Assembly (NCBI GenBank): GCA_021234155.1 | Contig: JAJEKV010000073.1 | Coordinates: 6,286,083-6,350,082 of the forward strand | Direction of reading: 5' to 3' | Source of the DNA: Isoetes taiwanensis | Lineage: Eukaryota; Streptophyta; Lycopodiopsida; Isoetales; Isoetaceae | Length of the DNA stretch: 64,000 bases | Shown here: positions 1 to 64,000 of the stretch, piece by piece | Position numbering within the stretch: position 1 is the first letter of the stretch | Layout: every line of letters starts with the position of its first letter | Translations under genes and position numbers: made by a program | The notes under the pieces: model-generated | Database searches by the model: none | What the model was told of the DNA's origin: nothing | The model's input: only the letters and a program-made list of their open reading frames with translations

Positions 1-3000
1 GCTTCCCATTTTATTGATAGGAGCCTATAGGGAAGAAGTGGCGCCAAGACACCGTGTCCCATGCACGGTGATCAGTCGCGGGATAGGCGGATGGCCGATG
101 CGATTCGGGCTGGATGGGGGATTTCCCTCTGGAGTGTCTGGCTGTAGACCATATGTTAGTAGGGGAGCATCCTGCGAGAATGGCGGATAAGCGGGAGGGC
201 TCTATGGATTTACTTCGCCAGGCGGGCGGGGTATGTGCGGTGCGTCGTATTTCTTTATAAAGCTTTCATAGGCGCTTAATGTCACTAACCATGGCTTTGT
301 TTCATATCTAACGGGTGCGCTTTCCCGATGTCGTTTGGCCAAAAGGTATCTGCACCTGACCCAGTTGCTAGACAATTTACTTTCGAAGAATATTTGAAAT
401 CACGGATGCAAGCGATCCGGATAGTCTTTACCGAGCAAACAAAATCAAGCGGTTTATTTAACATCTCTTCAAATCAGCATAGCGGGGATGGCTATGGCTA
501 TAACCTTGCCCCACAAGATGGGTTAGCTCACCAGTTGGTCTAATATCTGGGTGATACTGGAAGCTCAAAGCCACGATGCCACGGAGATGAATCTCTTGTA
601 AGTATCCAATATCTAGTATCCATGATGTGGGTGTGAGGCTCAAAGCAAAGGTGCCCGGAACCGTCTTGAGTGTTGTAGATTTGAGTTTTATAGAGTGACC
701 GGGAAGCTCAAAAGCGATATTACAGGGTGTATCCATGATGTGGGTGTGAGGCTCAAAGCAAAGGTGCGAGAACCGTCTTGAGTGTTAATGGTGGGTTTTA
801 TATAGGCGGACTTCTCTCTCGAGGAAGTTGTGAGATGCAGCAATCATTTATTATCGTGCTCACGGCTTTTCTGGGCTGGAAGGCAATAATGGCGATTGAA
901 AATCATTTGTGAGCTATAGAGACTTGCTCCACAATAAATTTACGACATAGTATTCAATCCCGATTATGATATATAGTATAAAGCAAGAGGGCAAGTAGCC
1001 ATAAACCATTAACAAAATTATTGTTATTCCATTAAGCTTGGCGGTCCTACGAATTACTAAAAAATGAATCTAGAGTGGAATTTTATTCAACAATGGGCGG
1101 GCGATTAGTACTAGCATATTGTTATTTGATTGTTGTTGGATTGATTCCGGCTCTACAATTCCATTTATTTATTGGCAGCATATGCAATTTACTAATGCTA
1201 TTTCCTCTGAATTTTTGCGGCAATAGGATTCACGGAAGAAACAACAAGTTCTAAAGAGGAGATGGTCGCATTTTTCTTCTATCATTTGAATATGTATGCT
1301 TGTATTGCTCCATAGACTTTTAGTTAGAGCTTTTATGCACCCTTTATTTTGCGGCATCATTAATAGTTTTTTCCTTATTTCAATGTAGGGCTTGGCATAG
1401 CGGCTGCCCTAAGCTTTCACGAGGGCTCCCAGGTCTAAGACTTCTCTAAATGGGGCTTTGGGAATATATTTTCACCTATACGCCCTTCTATAGCCACGGC
1501 CTTCTATCTTCACAAGCGAGAAGCCATTTGCCCATTTTTTCGCGTCAAAACCTTCATCTGAGGAGCTAGTTTATAAGTGTCATTGCATGTTTAATGCGTA
1601 TCTTTATCACGGTTTCAAGGTGAGTCAATGTTAGACACCGGTAACAATAAAAGAGGTGTTCTATAGACAAAGTTTGTTGGCTTTTGCCCAGAGGGATATA
1701 GGTAAATTTTCGAACAAAAATATTGATGTTGTACATGATTATTAGCAGGGATATACGCTCCATGATGTTTACATCACGTGTTCCTTTATGTATGTGTTTT
1801 GCTGATTCTCTTGAGCGTTGAAATCCAAAACACATATGATGTATATCATCTTGTCGATTCATTACATGAGGCAGAATAACCATGAGAGCCTTGGCGAAGG
1901 CATCATGTAAAGACTTTATGGATAGCATTCTATAGTTTTGCATTAATGTAAATTAGGTGGCTTCCTTGGGGCTTAACGCGCTCTAATATCTTGCAAAGTA
2001 TCTATTTCATTTGCTATTTTCATCAACTCTCATCCAAGTGTGATGTAATGTTTGTTTTGGCCCCAAAGGGCAAAATTTTAACCTATAACACAAACCATTT
2101 ACATTACGCCTTAAAATTAAATCCCCTTAAGCCCGCTGTTTTGGATTGCATATTCACGCGGGGGTGGCGTGGGAACAACGAGTACGTTAGATAGTCATAT
2201 TCACCCCTTATTCCTTAATCTACAAGTATACAAAGAGTTCTCGTTTGTGGGGTATGGATGTATAAATTTGTTATCTTGTCTAACAAGATTTGCAAAATAC
2301 TTATAAGATTTAAGGGCAATATATACTATATGGTGTTGATTTTATTCACGTGCCAAACATAATTACAGGGGCACAGTTTTCCAACAATAAATCTTGGACT
2401 GCAAATGGAATTTGGACACCGAGATCTAGGCTAACTCCACGGGGGAATGATACAATTAGGGCAAGATCAATGTTTCTTGCACAATCATTCCTATCAAATT
2501 CAGCTACCATCCATCAGAGTGGAAGACTTAGATGTCACAGTGATGATGTTTTTTACATAAAGCTGATCTTTGCTCCTCAAATTAGCTTCAAGATATCTAT
2601 TTGCGAATCTTTCCTTTTGGTCACAAAACTCGTGGATGGTTGAGAATCCCGTGTTTGCCACGAGGAGAAGCTCTTCAATTCAAGGCATTGATGTTTCAAT
2701 TACGGGACACCTTCAAGATTTTGTAGGCACAATATGAGAATTTGCATTGGATTCACAAAGTACCTTCTCTAGAATGGTTTTACCTTGGGATTCCTTTTGG
2801 ATGCAGCTCAATGATGACACATGCGGTTAGAATATTGCTCTAAGTTAAGAATTGCAATGGAAAGTCAATCCATTATCCTACATTTATTATGCTTATTGAA
2901 ATATAAGAAAGAAGCATTGCACATGGAGCCAACATTACTCGATTTCTAAGGCTGATAAGCCTCATTGAACCCTAGAAAAGAGATTTAGTTGATTCTCGGA

Positions 3001-3425
3001 CCCCAAATCCTTTACAGCCGGAGCCTTGTCGTCATCAGACCGGGGGTTCCTAATAATTCTTCAAAGCATGGCTCTCCTAATTACTTTCTGCTCACGCAAA
3101 TCAAAGGCCATACTGTTGTAAAAGTTTACAGTGTAGAAAGTATGAAATTGTTGTTCGTTAAGGCACCTCTACGCACATGGCAAGCCCTATCGCTTCGTTC
3201 CATTTGAAAGCAACCCGGCTTTAGCTGAATTTTGCGAGTTGTAAACTTCGCCAAGGTCGGAAGATCCCGATTTGCGTTGTTTAAATCGAGGAGATGAGGG
3301 CCCTCTAAAATTACAGCGGATGGAGTAAATCGATCCTAGGGTTTTCGTTCGTCTTCTCCCTTTTTGACTCTACATTTGGTGGAAGCCTTAGAACACAATA
3401 GAGACTGACCACGGCCTTGCGGTTA
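1..3425. other. No supportable gene
   Basis: Only short open frames are present on both strands, without recognisable domains, splice structure or coding bias that I can defend. The stretch around 3230-3370 looks like a plant 5' leader (pyrimidine-rich, 'ctagggttttcgttcgtcttctccc'-like) but no coding exon follows. I see nothing else beyond the small direct repeat listed separately. Confidence 0.5.
617..786. repeat. Short direct duplication, about 58 bp x2
   Basis: The block at 617-674 recurs at 729-786, with the shared text 'ccatgatgtgggtgtgag' followed by 'gctcaaagcaaaggtgc' in both copies. The second copy lacks a few bases at the GC-rich 'gcccgg' position. Local tandem-type duplication with no coding meaning visible. 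Confidence 0.8.
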
Positions 3426-3586
3426 GGTTGAAACATCCGGTCAGGAATGCAAGTGGCCCTTGCAGTTTACGAGGGAACAATAGGTTTTGGAGTAGTTGTT
3501 ATATCTGGTATATTCCGGTATATCATTAGGATATGCCAAAAACCCACGTAAGCAAGGGTTTGCCCCCTTAGGGGCAACCCAAAAAG
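3426..3586 (+). repeat. Dispersed repeat, copy 1 (partner 9908-10071)
   Basis: This block of about 160 bp matches 9908-10071 in the same orientation. It runs from 'ggttgaaac' through 'aggatatgccaaaaaccca' to 'ggcaacccaaaaag'. The two copies bracket the Helitron-like end and the gene-fragment cluster. They could be remnants of terminal direct repeats of an old element or two independent insertions of one repeat; no target duplication distinguishes these. Confidence 0.65.
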
Positions 3587-4095
3587 TATTTTACTTGAAC
3601 TTAGATTTTACCAAGGCTTTGAATAATGCATATGTGGAATTGGATTTATGGTTTCTAAATTAGACTTTGGACATAATTTTTCTGGTTTGGTTCCTTAGGC
3701 TATGGGACATGATTCTGATTTTGTGTGGATAAACTATTGGTTTCCACTACGTCGTTCTGCCTTTCTATGGCAAATATTTATATGGGCAGTATCATGCTAT
3801 AACAACAAGCTAACATTTTTTATGGATTTTGCACAATATTCACAATTTACCCTGGTTTTAAAACCACCGTATCCAGTATTTAAGATGTATTTAGAATGGG
3901 ATTATTCTTTTTTTTTCTTATTAGCGATGAACAAAAGCTTAAAGAATCCTCCTGATTTACTAGTAAACTTGTAAATGATACCATCTTTTCCCATGCTTCC
4001 CATTATTCATATGCTATATTTCATTTACAACGATTACAATAAGAAGCTACATAACAGTTGCATTGATTGTAATTTTGCCATTGGTTATAATGCAT

Positions 4096-4126
4096 ACTAG
4101 TAAACGGGTGCCCGGCGTTGCCGGGC
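4096..4126 (-). mobile_element. Helitron-type 3' terminus (minus strand)
   Basis: Read on the minus strand, a perfect GC-rich hairpin (GCCCGGC/GCCGGGC, loop AAC, 4110-4126) is followed nine bases later by CTAG and a host T, with host A on the other side of the junction. This is the canonical Helitron 3' end (hairpin then CTRR, insertion between A and T). The 5' end, which would lie at higher coordinates, was not located, so the element's extent is unknown. The gene fragments on the same strand at 8.2-9.0 kb are candidates for captured cargo. Confidence 0.6.
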
Positions 4127-7100
4127 TAACGTCTTGGCATGTGTTTTTACTTAGCCTTTAATATCCATATGTGCAATTTCGACAACATCGCATGTTGATG
4201 TTGGCAAGAATGTACGTTATTTGCTTTTGTAATTATTGTTGTTATTGCAATTGTCTAATCACAGTATCATCAATGTATTAACTTTGCGTTTATGGATTTC
4301 AATAAAAAAACAATGCTTTAGAAGGAATCTGGGGGGCAGTTAAATCTCCCTGCAAAGACAAAATTCTGAAAAGACAAATCCAAAACTTATGCTCAAAATG
4401 TCACCCTTTTAGAAGTAGTTAAGTACATTAACAAAAAATAGGTACATAAATGCAAAACACAAAATTTTGTCTTGGTTCATTGTTGTACTTTAATTCATGA
4501 TAGAATTCTAATTATGCATCTCGACATGGCACACATCACCAAAGGCCTAATTTTGTACTTTGTTGGATGCTCTTGTGCGTGCCCGGCATTGCCACACATA
4601 AATCATATGATAGCGAGGATCATCTGACATAAAGAAAACATCGAATATGTCATTCATAGATATTCTTAAATTGAGCTCAATGTCTATTGTAAAGAGCAAG
4701 AGATATGGCATGTTCCCTCCTAAGTTTGTTCTTATGTTGCATTTTGTCTAGTTGTCAAGTTTGTGGCTTTGTGTTTATGAAGTCATATGAGATGTAGATT
4801 ATACATCTCTATAGCAATTTTTCCATATGGGATTAGCAGATGGTTCTTATCTTCTTGTGGCGCCTGTTTCGTGAGCATTGCAATTGGAGATGATGTGAAT
4901 TATGTAAAGTTCAATAATGCATTTAATTATTTGCTGATGGACATTGGCTGGATTTGTTTGCTGATTCTCTTATTAGAAAGAAAGTGTTAGTAGTTACCAA
5001 ACATGCCAAACATGTATTTAGAATCTTGCCATAGTTTGACCCAAATTGGATTTTTCATTTTCAATGTCGAAACATAGTAATGACATCTTGTTGCATTAGT
5101 TGATAAAGCTTTACGTTACTTCTAAATCCTTACTTAAACAGAACAAACTCAATTGTAAACTAAGATCGTTGGTCTTGTCAGAAACATTGCTCCTCACGAA
5201 TGCATCCCAAAGCTTATCATCATGAGAATGTTCATAAAAAATAGGAAACAAACAATAGACTCTAAATGGATCATGGAATATTTTGAATCTCAAAACCTTG
5301 TTATTTGTTACCTGAGATCATGAGCAAAACAGAGGATGAGGACTGTGTGTCTGTCCCCTTGAAAGAGTCCAGTAGCAAGCACCTAATGCTTTGGCCTCCT
5401 AAGCATACTTTGTAAAAATGACACAGAACATGCACGTGGGCATAGTAAAGCACCATCATGACCATGCTGCTATCCAAGGGTGCAGTATGAGTTCCAAATT
5501 GATCTTTTTAAATGTGTATAACTCCTCTTTGCCTCAATTGCACAATTCCATCTAAGTGGTCTTTTTACAACATAGCAATCAATATATTTAAGTGCTCCAT
5601 CCGATATAATGATATATGCCTTCCTAGTGGCACCTTTAGAGATTCCACACCATCAATTGGATCTACCTGGATGCCTCCCGCAAAAAACCTCAATGATAAT
5701 GCCTAAGATGGCATCAAGATATTTGAAGTAGTAGAGCAGAAGTTAATTCCTTCTATCTCTATGCCAGAAATACTTTTAATCTTCAAAAGTATATATAAAT
5801 TCCCTGGTGCATGGTAACATCATGATTACTTTAACGCAAGGAAAAGAAATGAATTTAGGGCATAATACATAAACTACATCGTCATTGATTACTCCTGGAG
5901 GTATTTGCAGCTGTACTTTCTTCTGCATATGAGAAGAAAGATTATATGTAAGATCAATGAGAAAAAAGGAAATGCCAATTGGCTCACCGTCCGAGCTACT
6001 TTCTTCATCGCCATACGACATTTAAATGGAGCGTGCACCAGATAACATAATGTAGACGAAGCTTTTAGCATCAGAAGGAGGGTAGACTTTGCTCCTCTTC
6101 AACAATATAACAGAATATTTTTTTTTCTGAAGCTGCAAAATCAGGTGGCCCTTGATATTCGTAGCCCACTGCACAGATGGCCTACATATCGAACTTTGAC
6201 ATAGCCTTCACAATTTCCTGTAAAATAAAGCCAAGGGTACCTTACGACCTATCAAATTTGACAGAGAAGCCATTTGGATGCACCTCTGGAGCATCAGTTA
6301 CCTGCATGTAGCACGCAAATAGAAATCAAAACATGCTTTTCAGAAATCAAACAGGATTGTGCTATTTGAAAATTAACCCTTAGATGGATTTGGGATGACA
6401 AAATACAAATAAGTTTGAAAGACAAAATATAAAGCTACATATCCTAAGGAAAAACAATGGAAATGAGCAGTTCTAAAATGGTAGATTTGAACGACAAAAT
6501 AAGAAGCTACACATCATAACGAAATAAAATAATTAAAATAAATAGTTCTAAAATGGGGATGGAGGAGCTATAGCAGCAAATCAATTTCTCAATAGCATCC
6601 TTGTGACACAATTGTAGTAAAAAGCTACCTCACCATGTGTGGCCTCTCACAATGCACTTGGATATGTTAATGAAAACATCCTTAGAGTTACAAATGTTGG
6701 ACAAAACACGTGACAATCAAACATCTACAAATGGAGAGCAATTCTGTCTAGCCTTTTGTGCTCAAGAAATAGCTGTGGAACAGCCCCATCTCCAAGCCAG
6801 TAATCTATGCACAATTTGGTATGTACTGAGGCATAAAATGGCACATGGCATTTCTCTCTCCCTACCAGTGCCCGTCTAAACAGTGGCTCTACATAATGCA
6901 TAATAGCAATGATTCATCTATTAAGGAACCCTTTGCATCAACCATCTGCTGCTGAATATGCATTTACAAACCAAAAGATGTCGTATGCAAGTATTAGCTG
7001 CAATGATCATGGTTAATATAATATCGTTGATAACCAATAGAAACTTCTCAGACTAATTATAATTTTCACATAGAATTGAAGGTCGGTTGACCTAAACAAA

Positions 7101-8225
7101 TATCTCCTACACAGGACATTGGCAAAATGAGATAGAAATTCCAAATGCCAGCTCATCATGAGAATGTTCACAAAAAGTAAAAAAGAAACATGAGATTTAT
7201 CTCAAAACTCTGTTATTTGTTTTATCATTTAAATGGATAATAATGGCATCATAAGCTAAGCATAGGATCAACAGGAGGTACTTGGTACTATGCTCACACC
7301 TTGCAACTTGTTTGGAATTCAATATTGTGGCAGCTTTACCTAAGTAGCGTATGCATAAGGCCACTTAAGTAAATAGAAAAATAGAGAGGAATTTTTGCTA
7401 AGGAAACTTACAGTAGCTTGTTGAGAACATACCTTCTCTAGATTTAAGAACCTTCATGATCGCCCCGCTGCTTGCACTATCTCACACAAACCACCCAGCC
7501 AAAGAAGAGAACCACCAGGCAGCAGCAGCTCCCAACAAAAGCAATTTGCATGCACCTTATTGCAGCTACAAGAGATTTAAACAAGAGATAGGGTTCATAC
7601 AAATATATATAAGATACAATGTAACCCCATGTATAGTAGATATTATAATCTCAATTAACTGGAAGCTAATAAGATCTAGGTTAAACATGTCACTTGAATG
7701 CAATTTGAAAGTTATAATTAAGATCAAGGTTAATCCTAAGTCTTTGCATTTCACAAAACAATTCAAATGCTTTGTTGTGTCCACACACAACCTATATCCT
7801 AGAATCAAACTTTCTAAGAAATTTCATATTTGCGCAGTTGGCATACTTGTTGATCAACACATTTGGTACAATGTAATTCGATGCACAATGAGCTCTCAAT
7901 GTAGAAGCATGAAGCCTTTTTCCCTTTTCAAGAGCTCCCAATTTGCTACATGCATCTAGTGCGTTCCCTTTCTAAGGGCTCCCAATTTGCGACACCAAGT
8001 AGAGGCATGAAGCCTTTTTCCCTTTTCAAGGGACACGCATCCAATGCAGTGTAGCAGCATGTGCCTCTCTATGGACTCACAACGTATGCCTAGTGAAGAC
8101 TTATGCACTTATGCTGCCACCTTATGGACTTACAATTTTTTTTTGTATGCCTAGTAAAAAAGCTGTAAGTGCCTTTATGCACTAAAGCTGAGAGTATCCT
8201 TACATGGATATCACATCCTCCACGT
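4127..8225. other. Gene-poor stretch, possible captured fragments
   Basis: No complete gene. On the minus strand several short open pieces end at plausible splice sites, for example near 6300 (reading VTDAPEVHPNGFSVKFDR after an 'ag') and near 5780-6020, but I recognise no family. Segments around 5217-5350 and 7150-7300 resemble each other ('catcatgagaatgttca...'), suggesting an internal duplication. It lies on the body side of the Helitron-type terminus at 4.1 kb, so it may be Helitron interior. Confidence 0.35.
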
Positions 8226-8466
8226 GCAACCTACATTTTAAATACATGTCAATAAGCTTCTTGTGAAGATCAATCTCGGATTCATGTTCCTTGCTAATAA
8301 TACAGGCATATATGGGCTTTCATTGACATCTAGAACATCCATAAAGAACGCAGGTGATATTGGCATTGTTTGGATTGAATGCTTCATCATGCATTTTTTG
8401 GAAGAGTGCAATGGCATCACTACCCAGTATTTGCTGTGTACATGCAACAATCATACTATTCCATGA
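8226..8466 (-). pseudogene. PPR protein fragment
   Basis: Minus-strand translation gives SWNSMIVACTQ, then DAIALFQKMHDEAF, NPNNANITCVLYGCSRC and, after an in-frame stop, KLIDMYLKC. These are hallmark phrases of PLS-class pentatricopeptide repeat proteins (organelle RNA binding and editing factors). Only about two repeats remain and a stop interrupts them, so this is a gene scrap rather than a gene. It is on the same strand as the Helitron-type terminus at 4.1 kb and next to a transporter scrap, compatible with capture by that element but not proving it. Confidence 0.6.
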
Positions 8467-8679
8467 TAGCACAACATATTAACACATTACCAGACAGATC
8501 ATGACTACCAGAATGCTCTTTTAGCCTCTTCATTTTCTGCCACCAAGCAGTCGCTACTTTCAATCTTCATCAACTCCTTTGGTTGCTGCTTCAATTCAAT
8601 CTAGAATCTTTGTTGCCTGCTTTAAAAAGATTATCAGACATGTTAGGGATCAAAGTTATTAATGTTTTACTGGAAACAT

Positions 8680-8968
8680 AGGAGTTAGGCAGTCCCTCTT
8701 GTCGATTATCTGCATCCTCAGGAACCTCAACTGCAAGAAGATATCCTCCAAGTGTAACAATCATTACTTAAAAAGGTCCCGGTATACCTGGCATATCATG
8801 CACCAGAATGTAGTTAGTAAAGACCAATAAAATAGGAGTAAAAGCAAGGTATGGGACTGTCACAGAGAGGGGAGATACTTGAAGAGCTCGGTGATACATG
8901 AAACCAACTATGACCTTGATCACTTCTGTAACTATAAGAATTATTTCAAACTCAGCATCCATATGCAA
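8680..8968 (-). pseudogene. EamA/DMT-type transporter fragment
   Basis: The minus strand encodes a hydrophobic segment containing FEIILIVTEVIKVIVGF, VSPLSVTVPYLAFTP and ILLVFTNYILV, then after an in-frame TAA resumes in the same frame with VTLGGYLLAVEVPEDAD. The 'SPLSxTxPxLAFTP' signature and the later 'TLGGYLL' helix are what I would expect of an EamA (drug/metabolite transporter) membrane protein with ten or so helices; only about three are here. A GT donor-like sequence follows MP, so the TAA could lie in unspliced intron sequence instead. Family assignment is from motif memory and is tentative. Confidence 0.45.
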
Positions 8969-9907
8969 AAAAATGGATGTATTATTTCAGGTCTGGCCTG
9001 TAAAATAAAGCAGCATGGGAATGTAAGAGTACCTCCATTTGCATATGCTTCAAGGACATATGGGTAACTTTCAGATTTGAAGCTTGAGCTGCCTTTATGA
9101 AAATGTGAATAAAAAGCAAAAGACTCCCTTATGGACCAGAGCGATAAAAACATGGCTCAAAAATAAATCTAAAGCTCGCCATAACCAATGATTCAAAGCT
9201 TTTTTTTACCAACTCAGTGTTCCATCTTTAAGCAAATCACATAGGCATCTGATTCTGGTGTATGGCTCAATGAACAACCCTAACCCTAATATTGGCTCCC
9301 GCTAGTCCAGCTGAAGTGCATCAGCTCTTGAAAATGAAGTATTTTGAGGTGAATGAATGAATCTATATTTTTGTAACTCTGTAAATGCGATAAATCTAAT
9401 TTATGTCTTCACAAAGCTAACCCTTGGAAGTAAAAACGAAGTATTCAACAACTTGAGCAGAACACATACCAATAATCCCATCAATCCTGAAAGGAGGCTG
9501 CATGCCGAAAATGGAGTTATAGCACCATAGACATGATCCTTGTAATAGATACATGTTATCTTGAAGCAAACAGAGGGCCATAGTATAGTATATCCAGCAG
9601 CAACGTAGATTTAAGATGAGACATCATATATCATCTTATGTTAGCAAAGGCCACAACTGAAGAAATCAGACAGCATAATTGCCAAACGTGAATATTATAA
9701 GGGCATAAGAAAATCTAAGGCTAAAAACCATGGCACGCCAGAGTCTCCATAGTGATGGCATATGAAGAGACGGGATCACATTAAAGGAGACCGGAAGGAA
9801 AATAGCTCCCTGATGCAGAGGCCAACGATCTTGCCTTTGGCATGAAGACAGAGTCTTTGGGCGAGCAACATGGAGCACCCGCACTGGGAGCAGAGAAGCA
9901 GCCATCT

Positions 9908-10071
9908 GGTTGAAACCTGCGTGATGCAGAACGCAGGTGACCGCCAGTTTACAAGGAATAATAGATTTGGAGCAGTTACCAGCATATCCTAGGTATATTC
10001 TAGCATATACCTAGGATATGCCAAAAACCCACATAAGCAAGGGTTTGCCCCCCTAGAGGCAACCCAAAAAG
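9908..10071 (+). repeat. Dispersed repeat, copy 2 (partner 3426-3586)
   Basis: Direct-orientation partner of 3426-3586, ending in the same 'gcaacccaaaaag'. Copy 2 has an extra inverted motif (cctaggtatattctagcatatacctagg). The differences indicate an old duplication. Confidence 0.65.
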
Positions 10072-10472
10072 GCACTTGCCATGATAATTCACGCTATCTC
10101 AAACGACGAAAAAAAAACACAATGTTAATTTCACACACTCATCATTATTGCACATAATCATTCAAAATCGATGTTATAAATGAAAAAGGCACATGTCATG
10201 ATTATATTAATGATATTTGATATTATTTACATGTGGCTTAAAATGCGAACACGTGGTGGAATAGAATAGAATAGAATAGACAAGGGCATATGTCGATTGT
10301 CGAGATAGACTTCGTTTCAACAGTTGCCTATGAAAGATATATACATTATATGTGGCTTAGATTTCAAACATGTGGTGTAAAAGTAGCCTTTTATTAGTGA
10401 CATTTATCAACTATCCAAATGTTCGCAGCGAGGAGTCGGGAAAGAGAAATGTATGTTGGCGGCCACGATAAA
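10072..10472. other. AT-rich spacer with (aatag)n microsatellite
   Basis: No gene. A short pentanucleotide run of 'aatag' occurs at about 10258-10281. The repeated phrase 'acatgtggcttaaaatgcgaacacgtggt' / 'atatgtggcttagatttcaaacatgtggt' occurs twice (10228-10257 and 10350-10378), indicating a degraded local duplication. Confidence 0.5.
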
Positions 10473-10478
10473 GTACTA

Positions 10479-10567
10479 GGGAATCTACGCCCCGAGGGCA
10501 TTCCCCCAAAGAATTTCCGAGGCAGCGCCGCCAGCCGAGGCAGCGCACGAGCGGGGCATAGATTCCC
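10479..10567. repeat. Hairpin outside the left box of element 1
   Basis: The 16-nt arms GGGAATCTACGCCCCG (10479-10494) and its complement (10552-10567) pair with a single C/T difference. The loop includes 'ggcagcgccgccagccgagg', a phrase shared with the loop of the element 3 hairpin, and 'gggcattccccc', resembling the arms of hairpins 2 and 3. The following bases form a second, overlapping palindrome (CCCTTACG...CGTAAGGG) that reaches into the 25-bp box. Confidence 0.7.
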
Positions 10568-11350
10568 TTACGTAATCCACGTAAGGGTGGGATTACGAAC
10601 AAAGCAAATTTTTTTTCCCTTGCTTCATTCCGGCGACTCGCCGGTGTAGTGGCGCTGCTTCTTCTGATCGGTTCCGGTGAGGCACTGAGATAGGTAGATA
10701 GAATTTTGTTAAAAAAATTTCAAGTTCTTCAAGTTTCTTGAAACTTGTTGGAGTTTTTTGGAGTAGAGCACTTCCGAGCAGCTTCTGGCGACTTTCTTCT
10801 CGGTTTTTGTTTGGTGAGGATATGCTTCAAGAATTTGTTTATTTTGCTATTTTCTTTTAAATCTAACTTGTTCTTTCTGTTCTTTATTAGGTTTTTGGTT
10901 CTGGCATGTCATTAGAACACCTCTTGGCGAGAAACTAGTGTTCTTTATAATCTATTTTCCATGCAGTTACCTTTTCTTGATTCAGGCAACTCGACTTGTT
11001 CTGGCAGGTAAATTTTCGTCTTACAATCTTTGAGCAAGGTACATTACAAGCAGGTAATATTTAGTGTTATTTATTAAGTGATTTATCTATGGATTTGTTT
11101 ATGCCTGTATTATTTTTACAGATTTGACAGTCTGTTGTTGTGCTTGACTATAAGGAAGACATCTGTGGATAATTCTAGGGTGAGTAATCCTTCTGCATGT
11201 TAATTATTAGTTAAGTTTAGTGTCTTAAATTTGATTGTGTGTTAGTTTAGTATCTTAGTTCGGCTAGGGTAACTAATGTTCTTTTGTTTTTTATGTATGG
11301 TGCAGGTTATTTGTGCTGTAAACAACAGGTGTAAAGACTGACTTGTTGTT

Positions 11351-13686
11351 ATGTCTATGATGCAACCAGTATGTTTAACATGCTTGTTTGTCATAATAGC
11401 AAATATGGGAGAGAGTTCTCAGCCAAGTTTCTGTCTGGTACCTGGAGAGGGTTCTTTATTGATGCCTTCAAGTCCTGTTACATTGGAAGAAAGTCAAAGC
11501 ATCCTAGCAGAGTTCGTTGTTGGTGACAGTAGTAGCAATGAGGAATATGATCCAAAGGAGAATTGGCTTCCGCTTAATGAGGACTTATTGTCTGAAGCTT
11601 TGAATGGCGGTCCTGAGCAGTCAGAGAGTGTTAATAGCTGGGCGAGAAGAAGATTTGATGAGTGGAGGAAGGATTTTGGTTTGAATGTATCTATTCCGAT
11701 TGTGAAGTTGAGTATGCTTGAGCTGAACAAGATGTTGACGAGGTTTATTCTTCAGGTAAAATTTACTTTGTTGTTTCGTTTATTGTTTTATGTTTTGTAT
11801 TTTATATTCTGATATATTTGTTATGTTTTTTTAATAGGCTAAAAAGAAGAATGGAAAGATGTATCCACCCGGAACGTAAGTTCTTTTTATCATTTGTTAT
11901 TTTCAATTTTATTATTTTCTTTTTTGTTATATTTTATTATCTGTTCTTGTTTCCTTACTCTCTGTTCTTGTTTTTGTTTCTGTTCTAGGCTTAACTCTCT
12001 ATTGAAAGGTATCGGCAGGATTGTGCGTAGGGAGCAGCAGAGAGTTCAAGGAGAAACAGGTATCTGGGAGCCTCCATTTAATATCTTGTACGACCCTATA
12101 TTTACGTAGACTATGGATGCGTTTGTCAGCAGGGTTAAGAAGTTGAGACAAGATGGAAATTACGAGAAACCAAAGAAGAAAGCTCCTGTTATAACCTTCG
12201 CTTTAGAAAAGGATATTTTAGATGACATAGATCATCAGATGACGCATCCCACAGGTTGTATAAAAAGGCTTTTCTATTATATGGTCACACGCTTTGGGAT
12301 TAGAGGAAACAAGGAGTTGTGGAGAGTAAAAGATTGTGATATGACTCTTGAGGTGAATGATGGTGGAGAGTTGGTAAAATACGAGGAACGATTGAGTAAG
12401 AATCACAATCCGACTGCTACAAAGGTTGAAGATCATCACTTTCGTCAACCGGTTTGGACATACGAGTGTGACTTTGTACTGACATATAAGCAGTATATTC
12501 GACACTTGCCCGCCAAAGAAAATAATTCCATGCCACGTCCTTTTTTTTCTGCAGCCTATTCCTAGGTATAAAAAAAATGTAAGTTTCTAATTCTTTGTTT
12601 TCTGTTTTAATTGATTGTTATGTTTTCTGTGTTTCTGTTTTAATTCTGTATTATGTTAGGTGTTATGTTTCGTTATGTTATGTTTTCTGTGTTAATGTTT
12701 TAATTCTGTGTTTTAATTCTGTGTTTTCTGTATTATGTCAGGTGTGGTATGCTGTGACACCTGTTGGTATTAATTCTATTACAAAGTGGCTAATACAATG
12801 GCTGCAACAATCCATCTTGATACTGAAGTCTGCAACAAGTCTGGCAGGGTTTCATTAGTCTCACGTCTTTCAGCTGCTAGTGTTCCTTCTGACATAGGCA
12901 TGGCAATTACTGGGCATAGAAGCGCACCGGGTTACGAGAGGTAATTCCTATTTTATTTTGTTTGTTATATCTATTCTAATTGTTTTTGGTAACATGTTTC
13001 TTGCAGGTACGATCGAACTGGAGAGTAAAAAATTAATGCATGTATGAATTTAATTAGTCAACCGATCAATTCTGACGGGCAGATGCGAGCATACAAGGAT
13101 GTTCTTTCCGGTAATTTTTTTGAACTTTCCTTTTCTTATTTTTGTTATTTCTTTTATTATATTTTTTTCTTTCTGTTTTGCAGATGAAGTTTCGAAGCAG
13201 AATGCTGTTGGGACTTGTTCTAGGAACGCTCTTCATGAATTGAATGGAAATGTGACAACGTCAACAGTTCTGCGTGTTAAAGATAATCCAGGAAGCATTG
13301 CTAGTGGTTGTGATGATGTACAGTTAGGAGGTAATGCTAGTGCTTGCGATCAAGTACAGTTAGGTGGACAGACAATTGTACAGGAGAGCACGAGCGAGAT
13401 TGCTGCTAAGCAAATTACTGTTGAGAAGTCTCGTGATATTGTTAGCAATATTGCTGTGCCAGTTATTGAGGTTGATGAGGACGTATATGATGCAGCTTTC
13501 TATGATGAGCTTAGCAAGTGTTTCCCTGAAAGTGCTAAAGCAATTGGGAAGTATTCAGGTCCTGTCATTAACACTCAAGGAAGCTTCACGAACTGCACAA
13601 TTAATATTGGAATGGACATGAATCAGTTTGCTGGAGCTATTGGAGCTATTTTGAGTGTGTTGTGGAAAATGAAGCCTGATATCTGA
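11351..13686 (+). pseudogene. Crypton-like (DUF3504-type) tyrosine recombinase, decayed
   Basis: Six exons can be read: 11351-11755, 11838-11875, 11989-12578, 12742-12940, 13007-13110 and 13184-13686, all with GT-AG borders. The product resembles the tyrosine recombinases of Crypton transposons and the related DUF3504 proteins (ZMYM2/QRICH1 type). An N-terminal core-binding-like part reads WARRRFDEWRKDFGL and GTLNSLLKGIGRIVRREQQ. The catalytic part has box-I Arg in RFGIRGNKELW, then WYAVTPVGINSITKWL, NKSGRVSLVSRLSAA, MAITGHRS and the Tyr of GYERYDRTGE. The box-II HxxR is KxxR here (NKSGR). The tail has GSFTNCTINI. Decay: in-frame TAG at 12107, TAA at 13026, a +1 slip in an 8-T run at 12541 and a frame change near 12797. 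Either dead or badly assembled. Confidence 0.7.
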
Positions 13687-14011
13687 AACCATTAAACTGT
13701 TTGTGTTTGGGAATTTTCAGTTTCAGAATGTTCAGTTGTTTTGTTCAGTTGTTTTCAGAATTTTCAGAATGTTCAGATGTATTGGTGAAACTATGAAACT
13801 ATGTTTGTAATTGTGATTTTGCTATGAAACTATGTTTTGAATTTTGAAATGCTGTGTGTAACTGTAATCTTGTGAATCTTGTAATCTTGTGAATGTATGA
13901 AATAACAGTAATCTTGTGAATGTGTGAATCTTGTAATCTTGTAGTGGAGATAGAATTATTGGTTTTAAAACACACGGAAAAAGACAGTAATCCCACCCTT
14001 ACGTGGATTAC

Positions 14012-14941
14012 TTTCTTGTAAAACTAAATGATTTAGTGGGATTTTATCAATCCCGATTTTAATGGGTTAATGTTCTATCAATTCTTTAAATGCAAAAGAA
14101 AGTGAGTCGGAGGGTGATTGATAAAAATAACTCACGACGTCGGAAAGCAAGAAACCGGGCGCCCTCCATACGTACTTATTAAGTACGCCTTTTTGTATTT
14201 GCCGGCGTTGATCTTCTCGCGCCCCATTGCTTCTTCACTCCAGGCCAAGCAAGCATCTATTGTAGACTTTTCAAATTCGACACTTCTCCTCGTTTTGCTT
14301 TTGTAAGCCTCTCTGTAGGTATGCTTTTGCTTGCTTGCCACATATCATTGTCCAGGTTTTTCTTCCTTGTACAATTCATCCTTAGGTTTTGTCGCTTTTG
14401 CAGACTCCATAGTTGGAAAATTTGGGCAACGGGTTTTCCAAATTCCAGCACGACATCCCCTAATTGCCTTGTACCAAGGGCAATAAGCTGGGTCTTTCTG
14501 CCTTTTACTCCTCATGGATTAAAGTTTATAGCAGCGGGCATAGTTTGTTCGACCTATGTTGGATGGGTCCTTGCAAACGTTTTTTATATGCGTGTTAGAT
14601 TTTCGGAAGCGGATTTCGTCAGAGAGGTGCAGTGTATTATTTTCGGTGCAGTGTATTATTTTTTCTGTTTCAAAAAACCTTTACTATTTCTTCATTGGTT
14701 TGTCTTAACAATTATTCCGAACTCAGTTGGTGATTGAAGTCTTCTTTGTCTACAACTTATTTGATTGCATTGTACATATGGTTATGAGTTCTTTTCCCCA
14801 TCATGACGCGTTTGTTTCTTGGCTATTTGCAGCAAAGAATGTAATTTATGGAATCTATCATTAGGTTTCTAGTTATGCTGCCAATGCATATGATATATGC
14901 AATTAGCGCGATGGCTGCCATTTCCAGAACCAGCATAAAAT
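14012..14941 (+). promoter_or_regulatory. ATG9 5' region with probable leader intron
   Basis: No separate gene. A 3' splice site (atttccag, ending 14927) lies 14 bp before the ATG9 start. A good donor, CTGTAG|GTATGC at about 14310, would give a leader intron of roughly 620 bp with a 5' exon in 14200-14309. The transcription start and this intron are inferred, not seen. The region directly abuts the right box of element 1. Confidence 0.4.
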
Positions 14942-17900
14942 ATGTACATTGATAAGGTTTGGAGGAAGGGACCAAAATTTCATAGTATGCTACGCAATGA
15001 GGGACATGCAAGGCTCATGGGTGGACACACAGAAGTTGAGATGTTTGACTATCAGAGGTTGCCTGGAGGTGAAAGCCCCAGTCCAGTTGACTACATTAAA
15101 GGGGAAAGCTCAAAATATCAAGCTGTGACTGACCTAGATCGTTTTTTCGAGCGCTTGTATAACTATTATTGTAACAAGGGTTTTTGGTGCATCGTCACAC
15201 AGTGGATTGTGGAGCTTTTGTGCCTTGGTTTTACGATTGGGTTTTCTGGCTTCTTTTTATTGTTTGTGGATTGGCATGGATTACGGATGGCCAAATGTGG
15301 CATTGCAGCTGCAGAGGCAGGGAGCAAGCCTTGTGACCTTTCCAAGGAGGCTTTGTATGAGCATCCCTTAAAGCCATTGACCTTTTACAGATTCATGGTA
15401 GTGACGTACCTTGTCCTTCTTTCTGTTTATTGGCTTTGGTGTTTTCTACGTTTTTTCACACAGCTTAGAGAGACACTTGAGATACGGGACTTTTATCACA
15501 GGAGGTACTTCTCTTGACGGCTTTGCTCTTGCCGATTTTATTCATCTCATTCTTTGTTTGCTCAATTTTCCAGTTTGGGAATCACAGAAAGGGAAATACG
15601 CACAACACCTTGGCCAATATTGTTAGAGAAAACTGTACAGCAAAGGCTCTGTATTGTGCGCCACTTGTCTGCTCATGATATTGTCATGCGCATCATGAGG
15701 AAAGAGAATTACATGATTGCCATGGTAAACAAAGGAATTTTTGCATTGTCAATTCCTCGTTGGGTTCCTAGTGTTGGGCCTTCTGTTTATCGTGGTCCTG
15801 ATGGCCAGAAAAAGTACTTATTTCTTAGCAAGCCATTAGAATGGATCTTGAACTGGTGCATTCTGCAGTACATGTTTGACAGGTAGTTTTCTTGCTGAGT
15901 TTCTGTTGATTCTGTAACTCTGGTTAAATTTTACTGTTTGATTTTATATATGCTGCAGAAATTTTCTGCTAAGACGTGATTTTACAAATGACCCAATGCG
16001 GCTGAGAAAAAGATTGAGGGCAGTTGGTTTTGGCATGTTGCTGTTGTCACCGTTCCTCATTATATTCCGACTGGTTGGTTTTTTCCTAAAACATGCAGAA
16101 CAATTCTATAACCATCCTAGTTCAGCTATTTCTCGGCGGTGGTCAAATCTTGCAAGATGGACATTTCGGGAGTTTAATGAGGTATCTGTGCTTAGTATTT
16201 GGAGGATAGTGCATTATGTCTTGTAACTTCTAATTTTGATTTGTCGAATCCTCAAAGACTTGGTTTAACTTAGATATTGCTTTGATAAAGGATAAACATA
16301 AGCAGTCCTTCAAAAGAGAAAACAAGTCTGGCATTACTTTATACTTTGAGCCCGTGGCCAAGAAGACAAAAGTTTCTTAATCTCATTGTTTTAGTTTTCT
16401 TTTTCCTTTTTATGCAATATCTCTAGGTGGCTGCAAATGCGCCCCTAGCTGGACATGATTGATGTATATTTGGTCTCATAGACCCAAGCGGTCTCTCGTA
16501 GACGTTAATATAATCTTTTTTTCTTTGAACATGTCTTATGGAAGCTCAGATTCCAACTTCAGAAAAAATTTCCTCAGATAATTTTGAACAAAGTAGTGAC
16601 ATAATATTGATTCAATCTCATTAGTGTAGCATGTGAAAGTTGCAAAGAACCTCAGCGAGTGAGATCATGATTTGCTGCAACTTCTCATGAATGTTTACGT
16701 CTGCCCTGATATGTGTTTGTGTTTGACATGTTTCAGTTGGAGCACATGTTCAATCAACGCCTTAATGCAAGTTATAGACCAGCTGTCGAATATGTGAAGC
16801 AGTTTTCATCTCCAATTGTGTCAATGATTGCAAAATTTGTGTCATTTGTTGCTGGTGGGCTGGCAGCTGTTCTTATCATTATTGCATTCCTTGACGAGTC
16901 TCTTCTAGAGGCACATGTATGTTTTTCGTGCAGTAGTGCAATTACTAATCCTTGAATTAACAAATTTTCAATATGGCCTTTTTAACATTGTTTGCCATCC
17001 AGTTATTTGGTCGGAATCTTTTTTGGTTGGCAGCCGTATTTGGCACTATAACTGCTATTAGCAGATCTGCAATTGCAGAAGAATTTCAAGTTTATGATCC
17101 TGAAGGGGCGATGAAGTCTGTAGCACAGCATACACATTATATGCCCAAACATTGGCGAGGGGCAGAGGGTTCACATCAAGTACGCTCGGAATTTGAGATA
17201 CTCTTTCAGGTGAGTAGAGAAAATAAATATTCGGTGAATCTTTTGAAGTTAGTAAATCTGTTTCCTTCACATCCATAGCTTTCTTAGCTTTTATTTGTCT
17301 TTTCAGTACATCGGTGTGATCCTGTTGGAAGAGATGGTCTCCGTTTTTGTAACACCATTTATTCTTTTTGTCCATTTGCCTGAGGTAATTATGCTTATAT
17401 TATATTTGCTCCTTCCATGCTTATGTGTTCTAATTGAGTGCTAGACATGTTTTTATAGTGTGTGGATGATGTGCTGAAGTTCGTACAGGAGTTTACTGTG
17501 AACATTACAGGAGTTGGTCATGTTTGCAGGTTCGTTTGAATGGTTTGAGATGTATTATGTTGTGCTTGTTGTAATAGCTTATCATGATGTGTTTTATGCA
17601 TATATTTTTTACTTATTACTGTTTATCTGGTGGAAGTTGCTTCCAGTTTAAGCGTATTTGACTTCGAACATCATGGTAACAGCAAGTATGGATCCCCATT
17701 TCATACTATCAAAGAGCGGAGGAGCGCCCAAGGAAAAATGGAGAAGTCGTTTTTGAGGTATGCATGTATCAATCGTGCTTCAACATACATTTGATCAAGG
17801 TGCCTATTAAGTGATGTGTGCATAAAAATTTGTTGCCAACAGCTTCAAAAGCAATTATCCAAACTGGGAGCCAGACCTGAAAGGAAAGCAGTTTTTGTCA

Positions 17901-18587
17901 TCCTTAGCAGAATTTAGGTCCCGTCATGAAGACACAAATTCTTCAATTACTGCTAGTCCTTTTCAACACCTGGCAGCATCCTCTATGTACCGATCAAGGT
18001 TAATGGGAAATGGATGTTGGCAACCATTTCTTTGCAGGGAAGGGCAAAATCGCTTTCCCATGCCAAAAGCAAGCCCGAGGTCAAATGTAATAGTTGACAA
18101 TCAATTATGTGACAGCATTGTTGACCAAATGGACCACATATACTGGCTTGATCAATTCTATACATCGAGGTCAGTGCAGTTTACAGCAGAAACAGAAGAA
18201 CCATCTACCAGGTCAAAAAATGATTTGGCCAGAAGCCTCACTGGTATGCCAAGCACATCTCAAACGGTCTCGCCAGAAAATGAACTTGTTGGCAGGGTTG
18301 CTAATATTCCTGGAGGAGAGAGCAGGTGGTGGGCAAGAAAGGCGCCGGGTTCAACAGTAGATACCGAGAGCTTTTTCGAGCCTCCTACATTTGGGGATGG
18401 TCATTTACCTGATTATCAAATTGGTGATATGGAGAGTGATGACGACCATGAAATGGATTGGACACTAAGGAGACAATCCCGCAGTGCCTTCACAAGTAGT
18501 GATATTGATCACGAGCCAAGTGAGTTTGATCTTCCATTTGGTGATGTTTATGAAAGGCCAAGGGAGATTAAAAAACTGGACAGTTAA
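14942..18587 (+). CDS. ATG9: Autophagy-related protein 9 (lipid scramblase)
   Basis: Nine coding exons: 14942-15504, 15574-15882, 15959-16181, 16737-16916, 17003-17209, 17307-17384, 17459-17529, 17647-17757, 17843-18587. They sum to 2,487 nt, an open frame of 828 residues, close to the usual plant length of about 870. ATG9 is the only multi-spanning membrane protein of the core autophagy machinery; it travels in Golgi-derived vesicles and moves lipid into the growing phagophore. Visible family signatures: DLDRFFERLYNYY (about residue 64) before the first helix (about 88-109), a second helix at about 149-172, HDIVMRIMRKENY, PLEWILNWCI, HAEQFYNHPSS followed by RRWSN, FREFNE, IVSMIAKFVSFVAGG, LFGRNLFWLAAVFGTITAISR, HYMPKHWRG and GKMEKSFLSF, then an acidic, Ser-rich tail without helices. 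The start is set by an in-frame TAA two codons upstream in the same exon. All introns are GT-AG. No break seen; expected functional. Confidence 0.95.
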
Positions 18588-19602
18588 GATTCAAGTAGAG
18601 ATGTCATAAACCTTCTCCTTGTAACGAAAATGTGAAGTAAGCTTCTTGTATCTTGTATTTGCTTGTGTATGTCTTTCTGGTTGATGATTACTGAGACATG
18701 TCCTCTTCATTTTGCAGATTAAACTTTGATTATTCTTTTACACTGATGGATGAATAATGGATGCCTTCAAGAAATGTGAAGGGAAGTCATTGTATGGCTC
18801 AATCAATTCTTTCAAAACCATGTAAAGTTACTTGTAACCTACCCTCTGAGCGACAATTCTAGAAAAGTCATTTTTGGCCATTTTGCCATGATTTATTGGA
18901 TTTAACTTGTAAGAGGTACCATATAGCAAAATTAATACAATTTTTTGTACATATTGGACTTGTACGAGGTACCATTATCAAAATTAATACAAATTTTTGT
19001 ACATACCGACATTGTGCAGACATTCGAAAAGGATGGAGAGGACAAGCATCAAGCTTTTACATTGTTTGTGGTTTCAAGTAGGCACAAGAGGAACTTAATT
19101 GTAGTTTGAATGCAGTTCTGCATGTTGTCCCTAGTTTGTGATGCCATGCATTTAAGGAGGTTGTGGATCAAATGTTGCAAACCTGCTCCTTGGCAAATGA
19201 CAGACCATTTTTGTAGTACTTAGAAGTAGCAGAGTTATTGAGAGGGAAAGGAGATCAAGGTGCAAGCAAAAGTTTTTGTTTTTCAATTTTAACTTACGTG
19301 CTTGTCAACGTACATGACATCTACCTTTTACTCCTATGTTTTCAAGAGAAACCCATGTAGTGCAAAATGCGAATATGCTCACAACTCATGTATCTGCAAT
19401 TATACAAACTAAAAAATCAATGTCATTTATAGTGGTAAACGTCACATCGAGTGCAGTTAAAAGCTTTGAATGATAACAAACAAAGAGAATTCCCAATGTT
19501 AGAATGTGCAAAATACGTTGCATTCTTAAGTAACAATAATGTTGTATAAAGAATGAACAAATTGTATAAAGAATGCCTATACATTCCACAACCTGTGGAT
19601 CT
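18588..19602. other. Convergent 3' flanks of ATG9 and COM1
   Basis: Roughly 1 kb between the two stop codons should hold both 3' untranslated regions. It has no further gene. The only structure I see is the 55-bp tandem duplication listed separately. Confidence 0.6.
18896..19005. repeat. Tandem duplication, about 55 bp x2
   Basis: Units at 18896-18953 and 18954-19005 share 'gaggtaccat' then 'caaaattaatacaa' and 'ttttttgtacata'. Small differences suggest a moderately old duplication in the ATG9 3' flank. Confidence 0.8.
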
Positions 19603-21651
19603 TCAGGATCTTTCTGAATCAAACCCAATGTTCCAAAATCCTTCAGGTGTTGCAGGAGGTAGAAACCTGTATCGATGCCTAGATGCCACACAATGGTGTT
19701 CACATTTGAATGCCATAACTCCATGAGCATCTTCTGCAAGAACAGCATCATAGAACTTCTTGCATTGCCTGCAATCTGCTTCCTGCAACTCTTCCCTTTC
19801 ACTCTTTTTCCTGACAGCTTCCACATATTTATATCCAATCCCTTTCACCTTTGTCTTCCTAGGCTCTTCAGTTTCACCCTTGGGCAAGTCAGAGATTGCA
19901 TTTGAAATTACCAACTGATCTTCGTTTATGCTGTCCCCAGCATTTAAGACCCTGTATAGCCTCTTCTTTACATTCTTAAAATCAGCAGCAGTAAAAACTT
20001 CATCTAGTGTTAAGGAATCTGGAACAAATTCTGGGCCATCTCCATGAAGAGAAAAGCAAATTTTCTCAAACTCGTCTACAGGTTGACAAGTTTCACTGTC
20101 ACTGTTAACAGGAACCTCATATCGAGCAGAAGGCATACTTGTAAAATCGACTTGAAGGTTTTGCAGGGCAAGTTCATGTGGTGTGTTCAAAAAATCGTCA
20201 TGTGGATCTTCCCCACATTTCCCTGAACCAGATCTTGTACTGCGCCACAAATCTTTTTCCTGTCTAGCAATAAATTTTCTTTGCTCTTCATTTGTTAGCA
20301 CAAGTTGGTTGTTTTCCTTCCCAGAGTAGTCTGCAATAGACGTTTCCTTTCTTTTAAAAGGGGCTTGGAATTTTATCGTTTGTTCTGCTTCAGGAATAAT
20401 TCTATCCTCTTGTTTTTGAAAGGCTTCAAAACTATTGTGCGCTTGAGCAGATTCATACAGGAATATCCTGAACTTTCTGGAAAGCTGGCTCTCCTGCGCC
20501 AGCAATAAATTGATCCTTAACTTGCTGAATGAATACTGCTCCTACAGCCTTCTCGCTGAAAGATGTATTTTTTGTAGTTGCAAATTCTGATATATGATGT
20601 ATCACATCAAACATGGTCGATGATTTCCTATGGCCAGTTACAGCTTTTCCTTCATCAGGGGAACCTGATACAGCATTTCCATCATGAATGCTTTTGGCAA
20701 GTCTGTCATCATCATCATTGTCCTCTTTTTCTTCTTTGTAATCTGTGTTGATAAACGTTCATAATTACAATCTATCTTGAAAGAATTTAACAAGCATCAA
20801 AGGAAATAGCCATAGCAAGACTTACAATTTGCATCAAATTTAGGGTTTTTGCTGCATTTATTCGATACAGCTGCTTCAGCATCTATCATCCTGTTACCTT
20901 TCCCTTTCTCAGCGAGAAACTTCATGTCATTGATTCTAAGTACCGAATTATACTGTTTATTTAAATGCCGAAACTTGCGCTCAAGGAGTCTGTATTTTTT
21001 AAGAAGCAATGATGCTGCGTCTCTTTCGCCATTCAGTTCTGCAGTCTGACTCAAGAACTCCTGTTCTTTTAGGTTGAATCTTGTTTTCATGACTTCCAAC
21101 TCCATTGACAACTTCTGCTTCTCTTCTTCCATGACCTGAATTTTCTTATGTATCTGTGTAACTTCCAAGTTCAGAACTTGGAACTTCTCACGAATTCCAT
21201 CATAATCCCGAGTCACATTATCATGCTTTTCCGTAAGGCTATGCATTTGATTAGACAAATCTTTATTGTGCATCATCAAATTCTCATTTTCTTGACCGAG
21301 CTTGTGATGCAGATCTGCATTTTCTTGTAGCGTCTTTTCTAGAGCCAGTAAACGTTCTTCCTTCTCTTTAAGAAGTAGCAAAAAATGATTTTCTTGCTGA
21401 ACAATCGAGTTTTGAAGATGTGTATTGTGAGAGATCAAGTTGGCCCTTTCTTGTTGCCAACTTTGAGGCGAATCAGCAGCCTCCATTGCCGGGTACAGCT
21501 TTCTCAAAAACAGTATTTCTAGACTTTCAATGCGTTCTTTCACATCCTCGATGCCCGCCACAAACACCTGGACATTCTCCTTCAAATACCCAGTCTCTTC
21601 TGCGACAACCAATTTTGATTTCTCACTGCTATAAGTTTTCATTGCCTCCAT
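19603..21651 (-). CDS. COM1: COM1/SAE2/CtIP-type DNA-end resection factor
   Basis: Two exons: 20826-21651 (starting at the ATG complement at 21651) and 19603-20742, with an 83-bp GT-AG intron. The protein activates the MRE11 complex to clip double-strand-break ends, including meiotic SPO11-bound ends; the plant protein is also called GR1. The N-terminal exon is almost wholly coiled coil (about residues 60-260; heptad-rich EEKQKLSMELEVMKTRF), matching the tetramerising and dimerising N-terminus of the family. The C-terminus has the diagnostic zinc-type CRQC, then CEHHC, RHRYRF and PPATPEGFW, ending shortly after. Between them the frame does not run straight through: near 20440-20560 the reading changes frame, explained either by an indel or by removal of 52 nt (GTAGGA...GCGCAG) as a very short intron, which would give 637 residues. 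Element 2 lies about 190 bp upstream. Confidence 0.85.
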
Positions 21652-21758
21652 AGCACTTTGCTTAACCTAAAGGTTCTACTCTAAACCAAAATTTTGTCCA
21701 ACAGAAAGAAAGAGAGAGAGAGGCGGCTTTACCTAATCAGCACCGCGTCCTTCCAAAA

Positions 21759-21770
21759 CTTGGCGGGAGA
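21759..21770 (+). promoter_or_regulatory. E2F-type site upstream of COM1
   Basis: CTTGGCGGGAGA matches the core of the E2F consensus (TTTGGCGGGAA) except at the edges. It sits about 110 bp upstream of the COM1 start codon, where plant S-phase and DNA-repair genes often have such sites. It is close to the only unique promoter sequence left between the gene and element 2. Function is inferred. Confidence 0.45.
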
Positions 21771-21842
21771 TTTTCGATAGACGATGTCAACGTGAATACG
21801 TACCTGTTATGGGGACGTATGTAACATATATAAATAACCTTT

Positions 21843-22666
21843 GTACTACGTAATTCACGGGAGGGGAGGCATTCCGCCTAGTAGGGTCTCGAGATGGTGC
21901 ACGAGCAGCGAAGCCGCAAGTGCCGCTGAGAGATCCTACAAGGGTGGAATGCCCCCCTCCCGTGGATTACGGGATGTAATCAACACTAGGTTCAAATTTT
22001 CAAGTGGAAAATGCTCTGTTTTTGTGATGAATCGGCTTTTAATCAATTCTTATACAAGATTTGAACGGATTTGATGATCAAAATCTAGAGACAAGCAAGC
22101 AATCTCTGCAAAAAATAGTCAAAGCATCATGCAAGCAAGAAAACTCAGCAAAAATAAGCATGTTTTTGTGAACGAAGCATCTACTTCTAAGAAGAAACCG
22201 ATTGCCAAAACCAATCTGTCAAAACCGGTAGCTTCTTTCTTCGGCTGGCTCTGAAAGCCCTAAAGCACCTGCAAGGGCTACAATCTATCATCTCTAAGAC
22301 CCAAGAGTTAAACAACCCAAAAATCGGGCTTTTTTTTTCTAGATTGACATTCTGGAAATGTTTTAGTAGGTACTAGAAACAAAAACGTCCTTGGGGTATA
22401 TCGGGGTTTCACCGGATCTACAGAGGAAGAAAGAAGAGGCTTCTAAAGCACAGGATCTACAGAAGAAGAAAGAAGCACCAGATCCTTCACCAGATCAGCA
22501 GTTGAAGCACCAGATCATCTGTTGTCTTGATAAAAGCCCTAAAGCCTCATTCGGCAGTTGAAGAAGCATCCCCGTGGTGGGGCGTGTTCTCAAGCAAAAC
22601 CGGAATATGTTTTTGCCGTATAATTTTAACGTAATATAGGCGTAATTTGAGCCTAGTGTTGATTAC
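21843..22666. mobile_element. Element 2: non-coding relative of element 1
   Basis: Layout: outer GTACTAC (21843-21849); hairpin arms 21850-21890 and 21930-21970 (both 41 nt); a 5-bp spacer (gggat); box GTAAT-N15-ATTtt (21976-22000); a 641-bp interior without an open frame; inverted box GTAAT-N15-ATTAC (22642-22666). The two boxes match over 22 of 25 positions as inverted copies; the inner pentamer of the left box has decayed from ATTAC to ATTTT. No target duplication is found. The interior has no resemblance to element 1 that I can see. It occupies the COM1 promoter side. Confidence 0.7.
21850..21970. repeat. Hairpin of element 2, 41-nt arms
   Basis: Arm 21850-21890 and the reverse complement of 21930-21970 both start GTAAT, pass through CACGGGAGGGG and GCATTCC, and end in TCTC, agreeing at most positions. 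The 39-nt loop (21891-21929) contains 'cacgagcagcg'. Arms of the same length and similar sequence occur in element 3. Confidence 0.85.
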
Positions 22667-23330
22667 ATATCTATAGTGGTCATGGGAAGTTGAAGAAGGG
22701 CTAAAAAATGGCTGCAAATGAACTTATACTAGTCTACTCTGATACCAATGCCCATTTATCATAGTGTGCCCATTGTCGTTTCCGCCTACTTAAGAATCTA
22801 TAGTTTGAAGTACTATAGTCGAAAATGCTAGCTACATTATCTAGATATTAGAATCTATGTACAAGTTGCATATGGTAAGGTCGAGAACTTATCATGTAGA
22901 AACTGCAAGGTAGTAGTTGCAAAGCAACTTGTTAGTTGTTTTAAGGGGTTCTTCTGGGAAGAGCACTTAAAAAAATTACATGCACTTTAAAAAGCTGTAA
23001 GTTTGGATTCGTGTCAAGCCGATAAGAGTTCTCTTATGCGAGGCTTAATGTGATGCAACTCGGGCTAATATAGGAGCATGCGGCTTCAAGTAGAACCATA
23101 CAGAAGCATGCCATGGCATAGACTACTTCTAGGCCTCTTATATGCTCAACTTGTGGGGTACTTTGATGGTCATGCCATATTGATTCCTAAAGATCACAAC
23201 TTTAAGGGATTCAGTAGATTCCCCTTATCGAAGAACTATCGTCTCCCTTGACATAAGTCACTATACTTTGTCATTCGCAGTTCTAAATGATCTTTTCAAT
23301 GGGCGTCATTGATCTCATAAAAACCATTGT
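22667..23330. other. Spacer with tRNA-Met primer-binding-like motif
   Basis: No gene. On the minus strand, 22737-22748 reads TTGGTATCAGAG, the usual plant retrotransposon primer-binding site for initiator tRNA-Met. It suggests that an old LTR ended at about 22749 in minus orientation, but I could not define that LTR. Confidence 0.35.
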
Positions 23331-24510
23331 GCTGCCACATTTTGGCAGCATAGAAGAGCCATGCACATAATTTGCATCTTTGGCTAACATTTGGATTGAT
23401 CCAAGTTATTTTGGCATGAATTCCATTCTCTAAGGCTTCTTTCATGTTTCTACCATCTTGATCCTATTCATGAAACACCTTTCATACTTCATACTTCATT
23501 TTGCCATGCTCCATTACCATTTCCCCTAGCCATCTCTAAGGTCTAAGACCATTTTCTCTCTCTAAAAACAGAACTAGAGAGGGAAGTGCATATTTTTTTC
23601 CAAACAATTTGAAAAAGCAAATTTGCCAAGTTAAAGCATAAAATTCTAATGTGTATGTGCACAAAATGTCAAATATTATGCCAAATCATCCACATCATTT
23701 TCAAAATGCCAAATCATCACCCAAGTGCATCCACCTCACCATACACGTCATCCAACTCATCACCACATCAAAAAAGTTTTGACTAGAAAAAAGTTCCTTT
23801 GCCACCTTGCTTGCCACATCATCACCTCATTATGCCATGTCATCACCCATTTGCCACATCATTCATAACCTTGCCGCATCATCATAATTAGCCTCATTTT
23901 TAGCCAAAAATCAAGATGCTCTTTTTTGCAAAAAGATTCTTCCATCTTGTAGAGCATAAAAAAAGATTCCATCTGGAAAAAAGAGAGAGAGAGAGAGAGA
24001 GAGATTTTTTGAAAAAGATCTTGTTATGACCCTCATATTCCATTTCTTGGGAATCATGCCACCAAAAAAAAAAAATTCTATCCCCTGGCCAAGGCCTAGT
24101 CTCTCATTTTCCCTAATCCCCCCCCAACACCACCACATGGTACCTCCAGGCGTGTGGGGCGGCAACGAGTCAATACCCACGTGGAGGCAGCACATAATTT
24201 AATAATTACACTTGGATTCGTTTATATATGCCCTGATCTTCCATTTCAAAACAAGCCTGTGGGATATTTTGAAGGATTCTGAAGAATCCTAATTCCGGCC
24301 AGATCAATATTCAGACCTTTTTGGCTCGATCTAACAATTCGTTTGATAAAACTAGTGCAAAACCAGCACAAACCCCGCAAAATCGACTCAAGAGATAGAA
24401 TAGAAGAACAACTCTATTGAGAAAATCAATAAGAAATACAATCTCTACTTCTGAGCATTGTTTTAATGGCAACCTTGTTTCTCCCGTTTCTCTATCAGAC
24501 ATGATGATCT
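23331..24510 (-). mobile_element. LTR remnant related to the long LTRs at 25.5 and 60.1 kb
   Basis: Reverse-oriented and partial. It ends (minus sense) in GGCAGCA at 23331, as do the other two long LTRs, and shares their distinctive interior, including the 'ccacgtgggt...ccgccccaca' block at about 24140-24185, a run of G, and strings of 'atgatgtgg' repeats. It lacks the TGTTGAAGG start and joins the truncated copia pol at about 24510, in the same orientation. It may therefore be the 3' LTR of that copia element after an internal deletion. An (AG)11 microsatellite lies at 23983-24004. Confidence 0.55.
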
Positions 24511-24561
24511 CCTAGGTTCAACAACAGGTACAATAGGTGCTGCAACCGATTCTGCAACAAT

Positions 24562-25496
24562 TTATTTTTCCTTGAGACGTGTTGATCTCCTAGGTTCAAC
24601 AACAGGAGGTGTGGCAGGTGCTACAATAAGTGCTATAACAGGTATTGGATCAGGTGCTACAGTACCTTCATGTGTGCTGGGTTCCCCCCAAAAGGAACCA
24701 ACCTGCTCATGGACCAAAGGGTTAGTGGGATGGGGATCATCCCATTCCACTACTTCAGGCAAATGTGAGTTCACTAGAGAAACCATTAGAGAGGGAGAGA
24801 AAGGCCTACCAGCAGCTGCTATCAAATCTCTAACATCCAAGCTGCTATCATTATGACTGCAGGAGAATCACTTGAAGATATACCATCATACACAGCATCT
24901 TCAACAAACTGAACTGACCTGCTTACAATAACCTGCTTGTTTGAAGGATCATACAACTTGTAACCTTTCTGATTTTTTGGATACCCAATGAAGATGGCTT
25001 TGACAGCCCTGTCATACAATTTCCCATACTTTTTCAGCTTCTCAGCAAGTATGGAAGCATAAGCCAAACACCCAAACACCCTCAATTAAGATACATCTGG
25101 TTTCATTCTTCAAAATGCTTCATAAGGAGTCACATTCTGGACTGCCTTAGCATGCGGCTATTTGCCAGATATACTGTTGTCACTACTGCTACTGCCTCCC
25201 CCCAAAAAGATTCTGGCAGTTGCTTGTGACTTACCATAGATCTTACCAAATCAAGCAAAGATCTATTCGACCTTTCAGCTACACAATTTTGTGGATGAGC
25301 GTAAAGATTAACAGTCTTTCAAAACCTTCCTCCATGAGAAACTCATCAAAGGCATTAGAAACATAATCACCTCCATTGTGACTTCTTAACTTTTTTATTA
25401 CTAATCCTGTCTGCATTTCGACTGTTGCTTTAAAGGTCTTGAACTTGCCAAGCACTTCAGATTTGTAGTGCAAAGTACACATCCAAGTGTACCTAC
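24562..25496 (-). pseudogene. Copia integrase, central and C-terminal part
   Basis: Frames read LHYKSEVLGKFKTFK, TGLVIKKLRSHNGGDYVSN, FDEFLMEEGF, then CVAERSNRSLLDLVRSM, LPESFWGEAVAV, RVFGCLAYA, and IFIGYPKNQKGYKLYDP. This is the catalytic core and C-terminal domain of a copia integrase. The canonical LRSDNGGEY is LRSHNGGDY here, so the second catalytic Asp is His. Frame changes occur near 25280 and 25090. It ends with the linker peptide RRSTRLKEK, after which reverse transcriptase is missing. Confidence 0.8.
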
Positions 25497-28060
25497 TGTT
25501 GAAGGTGTTCCTGGCAAAACCTTCAACCTCAGTGGTTTAGAACCTCCAAGTTCTTAAGGCAACCACTCTGAATGCAAAAATTCTGAGAACAATACTCAAG
25601 AGATTGATTAAAACAGCTTTCCCTGAATGATAAAAAGTCTGCCTCGGAAGAATATCTGCCACATGCACACAACTTGAGCTTTGGGCATGATTCTTGTTTG
25701 CACAGATGCTCAACACCTATATTTATATGGCTGCAAAAGTCTAAAATAATCTGATAAGGGTAGATAGGCCAAATTCTTGTTCCTGACCCAGTCAATTTCT
25801 GGTCAGTATCCCTAGCAGAGAGCTCACTTTATGATCTCGCTAATGGCAATATATTCTTTGGTTTTGAAAACTTCACCTATCCAGAAAATATCTGCACACA
25901 AGGGGCCTTGATGTTTTTGGCAAATAGAACTCTAGATTTTTTCCTTTTTTGAATATTTTGGCTGACTGCTATAAAGTATAGACAATTGTGAACAAGACCC
26001 TATTTATGAAGGAATGCACATTAATTCTAATGCTTCTATGTTTAACATGCATCAAAGGATAATCTTAATGCCCTAGGCACTTCTATCTCTTGTTCTAATG
26101 CTCGATGCTGACTTCTGCTACAATAGACCTAGAGCAGATGATTCGTCCTAGCATTGACGATCTAGAGTGGCACAAGGATTGTCTTGCACTTGCAGAGAAC
26201 ATGTTGAGATGTCACGCTCATGATATTTGGCTGCTAAGATAAGATGTAGCAAAAAACTCTGGTGACAGCCACTTTTTGAGAACAGATCAACACTTGGCAC
26301 AAATATTCAACAACAAGGATCGGATTTTCAATTAATTCAGGCACTCAAAAGTAAACAATATGAATCCCAAGCTCTGAGTCTTGGGTACAAGATCAAATAG
26401 GTAGACAATAAATCAATCCAGATAATTTAGTCAATAATCCGAATTGCAAATCAAGTTTGGAGGTCGGAATCAAGCTCAAATCGATCAAGCCGATCCTTCT
26501 TCAAAGCAAGCAATCAATTCTTCGCCTCAAAGCCCTCGATCTTGCCTTCTGTGAAAAAACCCCTTTTGTAGATGCTCTGTTTTGTTGAGTTCTTGATTAA
26601 TTCCATTTAATTCTCTGTCTTTTAGCTCCCAATACGTGTTCTTGGCATTAAACAGAGTGATCCGGCAGGTTTAAGTCATGATTGAGAGGTTAGTTTGGCC
26701 GAATCAAACGGATCTTGGCGCTCTCAGGTTTTAGGGTTCTTCAGAATTCAAGTGAAATATCCCACAAGCTTTTTTAGGTTTGGTAGCTCAAGGTATATAA
26801 CGAAAAGAAAATCCAATATTTATAATAATTGCGTGCAATATCCACGTGGGTTTCGGTAGCTCAACCGCCCCACACGCCCGGATGTTCCACGTGGCATGGG
26901 GGGATTGGCTGGGGAGAAAAAATAGGCTTGGGGGGAGGGGGGGTAGATAGGAAAAATTTTTATTCCAAGGAGTATGGCACGATTCCCTAGGAGACGAATA
27001 TAAGGCTCAAGATAAAACAATTTTTCAATTTTCTTTTTTTCAAAGGGAATCTTTTTTTGCACTCTGGAAGATTCTGGAATCTTTTCTTGCAATAGGGCAC
27101 TTTTTTATTTTGGCTTAAAAATGGCTCATGGGATGAATGATGTGGCATATGAGAGTGGTGACATGGCTAGATAAGGATGGTGGTGACGTGTCAATCAACT
27201 TGGGCTTAGAAAATTCTTTCTAGTCAAAATTGCAAGTGATGAGGACATGATGTGTGTGACATGTGGATGGTGATGTGGTGGTGCTAATGATGATGTGGCA
27301 AGGTGATATGTCATCTTATGGGTGCAAGTTTGATGCCGTGAGATAGATTTAAAGTTTGAACATGGAAATGGAAGCATGACATGGCATGACTAGAATGGTG
27401 ATGTGTATGGTGACTTGGCACATAGAATGAAGTGTATGGTGACTTGGCACATAGAATGCACCCTTCATGGGTCAATTTTTGTAAAATGCAACTTTTTGAC
27501 ATTCCCTAGGGCACTCTTGAGTCTTGAACATTTCCCTTAGGGATTTTGTAACTTTCCCCTTTCTTTGACCATGTTGCATGAAATGTTGACTTTTTGACCA
27601 CATGTATGACCAAGTCAAGTGAAGTTTTGAACTTTTGGATGGTGATGAAATGGTGTGAGAAGTGTGTAACAAACGAATGGTTCTTGAAGGTGTATTTTTG
27701 ACTAGAAAGAATTTTCAAAGCTAAGTTTGACTTGGGAAGGAATTGTATGCATGGAATTCAAAGTCTCATGGGTGTTTTATGGTGGTGGAAGGTATGGGGG
27801 ATGTGGAGTATAAATCAAACTGCACAAAGATACCAAGAGATGATCTTCTAGGGGTCTTCTTTTTCCTTCTCCTCTTTTCTTTTGCTTGATTCTCCTCTTG
27901 TCTCTTTTGAGTAACCTGAGTTAATTGTCCTCTCCTTGCTCTTCAAGCTTTCAATGTATGCTAATGAAGCATTCTTCTAGTGCCTTGTAATTCAGATCAA
28001 AGTGTAAGGATTAGTCTAGAAATGTGCTTAGCTCTTCCATGCTGCCATAACATGGCAGCA
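25497..28060 (+). mobile_element. Solo LTR, 2,564 bp
   Basis: It begins TGTTGAAGG and ends CATGGCAGCA, flanked by the 5-bp duplication CCTAC (25492-25496 and 28061-28065). It interrupts the copia integrase cleanly: joining the flanks and removing one CCTAC restores an uninterrupted minus-strand frame across LIDDFSR / YTWMCTLHYKSEV. No internal region or second LTR is present, so unequal recombination has removed the body. A related LTR is at 60134-62601 and a partial inverted one at 23331-24510. Short open frames inside it have no coding signature. Confidence 0.9.
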
Positions 28061-28440
28061 CCTACTGAAATCATCAATCAGAATCAAGAAATACCTCTTC
28101 CCACCTAGTGAAACATCAGGAATATGGCAAAAATCAGTTTGCAGCAGCTCAAGAGGTTGAGTTGCTCCCCTTGCTATCAAGAGACTTCTCCAAATGAGAC
28201 CACATCTCCTTAAACTCAGTAAAATGTTTGATTTTATGATCAATTGTCTCTTCAGCCAACATTTTGACAAGAGCACAAGCTTTCTGGTTTATCCTACCAG
28301 CATCTGCTAACTTGGTGCTGATAAAATCTTCATCAAATATCGCTCCTTCATTAAATATCAAATAATTCACCATGTTCTTCTTCCAAGCATGGTAATTATT
28401 ATTATCTGTGAGAACTTGAATGGATACATGAATCTTCTGT
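28061..28440 (-). pseudogene. Copia gag joined to integrase start
   Basis: Minus-strand frames give NNYHAWKKNMVNYLIFNEG, KACALVKMLAEETIDHKI and FTEFKEMWSHLEKSLDSKG, typical of the gag (UBN2-type) domain of plant copia elements. Almost at once RGATQPLELLQTD and VSLGGKRYFLILIDDFSR follow, the start of the integrase catalytic core. Protease and the zinc-knuckle are deleted. The frame shifts between the two parts. Confidence 0.75.
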
Positions 28441-28720
28441 TTTCAGCAGCCAAAAAGATGGTTGAGAAAACCAATTCGTCACCAAACAAAGCACCCACCA
28501 TAAAAGTTGAATCTTGAATTTTGTCGCCAAAAAGATCTTGGAAAACTGGAACATGAATTTTTGACGCAAATATCGGTGGAAAACCTTATTTTTCTGTATA
28601 TCATCCTGTGCCCAAGACTTATGAGCTTGGAATTGATCAAAATATTATTATTTGATGTCCTCATTGAATGAAAATTCGTACCTTGGTAAAGTTTGTGCAA
28701 TCTTTATGTATTAAAGATAG

Positions 28721-29481
28721 CTAAAGAGACAAAAAATTGGCAGAAAAGTACTAAGCTGGAGGTAAAAATTTCTGAAACGATTCTCAAAGTTGAAGTAAAT
28801 TTGCAATATTAGAGATTGATGCATCATTCAAAAAACAAGAAAAAGAAAGATATTAATCTCATTGCATGCGTTACTAATAGTATAGACTAGATAGATTTGG
28901 ATTTTTTAAACTTAAAACATTCCAGGCCCTGCATTCGTGTGCAGCATTAAAAGAAATACTAATCTAGAGTAAGCCTTCAGGGAAAGCTCAGATTGGAAAA
29001 GAATTTAAAATTTTAGAACTTCCAAGGCTACCATGGTTTCTAAATGAAAAAAATTTCCTTTTGGGATGAATCAGCACTTTTTGCCCAATGGCTATAAATC
29101 ACTTCATATGCAGTCTAGTAAGAAAGTGTAGGAGGTGTCAAAATAAAAAAAAGGATTCCATTTGCTCATTTTGTAAAAAATTAATTGCTGGTTCATGCAT
29201 TGCGGCAGTCCTCTTGCAAAAAAGTCAAGATTTCTGATTTTTGGCAAACAACTTGATGCACCTTGCTTTCAGGTTTGTCGGAGTTCTCAGAAGGTGAGAA
29301 ACACCCATGAATTTTGCCCATTCTAGCTACATGAATTCATAGGAGAAACATTTATGGCTACATCAATTCATAGGAGAAACAACCGTGATTGAATAATCTT
29401 TTGCCAGTTTGGCCTCTTTCGTTGTTCTAACTATTGGATTTTTCATTTTCTAAAATGGGTGATCCATCCATTATGTGGCAG
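28721..29481. other. Unassigned spacer
   Basis: AT-rich sequence without a supportable gene. A short pair of near-identical phrases, 'acatgaattcataggagaaac' and 'acatcaattcataggagaaac', occurs at about 29330-29382. Upstream exons of the AP2 gene scrap that follows were not found here. Confidence 0.5.
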
Positions 29482-29662
29482 TTTATTTAGGTACATGTTT
29501 TTCCTCTCCATTGTCGTGCAACAGTGCCATTTTCTGTTCTTGGGCTAGATCTATCCATTTATTCTGCATTCCTTTTGATTTTGCAGGTGGGTATGATAAA
29601 GAAAAGAAAGTTGCCCGCCCGTATGCTTTGGCCGCTCTCAAGTACTGGGGATTGACTTCCCG
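29482..29662 (+). pseudogene. Orphan AP2-domain exons (AINTEGUMENTA/PLETHORA type) with 9-nt microexon
   Basis: Two consecutive exons with intact splice borders remain: a 9-nt microexon (29482-29490, TTTATTTAG, between 'ggcag' and 'gtacat') and a 76-nt exon (29587-29662). Together they read [25 protein letters not shown], matching the repeat-1 AP2 core of ANT/PLT/AP2-class transcription factors (family form [25 protein letters not shown]). The 9-nt VYL microexon is a known peculiarity of this family. No upstream 'YRGVTRHRWTGR' exon or downstream repeat-2 exon is visible. The E-to-K and A-R-A to A-R-P changes are unusual. Element 3 starts 53 bp downstream. Either a pseudogene remnant or exons of a much larger gene whose other exons are beyond recognition. 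Confidence 0.8.
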
Positions 29663-29715
29663 GTAATTTGCATCTGCAGTCGCCAAAGCTTATCTAACAG
29701 TTGCCTTTCCTTAAA

Positions 29716-30422
29716 GTAATAAACGGGAGGTCAAGATTACTGTCAAATTCCGTCCCTCCAATTTTCGCGTAATATTCTTCGCCACTTGCAGAGCGGCGCC
29801 GCTTTGCTCTGTTTCAATGCGCCGTTTTGCTCTGTTTCTGCGCCGCTTTGCTCTGTTTCTGCAGAAATGCTTTTGCTCTGTTTCAACGCCGCTCTTCAAA
29901 ACGACCTTCAAGCACACTGCCGGAACAAAGAAGCTCTGTTTTGGCAGCACTGTGGCTTGGTTGAAGGACTCAAAGCGGAGAGCCAGCAATAGGTATCTGG
30001 CTTGCTTAAAGAACTCGGATCATGGCTATGGCGTCAAAAGGTCGGGAAAGGGGCTTCTAGGGTTTCCTTGGTGCAGCCTTTGGTGATACTTCTTTAAAAA
30101 ATGCACAAGATTTTGCCCTATTCCGGCTGGAAGAGGATTCTGAGACCTTGATTCTGAGACCTTGCTTCGATTTGCACCAGAAAAGAGGCGCTGGAACAGA
30201 TGATTTAAGAATTTTAGTCTTCATTTTCGTAATCTTGACCTCCCTGTTTATTACGTCCCGTAATTGATGGCAGGGGGGCACTCCGCCCTCGTAGGGGCTC
30301 TTGGCGGCGCCGCCAGCCTCAGGGCACTCGCGGCTCCGCCGCTCGTGCGCCGCCTCGGCTGGTGGCGCCGCCTCGAGTCCCTACGGGACGGAATGCTTCC
30401 CCTGCCATCAATTACGTAGTAC
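29716..30422. mobile_element. Element 3: non-coding relative of element 1, reversed
   Basis: Reading on the plus strand: box GTAAT-N15-ATTAC (29716-29740); a 488-bp interior; inverted box (30229-30254, one extra base); a 5-bp spacer (gtccc); hairpin arms 30260-30300 and 30375-30415; then GTAGTAC (30416-30422), the complement of the GTACTAC that bounds element 2. The orientation is opposite to elements 1 and 2 but the order of parts is identical. The interior has a short repeat run of 'ctgtttctgcgccgctttg'-like phrases (about 29808-29895) and no supportable gene. No target duplication. Confidence 0.7.
30260..30415. repeat. Hairpin of element 3, 41-nt arms and GC-rich inner stem
   Basis: Arm 30260-30300 pairs with 30375-30415, both beginning GTAATTGATGGCAGGGG in stem sense and passing GCAYTCCG to GTAGGG. 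The 74-nt interior continues the stem with 'ggcggcgccgccagcctc' against 'ggctggtggcgccgcc', so nearly the whole 156 bp could fold. Similar in sequence and length to the arms of element 2. Confidence 0.85.
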
Positions 30423-31328
30423 GAAACCCTTCTTTTGTTTTTCGATTCATCCTGCATGTTCATGTAAGGTATTTATTCTTTTGCAGCCATCATCCTTTAT
30501 TGTTTCTTAGTCACCAAGGCCAGGGCCATGTTTCAGATCTTGCGTTCTGATGTATTTTCAACTTTTTTCCCAAATTAGAGTGGATTCTAGGCAAAGCATT
30601 GGCAAATGGTTTCATTTAGCAGCAAAACCTATAACAAAGGAAAGGATAAGGCTGCTGAAGAAATGCCCCCCGACGGATGAGACAATCCATCCTTCAAATA
30701 CTTTGATGCACCGTACCTATAGAGTTTTCTCATGGAATGCCAGATTTTGTACATTCAAATAAAATTGTTCTCAGGTATTGCCCTCTGGGCCAGAAAATCA
30801 ATATTGTTTTCATTGCTAGATCATTTTGAAGTTTCTCTTTTGTTTAGATCAGGAGATGCTTAGGATCTGTGTAAAGGAAATGCTTTATGTTGTTGATATT
30901 CTAAAATGCCATTGAATCACTCGATATTATGCTTCATTGGACCAGATGTTTCCACGTCGGTTTGTGATGTTGGAGATGTCTTGGAGTCCTTCTTTGAAGA
31001 GGTGGGCTTATTCCTTAGCATAACCAGCCAAGTATTTTTCCTATTCTTATGCTTTCTTTGACCGCAAGATAAGTTACGTCAAGGGATACAAGGTGTGTAG
31101 CAGATGCATTTTCTGTTATTCAACAAAGGCTGTCAGATTTAAAATATGCCCACATTCTTCATAATATAATTTATCAGAGTGCATGATTCGTGATATAAGT
31201 TTATCAGCATACATTATTCATGATATCAATCTATCATACACGATTCATGATAAATTTTAGTTGCTTGCAGGCAGGATGATTCGGCAAACAAGGTCTTACA
31301 GTGGTATTTATGTTGTCGAACAAATTTC
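30423..31328. other. Unassigned spacer
   Basis: No gene I can support. A variable short motif 'catgattcgtgatataagtttatca' / 'attcatgatatcaatctatca' repeats around 31180-31255. Confidence 0.5.
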
Positions 31329-32865
31329 TTGCCAAGATGTAGTATCAAGAACATTATCATATTAGCATATGCTCAGGAAGAATTCATGAATGAAGCACTT
31401 GAATTGTTTCAAAGAATATTTGATCATGATATAGTATCCTGGAATTTTGCGATGTCAAGTTATGTTCAGAAGGGACAATTGAAGGAAGCAATAGGCCTTT
31501 TTAAACACATGCCCCATTATGATGTAGCCTTCGAGCGTCTTATTTAACAACCACCGTCATGTTTGAACCAACATGAAATAAAAAAAACTCCGTGTATTTT
31601 TTCTCTCAATGTGGTTTTAACATGACACTCACTGAAAAATTCGTTTAAGTCCACAAAAACCTCGTGTATTTTTTTTGGTTCAAACATGACAGTAGTTGTT
31701 AAATACCATGATCGTGTAGCCTGGTGGACTATCATAATTACAGCCTTTGTTCAGAAGGATCATTTTCGACAAGCTACCTTTTTTTCCAAATAATGCCCAG
31801 GAAAAATGTTGTATCTTGGAATGCCATATAAGCATTTTTGAAGCTTGCAGTGAGAAGGGAGCTTTACCCTCGTTGTTGGACAACAGATTTACGTTAGATA
31901 TTGTTACACAAAATACCATTATTATTATGTATGCTAGATGTGACAGTTTGTATGGTGCTAAAGCTATAGTTAATGGCATAATCTCAATCTATAGTTGTCT
32001 TGACAAATGTAAGACCATGACTGAAAATACCATGTAATCAGTATTTAAATGCTTGCTTAGCCTTTTCTATCAGATGGGATTATATGATTTATACCAGATA
32101 AGACGCTTATGTTCAATGTTCTTGATGCATGTTATAACAAATTGCAATCGGATTGGGTGTTAGAATTCAAATATCTTTGGTTAATATGTATGGCAAGTGT
32201 AGCAGTTTAGAAGATGCTCATGTAGTTTTTGACAGAGTGCCAAAGATGTGATTCTCTGGACTGTCATCATCACAGCATGTGCCTATGTTGGTGATTTTAG
32301 GGTAGTTAAGCTATTTCACAAAATGGATATGAAGGGTGTTAGTCTAGACAATATATAACTTTCCAAGGTATTTGGCTGCTTTGAAACAAGGTTGCATTGT
32401 TCATAGGCATAATTCTAACAATATGTGCACGTTTGATATTCATGTAGGGATTTCTTTGATCAATATATATCAAAACTGTGGGAGCTTGAAGGATGCATGT
32501 CAGGTATTTGATAAATATGGTACATAGAGATGTGGTTTCTTGAAATAGCATGACATTAGCATTGCATAGCAAGGTTGTGGCAAACAAGCACTCACTCCCT
32601 TTCAAAAAATGCAAATGAAAGGAGTTCCACTAAATAGTATTACCCTTATTACCATGCTTTCTGCTTGTACACATGCCAGAGCCATCACTTTGTTTGCATG
32701 TCCTCAGATTTCGACCTTCATAATGGCTGGCATTATGGGCACATGTTTAATCTCCTTGGATATGCAGTGAGGTTGAGGACCTAATCAAAATCATGCCAAT
32801 GAAACTAGACTCTATTGGATGGATGACATTGGTTGGGGCATGCAGAGTTCATCATTGATGCCAAG
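31329..32865 (+). pseudogene. PLS-class PPR protein, heavily degraded
   Basis: Recognisable pieces run in order on the plus strand: EALELFQRIFDHDIVSWNF and LKEAIGLFKHMPHYDV (31400-31530); VVSWNAI (about 31806); FNVLDACYNKL (32110); CSSLEDAHVVFDRVP-like text in alternating frames (32195-32245); HKMDMKGVSLDN (32318); SLINIYQNCGSLKDACQVFDK (32450); HMFNLLGYAVRL (32735) and EDLIKIMPMKLDSIGWMTL then VGACRVHH (32775-32855). That is the normal order of P, L and S repeats followed by the E motif of an organelle RNA-editing type PPR protein. Stops and frame changes occur in every repeat, so it is not translated as such. Confidence 0.75.
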
Positions 32866-34407
32866 TCATGAACAAAAAGAAGGTTGAAAGCCCTGGCTAT
32901 AATCATATCACAATGCTGGTATTTCTAAATGAAGAAAATTACTTATGCTTGTAAGGCCTCATGTAGCGGCGTTGAGGTAACAACTTGATGTTTACAGTGC
33001 CATGGTTGCTGCTATGCATAACCCATGGAGGGATATTGAGGCCAAGTCTTTATATCCACATGTTAATTTGAGTGAAACAAATGAAAAGTGTCATCTTAGT
33101 AAGACATAGTACATGACATCTTAGTAGAGACACACTGCATGTTAAGACAATTGGGAAATGAACCAACATAGCTTGAGAAGATGCATGTATGCATTTGGCT
33201 TCAAACAACTATACTTGATAGGTTACTTTTATATCGGGAGCTTTTGTCTGTTTTCATGCGAGCCCTTATTCGAGAATAGAGCAACCTTCATAACCTTTTA
33301 CTAGGTTTGCTTGGCATTGTTGCATATCCAAAGCCAGAAGCATTGATTCTGTTCCATTTGCTCAGCAACAAATAAGTTGATGCTGCTCCATATCTTGTAA
33401 TGTGCTTCCAAACAACGTGTATACAGTGGGTTATGGATCTTCAATTTGGAGAGTTGGAGAGTTCGAAAAACTATAACTGCTATGATGCACTGCTCTGATA
33501 TGACAAATTGATCTGCACTTCCAAAAAAGAGTGGCGTGATCTGCATGCAGTTCTTGCCTGTCTTGAGATGCTTTGTAATTCGATTATCTGTAACAACACT
33601 TCTTTTTTTCTTAGAATGGGAGGTGGAGCTTCTGGCTTCAACAAGGTATCTTCAAATCCTCCTTGCCTTATTCCTTATTGTTTAAGATACATCATTTTGT
33701 AGTCTTGATCTCTATCTGTTTGACTTTGTTTATGCGGGATGCGAAAGCTCTGGCATCCTTTCGCTCTTTATATCAGATATTTTATATTGTGCAAATATTA
33801 CTAACAATTATATAGAGACTTAAGAGAGATATGCACAAAATCACCTCTGAAAATACGGATCTAAAATGGGGTTTACTTATTTTGCTTTGCTTTATGCGGA
33901 TGGGTCTTCTATGATTAATTCTTTGTGAATATTTCAAATTCCTCATTGCGGTGGAGCTCTGACAACGTGCTAACAAGAAGGCTACAACAAGCAAGGGAAA
34001 GAATGCCATCGCGCCAGGCTATGGGTTTTCAACAAGCGAGGGAAAGATTGCAAGCTCTGTTAAAGCACCTTTAGTATTAATAAAGATTATGAGGTTGCTG
34101 AAAACATAAAACTAGATGTTGGAGCTCCGTTTATAGAAGATGAACATTAGGAGATAGGCAAGTATCAGGAGAAGACCATGTCACTCACGCATGGTGGCAG
34201 GCTTATAGAAGTAGATCGCTATGGCTTGTATTGTGCTACTCATATCTAGAGGATAAACTCGTATTAAAATTACACAGCATGGCATAAGGAATAACATAAT
34301 GCCACTTAGAGCGAGCAAATGCCTAGGGAAGAACTTCCAAAAATATAGCCCTGGAGTCTTTGCCAATGTATTGCATTTCCACAAGAGCTTATGTATCAGT
34401 ACATCAT
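32866..34407. other. Unassigned spacer
   Basis: No supportable gene or element. Sequence just after 32866 may still belong to the decayed PPR gene but no motif remains. Confidence 0.5.
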
Positions 34408-34472
34408 GAATAGAATAGAATATAGAATAAATTTTTTAACGTCCACGGAGACCAATAGGTCATGGGACCCAT
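34408..34472 (-). mobile_element. LINE 3' end with (ATTCT)n tail, minus strand
   Basis: In minus sense the end reads 'gggtcccatgacctattggtctccgtggacgttaaa' in pieces, then a run of ATTCT-type units. The same 3' terminus is found at 50985-51056 and at 59930-59992 (plus strand). It is a strongly 5'-truncated copy. Confidence 0.65.
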
Positions 34473-35080
34473 ACAATGGGCTAGTACAATCATTACTACT
34501 AGGATTAAAAAACCCCTGCCTCGAAGGAACTATGCATTGTGGCAATTTTAACATGTATAATATTAAAAGAAAGAATGTAGTCTGTTGTGATCTCATGTTG
34601 TGAACAAGGAAAAAATGTGTTGCAAAATATGCACAATTTGGCAATTTGGTGCAAGACTTTGCATTTGAAAACTTACATTGTTTGGAGTGCATGCCACTTT
34701 TCCTTTAGAAGATACATTTTTGCATGTACTGAGTTATGGCACTTTGAGGAAGAATGCTCGGAAGTTAAGTTGCCAAGCTGAAGGTAAGGTTTTGTGGATT
34801 TGTTGTTTATGGCAATCTTCGAAGTAGAGGCTTATGGAACAAGAAGAGAAAATAAAAATATTTGTTGAACATTTTGTGGGCATGAACATTAGATGTTTCA
34901 TATGAGGTAATGTAAAGCTATCTATCAGAGCGTAGCAATCAGATTCTTCGTAACGTTCTTATGTTTTTGTTGCAATAAAAGGCTTCAATCAAAGAAAAGC
35001 AGTACAAGTTATATAGTGCTTATATAGTGTTTTAATGGGATGTTACACAACGCAATTTCCAATATGGGAAGAATTAGTAT
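34473..35080. other. Unassigned spacer
   Basis: No gene, repeat or element end that I can define; the last five bases before 35086 are the target duplication of the next element. Confidence 0.45.
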
Positions 35081-35085
35081 ACATA

Positions 35086-36585
35086 TGTGACGTTCCAGTA
35101 CGATATACGGTCTCAAGACGTATACCGTCTTTGCGATCCGCAGCACGCGCCGATCAATCGGCGCCCAATGCGCCCGGCGTTACGGGATACCAAGCAAGGT
35201 CGCCCTAGGGGGCAACTTGCAATGGTGCGCACACTTAGCAATGCGCGCACTTTTATACCTTTAACCCATTAAAGGTAGACCAAGGGTCATGGAAACCCTA
35301 AACCTAACTGATAGCCTACATAAGGCACCAAACCCTAACTTTCCCTTTTCGCCCACAGACCTTCTGAGCTCAGATTCGCGGCGAGGAGTCAATTCCAACT
35401 CCCACGATCCGCCTGGCCCTGACTAGTCGGATCATCCCTCCGACCGCATCCCCGGCGTAAGCGGGGACATGGACGCCGGATCGAGAGGAGTGAACGAGGA
35501 GAGGCGGTATTTAGTCGATTGAATAGCTTAAACCTTGTTCCGGCCTTGAACCAGTAGGTTTAACCTATTAAATCGCCCTTAGCAGCCAAGTAGATCCACG
35601 AGATTGACTCTAACTAAAGAACCTAACTCTATGTATTAGATTAGTTCTTATTATTTATGTTCATATGATGGGCCGGATGCATTACGTGGACTCATTGTAT
35701 TGGGAAGGGGGTAGAGACTTAAAGCTTAGTAGATGATGCTCCTAGCTAGTCCCTCTTAGTGCATTACTAGATTTTGGCACTGTGCACAAGAACCCCCTGG
35801 GTTGTGGGTGAAGGGGCGGGCCGGCTTAGAATGAGGTTCGTGTTGGACCCTTGACCGATCCCTCCGGGTGTGTAAGGCCTCACCAGGGGATCGAGAGTGA
35901 CTAGGTCTAATGGCTTGCCCGAGTGTGGGTAAGGCATGGGCTCGACACCCGTGGGGTGGAGTTCACCTTCCGATGGGTTAAGTCGAATAAGGGCGGTGGC
36001 CCTCTAGTCACCTTGGGTCAGCATGTAAATCTACGGAGGGAGTGATCCCTACCGCCCCATCGGGGATGGGGAGATGTAACCCGGGAATAGCCCCTTTGGC
36101 TATGCACACCCTGGATTCTGATCGAGTCCCAACACTTTTCAACCTACTCGCAAAGTGTGCATGGGAGGGGCGGATGGAGTGGACAACCCTAAGCCATGTT
36201 CTTATGCCGGCCCAATCCATTGTCATGATTACATGCGCATTGAACTCACGGAGACCCGAAGCTAGTCGGTCCTTCCACGAGTCCGAGCCTTGGGCGGGAA
36301 CTTCCTTTGTATTGTCCGATCTTTATCTATGCAGAGATATTGATGTGCCACCCTTCGAGGTGGATATATGATGTTATGTTCTTGGCGTGTATGTTTACGC
36401 TTCCGCAGCTAGGTAGGCCCTGAGGAAGACGGGGTAAAATGACCCCTTCACTCTTCCCATTGTGGACTCGGGCGGTCACGGTGATATGTGGAGGGGCCCA
36501 GACGTATCGGTGTGGAGCTGGTGCGGGGATGAACTCTGTTTGTATACGGTCGCGAGCATCGTGATAATGAGTAGTAGGGGACGTC
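35086..36585 (+). repeat. Left LTR of the 11.4 kb element
   Basis: About 1.5 kb, matching 44947-46444 throughout. AT-rich stretches are nearly identical, whereas differences cluster as small indels at CG-rich points. The expected ...ACGTCACA end is read here as ACGTC followed directly by CGG and the primer-binding site, probably a local error or loss. Confidence 0.9.
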
Positions 36586-36588
36586 CGG

Positions 36589-36600
36589 TGGTATCGAGCG
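36589..36600 (+). promoter_or_regulatory. Primer-binding site (initiator tRNA-Met)
   Basis: TGGTATCGAGCG differs from the usual TGGTATCAGAGC by one lost base and directly follows the left LTR. Confidence 0.75.
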
Positions 36601-39600
36601 ATGTTCTTGGAGACCAAGAGCAAAGCACTGACCATGCTCCCAGTAGTACTAACTTGATAGGATCCTCAAGCCTCGAAAAAGTGGGAAAATTTTTTCTCAT
36701 CTTTGTAGTTTATGCTAAGCTAGTAACAATTAAGTGAATTGGAACTTAATAAGACTAAAAAGAATGAGCCAAAAAAAAAAAAAAACTTGCCAGGCAAGGT
36801 GGTCTCACAGCTCGCGCCTGGTTAAAGAACTAAACTTTAGTTTTTGAGCGAGGCATAAAGTCGTGAGACATCGAGCCAAGATCACTCAAACTTGATGAAT
36901 TTGAGAAAAGTAATATGGTAAAGGCTAGTTCCAAGGTAGGAATTAGTTAGAATAGCATGTTTAAATTACTTAAATTACTTAAAATTTGCAAGATCTCACA
37001 TTTCCGCTTTGGTCAAAGAACTAAACTTTAGTTTTTGAGCAGGGCGCTACCTGTGAGACCTCCAAACTTTGAACTTCCATAACTTGAGCTACAGAGCTCC
37101 AAATCGCCTGAAAATTGTTGCAATAGGACCGTTAGACAGCCTAGAATCCATTTATGACCTCAAATTAGGCTAGAAATGTCAAACCCTAGCTCAAAATGAC
37201 CAAAATTCCTCAAACCCTTGAATTGTTTTTCCAAACTGTGGTTTGTTTGTAAATAGAAGCATACCCCATTAGTACCTCGCAAGTATTGCTCTCGGCTCAA
37301 ATTTGATGCCTTACTCCTAGATAGAAGTGCCCAAGAACACCCCTTTGTTATAGTCATCTAGACCTCAGCATACCAACCCAAGTCCAACTGTTGGTACATC
37401 ACCTCTAGTCATGCCAAAAGCATAAACCTTGACCTAATTCAGTGTCCTCCTAATAGAGTTTGACTTATATAGGCGCCACATTGACACTCCCTATTGCCGG
37501 GATACCTAGAAAGGAGCTAGAGTCTAGAGCTGCCCAAGTCACCTCATGTGTAGAGATTGGACTCCCCCAAACCAACTTTGTTAGGACCTTAGAGTATGCC
37601 TCAAACATCATGGAGATTTTGCAAAACAACCCTCATGTCATGCCATACCACACGTCCTAATATCTATAGACTTGGAGATTATAGATATATCTCCAGTAAT
37701 GCTGCTCGAGCCATCTTGCTTGCTTATAGAGCCCAAAATGTTGTAGGAGAGCCCTTCAAGTAGACCCTTAGACTCTAGAATATACGAGCGTTACTTTCGA
37801 AGGACGGGGCTAGAGCCACAGAAGAGGTAGAGGCGCAACCCCTTGAAGACATCAAGGTCCCAACAACATGTCTACGTACGGATAAGGAGAAGAGACCGAA
37901 AAAGGCGGACTCCAAGAGAGGGAAGCACAACGACAAACACCTAAACTGACAAACGAGTAGAACAGGACACCATCGGCCTAGCATCAATCTTCATCAAATG
38001 GGAAGGATATTTGGTAACCAGCGGCATCAAGAATTTTCTAGATGTCAACCTCTCGGCTACCACGTCCATGAGCTCACATCAGAAAGAGGATCTCGACGCC
38101 TTCACCAACTCGACGCACATGAGTTTCAAATGGAAGAACGCAAGGCAGCAAAATACAGGTGCAGGAAGACGTTAGAATCGATACCGCATTAGCATCACGA
38201 GCTAGGGCCAGAAGGCATAATCTTCTGTCGAGGAGAGAAGTCATGGCGACACAGGAGACCACCACGACCTTGCAGCCCAGTAGCTCAAGCGAATGTCATG
38301 CAATGTCAACAAAAGGAGCAACCAAGCTACGCAGAACCACAAAGCACCTAAGGCTGACGGGGACAAGCTTCCGGCTTCCTTGCACCAAATAGGAGAACTT
38401 TCATCGGTTCCAAAAGTAGGAGACCATGAGGGGAGGAGACACATATCGGGAAGGAACATCTCTAACTTGAAGGCCTATATCAGCATTAGGGGCAAGATCA
38501 AGGAGGGAGCATATTCTGCTTTCGAACAAGAATTCGGACCCGTAAAACACCTAGAAACCAAAGGAAGGACGACCTTACTACGTCGGCCCGAGTAAGGAGA
38601 CTCGAATGGATAGGACCCAAAGGCCGGAGGAGACGACCTAGCCAGCCAGGTACAAATCACGCAAAGGTGACCAAAAGGAGCTATGATAGGTGCAATGAAG
38701 ATGATCACACTTCCGAGGCACAAGAGAGGCACCGGAATGGAGCAAAGCCCAAGCAAATGGAGTTGCACTCGGAAATTCAACGCTGAAGGAATGACAATGC
38801 CACGCCCACCGACCCCCATCTCGAGCTTCAAGATATTCAAGAATGGTTGGATCGCAACAGCCAGGTGATCCTACTCAAGCGATCAACGGCACCGCACAAC
38901 GGCAACCTTGCAACGACACACCGCATGTAGGGATGTTGAGCGGTCACCGCATTCCTCACGACGAATATACACATTAAGGAGGAGCATCTTTCTCAAGGGA
39001 TCACATCGACAAACACTCTTCGCAACTAGCGTGACGAACTCGGATCAGACATGAAGCTCAACAATAGTAGCAGCGTCTCAAGGAATCCCGGAGTCAACCA
39101 GAACGAAGAAGATGCAGTAAAACCGAAGAATCAAACGCGATAGGAGGAGGGAAACCCTAAAGGAGTATAAACATTTAAGTAGATCTTCGTAGTTGTTTTG
39201 GAAAAGTGGATGAATTAAAATCCCAATGTAAATGCGTATATGTGTATTGTATACCTCGGATGTTCACAGATATAGTGGAGAAACATGAGTACAGTCATGT
39301 TTTATGGATTTAGCACTTAGATCAGGAAGCTCCTTCACTTCGACTACCAAAAGAGGAAGCAAGGAAGCACAACAATAGCCCAAGATCAAAATGGAAGAGC
39401 AAGTACGAGGGAGAAACGATCGGAGGCCAAGCAAACCTTCGACTCCAAACACTTCCGGAAGTGCCCTCAAGTAGAAGACCGCTCGTCCACCCAATGTCAG
39501 AACAAAAGACAACACCGGTCATGTCAAGATCATCAGCGCTGCACCAGGACAACGTCCAAGCCATGTGATCGAGGGGATCAAACAAGGAAGTTTGGAAGCT

Positions 39601-41040
39601 CGATGGAGAAGCAACTAGGCGAGGCGAGCCGATGACTTGCACGTGGACTTGCATGCAACTTGGTGAACCCAAGGATGGACGATTCAAAGAACAACTGCAG
39701 AAGAGAACAACTCCAGAGGAGTATAGCCAAAGGAATCGCGCACAGCCTCAAGAGACGCCTTCAAATAGCTTCGAGTATCATGAAGGGGGGGATAATTACC
39801 GCCCGAGAACAGGATCAGGAAGCAGACCGAAATGTTGAAGCATCAACGACCAGCACACCTTTAGTTAGAATGTGATCCAAAGCGTGTTGTGCCATAGCCG
39901 ACAAACATCGGAGGGCCCAAGTACATCAACAAGTTACCCCAGAGTACGAGCTGACGTACAAATAGGAGGATATGGATCGTCAGCACCATTGCACCGGGAG
40001 GAACACCGATGACATTGCCAAGGAATAGGTGTGCAACTCGGAGGGAGGCACAAGGGGGACCTAATAGCGCTAGTAGTAATTGTAATTATGTAAGCTATAT
40101 GTTTTGCATGTATAGTTCCCCTGTTATTCCTTCCCTCCCATAGCATAACGGATCAAAAGAAGAGATGTCAGGCAATTTGCAGGGGTGAAGCAATCCACAT
40201 CCTCAACACTCTTCGGGCAACACGATAGCGACAAGAGGACTCGACGTATGAGACATCGATGGAGTCGAAGAAACAATATCGGATCTGAGTCGTTAATCGC
40301 CAAGACAAAGAGTTCAAGATAAAAAAACCTTTTTTTTCAACGGCGCCACCTTCAGGCTTTTGAAAAGAGGCATGGAAGATTTCAAGTGATCAACTACACC
40401 AGCAAGCCACCAGCAATGAGAGGCTTCTAACGAACAAAGTCAACCTCTACACCAAAGAGGATCCACCGTCAAGGAAACTGAAGTATCGAGCGACTCGGAA
40501 GAACGTTACCTTGCTATTTCAAGCAGGCAACGAGTGGATGAGCTTCTAGCAAGCTCAAGCATCTAAGGCCATGGGGCCTAGTAGGTTAAATGTAGGGATG
40601 GTAACATCCATATTGGGATTAGAAGGCATTGTTAGACATTCTCGTTGAAAGGATTGCCCCAAGATTGGGCTAAGCGTCAAGGAGTGGGAAGGAAATGCAT
40701 AGGAGTGACTAAAATTATACACGATTGTTAACAGACATCCAACATATTGAAACCACTTAATGAGATTGATCACCTCGCTAAGAAGGAATCATTACTAGGA
40801 TAATTGTTGACCATATATAAATCTAGTACCTCCAAAAGAATAATCCAACCGAAAGAAAAGAAGTAATCTAACAAGTCCGCCCAACTTGTTACGATGGCAT
40901 CAATTCGATTGGTAGGAATATTCCAAGAGTTTAAATAACTAAGAAAGGGGGAATCTCTAGAATATAAAAGAATAGTACATGTAAGATACATCTAAAATAA
41001 CAATTATAGCAATCAAATAGTCTTTTGAGACAAAAGGAAT

Positions 41041-42740
41041 TTTATTTTATTTTTTTTTGAAGGACGTCAAGCTTTATTCACCAACTAGAAACCAGAGCAA
41101 CATAAATGCAAAGACAGGATTATAACCCCAGTGGACAAACCGATCCAACTGAGCACAACCACCTGCCTATGCAAAAGAATGAATCTGAAGGTAAGTATGC
41201 CAGATCAGTACTTTCTTCTCTTGATCAAGAGAAGAACAATTGTAAGCCATAACAATTTTATCTTGCGCCCACTGAAGAACAACCTCATCTGCAGTATCTA
41301 TGCCCTTAAAGATAAACAACCTCCTTCTCTTCCAGATTGACCATAAAAGCCAGCCGCATGCGAGATGAAAAGCTTCGTTTCGTTGTTTGGGCCAAGCATC
41401 GGGATAGATAGCAAGCAAAATTTGTCTGGCTAGATCGAGACGTGCCAAAAGGGTCAACAACCAAGACCATGCTCGCCAAGCCTCTCACACAAGAAAAACA
41501 ATGCTCAATACTCTCAACCCTTTGTCGGGCATAAAGGGCAGAGCTCAAATCCGATTATCCATTTTATGGACTAACCTTTGTTGACTCGGGAGGCATCTAT
41601 GGATCACTTGCCACCACAAAACTACTACTTTGGGGTGAAGCAAGACTTATCCCATACCCATATCCAAACACTTTTCCATTGTGGCTGAGGGACTGAAGAT
41701 GCCATCTATTAGATGGAGGCAGGATTTTGAGAATGCACAAGCAATTTATACACGGAAGACACAAACCGCCTCGCTGGATATCCCGATGGCAACCCCATAT
41801 GACTACCTCAACTGTGGGACCCGAGAATCCCGTGGCAACAATGCGCAATATGATTCCATTACTCTGTCCCATCGTACAACAAGAACTTTGTTCTAAATGC
41901 TTCCCATGACATGAGATGATCAGACTCATACCAAGCTGCAATAGTATTGATACCGCTACTACCCATCGATCGTTGTGTCTTTGGATGAACAACCACACTT
42001 AGAGGCACATTCTGGAGTGTCGCAAAGGAATCCACAAAGCATGGAGTGGACAACCCAAGACATGCCTCGGGATTAATATGGAAAAGAGACCGATGTTGTC
42101 CCAAGTCGCCAAGCAACCCCTTTAGAAAGGGAGAAGCATTAGGATACGGATGCATATGATAAAGCAAAGCCCAAGGAAGGAGGGGCTTAATGGAGGCCTT
42201 ATGAAATGGGAGACAATCTTGAATCGATCATTTGCACCAACAACCTCAGGCCGGGAGAATCATCCTTACCAATGAAAATCCTCCAAATGAACTTTGATAT
42301 CATCACCTTGCTTTGGAGGTGAAAATCCAACATACCAAGACCACCAGTGCTTTAGGTCTAATGCATTTCGCCCAAGCTACCTTGACCACTGCTCCTAACT
42401 CATTTCCACCCCAAATAAAATTTCTGACGATACACACAATCTCCTCCATCTTACACTGCGGAGCTAGTAAAGCAGACGCCATGTAGACATGAGTATTACT
42501 AAGAACACATTTAGCCACAGTGATTCTACCGGGCATGGACAGTTTAGCTGTATTCCACCAAAACAAGTGCTTTTGCAACCCACTAATGATTTCATCCCAA
42601 GCATCTGAAGCAGAGACATGAATTCCAACTGGGATACCAAGCAACTTTGTGGTATTGCCATGCAGAAGAATCTTCCAAGGATAGTCCAAAATACAGGGAG
42701 GGATGGGACTGTCCAACGTCCACAAAGGAATTGTCATGAT
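41041..42740 (-). mobile_element. 5'-truncated plant L1 LINE nested in the LTR element
   Basis: The minus strand gives the C-terminal half of an L1 ORF2: KLLGIPVGIHVSASDAWDEI, LFWWNTAKLSMPGRITVAK, VLSNTHVYMASALL, IVRNFIWGG, then a zf-RVT-like region (FHLACGWLLWSIWKRRRLFIFKG). The 3' end is a poly(A) tail (T run on plus, about 41041-41060) after 'gaaggacgtcaagctttatt'. Several frame shifts. A possible 7-bp target duplication GACAAAA flanks it (about 41028 and 42742). The same 3' terminus ends the ORF1-only element at 46.7 kb. Confidence 0.8.
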
Positions 42741-44322
42741 GACAAAACCTTGTGGTTTAGAATCGTTCTAACTAAGTAGGTAACCCATAACTATATTGAA
42801 ATAAATAAATGATAACATAATATGTGCATCCATCTTAGATGATTATATATGTCAGCTAAGGCTAGTAAATTAATGCGCTAAGTAAGAAGCGTATAACCTC
42901 TTAAGGGGAGAGAATAGATATGACGTTGTGTACAACGTCATTAAAGGAGTGCACGACCATTTTCTTTTCGAAGAAAGTGGGAGGGCTCAATCTTATGATT
43001 GAACGTACTTGCATCAAATTGACCGACCCGTAGAATAGAGTTCACTCCGGCAATGGCCGAAGAGAATAGAGCGTAGGCTAGATAGATACCTTAGTGCTCA
43101 GGTGGCCTTCAACGTGCGAGACTGACGTAGTAGCTAACTACACCAATGAAGTGGAGCAAAACTATGGGAGCAAGGCAATGACCAAGTCATCTCCAAAATT
43201 ACTCGACGCCGACTCAATGGGTGGACGCGTTCTAGCCTTAGGTAAGGCGTGCGCATGTATTATAAGCTTTAATGGGTCTTAGTGATAAGTTAAATATAGA
43301 TCCTAATTGGTGTACGTATATGTATCATAGGGAAATAAGTTAAATAACGGTAATGAGAGGTAGCATGTTAATTAATCCTTCGCAAGGATGCAATTCCTTC
43401 CAAGGATAACTATATGACCTCGGGTCCTTATAAATATAAATAGAAAATAGAATTCGGATATACTTAAGTGCATCTTAGGGATATACTTCCAAGGGTAATG
43501 CAAGACCCAAGGAAGAGAATAAGAAGCACATCTAATTCTTGTGTATGATAATTAAAACCTTCTCTATGTAACAATAGGTCTAAAATCAGGGTTATTGTTT
43601 AAATAATCGCGATCTAAAAGTAATTAAATATTGTAAAGCTTAGAGTAAATATAATTGTACTATCGGAAGTAATGCATCCGATACTATGATAATGTTAATT
43701 CATAAATATTACCTTAGGGTAATTATGTAAATCACATGCATTAAAGGAGCGGCAAAAATCGAAACAGGGCATGTCGATTTGTGTAGATCTATAGCTTGCC
43801 TAGTTCGGTATAATCACGATGCAACCTATGAGGTAAGGGTTGCATGCGTTGTTACCGATGATGAGATTACTACGGTGATCTCTAGGACGTGGTGTAATGT
43901 CAATGTAGGCATGACCGCGGTTCCTGCTTGGAAAGTCTACTTACGTCCCGGTTTAAGTAGACGACCTCGAGAGAAAGGAGGTCATTGAGGAATGCATTGA
44001 TAGGAAAAGCACCTCTAGCCCCATATATGCTTTGATAGGAGGAATCTGGCCTTCACGCCCCATATACGGGAAGGACCTATCCTCCACGTTGGGCAACTAA
44101 AGGTGTAGGCATGAGCGGCATACAGGCATTATAGGGCGTTGTCTCCTCGGCCACGATGGAAGAATCATCCTCTTCCTAATATTTGGGAGATTAGCCATGC
44201 ATTCATGTAGATAGGTGGGGTGGTCACCATATAACCAAAATTTTAATTAATATAAATGGTAATAACGTAGTGTTGACCTGCAGGCCAATAAGAGCGCTCT
44301 GGAGGGCCACGAGGTCGAACTA

Positions 44323-44860
44323 CGAAGACTTGCAACACAAATTTTGTTATAACGTGTTGCAAGGGATGAAGAGTACCTTAGAAGTGTAAATTTTGTATGA
44401 AATTGATAAACTTTGATAAACTTAAATGTTGTATTAAGTAAGGTTAATAATTACCTTGCGTGGATTAAGTTATGAAATCATAAGTTAATTGGATAATGAA
44501 ATAGTACAGTAATGTCTTAAACATTACCTTAGAGTAATTCTAATAATTAAGATAGTAAGTATGTAATTATAGATATTGTAAAATTAATCTGAGGATTTTA
44601 AGGGCGAAGACTTGCAACACAAATTTTGTTGGAATGTGTTGCAAGGAATGAAGAGCACCTTAAATAATAATTGTATATGAAAGTGTTAAATTGTGATAAA
44701 CTAAATGTTGTGATAACGGAGACTAATAAGTACCTTGTTTTAATAGAAGTTACGATTTGACAAGTTATTTGATAATGTAATGGCGTAATAATGATTTAAA
44801 AATATTACCTTAAGGTAATCTTAATAAATGTGTAAGTATTATAGTAGTATATCGTATGCA
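44323..44860 (+). repeat. Tandem repeat, about 282 bp x2
   Basis: The unit starting CGAAGACTTGCAACACAAAT at 44323 restarts at 44605; both contain 'gtgttgcaag', 'gataaac', 'taaatgttgt' and end near an ATTACCTTA-rGGTAAT palindrome (44523-44538; 44804-44819). A third palindrome of the same kind at 43708-43723 marks an older, more degraded unit. It lies inside the LTR element just before its purine tract. Confidence 0.8.
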
Positions 44861-44933
44861 TCAGGTTGATTGCGGGTTAGGAAGATTCCAAGGTGGGGAG
44901 ACTTACGATCTTTGCGAGGACAAACATCATTTC

Positions 44934-44946
44934 AAGGTGGGGAGAA
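44934..44946 (+). promoter_or_regulatory. Polypurine tract of the 11.4 kb element
   Basis: AAGGTGGGGAGAA immediately precedes the TGTGGCG start of the right LTR, where plus-strand DNA synthesis is primed. Confidence 0.75.
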
Positions 44947-46444
44947 TGTGGCGTTCGATCACGATATACGGTCTCAAGGCATTATACCGTGACTTGCTGA
45001 CCATCACGCCGCATAACGCGCGCCCAATCGGCGATATGCGCCGACGTGTACCCAACAAAGGTAAGCCCTAGGGGCAACTTGCAAATGGTGCCATTACTTA
45101 GCATTCGCGCGCACTTTTATACCTTTTAACCCATTAAAGGTAGACCAAGGGTCATGGAAACCCTAAACCTAACGGGATAGCCTACATAAGGCACCAAACC
45201 CTAACTTTTCCCTTTTAAGCCCACGGACCTTCCGAGCTCAGATTGGCTTTGAGGAGTCAATTCCAACTCCCACGATGCGGCTTTGGCCTGACTAGTCGGA
45301 TCATCCTCCACCCGCATCGGGCGAGCAGGGGACATGACGCGCCGGATCGAGAGGAGTGAACCGAGGAGCAGGTATTTAGTCGATTGAATAGCTTAAACCT
45401 TGTTCCAGCCTTGAACCAAAGAGGGTTTAACCTATTAAATCGCCCTTTAGCGACCAAGTAGATCCCGAGATTGACTCTAACTAAAGAACCTAACTCTATG
45501 TATTAGATTAGTTCTTATTATTTATGTTCATATGATGGACGGATGCATTACGTGGACTCATTGTATTGGGAAGGGGGTAGAGACTTAAAGCTTAGTAGAT
45601 GATGCTCCTAGCTAGTCCCTCTTAGTGCATTACTAGATTTCGGCTGTGCACAAGAACCCCACCGGTTGTGGGTGAAGGGGCAGACCGGCTTAGAATGAGG
45701 TTCATGTTGACCCTTGACCGATCCCCTCGGTGTGTAAGGCCTACCAGGGATCGTGAGTGACTAGGTCTAATGGCTTGCCACCCGAGTGTGGGTAAGGCAT
45801 GGGCTCGACACCCGTGGGGTGGAGTTCACCTTCCAATGGGTTAAGTCGAATAAGGGCAAAGGGCCCTCTAGTCACCTTGGGTCAGCATGTAAATCTCACG
45901 GAGGGAGTGATCCCCACCGCCCCATCGGGATTGGGGAGATGTAACTTCGGGAATAGCCCCTTTGGCTATGCACCCCGTGGCTACTGATCAGTCCCAACAC
46001 TTTTCAACCTACTCGCAAAGTGTGCAATGGAGGGGCGGATGGAGTGGACAACCCTAAGCCATGTTCTTATGCCAGCCCAATCCATTGTCATGATTCTGTC
46101 TGCATTGAACTCTGGAGACCCAAGCTAGTCAGTCCTTCCCTGGAGTCTGAGCCTTGGGTAGGAACTTCCTTTGTATTGTGCTGGTCTTTATCTATGCAGA
46201 TATTGATGTGCCACCCTTCGAGGTGGATATATGATGTTATGTTACTGACGTGTATGTTTACGCTTCCGCAGCTAGGTAGGCCCTGAGGAAGACGGGGTAA
46301 AATGACCCCTTCACTCTTCCCACTGTGGACTCTGGGCGGTCACAGTGATATGTGGAGGGCCCTGTATCAGTGTGGAGCTGGTGCGGGGGATGAACTCCTG
46401 TTTGTATACGGTGTGGGCATCGTATACGAGTAGGGGACGTCACA
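44947..46444 (+). repeat. Right LTR of the 11.4 kb element
   Basis: 1,498 bp, beginning TGTGGCGTTCG and ending GACGTCACA, followed by target duplication ACATA. Matches 35086-36585. Confidence 0.9.
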
Positions 46445-46671
46445 ACATATAATGTACTTTTAACTTCCATCCTGGCTTCGTCATTGAATAATAAATATAC
46501 AAATCCAAGCTTATATTTTCAAAGCACGCATTTGGTGTTATATGCCCAAACAAAATAAATCAAATTCATGTAAATTGGCAGACTTCTTTGATGGCTTATC
46601 AATGCAGGTCATAAAAATCAAGAACCATCTTCATTATTGAACAAAGTTGGTAATGGTAATTAAAAACAAAT

Positions 46672-48700
46672 TATCCCCCCCCCCTTTTTTTTTGAAGGAC
46701 GTCAGACTTTATTAATAACACTCCATCATAATACATAATACAATGTAGAGACAGGAATAGAAAACCCAGTGGACAATTAGATCCAACTGAGCAGGGCCAC
46801 CCATCTAAACATGACAGTATAACGCAATTCACACTATTTTCCTCTCCTACAAAGAGAAGAATAATATATAATCATATTTTTAGAAAGGTTACTTTAACCA
46901 GGTCGGTCGAACTTCCACATCCATAGAATCATTAACAGCAACTTGATCTGCTCCCTGGTGTCTCAACGCCACTGAATCATGGACATCCACTGTAATAATC
47001 GTAGCAGATATTGGAGCTACAGAATGAACTAACGCAGATTGAGGAGCCGAGCTATTGTTGCGACGTGCAAGCTTCTTCGGGCATGGAGTAGACCATCCTT
47101 CTTCCAATAATTCTTGCTTGTGAGCAATGTTCTGAAGACGAGAGTGTTGATCCTCATTAAGAAGGTCTACTGATATAGATTGAGACGGAGATGCACTAGA
47201 AGAAAACGATGGTGCAGAAATAGCTGGAGAAGAAGGCACAAGGGCTGGTAATATTGGCGGATTAACTAGTGCAGAGGTAGATTAGAAACAAGATGATACA
47301 ACACGACATTCAAGTGAAGTGGATGCTACGTGACATGGGGTAGGAGCAGTTGGGGAGGTAGAGATAAAAGTATGCCTAGACTTGTAAGTAGCGAAAGCCT
47401 CAACATTGGAAAACATCTTGGCAAGCTCAGGTCCATTAAGCAGACGTAGTTTGTACTTGAAAAAAAGTGGGCCACTTTTGACCACTACTGACTGAGGAAT
47501 AGAAACAGAAGTAGGAAGAGATATACAAATTCAAGGACCATTAACAATAGAATGGGCAAGATGCATATCCAATCCATTGGCAATAGCAATCATAAAAATA
47601 GACACTTGCAGTTCTAGTGAAAAATCCTCTAAGGCAAGCCAACAAGGCATGCGCAATGCACCAGACGTACTTGGCAAGAATCCAGAAGAATAAACCTGAT
47701 ATAGAAGATAATGTCCCCAAAGAGGATCAATACCACGCTCCACAAGCCTGTCAACTGCAAGTGAAGAGTCAAACATGACCAGGAAGAAATTATTATCTTT
47801 ATCCAAAACTTTTGGAGATGCATAATGAGGGAGACCCAGTCTTTGAAGGTGATGTTTTAGCAAGAATCCAACTCTCTTAAGGTCCAGAAATTGTCTAGTG
47901 AAATGGCAGACAACTGCATGAGACACAAGATTTTGAACACACTGCAAATGAGCATTATGATCAATTTAGACAACTGGTAGGCCAGCCTGTGTAAAAGCAT
48001 TTGAACACTGTTGTGCCTCATAGGATACACCCTCAAGATGCAATTGAACATCCATACGGTCATCTTGCATTTACATATGAGCTGAATTCTTTCTTGTTAT
48101 TCTGTAACATAATATTCAATGCAGTAGAAACACGAGCAGATTGCACACTGGATGTCAAATCACGTTTGATCCAATCGTTAAATCGTGTAGAAGGCGCTCT
48201 AGCCACAACATCAGAAGAACCCCAAGGAGTAGAAGGAGCAGACACAGATCCAGCAGAAGTAGACAAAAAGGAAGCAGAAGCAACAATAGAGGTATTTACA
48301 GTGGTCTCTACTTGAGAAGTAAACAAAGGTGCAGATTTAGAAAGAGGGGAAAAGTCTTGCAATCTTGTACTCATATTAACAAGAGAAGGGTCAAAACCAA
48401 GAGGATTGAGGCGAGAATTATCGGGTAAATTAGGAAGCGGCAAAGGAGAATTCATATCATGCAAGAAGAAGCATAAGCACCATCTACCACTTTCTTGGCT
48501 GACGAACGTGTTCCGAAAGCTGGCAAACTAGGGTTTGCAATGATAGCCGAAACCTCTAAACTCCAAATCCGACCCCGATAAACACAGCAAAACTATATAA
48601 AGTATACACCAATGGAAATCTCGCATCTCTAGCTATCCAACGCACTAAAAAACACCAGAATCTGACACTTGAGCCAGAAGTTATGAAGAAAGCCGCGTCG
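46672..48700 (-). mobile_element. ORF1-only LINE (half-L1)
   Basis: The 3' terminus on the minus strand (poly(A), seen as T run at about 46686-46694, preceded by the same 'gaaggacgtcagactttatt' as the L1 at 41 kb) is joined directly to an ORF1-like frame set: 48464-48060, 47947-47531, 47485-47282 and 47239-46889. The middle part (NNFFLVMFDSSLAVDRLVERG, LPSTSGALRMPCWLALEDFSLEL) has the pattern of the DUF4283-type RNA-binding domain of plant L1 ORF1. No endonuclease or reverse transcriptase sequence exists between ORF1 and the tail. Frames are broken four times. The 5' boundary is approximate. Confidence 0.7.
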
Positions 48701-49171
48701 AGACCCTACATGGCAGCCATCACATCGCCATCACAAAAGTCGACTTGGAATTAGCGCTGGGTTGCTTCACATACATGCTTATATGCCCAAAGAAATCAAA
48801 ATCATATATTAAACCTTATACGAATCTCAAATAATATAATCTCAAACTTGGCAGACTTCTTTGACAGCTATACAAAACACGCCCTAAAAAACAAAAACCA
48901 TGGAGGTATCCACATCAAGTAGCAATTATTGTTTACTTGGATACGTATTTCTAAGTAGCAGCATGCAAGGCAGAAATATTCCATTTCAATTATAACATTT
49001 GATCAAACAACAATATAAGTCCATGTGTACCAGTAATATGCTTGTGAAATGATAACAATAGTGAAGGGACATGGTCTCTTATCTTTATTTATTTTTTAAC
49101 ATGGACCCAAGATTTGCCCGACTAGATGTTCTCAACAATTTATTAGTTTTTACACTTCTGCTCGGCAAAAA

Positions 49172-49200
49172 GCCCAGCAACGCTGGGCAATTTTTCTAGT
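49172..49200 (+). mobile_element. Helitron-type 3' terminus (plus strand)
   Basis: Hairpin GCCCAGC-AAC-GCTGGGC (49172-49188), seven bases, then CTAG (49196-49199) and host T. The host sequence from the T onward (Tggtttatatgctgcc) recurs at 53082-53097, where the base before the T is A: a paralogous copy without the Helitron, confirming the 3' boundary. The 5' end was not found. Confidence 0.8.
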
Positions 49201-49362
49201 GGTTTATATGCTGCCGTTTATTCTAATACAGGCCAACTTGATGAATCATGAAGGCTTTATTATGTAAGTGTGCATGCATGTTCACCTTGCGTGGTGCATG
49301 TTGGTTTCAGCTTGACATGGGGTGGAGCCACCTGGTCGCTTTCTGCTTGCTGCAGACTGATT
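49200..49362 (+). repeat. Duplicated segment, copy A
   Basis: Matches 53082-53097 plus 59993-60133 in direct orientation. Copy B was split by the LINE at 53098-59992 and cut at its right end by the LTR at 60134. The offset of copy A to the start of copy B is 3,882 bp, so the sequence from 49.2 to 53.1 kb is at least one unit of a direct duplication. Confidence 0.8.
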
Positions 49363-50984
49363 AAAATGAGATGCTAAATAAGCTTTGCATATGGAATCAT
49401 ATAGGGTCTTAAGTAGTAAGGTGAGTCCTTAGGCTTATAGACATGGTAACTTACTGGTGTCAGATTGTTTGTTTGTATAAATATAACAGGTTTACAGGGC
49501 TTCAGCGTCCTGCAGGATTTAACAGAGACCTTGAGAATGTTTTAGCACTGCCATACTTTAGGGGCCTGGGCCTCAATGCAGGAAGTCCATGAGAACAAAT
49601 GAAATACAAGAGCCCAAAACTAGTGTTGTATGTGAATATGATATATGTATTGTTCCGGGCTTTCAGGAAATTCATACTTCTATTTAGGTCTGTAACTTGA
49701 TATCATTGTGGCCCTTTATGCATCTCCCTTAATGTTTAAATGCTTGATTGGCAAATTGGGCATAAAACAGGGTAAGCTCTTGTTGAGGCTAGGTTAACAC
49801 AGGACTGGACATTCTATTCTGACTTTTTAAACATGCAAGGTGAAGGGCGAAGAGCCCAAGAGATCTGTAGCTTACCTGTGACGGCTTATGTGGTTACCCT
49901 TCTTAGGCTAACTTACATCTGGTTTCATTGCAGGTAACGAGATTTCTTGATCCTGTGTATGTTCGTTCAAATTATTTCAAGTTTGGGTAAGCTTACAAGA
50001 CATGATAGAGGAAGTTCTATGACTGAAATATCTTTGTATTATTGGGTTTTTTGAGATCTAATATTAATTCTTGAAGGGCAGTACATTCTTAATTCATATG
50101 GCCTGCTGGTTATTGCAGTAAGTTTAATGGATATAAGTACTCTGATCTCTGTTTAGAATATTAGGAATCTTCTCTTGTAATGTGACCATTTTGGAAAAAC
50201 AAGTTTCTTTGGCATTAATGTTGGCTTTAAGTTTAAATATTCTATTTAAGATATACGTGTTTATAGTTGAAACTGTAACCATGTTATGGCCTAAGTTGAA
50301 ATACACCTGTTTTAAACTTAGGGCTGCTAATTGTACCTTAAAAAGGTCTTTGCAAGAGGTTTTGGAAAGGTAGAAAGTCTATTTGAACATGTTTAAGTTT
50401 TTTTTATCAATACTCAACTCTTTTGTTATACTAGAGGCCATAATCATGGTTACTCAATTTTCAGGTGGTTGTTTAAAATATTCATATGTACTGATGACTA
50501 TATTGATTATTAGGAGAATCCAAGTAAAATGACAGATGTTGGAAAGGATTATTCTGATGCAAGTAATCGATATAAGTAAACTCTTACAACTCAAATAGTA
50601 TTGAAGAAAGGACAGCCCGAGTTCTGGAGTCCAAACTGTCTTGGCATATATCAAGAATAAGGAAATGCACCTCAACTCATGCAGCATGAGAATAGACACC
50701 TACTCTAGTTGCAGTATGGTACGTGCAACTTTACTGTTCTAAATGTTAATGACATTAAGCAACCTAACTTTTCTATTAAGACTGTTCTGGATTATCAATG
50801 ACTGATTGAGAAGCATAACATATAGGAATAGTGTTGGTCAATACAGCCTCACCAAAACCATTTTGTAACGTTTATACATGGTGAGATTAGACATATTTTT
50901 GTCAAGAAGACTATGAAATAAACTGCCATTGGGCTTATGAAGCCTATGAATTTCCATTGGGCTATTGCAGACCATACCGGCGAG
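49363..50984. other. Unassigned single-copy-looking spacer
   Basis: No supportable gene. There are plausible isolated splice sites but no coding block I recognise. Confidence 0.45.
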
Positions 50985-51056
50985 CTTTGAAGATAATTCC
51001 CTCCCTATTGGTCTCCGTGGACGTTAAAAAAACTATTCTATTCTATTCTATTCCTA
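50985..51056 (+). mobile_element. LINE 3' end with (ATTCT)n tail, plus strand
   Basis: 'ctattggtctccgtggacg' then a short A run and ACTATTCTATTCTATTCTATTC. Same terminus as at 34408-34472 (minus) and 59930-59992. Very short, 5'-truncated copy. Confidence 0.7.
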
Positions 51057-51558
51057 GGTTTTGCCTTAGGTCTAACTCACTCAAATGCTTCCTGGCATTC
51101 TATACAATAAAGAGGGTTATGATCAAGTTTTCAAAATGTAATGTGCGTAGATTATATTTCTGGAATACATATGGGGTAGGCAGGCATTGGCACAGACTAG
51201 TACTATTACCAAGCGGTATATCATGCTCACTTTATTGGTCCACTTGCTTGCCATTTGGCTCGTTAAAGAATAATACAGTTAGGCAATATAGGTAGGGTAG
51301 TGCTTTGGCAACAAGGTCCTACTCTCCTTGTTGCTAACTCTAGTTATGAATTTTGGCCCACCCTGACCTACAGTAGGAGGCAGGCTTTTTCTATTATAAT
51401 GATGGAGATTTTTATGCGTAACATGAGGCAATATAAAGTTTTCAAAGTTTCCAAGGACATGGGAAACCGATGTAATGCAAGTTAGTTGTGAGTTACAAAT
51501 ATGGAGCTTTTTTAGAATATTGTTTATAACCTTGAAGTTATTGGGCTAATAGTTATTA

Positions 51559-51739
51559 GGGAAAACTACCAAAATACCCCTGTGAGTTTGTGTAATTACC
51601 AAAATACCCTTATGAGTTTCAAAATGACCAAAATGCCCTTTTGTATAGTAGGTGTGTAGGGGCATTTTGGTAATTTTAAAACTCATAACGGCATTTTGGT
51701 AATTACACAAACTCATAGGGGTAGTTTGGTAGTTTTCCC
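51559..51739. mobile_element. Mutator-type MITE, 181 bp, 9-bp target duplication
   Basis: Near-perfect inverted halves begin GGGAAAACTACCAAAATACC and end with the complement GGTAGTTTTCCC. The 9-bp duplication TAGTTATTA is present on both sides (51550-51558 and 51740-51748). A 9-bp duplication with long terminal inverted repeats is the signature of Mutator-like elements. Non-coding foldback. Confidence 0.9.
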
Positions 51740-52172
51740 TAGTTATTATGGTTAAATCACTGGATATGGTGATAAGATGGTTTTACTCTATGGAATTGTT
51801 TTGATGTGCTTTTGTTTATCACGTGGGACTGTAACTGATAATCTGTTTATGGTTTGACTTGTATAACGCTCTTCCATGTTGGAATGTGGAGCTGACTTGA
51901 GTTTGAGTGTAGAGTCCCATATGTTCTAGGCTATGTTATGGGCTTACATAGCTATCACTTCAGTAGGTTGAAGACATGAATTATGCAGACCATGAATACT
52001 CTTAGACTAGCGAGAAGATCTTAAAGGGTTGTATCCTTTAAGGTTAAAATGTTAAAGAAAAAAATTTTAAGTTACATGTGAGAATGCTGAACATTAGGGT
52101 TGCAGATTTGCGGCGGGAAAAAAACGGTAAGGAAAGCTTCAAAAAACCAGTTTGGAGATGTAGTTTCTTGTT

Positions 52173-52577
52173 TTGGAGCTGGCTTCCAGGTATACAATCG
52201 TGCTTGTGGAGTATAGAACTGATGGTATCAAGGTCTATTGTAACATAGCCTGTGATATTTACTTTTATAGCTCTGCAATTTTGTCGCCCTGCTCTGGATC
52301 TGTTTATAGTTCTGTATGTCTGATCCGTGCTAGTGTTGTGGCAGCTAAAGCTAATATTGATCCCATTGCTTTGGATTTGGGAGACTACTCTATGGAAAAG
52401 GCTAGTGAGAATTTGCTACACGGCAGTGAGCTAGCCAGCACTACACAAAAAGGGTCTGCTACAGTACTAATAGTGGAAGGCCCTAAGTCAGGAGAAGGCA
52501 CTAGCAAATCAATTCCCTCAAGCGTTTGCATTCCAACTGCTTCTCAATTTATGGATAATCCTGCATCTACAAACTAG
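52173..52577 (+). CDS. Unidentified open frame, possibly an exon
   Basis: A frame of about 134 codons. From about 52342, after a good 3' splice site (gttgtggcag), it reads AKANIDPIALDLGDYSMEKAS to a stop at 52577, Ser/Thr/Pro-rich like a plant protein tail. I do not recognise the family and no companion exon is evident upstream. It may be the last exon of a broken gene within the duplicated unit, or chance. Confidence 0.2.
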   Translation: MELASRYTIVLVEYRTDGIKVYCNIACDIYFYSSAILSPCSGSVYSSVCLIRASVVAAKANIDPIALDLGDYSMEKASENLLHGSELASTTQKGSATVLIVEGPKSGEGTSKSIPSSVCIPTASQFMDNPASTN

Positions 52578-53097
52578 GTTGAAAGCATAGTCTGTGTTAT
52601 TTTATAATGAATTTGCTTAGAAATTGTGGCTTATTATTGGTTAAATTATATGGTATTGCAATTCTTTATGATGTAGCCGGTAGCTTGATCATGGTTTTGC
52701 AATTATCTATATGATATGAGCTTGCATTATGCTGAGTTTAATATTCTGCGATTTTTTCTATCCTATATGGCTGAGCTAGTTAACATAAGATTAAGTCTAG
52801 TGTATCTAATGGATATCTTCTAGCTGCTACCTAGTGTAGGCAGCAGAAAGGATAATTTGGTAATTAACTCTCAAATATAATAGAGGTTATAAAATTTGAC
52901 TCGGATAAACCACCTATAGGTGACCATTTGCAGGCCTGAGAGCTGATTTCTTGCTTAACATCTACCTCTGACCTCTTAGATAGTATGAATAGGATATTGT
53001 CTTAGATCTAAGGGCATGGCTAGTTTTGATGCCTTTATCTTTCTCTAGTGTTGTATGGATCTAGTATTGATCTGAAAATCATGGTTTATATGCTGCC

Positions 53098-53736
53098 TTT
53101 CAGCAGGAGCTAAGCTCCCGGCTTCAGGAAGGAGAGACCACTATACCTGCCACGGCAGTCCCACCTGCCCAAGAGTCTGCAAGGCGTCAGCCAGGGCCGT
53201 CTACTACTGCACCCCCAAGCCGCTCCATGCCACCCCCGCCCCAACGTAGGCCACAGCCTATGCCCCGCCGACAGCAAACAACTCCTGTTGTGCCAGGCAG
53301 GATTGACCCAACAGTCAGAGAGCTCCAGGAGCTGAGGCGGAGAAGCCACAATGTGGTGGTACGTGGCCTGACAGAAGAGGCAGGGGAGGACCTCATTAAC
53401 CGGCTCCAAATGTTGATTCTTGCTCGAATGACATTCCCCATGCCGGTAAACATTATTAGGGCGAGACGCCATGGCGTCCAGCACCCAGACCGCCCACGGG
53501 TGGTCACGTTCACAGTACGAGATGCGCAAGTGAAAGCAGCCATCCTGCGCCAGGGTAGGCAGCTAAAGGGAACTGCCCTGTATGTTGATCGAGACCTGAC
53601 CCCGGCCCAACAAGAAGACCGCAGGCACGAGTTGGCCAAAGTTAAAAGCATTCGCAGACAGGGAGGAGCTGCAGGACTGATTCGGGGCAAGATGCAAATT
53701 TTCAGACCGCCCGAATCTTTCAATGAATCTTGCTAA
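53098..53736 (+). pseudogene. LINE ORF1 (RNA-binding), 5' truncated
   Basis: Open from the element's left edge, first ATG at 53227. A Pro/Gln-rich start is followed by RRRSHNVVVRGLTEEAGED, PRVVTFTVRDAQVKAAILRQ and GTALYVDRDLTPAQQEDRR. This is the layout of an L1-type ORF1 RNA-recognition fold with its basic C-terminal extension (packaging of the LINE RNA). The uninterrupted frame is notable beside the shattered ORF2. The true N-terminus is missing. Confidence 0.65.
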
Positions 53737-56274
53737 CCCTCCGGCTGACCTCGGCGAAGGCCAGCGCTTCACCTCGGCATGTACCGCGCCACGCTCTCAA
53801 GTTGCCTCACCTTATGTTGCTCGCACATCTCAGGCTGCTTCCATACGCCACCCCCCTGCTGCCGCCATCGAATCTCCCCGCTGCCCCGCCAACAAATAGG
53901 AATTGTGCCTCGCATGGTCTCACGGAATTGGTGGGGGCTTCCCATGGCGTAAGGGAGATAGTCTCAACTCGATTCTTTGCGGACATGGATCTCATCTTCC
54001 TCATGGAAACATGGGAGCATCACGGGACACAGGATACCCGACTTGCGGGGATACCAAAGACTACTCAATCTTCAATGATTGCACAGAAAGCGGGGGCATG
54101 GGGGTTGCGCTACTAATAGAACAACCTTGGCACAATCAATCTCCTTGTTCAAGGCAGGACAAGCACAACCGGTACACGTGGGTGGGTGTGTGCAAAACCG
54201 CGATAGAGACCCCTCTTTGTGGCAACCGCTACTTTCCACATGCGAAAGCAACTTCTATCACACCCTTTCCGGATGTGGATAGGCTGGACCCCTATGTCGA
54301 TCTATATGATGACATACAAAGCAACATAAGCGGTTAGGCGGTGTCATACTCCTTGGAGACTTCAATGCGCCGCACCGTGGTAGAACAACCCATGAGATTT
54401 GATCCCTTGATCGATGATATATTGCGGTTGCATCCCGCGAAGGAGCTTGGCCCGCGGACATCGAGATGACAATCAGGTCCGCGGCGCTATGGTCGGCGGT
54501 TGCTTTTGCTCTGCGGTATCTTTGACACGGTAATCTGCAATGGACTAGCACGGTGGCCTTCCACTTTCGCAAAGAGCACTTGTAGGCGGGGAAAACCGTG
54601 GGGCGGATCTAGTGTGGTGGACTATGTCTTTGGTGCACGGCGGGGATATGCATGTCGTCAAGCACTTTTCGGTGGGAGCGGCTAATAGGGAAGAAGAGAT
54701 CGACTCGGACCACTTACCACTTTACTTGAAGTTGGCTTGGCGGGGTTGTGCGAACCCCGGTGCAACAACTCCTCACATGCCTCGGTGCGATTGGATTATG
54801 AACATGCGAGGGGCTTATGCCCGGATGCTTATAGATGACTGGCAGAAATTTTGCAATATCCTACACTAGAGCAAATGACAGGGGGGTTTGACCGATGTGC
54901 TTAGGACTGCTTGGCGGAGAGAGGTGCTTTGGGATAAGCCGCCAGCGACGGACCTCGAGGAACACAACCTTCCCACGTAATCAATGGTTTGATGCGAGTG
55001 CAAGGAACACAAACGCTGGCTCCGCCAAGTCACGGACCACCTTTTACGCCCACATGCGGTCGGACGATACGCATCTTCCTTATAGCTAAGAAAGCGGTAC
55101 ATTGCAGCGCATCAAAGGGAAATGTTTTACCTCTGAACGCGTCATCAGGACCTTCGGCGAAGGGTTCTTAGAAAGCCGATACGACCCAGGGGGAATATCA
55201 CTCCGGCGGTGGAGACAATACTTGCAACGGCTATACGACCCTCGGGGTGCACATGCGGCATTACCCTTGCAAGAAGGCCCAGTCTTTGGAAATCCGCAAT
55301 TTGGGCGTGGAACAAGGCTTGCGGCGTCTTGCCAATGGGAAAGCCCCGGACTTGGATGGCATGCGGTGAGTAATTGCTTAAGTGGGCGGGGGCCGTCCAT
55401 AATACCCGATCTTCGACCGCCTTGTTCAACAAGGCATTACAGTGAAGGTTTCCACGCTTGCGGTGGACCAATAGCGAGTTGTTCCCATATATAAGGCGGG
55501 GTGACCCAATAATCGCTTGACCAATTATCGAACAATCATGGTCGGGTCGGGTGTTTGCAAAATTGCTTCTTTGGGATTCTCGAAAGCCGGTTGGCCAAAT
55601 TTGGCGGGGCAAGAGGTGCCAGAGGCGGGCCCTCACCCAGGCAGGATTCAGACCCCGGCACTCAACCATTGACCACATCTTCACGTTGCGAACTCTGATT
55701 GAAGACAGCAGGAACCGCCGTCAGGATCTATATTGTTGCTTTGTGGATTTTTGCGAAGGCGTTTGACCGTGCCTCGGGGAAAAACTATGGGCAAGGCGCA
55801 GAATGTTGGGGGTTCCGTAGATTTGCGAGAATGCGATTATGCGAGGCTATCTGAAAGATGCTCGGGTCGATTCGCCAGACAAGCCAACCATTTGATAGCG
55901 ATATCGGGGTTCGTCAAGGATGCCCTCTCTCCGAGGCATTGTTTGGGCTTTACATTGATCAATTGGAGCCGGGTTTGTTGGCGATAATGGGGCGATGGAG
56001 CTCACCTTCTCTATCGGATCATCGGGCGTTTAATATATGCCGATGATGTGGACCTCCTAGCTTACACACCAGCGGCGGACATGCAACGACATCTCGATGC
56101 CACGGACACATTACATAAGCGGCCCGATATGCTTGGCGTCAACCTGGCCAAGACTAAGGTGGTTTTCATATCATCTTCACGTCAGCCGAGGGTCCCCTCC
56201 TTCAGTTACCGAGGCCAAAATGTGGAAGTTGCATCCACATACAAATATTTGGGAGTGGAGTTTCCTTCTACTAT

Positions 56275-56915
56275 TGATACGATTAGCTAGTCTCCAAAGA
56301 TGTACTGCAAAAACAATCATCAAGAAACAAGTCAAATAAACACAAATCCACCCTTCCGGGTAAGCTCACCACCCGACCGGGTTGTCCTTGAGCAAGAGAC
56401 TTCCAAAGAAAGGCAATAACGCAAGTTAGCCACTACAAATCCTTTGTAGCAAAAACATAAATTTGAGGAATAGGCTAGGCTTAGGATTTGGCTTAGATGT
56501 TCAATTGGGATAGGAACAAGCTTTGCCCTCACATACGCTTACTCTTGCAACATTCACTTCCTTTTTGAAAAGGTAAAGGTATCCCTTAATAAGCCTTACT
56601 TGAATGACGTCCTTATATTTAGCCCAAGTCCCTTTTTAACTTTATGCCCATAGATATAATAGATGCGTACCTCTCTTAACTATAATAATAGTTTACTATC
56701 TTTTCTAAGGTTCTTAGATTAGCTTATGGTTTATAACTTGTCCTATCTTATATTAGATAAAAATATCCCCCAATGGTCTATCTAAGGATAATTGCTAACT
56801 TAACTTATTGTATATTCACTAAGATACTTGGGTCCAAGGGTTAACATGAACATTTACGGCTTTCTTTTTCATACTCTTGCTCCCGACAACCACTCCCCCG
56901 AGCACCACCATATCA
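56275..56915 (-). repeat. 3' LTR of the small LTR element
   Basis: 641 bp; TGATACGATTAG at its left edge and CACCATATCA at its right edge (plus sense). The 66-codon open frame inside it (56332-56532) is an accidental frame repeated in the other LTR. Confidence 0.9.
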
Positions 56916-57014
56916 ATTCCTCCCCTTCTTGGGATTGATCGTCCTCGATCAAGAATTATATGGCAAATTAACATAACCAAGTCCATGGTTGCAATCTGCA
57001 TAATCAGAAATGGT

Positions 57015-57230
57015 CAAGTCCAGCCCTTTAGGCTAAAAGTTTTCACGTCCAGCCCTTTAGGCTAAAAATTTTCAAGTCCAGCCTTTTAGGCTAAATTTTT
57101 TTTCAAGTCCAGCCCTTTAGGCTAAAAATTTTCAAGTCCAGCCCTTTAGGCTAAAAATTTTCAAGTCCAGCCCTTTAGGCTAAAAATTTCCAAGTCCAGC
57201 CCTTTAGGCTAAAAATTTCCAAGTCCAACT
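57015..57230. repeat. Tandem array, seven units of 29-30 bp
   Basis: Seven copies of 'aagtccagccctttaggc' plus 'taaaaatttt(c)' with minor variation, then a decayed partial copy. Direct head-to-tail without spacers, so not CRISPR-like. Inside the small LTR element. Confidence 0.9.
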
Positions 57231-58175
57231 ATTATGCTGCAAACATATTAGTTGTCTGAAGACTTATGATAGTCTACACAAAGAAAAGAACACCTTATAC
57301 TTCCACCTTGGAATTCCCTAAGGCAAATGTAACTCAAATATCCATTTACCTTATAGCCACAAATGCCTAAAACTTAGGTTGCTCATGTGCCAATAAGAAG
57401 GTAAGAATATCTCTCAAAATAATTCCCTGCATGACAATTTCTATGTCCTGCGAAAAACTCAATCATGACATTAGAACCTGCAAAACCCAACCAAATGGTA
57501 TGGTTCTTTGGGTTATATCAATAATTGCATGTAGCACCTACATAGGTTCATGTCTTACATATTAATAACCTAGAGAATTCAATGACCAAATGGTACATTT
57601 CTTTACTAACATATCCTCAAATGATTTTCTTTCAACATACCCACAGAAATATTAGAGAAAGTTCTAAGGCTTGATATGGTTTATCAATGGCTTCAAATGA
57701 AATACGAACACTTATGAAGATCTAATCAATCACAATCTAGGGAGAGACCATGGCACGACCCATTTCCATATTCATTAAACTTAGATACCAAGTTATGCTC
57801 GGCAATTATTTCATATTAACCAATCACTTCATGGTCCAAGCAACCTATGATTTTCTCAGTTCTTCATAAACTAGCTCATAACTAGCATTGTTTCCCAGCA
57901 CATCTTTCATGCTTTGATTTTGGCCGAGATCAGTCAATACCTTAAATCTTTTTGGAGGTAGAACCCCATGCAAAAAAAAAAACAAGTTAATGCTCTTATG
58001 CCATCCAGAATTCTAGTTACATTCCTCGAGACCTAGTCTTACTTCTTCAGAGCTTTTAATTTTGCTCAAACAAATACCAAAATATTTCTAATAGAGCAAT
58101 TAGACTAGTTCTTACTCGTTCACTCAAAATGAACAAAATGAAAACACACAGGCTCCAAGAGAAATCGGAACTGTG

Positions 58176-58187
58176 CTCTGATACCAA
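58176..58187 (-). promoter_or_regulatory. Primer-binding site of the small LTR element
   Basis: Complement reads TGGTATCAGAGC, an exact plant initiator tRNA-Met primer site, three bases from the 5' LTR. Confidence 0.9.
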
Positions 58188-58189
58188 TT

Positions 58190-58830
58190 TGATACGATTA
58201 GCTAGTCTCCAAAGATGTACTGCAAAAACAATCATCAAGAAACAAGTCAAATAAACACAAATCCACCCTTCCGGGTAAGCTCACCACCCGACCGGGTTGT
58301 CCTTGAGCAAGAGACTTCCAAAGAAAGGCAATAACGCAAGTTAGCCACTACAAATCCTTTGTAGCAAAAACATAAATTTGAGGAATAGGCTAGGCTTAGG
58401 ATTTGGCTTAGATGTTCAATTGGGATAGGAACAAGCTTTGCCCTCACATACGCTTACTCTTGCAACATTCACTTCCTTTTTGAAAAGGTAAAGGTATCCC
58501 TTAATAAGCCTTACTTGAATGACGTCCTTATATTTAGCCCAAGTCCCTTTTTAACTTTATGCCCATAGATATAATAGATGCGTACCTCTCTTAACTATAA
58601 TAATAGTTTACTATCTTTTCTAAGGTTCTTAGATTAGCTTATAGTTTATAACTTGTCCTATCTTATATTAGATAAAAATATCCCCCAATGGTCTATCTAA
58701 GGATAATTGCTAACTTAACTTATTGTATATTCACTAAGATACTTGGGTCCAAGGGTTAACATGAACATTTACGGCTTTCTTTCTCATACTCTTGCTCCCG
58801 ACAACCACTCCCCCGAGCACCACCATATCA
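58190..58830 (-). repeat. 5' LTR of the small LTR element
   Basis: 641 bp, near-identical to 56275-56915 (differences such as 'cttatagttt' for 'cttatggttt'). Confidence 0.9.
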
Positions 58831-59992
58831 ACTATGCACTGGGACACATCCATACGGCTACGAGTGACGGCAGGCTGGAAGGCACTATATGCAATGCAAA
58901 ACAATAGTCATAGAGCGGAGTTGTATGATTGGGCCCATCAGTCACGCCTGTTCAAGGTCTTAGTGGAGCCTGTCCTTTTATACGGGGTGGAAGTATGGGG
59001 CCCAGTAGTATCACTTGCTACTTGGAATGACTTGGAGCAGGTCCAGAAAGCCTTCTTAGTACGAGCACTAGGGGTGAAGTCCACAGTCCCATATCAAATT
59101 CTACTGCAGGAGACAGGATTCTTGCCTCTTCAGAGGGCGGCCCTTGATCGCCACATTGTCTATTTTCAGAAGGTGGTCAATATGGACGATGCTCGTCTCC
59201 CTAAACTAGCTCATATCATGGCAATGGAGCCATAGCGCCTCAAGGCCTGCTTTGGAGGGAAAAGAGAGCTCAATGGTTGGCTAGATGGAATGTGTGAGCA
59301 CGAGGTGCATACATGTGCAAACAGAGGCGATCGCCATAGCTTGAGGCAATATCTTGACGATTGCTTCTTCAGCAAGCTTTGGGATGCCAATGCCCTTGAA
59401 CAGTCAAGACAAAGACACTACCGGCGCCACATAAATCCCACATTGGAACGAGGCCCACAATGCTACTGCGTACCCACTTGCCCATGAAAAGCGTAGACTC
59501 ATTGCCTCCATTCGCACGGGGGGCACATCATCTTCGAATTGAGACAAAAAGATGGATTGGTGAGCCACGCCAGATGTGCTCTGTCAATCTTTGCCAAATG
59601 GGAGTCATTGAGGATGAATCTCATACCCTTCAAAGTTGCCCAGCATATGATCAAATTTGGACACGATATGCTGAGTTGGTCAGGCCTGGCCAGCCGTTAC
59701 ATGTGACATTGAGCACAGCATCCGTACGGGTGTTGGAATCATATCTTCAGGAGGTTATGGACATGCGAGATCAGCTATGTCCTCGGGCACACACTTGACA
59801 TGTATATAAACATTGATGTATACTTGTACAGTTTGACAGCATTCTTATTACTGCCACGGTTTTTCCCTCGAAAACCCTTCGGGGCGGGGGTTTTTTAACC
59901 CGGACAGTAATAAGTTTGCTGCGCTCCTTATGGGTCCCATAGGCCGATTGGCCTCAGTGGACGATAAAAAATCATTCTCATTCTCATTCTCA

Positions 59993-60133
59993 TTTATTCT
60001 AATACAGGCTGACTTGATGAATCATTGAGGCTTTAGTATGTAAGTGTGCATGCATGGTCATCTTGCGTGGTGCATGTTAGTTTCAGCTTGGCATGGGGTG
60101 GAGTCACTTGGTCTCTTTCTGCTTGTTGCAGAC
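59993..60133 (+). repeat. Duplicated segment, copy B right part
   Basis: 'tttattctaatacaggc...' to 'gcagac', matching 49217-49362. Cut on the left by the LINE and on the right by the LTR beginning at 60134. Confidence 0.85.
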
Positions 60134-62601
60134 TGTTGAAGGTGTTCCTGGCAAACCCTTCAACCTCAATGGTTTAGAACCTCCAAGTTGCTTAGTTCAA
60201 CCACTCTGTGAGAAAAATTTCCAAGTAGAAAGCTCAAAAACACAATTCTCAATCACTTTTCCTAAAGAGAAAAAAATGTCAAATGCAAACAAGCAAGGAT
60301 CTGCTTATGATTTTTGTGCCTAAGCCACCTAAGATCCTCAGGAATGTTGGGCAAAAAGTCAGACAGAATTTTGATCAGTTTAGATCACTCAAAAATGAAC
60401 TCATGACCAGGTCAAAATTTGGTCAATATCCCTGGCAGAGAGTGGATTTTTGTAACTCCAAAAAAAGACAGCTATTTTTTGGGATCTGATGCTTGGATCT
60501 TTTCTTAGAGTGTCTGCACACAATGATGAAGTACTCCTTATGCAAAGAAATGTGCAAATTGTCCTAGAAATTCAAGTTTAGGTCTGACAGACTGTTACAG
60601 AGTATGAATAGCAGGCTAGTCTTGACTTAATGGCCAATGCTATCTATCCTCTTCCAGATGAGAGAATGCAAATTATCCTATAAAAATAAAAATATAGACT
60701 AGTACGAGCAGATTCTGGGCCTAGTTCTACAAGCAGAGATCTCTATAATGTGTAAGCACCTTGATCAACACCCACCTATTCTGAATATGCTTATATGCAA
60801 GTATTCTTTGCAATAATTTCTCGTGCCCGAATGCAAAGGTCAACTCTTACATTTTCCATGATGCAAAACATATTGTCAAAAGAAATCATTCACAAATATT
60901 CTCCCAAGGATCGGATTTTCATTCACTTAAGAATCACACAGCAAACAAAGATAATCCCACATGATCAAATAAAGTGTTCATTCAGGTAATTCACAGAAAT
61001 TATCAGAAATTCGTGCATAATCTGGCATCTGGAAGGCAAATCCAAGCTCAAACCCTAGAAACCGGTCTTTCCTCAAAGAACCTCGATCAGTTTTTCGCCT
61101 CAAAGCCCTCGAAAAATCTCTGAGCCTTTCTTCCCCGTTTTAAAATCCTCTGTTCCGGCCCATTCTTGGCAAATTCGAGCCGGATCTTTGCATTTTAGTT
61201 GGGTTAATGAGTTCTTGGTTCAATGTGGGCAAATCCGAAGTGTTTAGATCATGATTAAGTAGTTAATTCAAGTGGATTTTGCCGGATCTTGGCATAGCAG
61301 GGGATTAGGGTTCTTGAAAATAAGCTAGATATATCCCACAGGCAAGTTTCGAAAAAAAAGGGCAAGGTATATAAGGAATAACACACGCATTATTATTAAT
61401 TATACGTGTTATGCCCACGTGGGACTCGATACCTCCACCGCCCCACATGCCCGGGTGTACCCGTGGTGGGGGGTGATCGGACGGGGAGATCTAGGCTTGG
61501 GGGGGTAGATAGGAAAAATTTTGCAAACCATGTAGTCTGGCACATTTCCCAAGAAACCCAATTTGAAGGTCTATATGGACACTTTTTGAAAATTCTTTTT
61601 TGCAAAAAGAATCTTTTTTTATGCTCTCCGTGATGGTGGAATCTTTTTTGCAGAACTTTTCTATTTTTTGGCTCAAAGAGGGTATGGAAGTATGAGGTGG
61701 CAAGCAAGCAAGATGAGTTGGCAAGATGATGCTGACATGGCAAAGGGGGTGATGAGGTGTCAAACAACTTGGCAAGGAATATTTTTTCTAGTCAAAACAA
61801 GTGATGAGGTGGAGGTGATGAATGTGACATGTGGGTGATGATGTGGAAGTGTTGGTGATGATGTGGCAAGATAACATGTCACCCTTACGATGTTAAAAAA
61901 TTTTCAATGGGGTGGCACGTGTGTGATGTGACATGGCAATGAAGATGATGTGTATTATGACTTGGCCATTTTTAAGTGATAACATGGGTCAATTTAATGC
62001 TAATGCATGTAAATTGCATTATTTAGGCAAATCTTTGACGTTTGTTGCCTCCCTTAGGAATTTTGCACTTTCTCTCACCATTTGACTTCTAGAGAGAGGA
62101 TTTGACCCTAGACCATGGGTATGGCCAAATGAAATGAAAATTCTTGCTTTTACAAGATGGTGATGGTATGATGGGTGTGTGAAGTGTGAATGACACATGA
62201 AAGAGAAGTTTTGACTAGAAAAAATCTCCTAGACCAATTTGCTTTTGGAAAATGAAAGCTAGGCATGGAATTTGAGGTCACATGGGTATGTTTTCATGGT
62301 AAAGGATGGGATGGAGATCATAGGATATAGTTATGCCAAGAACTCAAATGGAAACATCACATACCAAGAACTCTTCAAGGGGTCTTCAAGTCTTCAAAGT
62401 TCTCTTGCTTGAATCACCTTCCCTAGCATGCTTGTGTGATCTTTCATGAATGTCCTCACCTTGGTCTTCTCCACTTCATAATGTGCAAAGATGCATACAC
62501 TTCAAATGAATTGTGCTTGTGTATCTGTGTTCAAATCCAAGTGTAAGCATGAGTAAATCACATTGTATCTTGTTCTTCTATGCTGCCATAGCATGGCAGC
62601 A
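60134..62601 (+). mobile_element. Long LTR (2,468 bp), same family as 25497-28060
   Basis: It starts TGTTGAAGG and ends CATGGCAGCA like the solo LTR at 25.5 kb, and shares the 'ccacgtggg...ccgccccaca' block and the repeated 'gatgatgtggcaag' phrases, but with considerable divergence. The base sequence left of it (cagac) does not recur on its right (tcatg), so it is not a simple solo LTR. It may be the 5' LTR of an element running past the window or a recombinant. No primer-binding motif follows it. Confidence 0.75.
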
Positions 62602-63298
62602 TCATGCCAAACAAAAAGAACAGGCTGGTCCCCAGCCTCCTATTTTTTGCCAATGACAAAGTAAAATTCCAGCCAGCTACCAATATGAAGGTGTGTTTGG
62701 CAGCTTAACGAACCTGCAATGGATTGAGAGAAGAGGGTGATGGCAGATATTCAGGATGATATGAATATGATTATGAATGTGAACTGCAAGTGAGCCTGCA
62801 TGACAAATATGACCATTAGTAAAGAAAATGAGATGCTGGATGGAAATGTGACAGCAACCTAGTGGATTAGTGGAAAAGGATAATGATCTGAAGTGTCTCA
62901 TGTGAATCAAGGGCAACTCTTGTGCAGATTACTGTGGAATGAATGCCTTAGAGCGCACTTGCATGTGACAACAGATCTATTAGCATAATGAGCTGCTATT
63001 ATGGTGGGGATGGCAACAGCTATAGAGATGAGGATTTATGGAGAGAGGTGTGTGAATATGAGATGTATGACGGCAAATTCAGATGCACCTGCATGGAATT
63101 CAGAACTTAAGCAAAAGAATGTTTGATTTGAACTTTGAATGAGTTGACACCTGCACAAATCTCACTGGTCTTGCATTAGTCTAGGTAATGGAAACCTCAA
63201 ATATAAGAGCTCTATCTAAGCAGCTAGTTGAACTTGAAAACACACACTATTTACCAAATAGTTTTGCATTGTTTTTTTTTTTTTTTTTTTTTTTATAA
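62602..63298 (+). other. Possible interior of the long-LTR element
   Basis: No recognisable coding sequence. It ends in an uninterrupted run of T at about 63272-63294 just before the gag scrap. Confidence 0.35.
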
Positions 63299-63301
63299 AC
63301 A

Positions 63302-63526
63302 GTGTCCGAATATTACATGAAATTTAGTCATCTAGGTTCACAAGGTAGGAACTTGGGTGAACACGAGCTCTTAAGGAAGTTCGTGAATGGGTTGAGGGAG
63401 GACATATTTGCAGAGTTAGATCTTATTGAACCAGTCAACATGGAAGATGCAATTAAGAAAGCAGGAGCGGCTCGGGTTCATGCATCGGGAAACCAAATAT
63501 TTCTAAGATTTGCAATGTGTCGGTAG
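63302..63526 (+). pseudogene. Ty3/gypsy-type gag fragment
   Basis: The frame VSEYYMKFSHLG, HELLRKFVNGLREDIFAEL and VNMEDAIKKA matches the second half of the Retrotrans_gag domain ('V.eY...F..L......e....fl.GLr..i...l......t..eai..A'). Only about 75 codons remain and no zinc knuckle or pol follows. Whether it belongs to the element started by the LTR at 60134 is unknown. Confidence 0.6.
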
Positions 63527-64000
63527 TTTATTATCCCTTATGTTCCTAAGGTCTTGGGTTGGTAACTTAACTTAGTCTAGTATAATAAAACCATTGGGTA
63601 TTGTTAAATTAAAATGTTAAGGAGGCTGATAACGGGTCGCGGATCCGTTAAGGCCAAAAAATAGCTTGACGTCGTATCAGAACTCCCGGATCTGTATAAA
63701 AAGGGTCGATTTGTCCAGAAAAAGGGTCGTGCCAGGGATATTTCTGGCCGATCCTTAGATATTTGTGGACTACTGCCTTTTAGATAGCTATTTCCGGCCA
63801 TTAAAGGGATATTCAGAAAATAGTTGAAATATGCCTATAAATTAACGGATTGCATTCAATCTAGACGAGAAAAACCGACTGTAAGCTGAAGCCAATCATC
63901 TGTTCTGCCTTACCTGTTTGAGTCTACCTTCAATGATTGTGATCTCTTGTGCAAGAACATAGCAGGATAACGATTTCCCGTTGGAAGTCCGAGCCCGGTT
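63527..64000. other. Unassigned, LTR-like promoter texture
   Basis: A TATA-like 'ctataaatta' at about 63832 lies some 140 bp before the window end in sequence rich in 'gggtcg' phrases. It could be part of an LTR but no end or partner copy is in the window. Confidence 0.3.

Follow-up and report, generated by a model that had tools for sequence, protein, structure and literature searches.

The window, a stretch of 64,000 nucleotides of the Isoetes taiwanensis genome (contig JAJEKV010000073.1, positions 6,286,083 to 6,350,082), contains three elements that are members of one large superfamily. They follow a common plan, which in order consists of a 6-nt tip (GKANTA), a GC-rich palindrome, a 4-nt spacer (spacer 2), a left box of 24-26 bp, the interior, and a right box of 25 bp ending in ATTAC. 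Element 1 carries a gene for a Crypton-like tyrosine recombinase (YR), an enzyme of the phage-integrase type; the gene contains introns and has decayed, with in-frame stops and a change of frame. The other two elements are short, non-autonomous copies.

10473..14011, plus strand: element 1, 3539 bp from tip to right-box end, a decayed autonomous copy; ends by analogy with the eight empty sites described below
10473..10478, plus strand: 6-nt tip GTACTA of element 1, putative crossover spacer
10479..10567, plus strand: GC-rich palindrome of element 1
10568..10571, plus strand: 4-nt spacer 2 of element 1 (TTAC)
10572..10596, plus strand: left box of element 1, exact pattern match
11558..11755, plus strand: recombinase exon E1, N-terminal part
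11990..12547, plus strand: recombinase exon E2 with the first catalytic Arg (GIRGNKEL) and one in-frame TAG at 12107-12109
12783..12941, plus strand: recombinase exon E3 with the second Arg and the His (NKSGR..TGHRS), the earlier exon part being in another frame
13005..13106, plus strand: recombinase exon E4 with the candidate catalytic Tyr (RYDR) and, in element 1, an in-frame stop
13987..14011, plus strand: right box of element 1, its final ATTAC being the element end
21843..22666, plus strand: element 2, 824 bp, non-autonomous
21843..21848, plus strand: tip GTACTA of element 2
21849..21971, plus strand: palindrome of element 2
21976..22001, plus strand: left box of element 2, inner pentamer decayed
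22642..22666, plus strand: right box of element 2, exact pattern match
29716..30422, minus strand: element 3, 707 bp, non-autonomous, with an empty site (L035)
29716..29740, minus strand: right box of element 3, exact pattern match
30229..30254, minus strand: left box of element 3, 26 bp, one base unpaired in the fold
30255..30258, minus strand: spacer 2 of element 3 (GGAC in the minus-strand reading)
30259..30416, minus strand: palindrome of element 3
30417..30422, minus strand: tip GTACTA of element 3, also covered by the empty site

Element 1 (W1) belongs to the L010 subfamily, its own boxes measuring 25 and 25 bp. Empty-site searches found none for the copies of elements 1 and 2.

Four exact matches to GTAAT-N15-ATTAC occur in the window, compared with a mean of 0.06 and a maximum of 1 in 100 shuffles. 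They lie at 10572-10596, 13987-14011, 22642-22666 and 29716-29740, where the original prediction had placed them; the N16 variant at 30229-30254 and the loss of the inner ATTAC from the left box of element 2 (given there as 21976-22000) likewise agree with its description. As claimed, the two N15 of an element match in inverted form, apart from a single-letter change in element 2 and an additional base in element 3. A hairpin does stand beside one box, as reported; it is part of each element, though, and in the register used here 4 nt, not 5, separate its stem from the box. The three elements had been considered unrelated; in fact tip GTACTA, palindrome, 4-nt spacer and box plan are common to all of them. 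Neither do their N15 differ completely: when 24 distinct right boxes are compared in left-box orientation, A at box position 8 is kept in 23, C at position 9 in 22, and G at positions 14 and 15 in 19 each. The original observation is partly confirmed and its interpretation partly supported.

Across the genome the bare GTAAT-N15-ATTAC pattern was found at 3474 places and its reversed control at 3532; the predicted excess is missing, and the bare pattern is therefore useless on its own. The refined box, with AC at positions 8-9 and GG at 14-15, occurs at 688 places (8 for the reversed control), and the box pattern preceded by GGGAC at 124 (21 for the reversed control). Among 100 listed of the 688 places there are 17 pairs of convergent neighbours no more than 10 kb apart, and in every pair 14 or 15 of the 15 N15 positions agree. 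Junctions of a box with a tip number 39 genome-wide versus 3 with the tip letters rearranged, while the reversed controls gave 25 for the tandem search and 12 for its letter-rearranged control. Six of the 12 tandem places that were read run clearly on into another element, and at L065 and L066 three elements stand in a row, head to tail. Copies are scattered over many contigs. MITE-like short copies are also present.

Empty sites were obtained for eight of the 18 elements queried. All eight are seamless, with no duplication and no loss, and none shows a terminal direct repeat or a target-site duplication; seamless insertion is well supported. These sites place the crossover between the final ATTAC of the right box and the 6-nt tip GKANTA, hence N15 is not the crossover segment, one of the two roles that the original prediction had offered for it, and the crossover probably coincides with the tip. 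The accompanying proposal of a recombinase that reads the pentamers fared better, as element 1 holds a YR-like gene and GTAAT forms part of a repeated half-site. The target preference was derived from 28 of 31 elements, three being dropped whose right flank was another element's tip (one of these also without a left flank): T at -4 in 22/28, T at -3 in 23/28, A or T at -2 in 28/28, T at -1 in 22/28 and A at +10 in 20/28. AT-rich letters flank the crossover on both sides. Homology between tip and target is only suggestive, with position 2 alone standing out (17/28 versus 11.4 expected, P 0.008 before correction for six positions). A left-end scan of 55 sequences yielded 28 rows, of which five were dropped, four anchored on right boxes or by chance and one (L072) with its palindrome elsewhere. 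Among the 23 left ends with the palindrome in register, 20 carry the tip GKANTA on the left (L012 after a 1-base shift) and the other three are one letter off. The left-only tip speaks against random heteroduplex repair, because such repair should shift the tip rightward in about half of the elements.

Joining the ends gives a sequence, in the order right box, tip, palindrome, spacer 2 and left box, that reads as a long imperfect hairpin. One stem is formed by the two boxes, over about 25 bp, and the other by the palindrome arms; between the two stems lies an asymmetric internal loop of 6 nt over 4 nt. Related half-sites border this loop in inverted orientation, like YR core sites: GTAATNNAC next to the boxes and, in many cases, TAATNNAC next to the arms. 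The half-sites of the arms are loose, CGTAATNNACG being exact in 5, TAATNNAC in 12 and GGGAA in 4 of 22 arms. The 17 folded elements fold by construction, since they were picked for a palindrome and matching boxes with the 4-nt spacer preset in the search, and only the fit of one 6-over-4 register, which accommodates 23 left ends, is informative. The left box measures 25 bp in 18 of 31 elements, and a one-base difference between the boxes is not general.

The reading that we favour, and consider probable, is that of a superfamily of Crypton-like YR DNA transposons whose recombination site would consist of the two ends brought together on one folded strand. A second reading keeps the same YR transposon and has it exchange strands with a bias, on a circle of duplex DNA, as bacterial SE elements do. 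Right box, tip and arm 1 would then be an ordinary duplex core site with inverted half-sites and a 6-nt spacer, while spacer 2, arm 2 and left box would serve as extra binding sites, replication start or transcription terminator, and the one-strand outcome would stem from ordered exchange plus replication. The joined end does read as inverted half-sites around 6 nt, the target flanks are AT-rich on either side of the crossover, inverted matching ends would also be predicted if a protein read the duplex, and in SE elements the 19-bp core motifs C and C' are inverted, the circle contains a 6-bp spacer and its formation exchanges the top strand only (PMC9345347). However, the duplex circle gives no reason for the boxes to pair along their full 25 bp, even at letters that do not belong to the half-site motif, nor for arm pairing or a single 6-over-4 register in 23 left ends, and we regard it as possible though rather unlikely.

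The variation of the ends is paired. Within a subfamily N15 hardly varies; among subfamilies it differs, and it remains complementary between both ends. The palindrome arms behave alike. The original prediction had named, as evidence against itself, a constant N15 in families that are unrelated elsewhere; N15 is indeed constant per family, but the families are related elsewhere. In 14 distinct N15 (one element each, boxes of 25 and 25 bp only), 204 of 210 pairs are intact versus a mean of 117 with shuffled partners (maximum 151), a comparison in which the right boxes of the GGGAC sets were located by left-box similarity, with a bias towards complementarity that does not affect the 10 gene-found copies, whose boxes were both identified by the exact pattern. 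At 14 of the 15 N15 positions at least two pair types occur. For 22 palindromes, counted once per distinct arm, 283 of 308 arm pairs are intact versus 180 when shuffled (maximum 217). Among near neighbours (20 loci), compensation within N15 was not supported and single-letter differences lie mostly at one end only; the partner score reached at least 17 in 14 loci, was doubtful in one (L100, 14) and indicated no partner in five (at most 12). Very close N15 variants, with their mostly one-sided differences, reflect decay after insertion and not compensation.

Differences of one base in box length recur across copies of a subfamily, namely 26 versus 25 in W3 and L063 and in L010 and L011, and 24 versus 25 in L023 and L025. 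Copying would erase them, which together with the near constancy of N15 per subfamily argues against the earlier suggestion that N15 is copied anew at each move. For the same reason fold-back copying, in which hairpin-primed synthesis would copy one end onto the other each round and so keep the boxes alike, is improbable, even if identical inverted N15 at both ends and a hairpin adjoining one of them are what it would produce.

Element 1 encodes a tyrosine-recombinase-like protein, and so do at least 150 scored copies in the genome; this figure, drawn from 1439 candidates, is a lower bound. In an alignment of six spliced copies, of which row 3 mixes exons of two copies, the motifs GIR, KSxR and TGH are present in all six rows and RYDR in all five that reach that far. 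Pfam DUF3504, which is stated to derive from the Crypton YR (PMC3212892), was matched weakly by three of the six (best E 0.0097), alongside a weak match to QRICH1, and a PHROG integrase family, again weakly, by four (best E 0.0078). A PDB profile search gave no YR match, only a single irrelevant chain at E 0.22; NCBIfam gave no relevant match, the viral contigs searched held no relative, and two element 1 exon pieces were without a Pfam match. The involvement of a recombinase, as read from the encoded motifs, is well supported. The Pfam scan of element 1 covered 10 of its 11 frames of at least 80 aa, the frame at 11843-12109 being left out, and detected no DDE, Rep, helicase, HUH, reverse transcriptase or RNase H match; other copies were scanned in their YR exons only. 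A single YR-like gene was recognised in element 1. A CcmD_alt match in the frame scan (E 0.00026, below its cut-off) was read as a hydrophobic intron frame.

An ordinary transposon with a DDE transposase and the boxes as plain terminal inverted repeats (TIRs) would account for inverted ends and MITE-like short copies, but with target-site duplications at none of the eight empty sites, no DDE family in the ten scanned frames and a YR-like gene it is very unlikely. Helitrons insert without duplication, have a hairpin near one end (3'), encode Rep/helicase and lack TIRs. Such an element, or another HUH rolling-circle element, would fit seamless insertion, hairpin and arrays, but is scarcely credible here, where the hairpin lies at the 5' tip by gene direction, the ends are inverted half-sites, the gene inside is YR-like and the ten frames held no Rep, helicase or HUH match.

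DIRS and Ngaro are YR retrotransposons with inverted or split repeats, DIRS combining RT-RH with a YR; unlike DIRS, element 1 gave no match to reverse transcriptase or RNase H in its scanned frames. For plants, DIRS are counted in green algae only in a review of land-plant transposable elements, and the word Crypton does not occur in the available part of its text (PMC9033089). Cryptons (CryptonF, S, A and I, with a YR related to DUF3504) resemble the present elements in the YR as only recognisable enzyme and in the missing reverse transcriptase, and the weak DUF3504/QRICH1 matches point the same way. Cryptons are described as having no TIRs, no long direct repeats and short (4-6-bp) terminal direct repeats, and the plants named for them in the available sections are limited to Chlamydomonas, plus a mitochondrial gene of a green alga (PMC3212892). 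In contrast, the elements described here possess inverted boxes of about 25 bp and a palindrome, lack a terminal direct repeat and insert seamlessly. Unlike DUF3504 genes, their copies appear to keep the catalytic residues (R-H-R-Y).

Integron cassettes insert without duplication and form head-to-tail arrays. Their attC sites are palindromic, with limited sequence conservation, a conserved fold, an unpaired central spacer and extrahelical bases, and one strand is exchanged before replication resolves the product (PMC8946536). Integron integrases are encoded at a platform with attI, where cassettes are captured. In the present elements the site is palindromic too, and its paired variation and single register would fit a conserved fold with variable sequence, an unpaired spacer and extrahelical bases; the left-hand tip and the seamless sites would fit exchange of one strand and resolution by replication. 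They differ in that the recombinase lies inside the element, no fixed platform exists, the fold is formed from both ends, insertion is dispersed and the host is a plant. The CTX phage relies on a folded single-strand substrate, host Xer enzymes and a fixed target, and is a phage genome. Its integration at dif is a YR-mediated insertion involving replication (PMC9345347). With SE elements the likeness consists of inverted core motifs at both ends and the 6-bp spacer, the arm motif being loose here, and would extend to exchange on a single strand. SE elements have four core genes, including two YRs, and a few selected targets, compared with the one YR-like gene recognised in element 1; the part of the SE account at hand mentions no palindrome or second inner box, and there the 6 bp tends to land beside the other end after integration (PMC9345347), whereas here all 23 left ends that were scored have the tip on the left, exact in 20 and one letter off in three.

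On the folded-strand reading, the element ends would join, as a circle or as synapsed ends, and the joined strand would fold into the long hairpin. The half-sites flanking the 6-over-4 loop in inverted orientation would be the core site for the enzyme, which would cut between ATTAC and GKANTA; one cut strand would be joined to the AT-rich target (TTWT^G), and the element would enter seamlessly because the junction is resolved by replication. The tip of a resident element would offer the same overlap, newcomers would enter just in front of it, and arrays would result. As pairing would matter more than letters, N15 and arms could drift between subfamilies provided that both sides change in step. 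With about even chances, in our estimate, this amounts to a eukaryotic counterpart of integron recombination, in which a YR folds one strand, uses a site made of both ends, exchanges a single strand, inserts seamlessly and builds cassette-like arrays in a plant genome, the sequence of the site being mostly unconstrained provided that it can pair with itself.

The two ends are matched in such a way that a single strand could fold into one hairpin, as is otherwise known of integron cassettes in bacteria. This would explain how the end sequences of families within one genome diverge with the ends still matched, and it provides a search rule for further elements, GTAATNNACNNNNGG...ATTAC with seamless ends. 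A scar-free recombinase that reads shape more than sequence would, if true, be a useful tool. If the proposal holds, structure-read single-strand tyrosine recombination is not confined to bacteria, and a very successful group of plant transposons works by folded-strand recombination.

The original prediction placed six boxes of the form GTAAT-N15-ATTAC, the 15-base middle (N15) being inverted between the two ends of one element, in three elements of the window, whose extents we place at:

10473-14011, forward strand, element 1
21843-22666, forward strand, element 2
29716-30422, reverse strand, element 3

At the places claimed, four boxes match the pattern exactly (0.06 expected by shuffling) and the other two deviate as described, the one at 30229-30254 being 26 bp long and that at 21976-22000 decayed. 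The GC-rich palindrome said to adjoin one box was confirmed in each element. Elements 1 and 2 align with the mirror image of element 3.

The joined flanks of 18 elements were queried against the genome, and empty paralogous stretches were found for eight, namely element 3 and those at loci L011, L019, L020, L023, L025, L059 and L062; for the other ten no empty site was among the candidates scored. All eight base-level alignments set flank joined to flank against flank, GKANTA...ATTAC, flank, with neither duplication nor loss, although in some sites shared first letters of tip and flank (GG or GT) leave the assignment of 1-2 letters ambiguous. L011 has A as its first tip letter, and L023 has A as its fifth. 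The palindrome (arms 1 and 2) is therefore part of the element and sits at its left tip. From left to right the order is GKANTA tip (6 nt), palindrome, spacer 2, left box, interior, right box and flank. Palindrome and spacer 2 together measure 93-214 nt, left boxes 24-26 bp and right boxes 25 bp; the smallest element observed is about 0.4 kb long (L055) and the largest 3.9 kb (L019). With spacer 2 set at 4 nt, 23 left ends had the required 13 or more of 20 arm pairs, left boxes outside this set being truncated, decayed or incompletely fetched. Their spacer 2 reads GGAC (14), TTAC (5), GTGC (2), GGAT (1) or TTAT (1), and 20 carry the GKANTA tip (L012 after a one-base shift), the remaining three being one letter off. 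L019 has its empty site in L039 (G000:C1059:6855259-6855558), in a stretch that we take to read like the PSPG motif of plant UDP-glycosyltransferases; elements may thus land in or near genes.

Stop-to-stop reading of element 1 yielded pieces such as TRFGIRGNKEL and CNKSGRVSLVSRL..ITGHRSAPGYER, recognisable as catalytic motifs of tyrosine recombinases (YR). One exon of this gene has at least 150 matches in the same genome (150 scored among 1439 candidates). Exons were located by tblastn in element 1 and in all 24 loci studied (20 of the exon-match places and four with long open frames), some loci lacking one or more exons. When six spliced copies are aligned, GIR, KSxR and TGH are the same in every row, and all five rows that extend far enough contain RYDR. 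Pfam assigned DUF3504 to three of the six (best E 0.0097) and QRICH1 to one (E 0.019), PHROGs assigned an integrase family to four (best E 0.0078), and NCBIfam and PDB profile searches gave no useful match. The window copy is decayed: a TAG interrupts it at 12107-12109, the frame shifts within exon 3, and exon 4 contains a stop. The C-terminal part of the gene (13054-13686) had no Pfam match. The tails of loci L075 and L077 resemble this part by eye. At locus L017 (G000:C1018:23753992-23758932) a second, inverted recombinase copy adjoins the gene, with inverted repeats of at most 60 nt. DUF3504 has been derived from Crypton YR, most of the catalytic tetrad R-H-R-Y being lost in it (Kojima and Jurka, PMC3212892).

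Genome-wide, the bare pattern GTAAT-N15-ATTAC shows no excess; the refined pattern (AC at 8-9, GG at 14-15) does, with 688 occurrences against 8 of its reversed control. Left boxes preceded by GGGAC were counted 124 times and the reversed pattern 21 times; identical N15 recur among the former at several places. Among 100 listed of the 688 places, each of the 17 convergent neighbours lying within 10 kb matches at 14 or 15 of 15 N15 positions. For the four neighbours oriented otherwise the matches number 10, 15, 15 and 10; pairs drawn at random match at 8.6 positions on average, and 4% of them reach 14. In the 21 gene-found elements (element 1 and 20 loci) the exact pattern gave both boxes in ten, whose ends all correspond (L014, L015 and L018 with a few differences); the left box of L009 has one changed letter, and the remaining ten lack one or both boxes by this pattern. 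L009, L010 and L011 also contain an interior 27-nt box-like match to which nothing corresponds. A matching right box (score at least 18) was found for 15 of 20 left-box places; the other five scored at most 11, with no other exact box in the stretch fetched, and for one of them, L043, a similar box lies just outside it (C42:21044). GTAAT-AATGTTCTAAAAGTA-ATTAC or its complement is identical at G000:C2:377922, C20:157502, C20:273606, C23:140589 and C23:206746 and looks like a separate repeat family fitting the bare pattern by chance. Two left-box-like boxes stand close together in L048 (226 and 256) and L096 (G000:C908:12293732 and 12294015), perhaps as nested or partial arrays.

Across 14 distinct N15 from 25-bp boxes, 204 of 210 pairs are intact (shuffled partners 117 expected, maximum 151), with at least two pair types at 14 of the 15 positions. 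Likewise, 283 of 308 arm pairs are intact in 22 distinct palindromes (shuffled 180, maximum 217). Among very close variants most single changes are unpaired and represent decay; paired change therefore separates subfamilies rather than recent copies, which is what one would expect from selection on pairing at the moment of transposition. Folded as DNA, 17 joined ends, selected for intactness, gave one long hairpin every time, with spacer 2 facing the tip and the surplus base of unequal boxes unpaired.

Arm positions 3-10 read TAATNNAC in 12 of 22 distinct arms, five of the 12 being CGTAATNNACG; four arms, all of element-1 type, start with GGGAA. Nearly all right boxes read GTAATNNAC. Joined, arm and right box form two imperfectly inverted half-sites with a 6-nt spacer between them, a layout shared with YR sites, where two inverted repeats of 11-13 bp are separated by 6-8 bp (PMC3212892). 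Target letters (n=28) are T at -4 (22), T at -3 (23), A/T at -2 (28) and T at -1 (22) to the left, and G at +1 (16) and A at +10 (20) to the right. Recombination on such a site as a duplex is the less likely model, since it leaves arm 2, spacer 2 and the left box unexplained. More likely, the recombination site would be a folded single strand built from the element ends, which we prefer because it alone explains these three parts. Any model has to account for two things: insertion has a one-strand outcome (tip on the left, target letters on the right), and boxes and arms pair in a single register despite their varying letters. Integron cassettes show the same combination: their attC sites are poorly conserved in sequence, fold as single strands and exchange one strand, replication resolving the junction (PMC8946536). 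Circle formation in bacterial SE elements likewise has a one-strand outcome, and these elements carry inverted core motifs and a 6-bp spacer (PMC9345347).

A tip-like 7-mer directly follows the right box at 39 places (reversed control 25); with rearranged tip letters the count falls to 3 (reversed control 12). Of 12 such places read by eye, six run on clearly into another element (L063, L065, L066, L068, L070, L072), four do not (L064, L069, L073, L074) and two are ambiguous (L067, L071). L065 holds parts of three different elements, and in L066 (G000:C988:46000-48900) one short element occurs three times head to tail at distances of 936 and 933 bp, which may reflect a recent insertion, either repeated or derived from a circle.

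A land-plant transposon review does not use the word Crypton and lists DIRS for green algae only (PMC9033089), and a plant transposon atlas has 535 Crypton entries in one database column (PMC8729191). No such element was described in the literature titles and abstracts searched, a scope outside which most subscription papers and all preprints fall. By the tests applied, the superfamily should be filed neither as Crypton proper nor as integron; it is a new variety of YR transposon and has a fair chance of being the first single-strand YR system to be described from a eukaryote.
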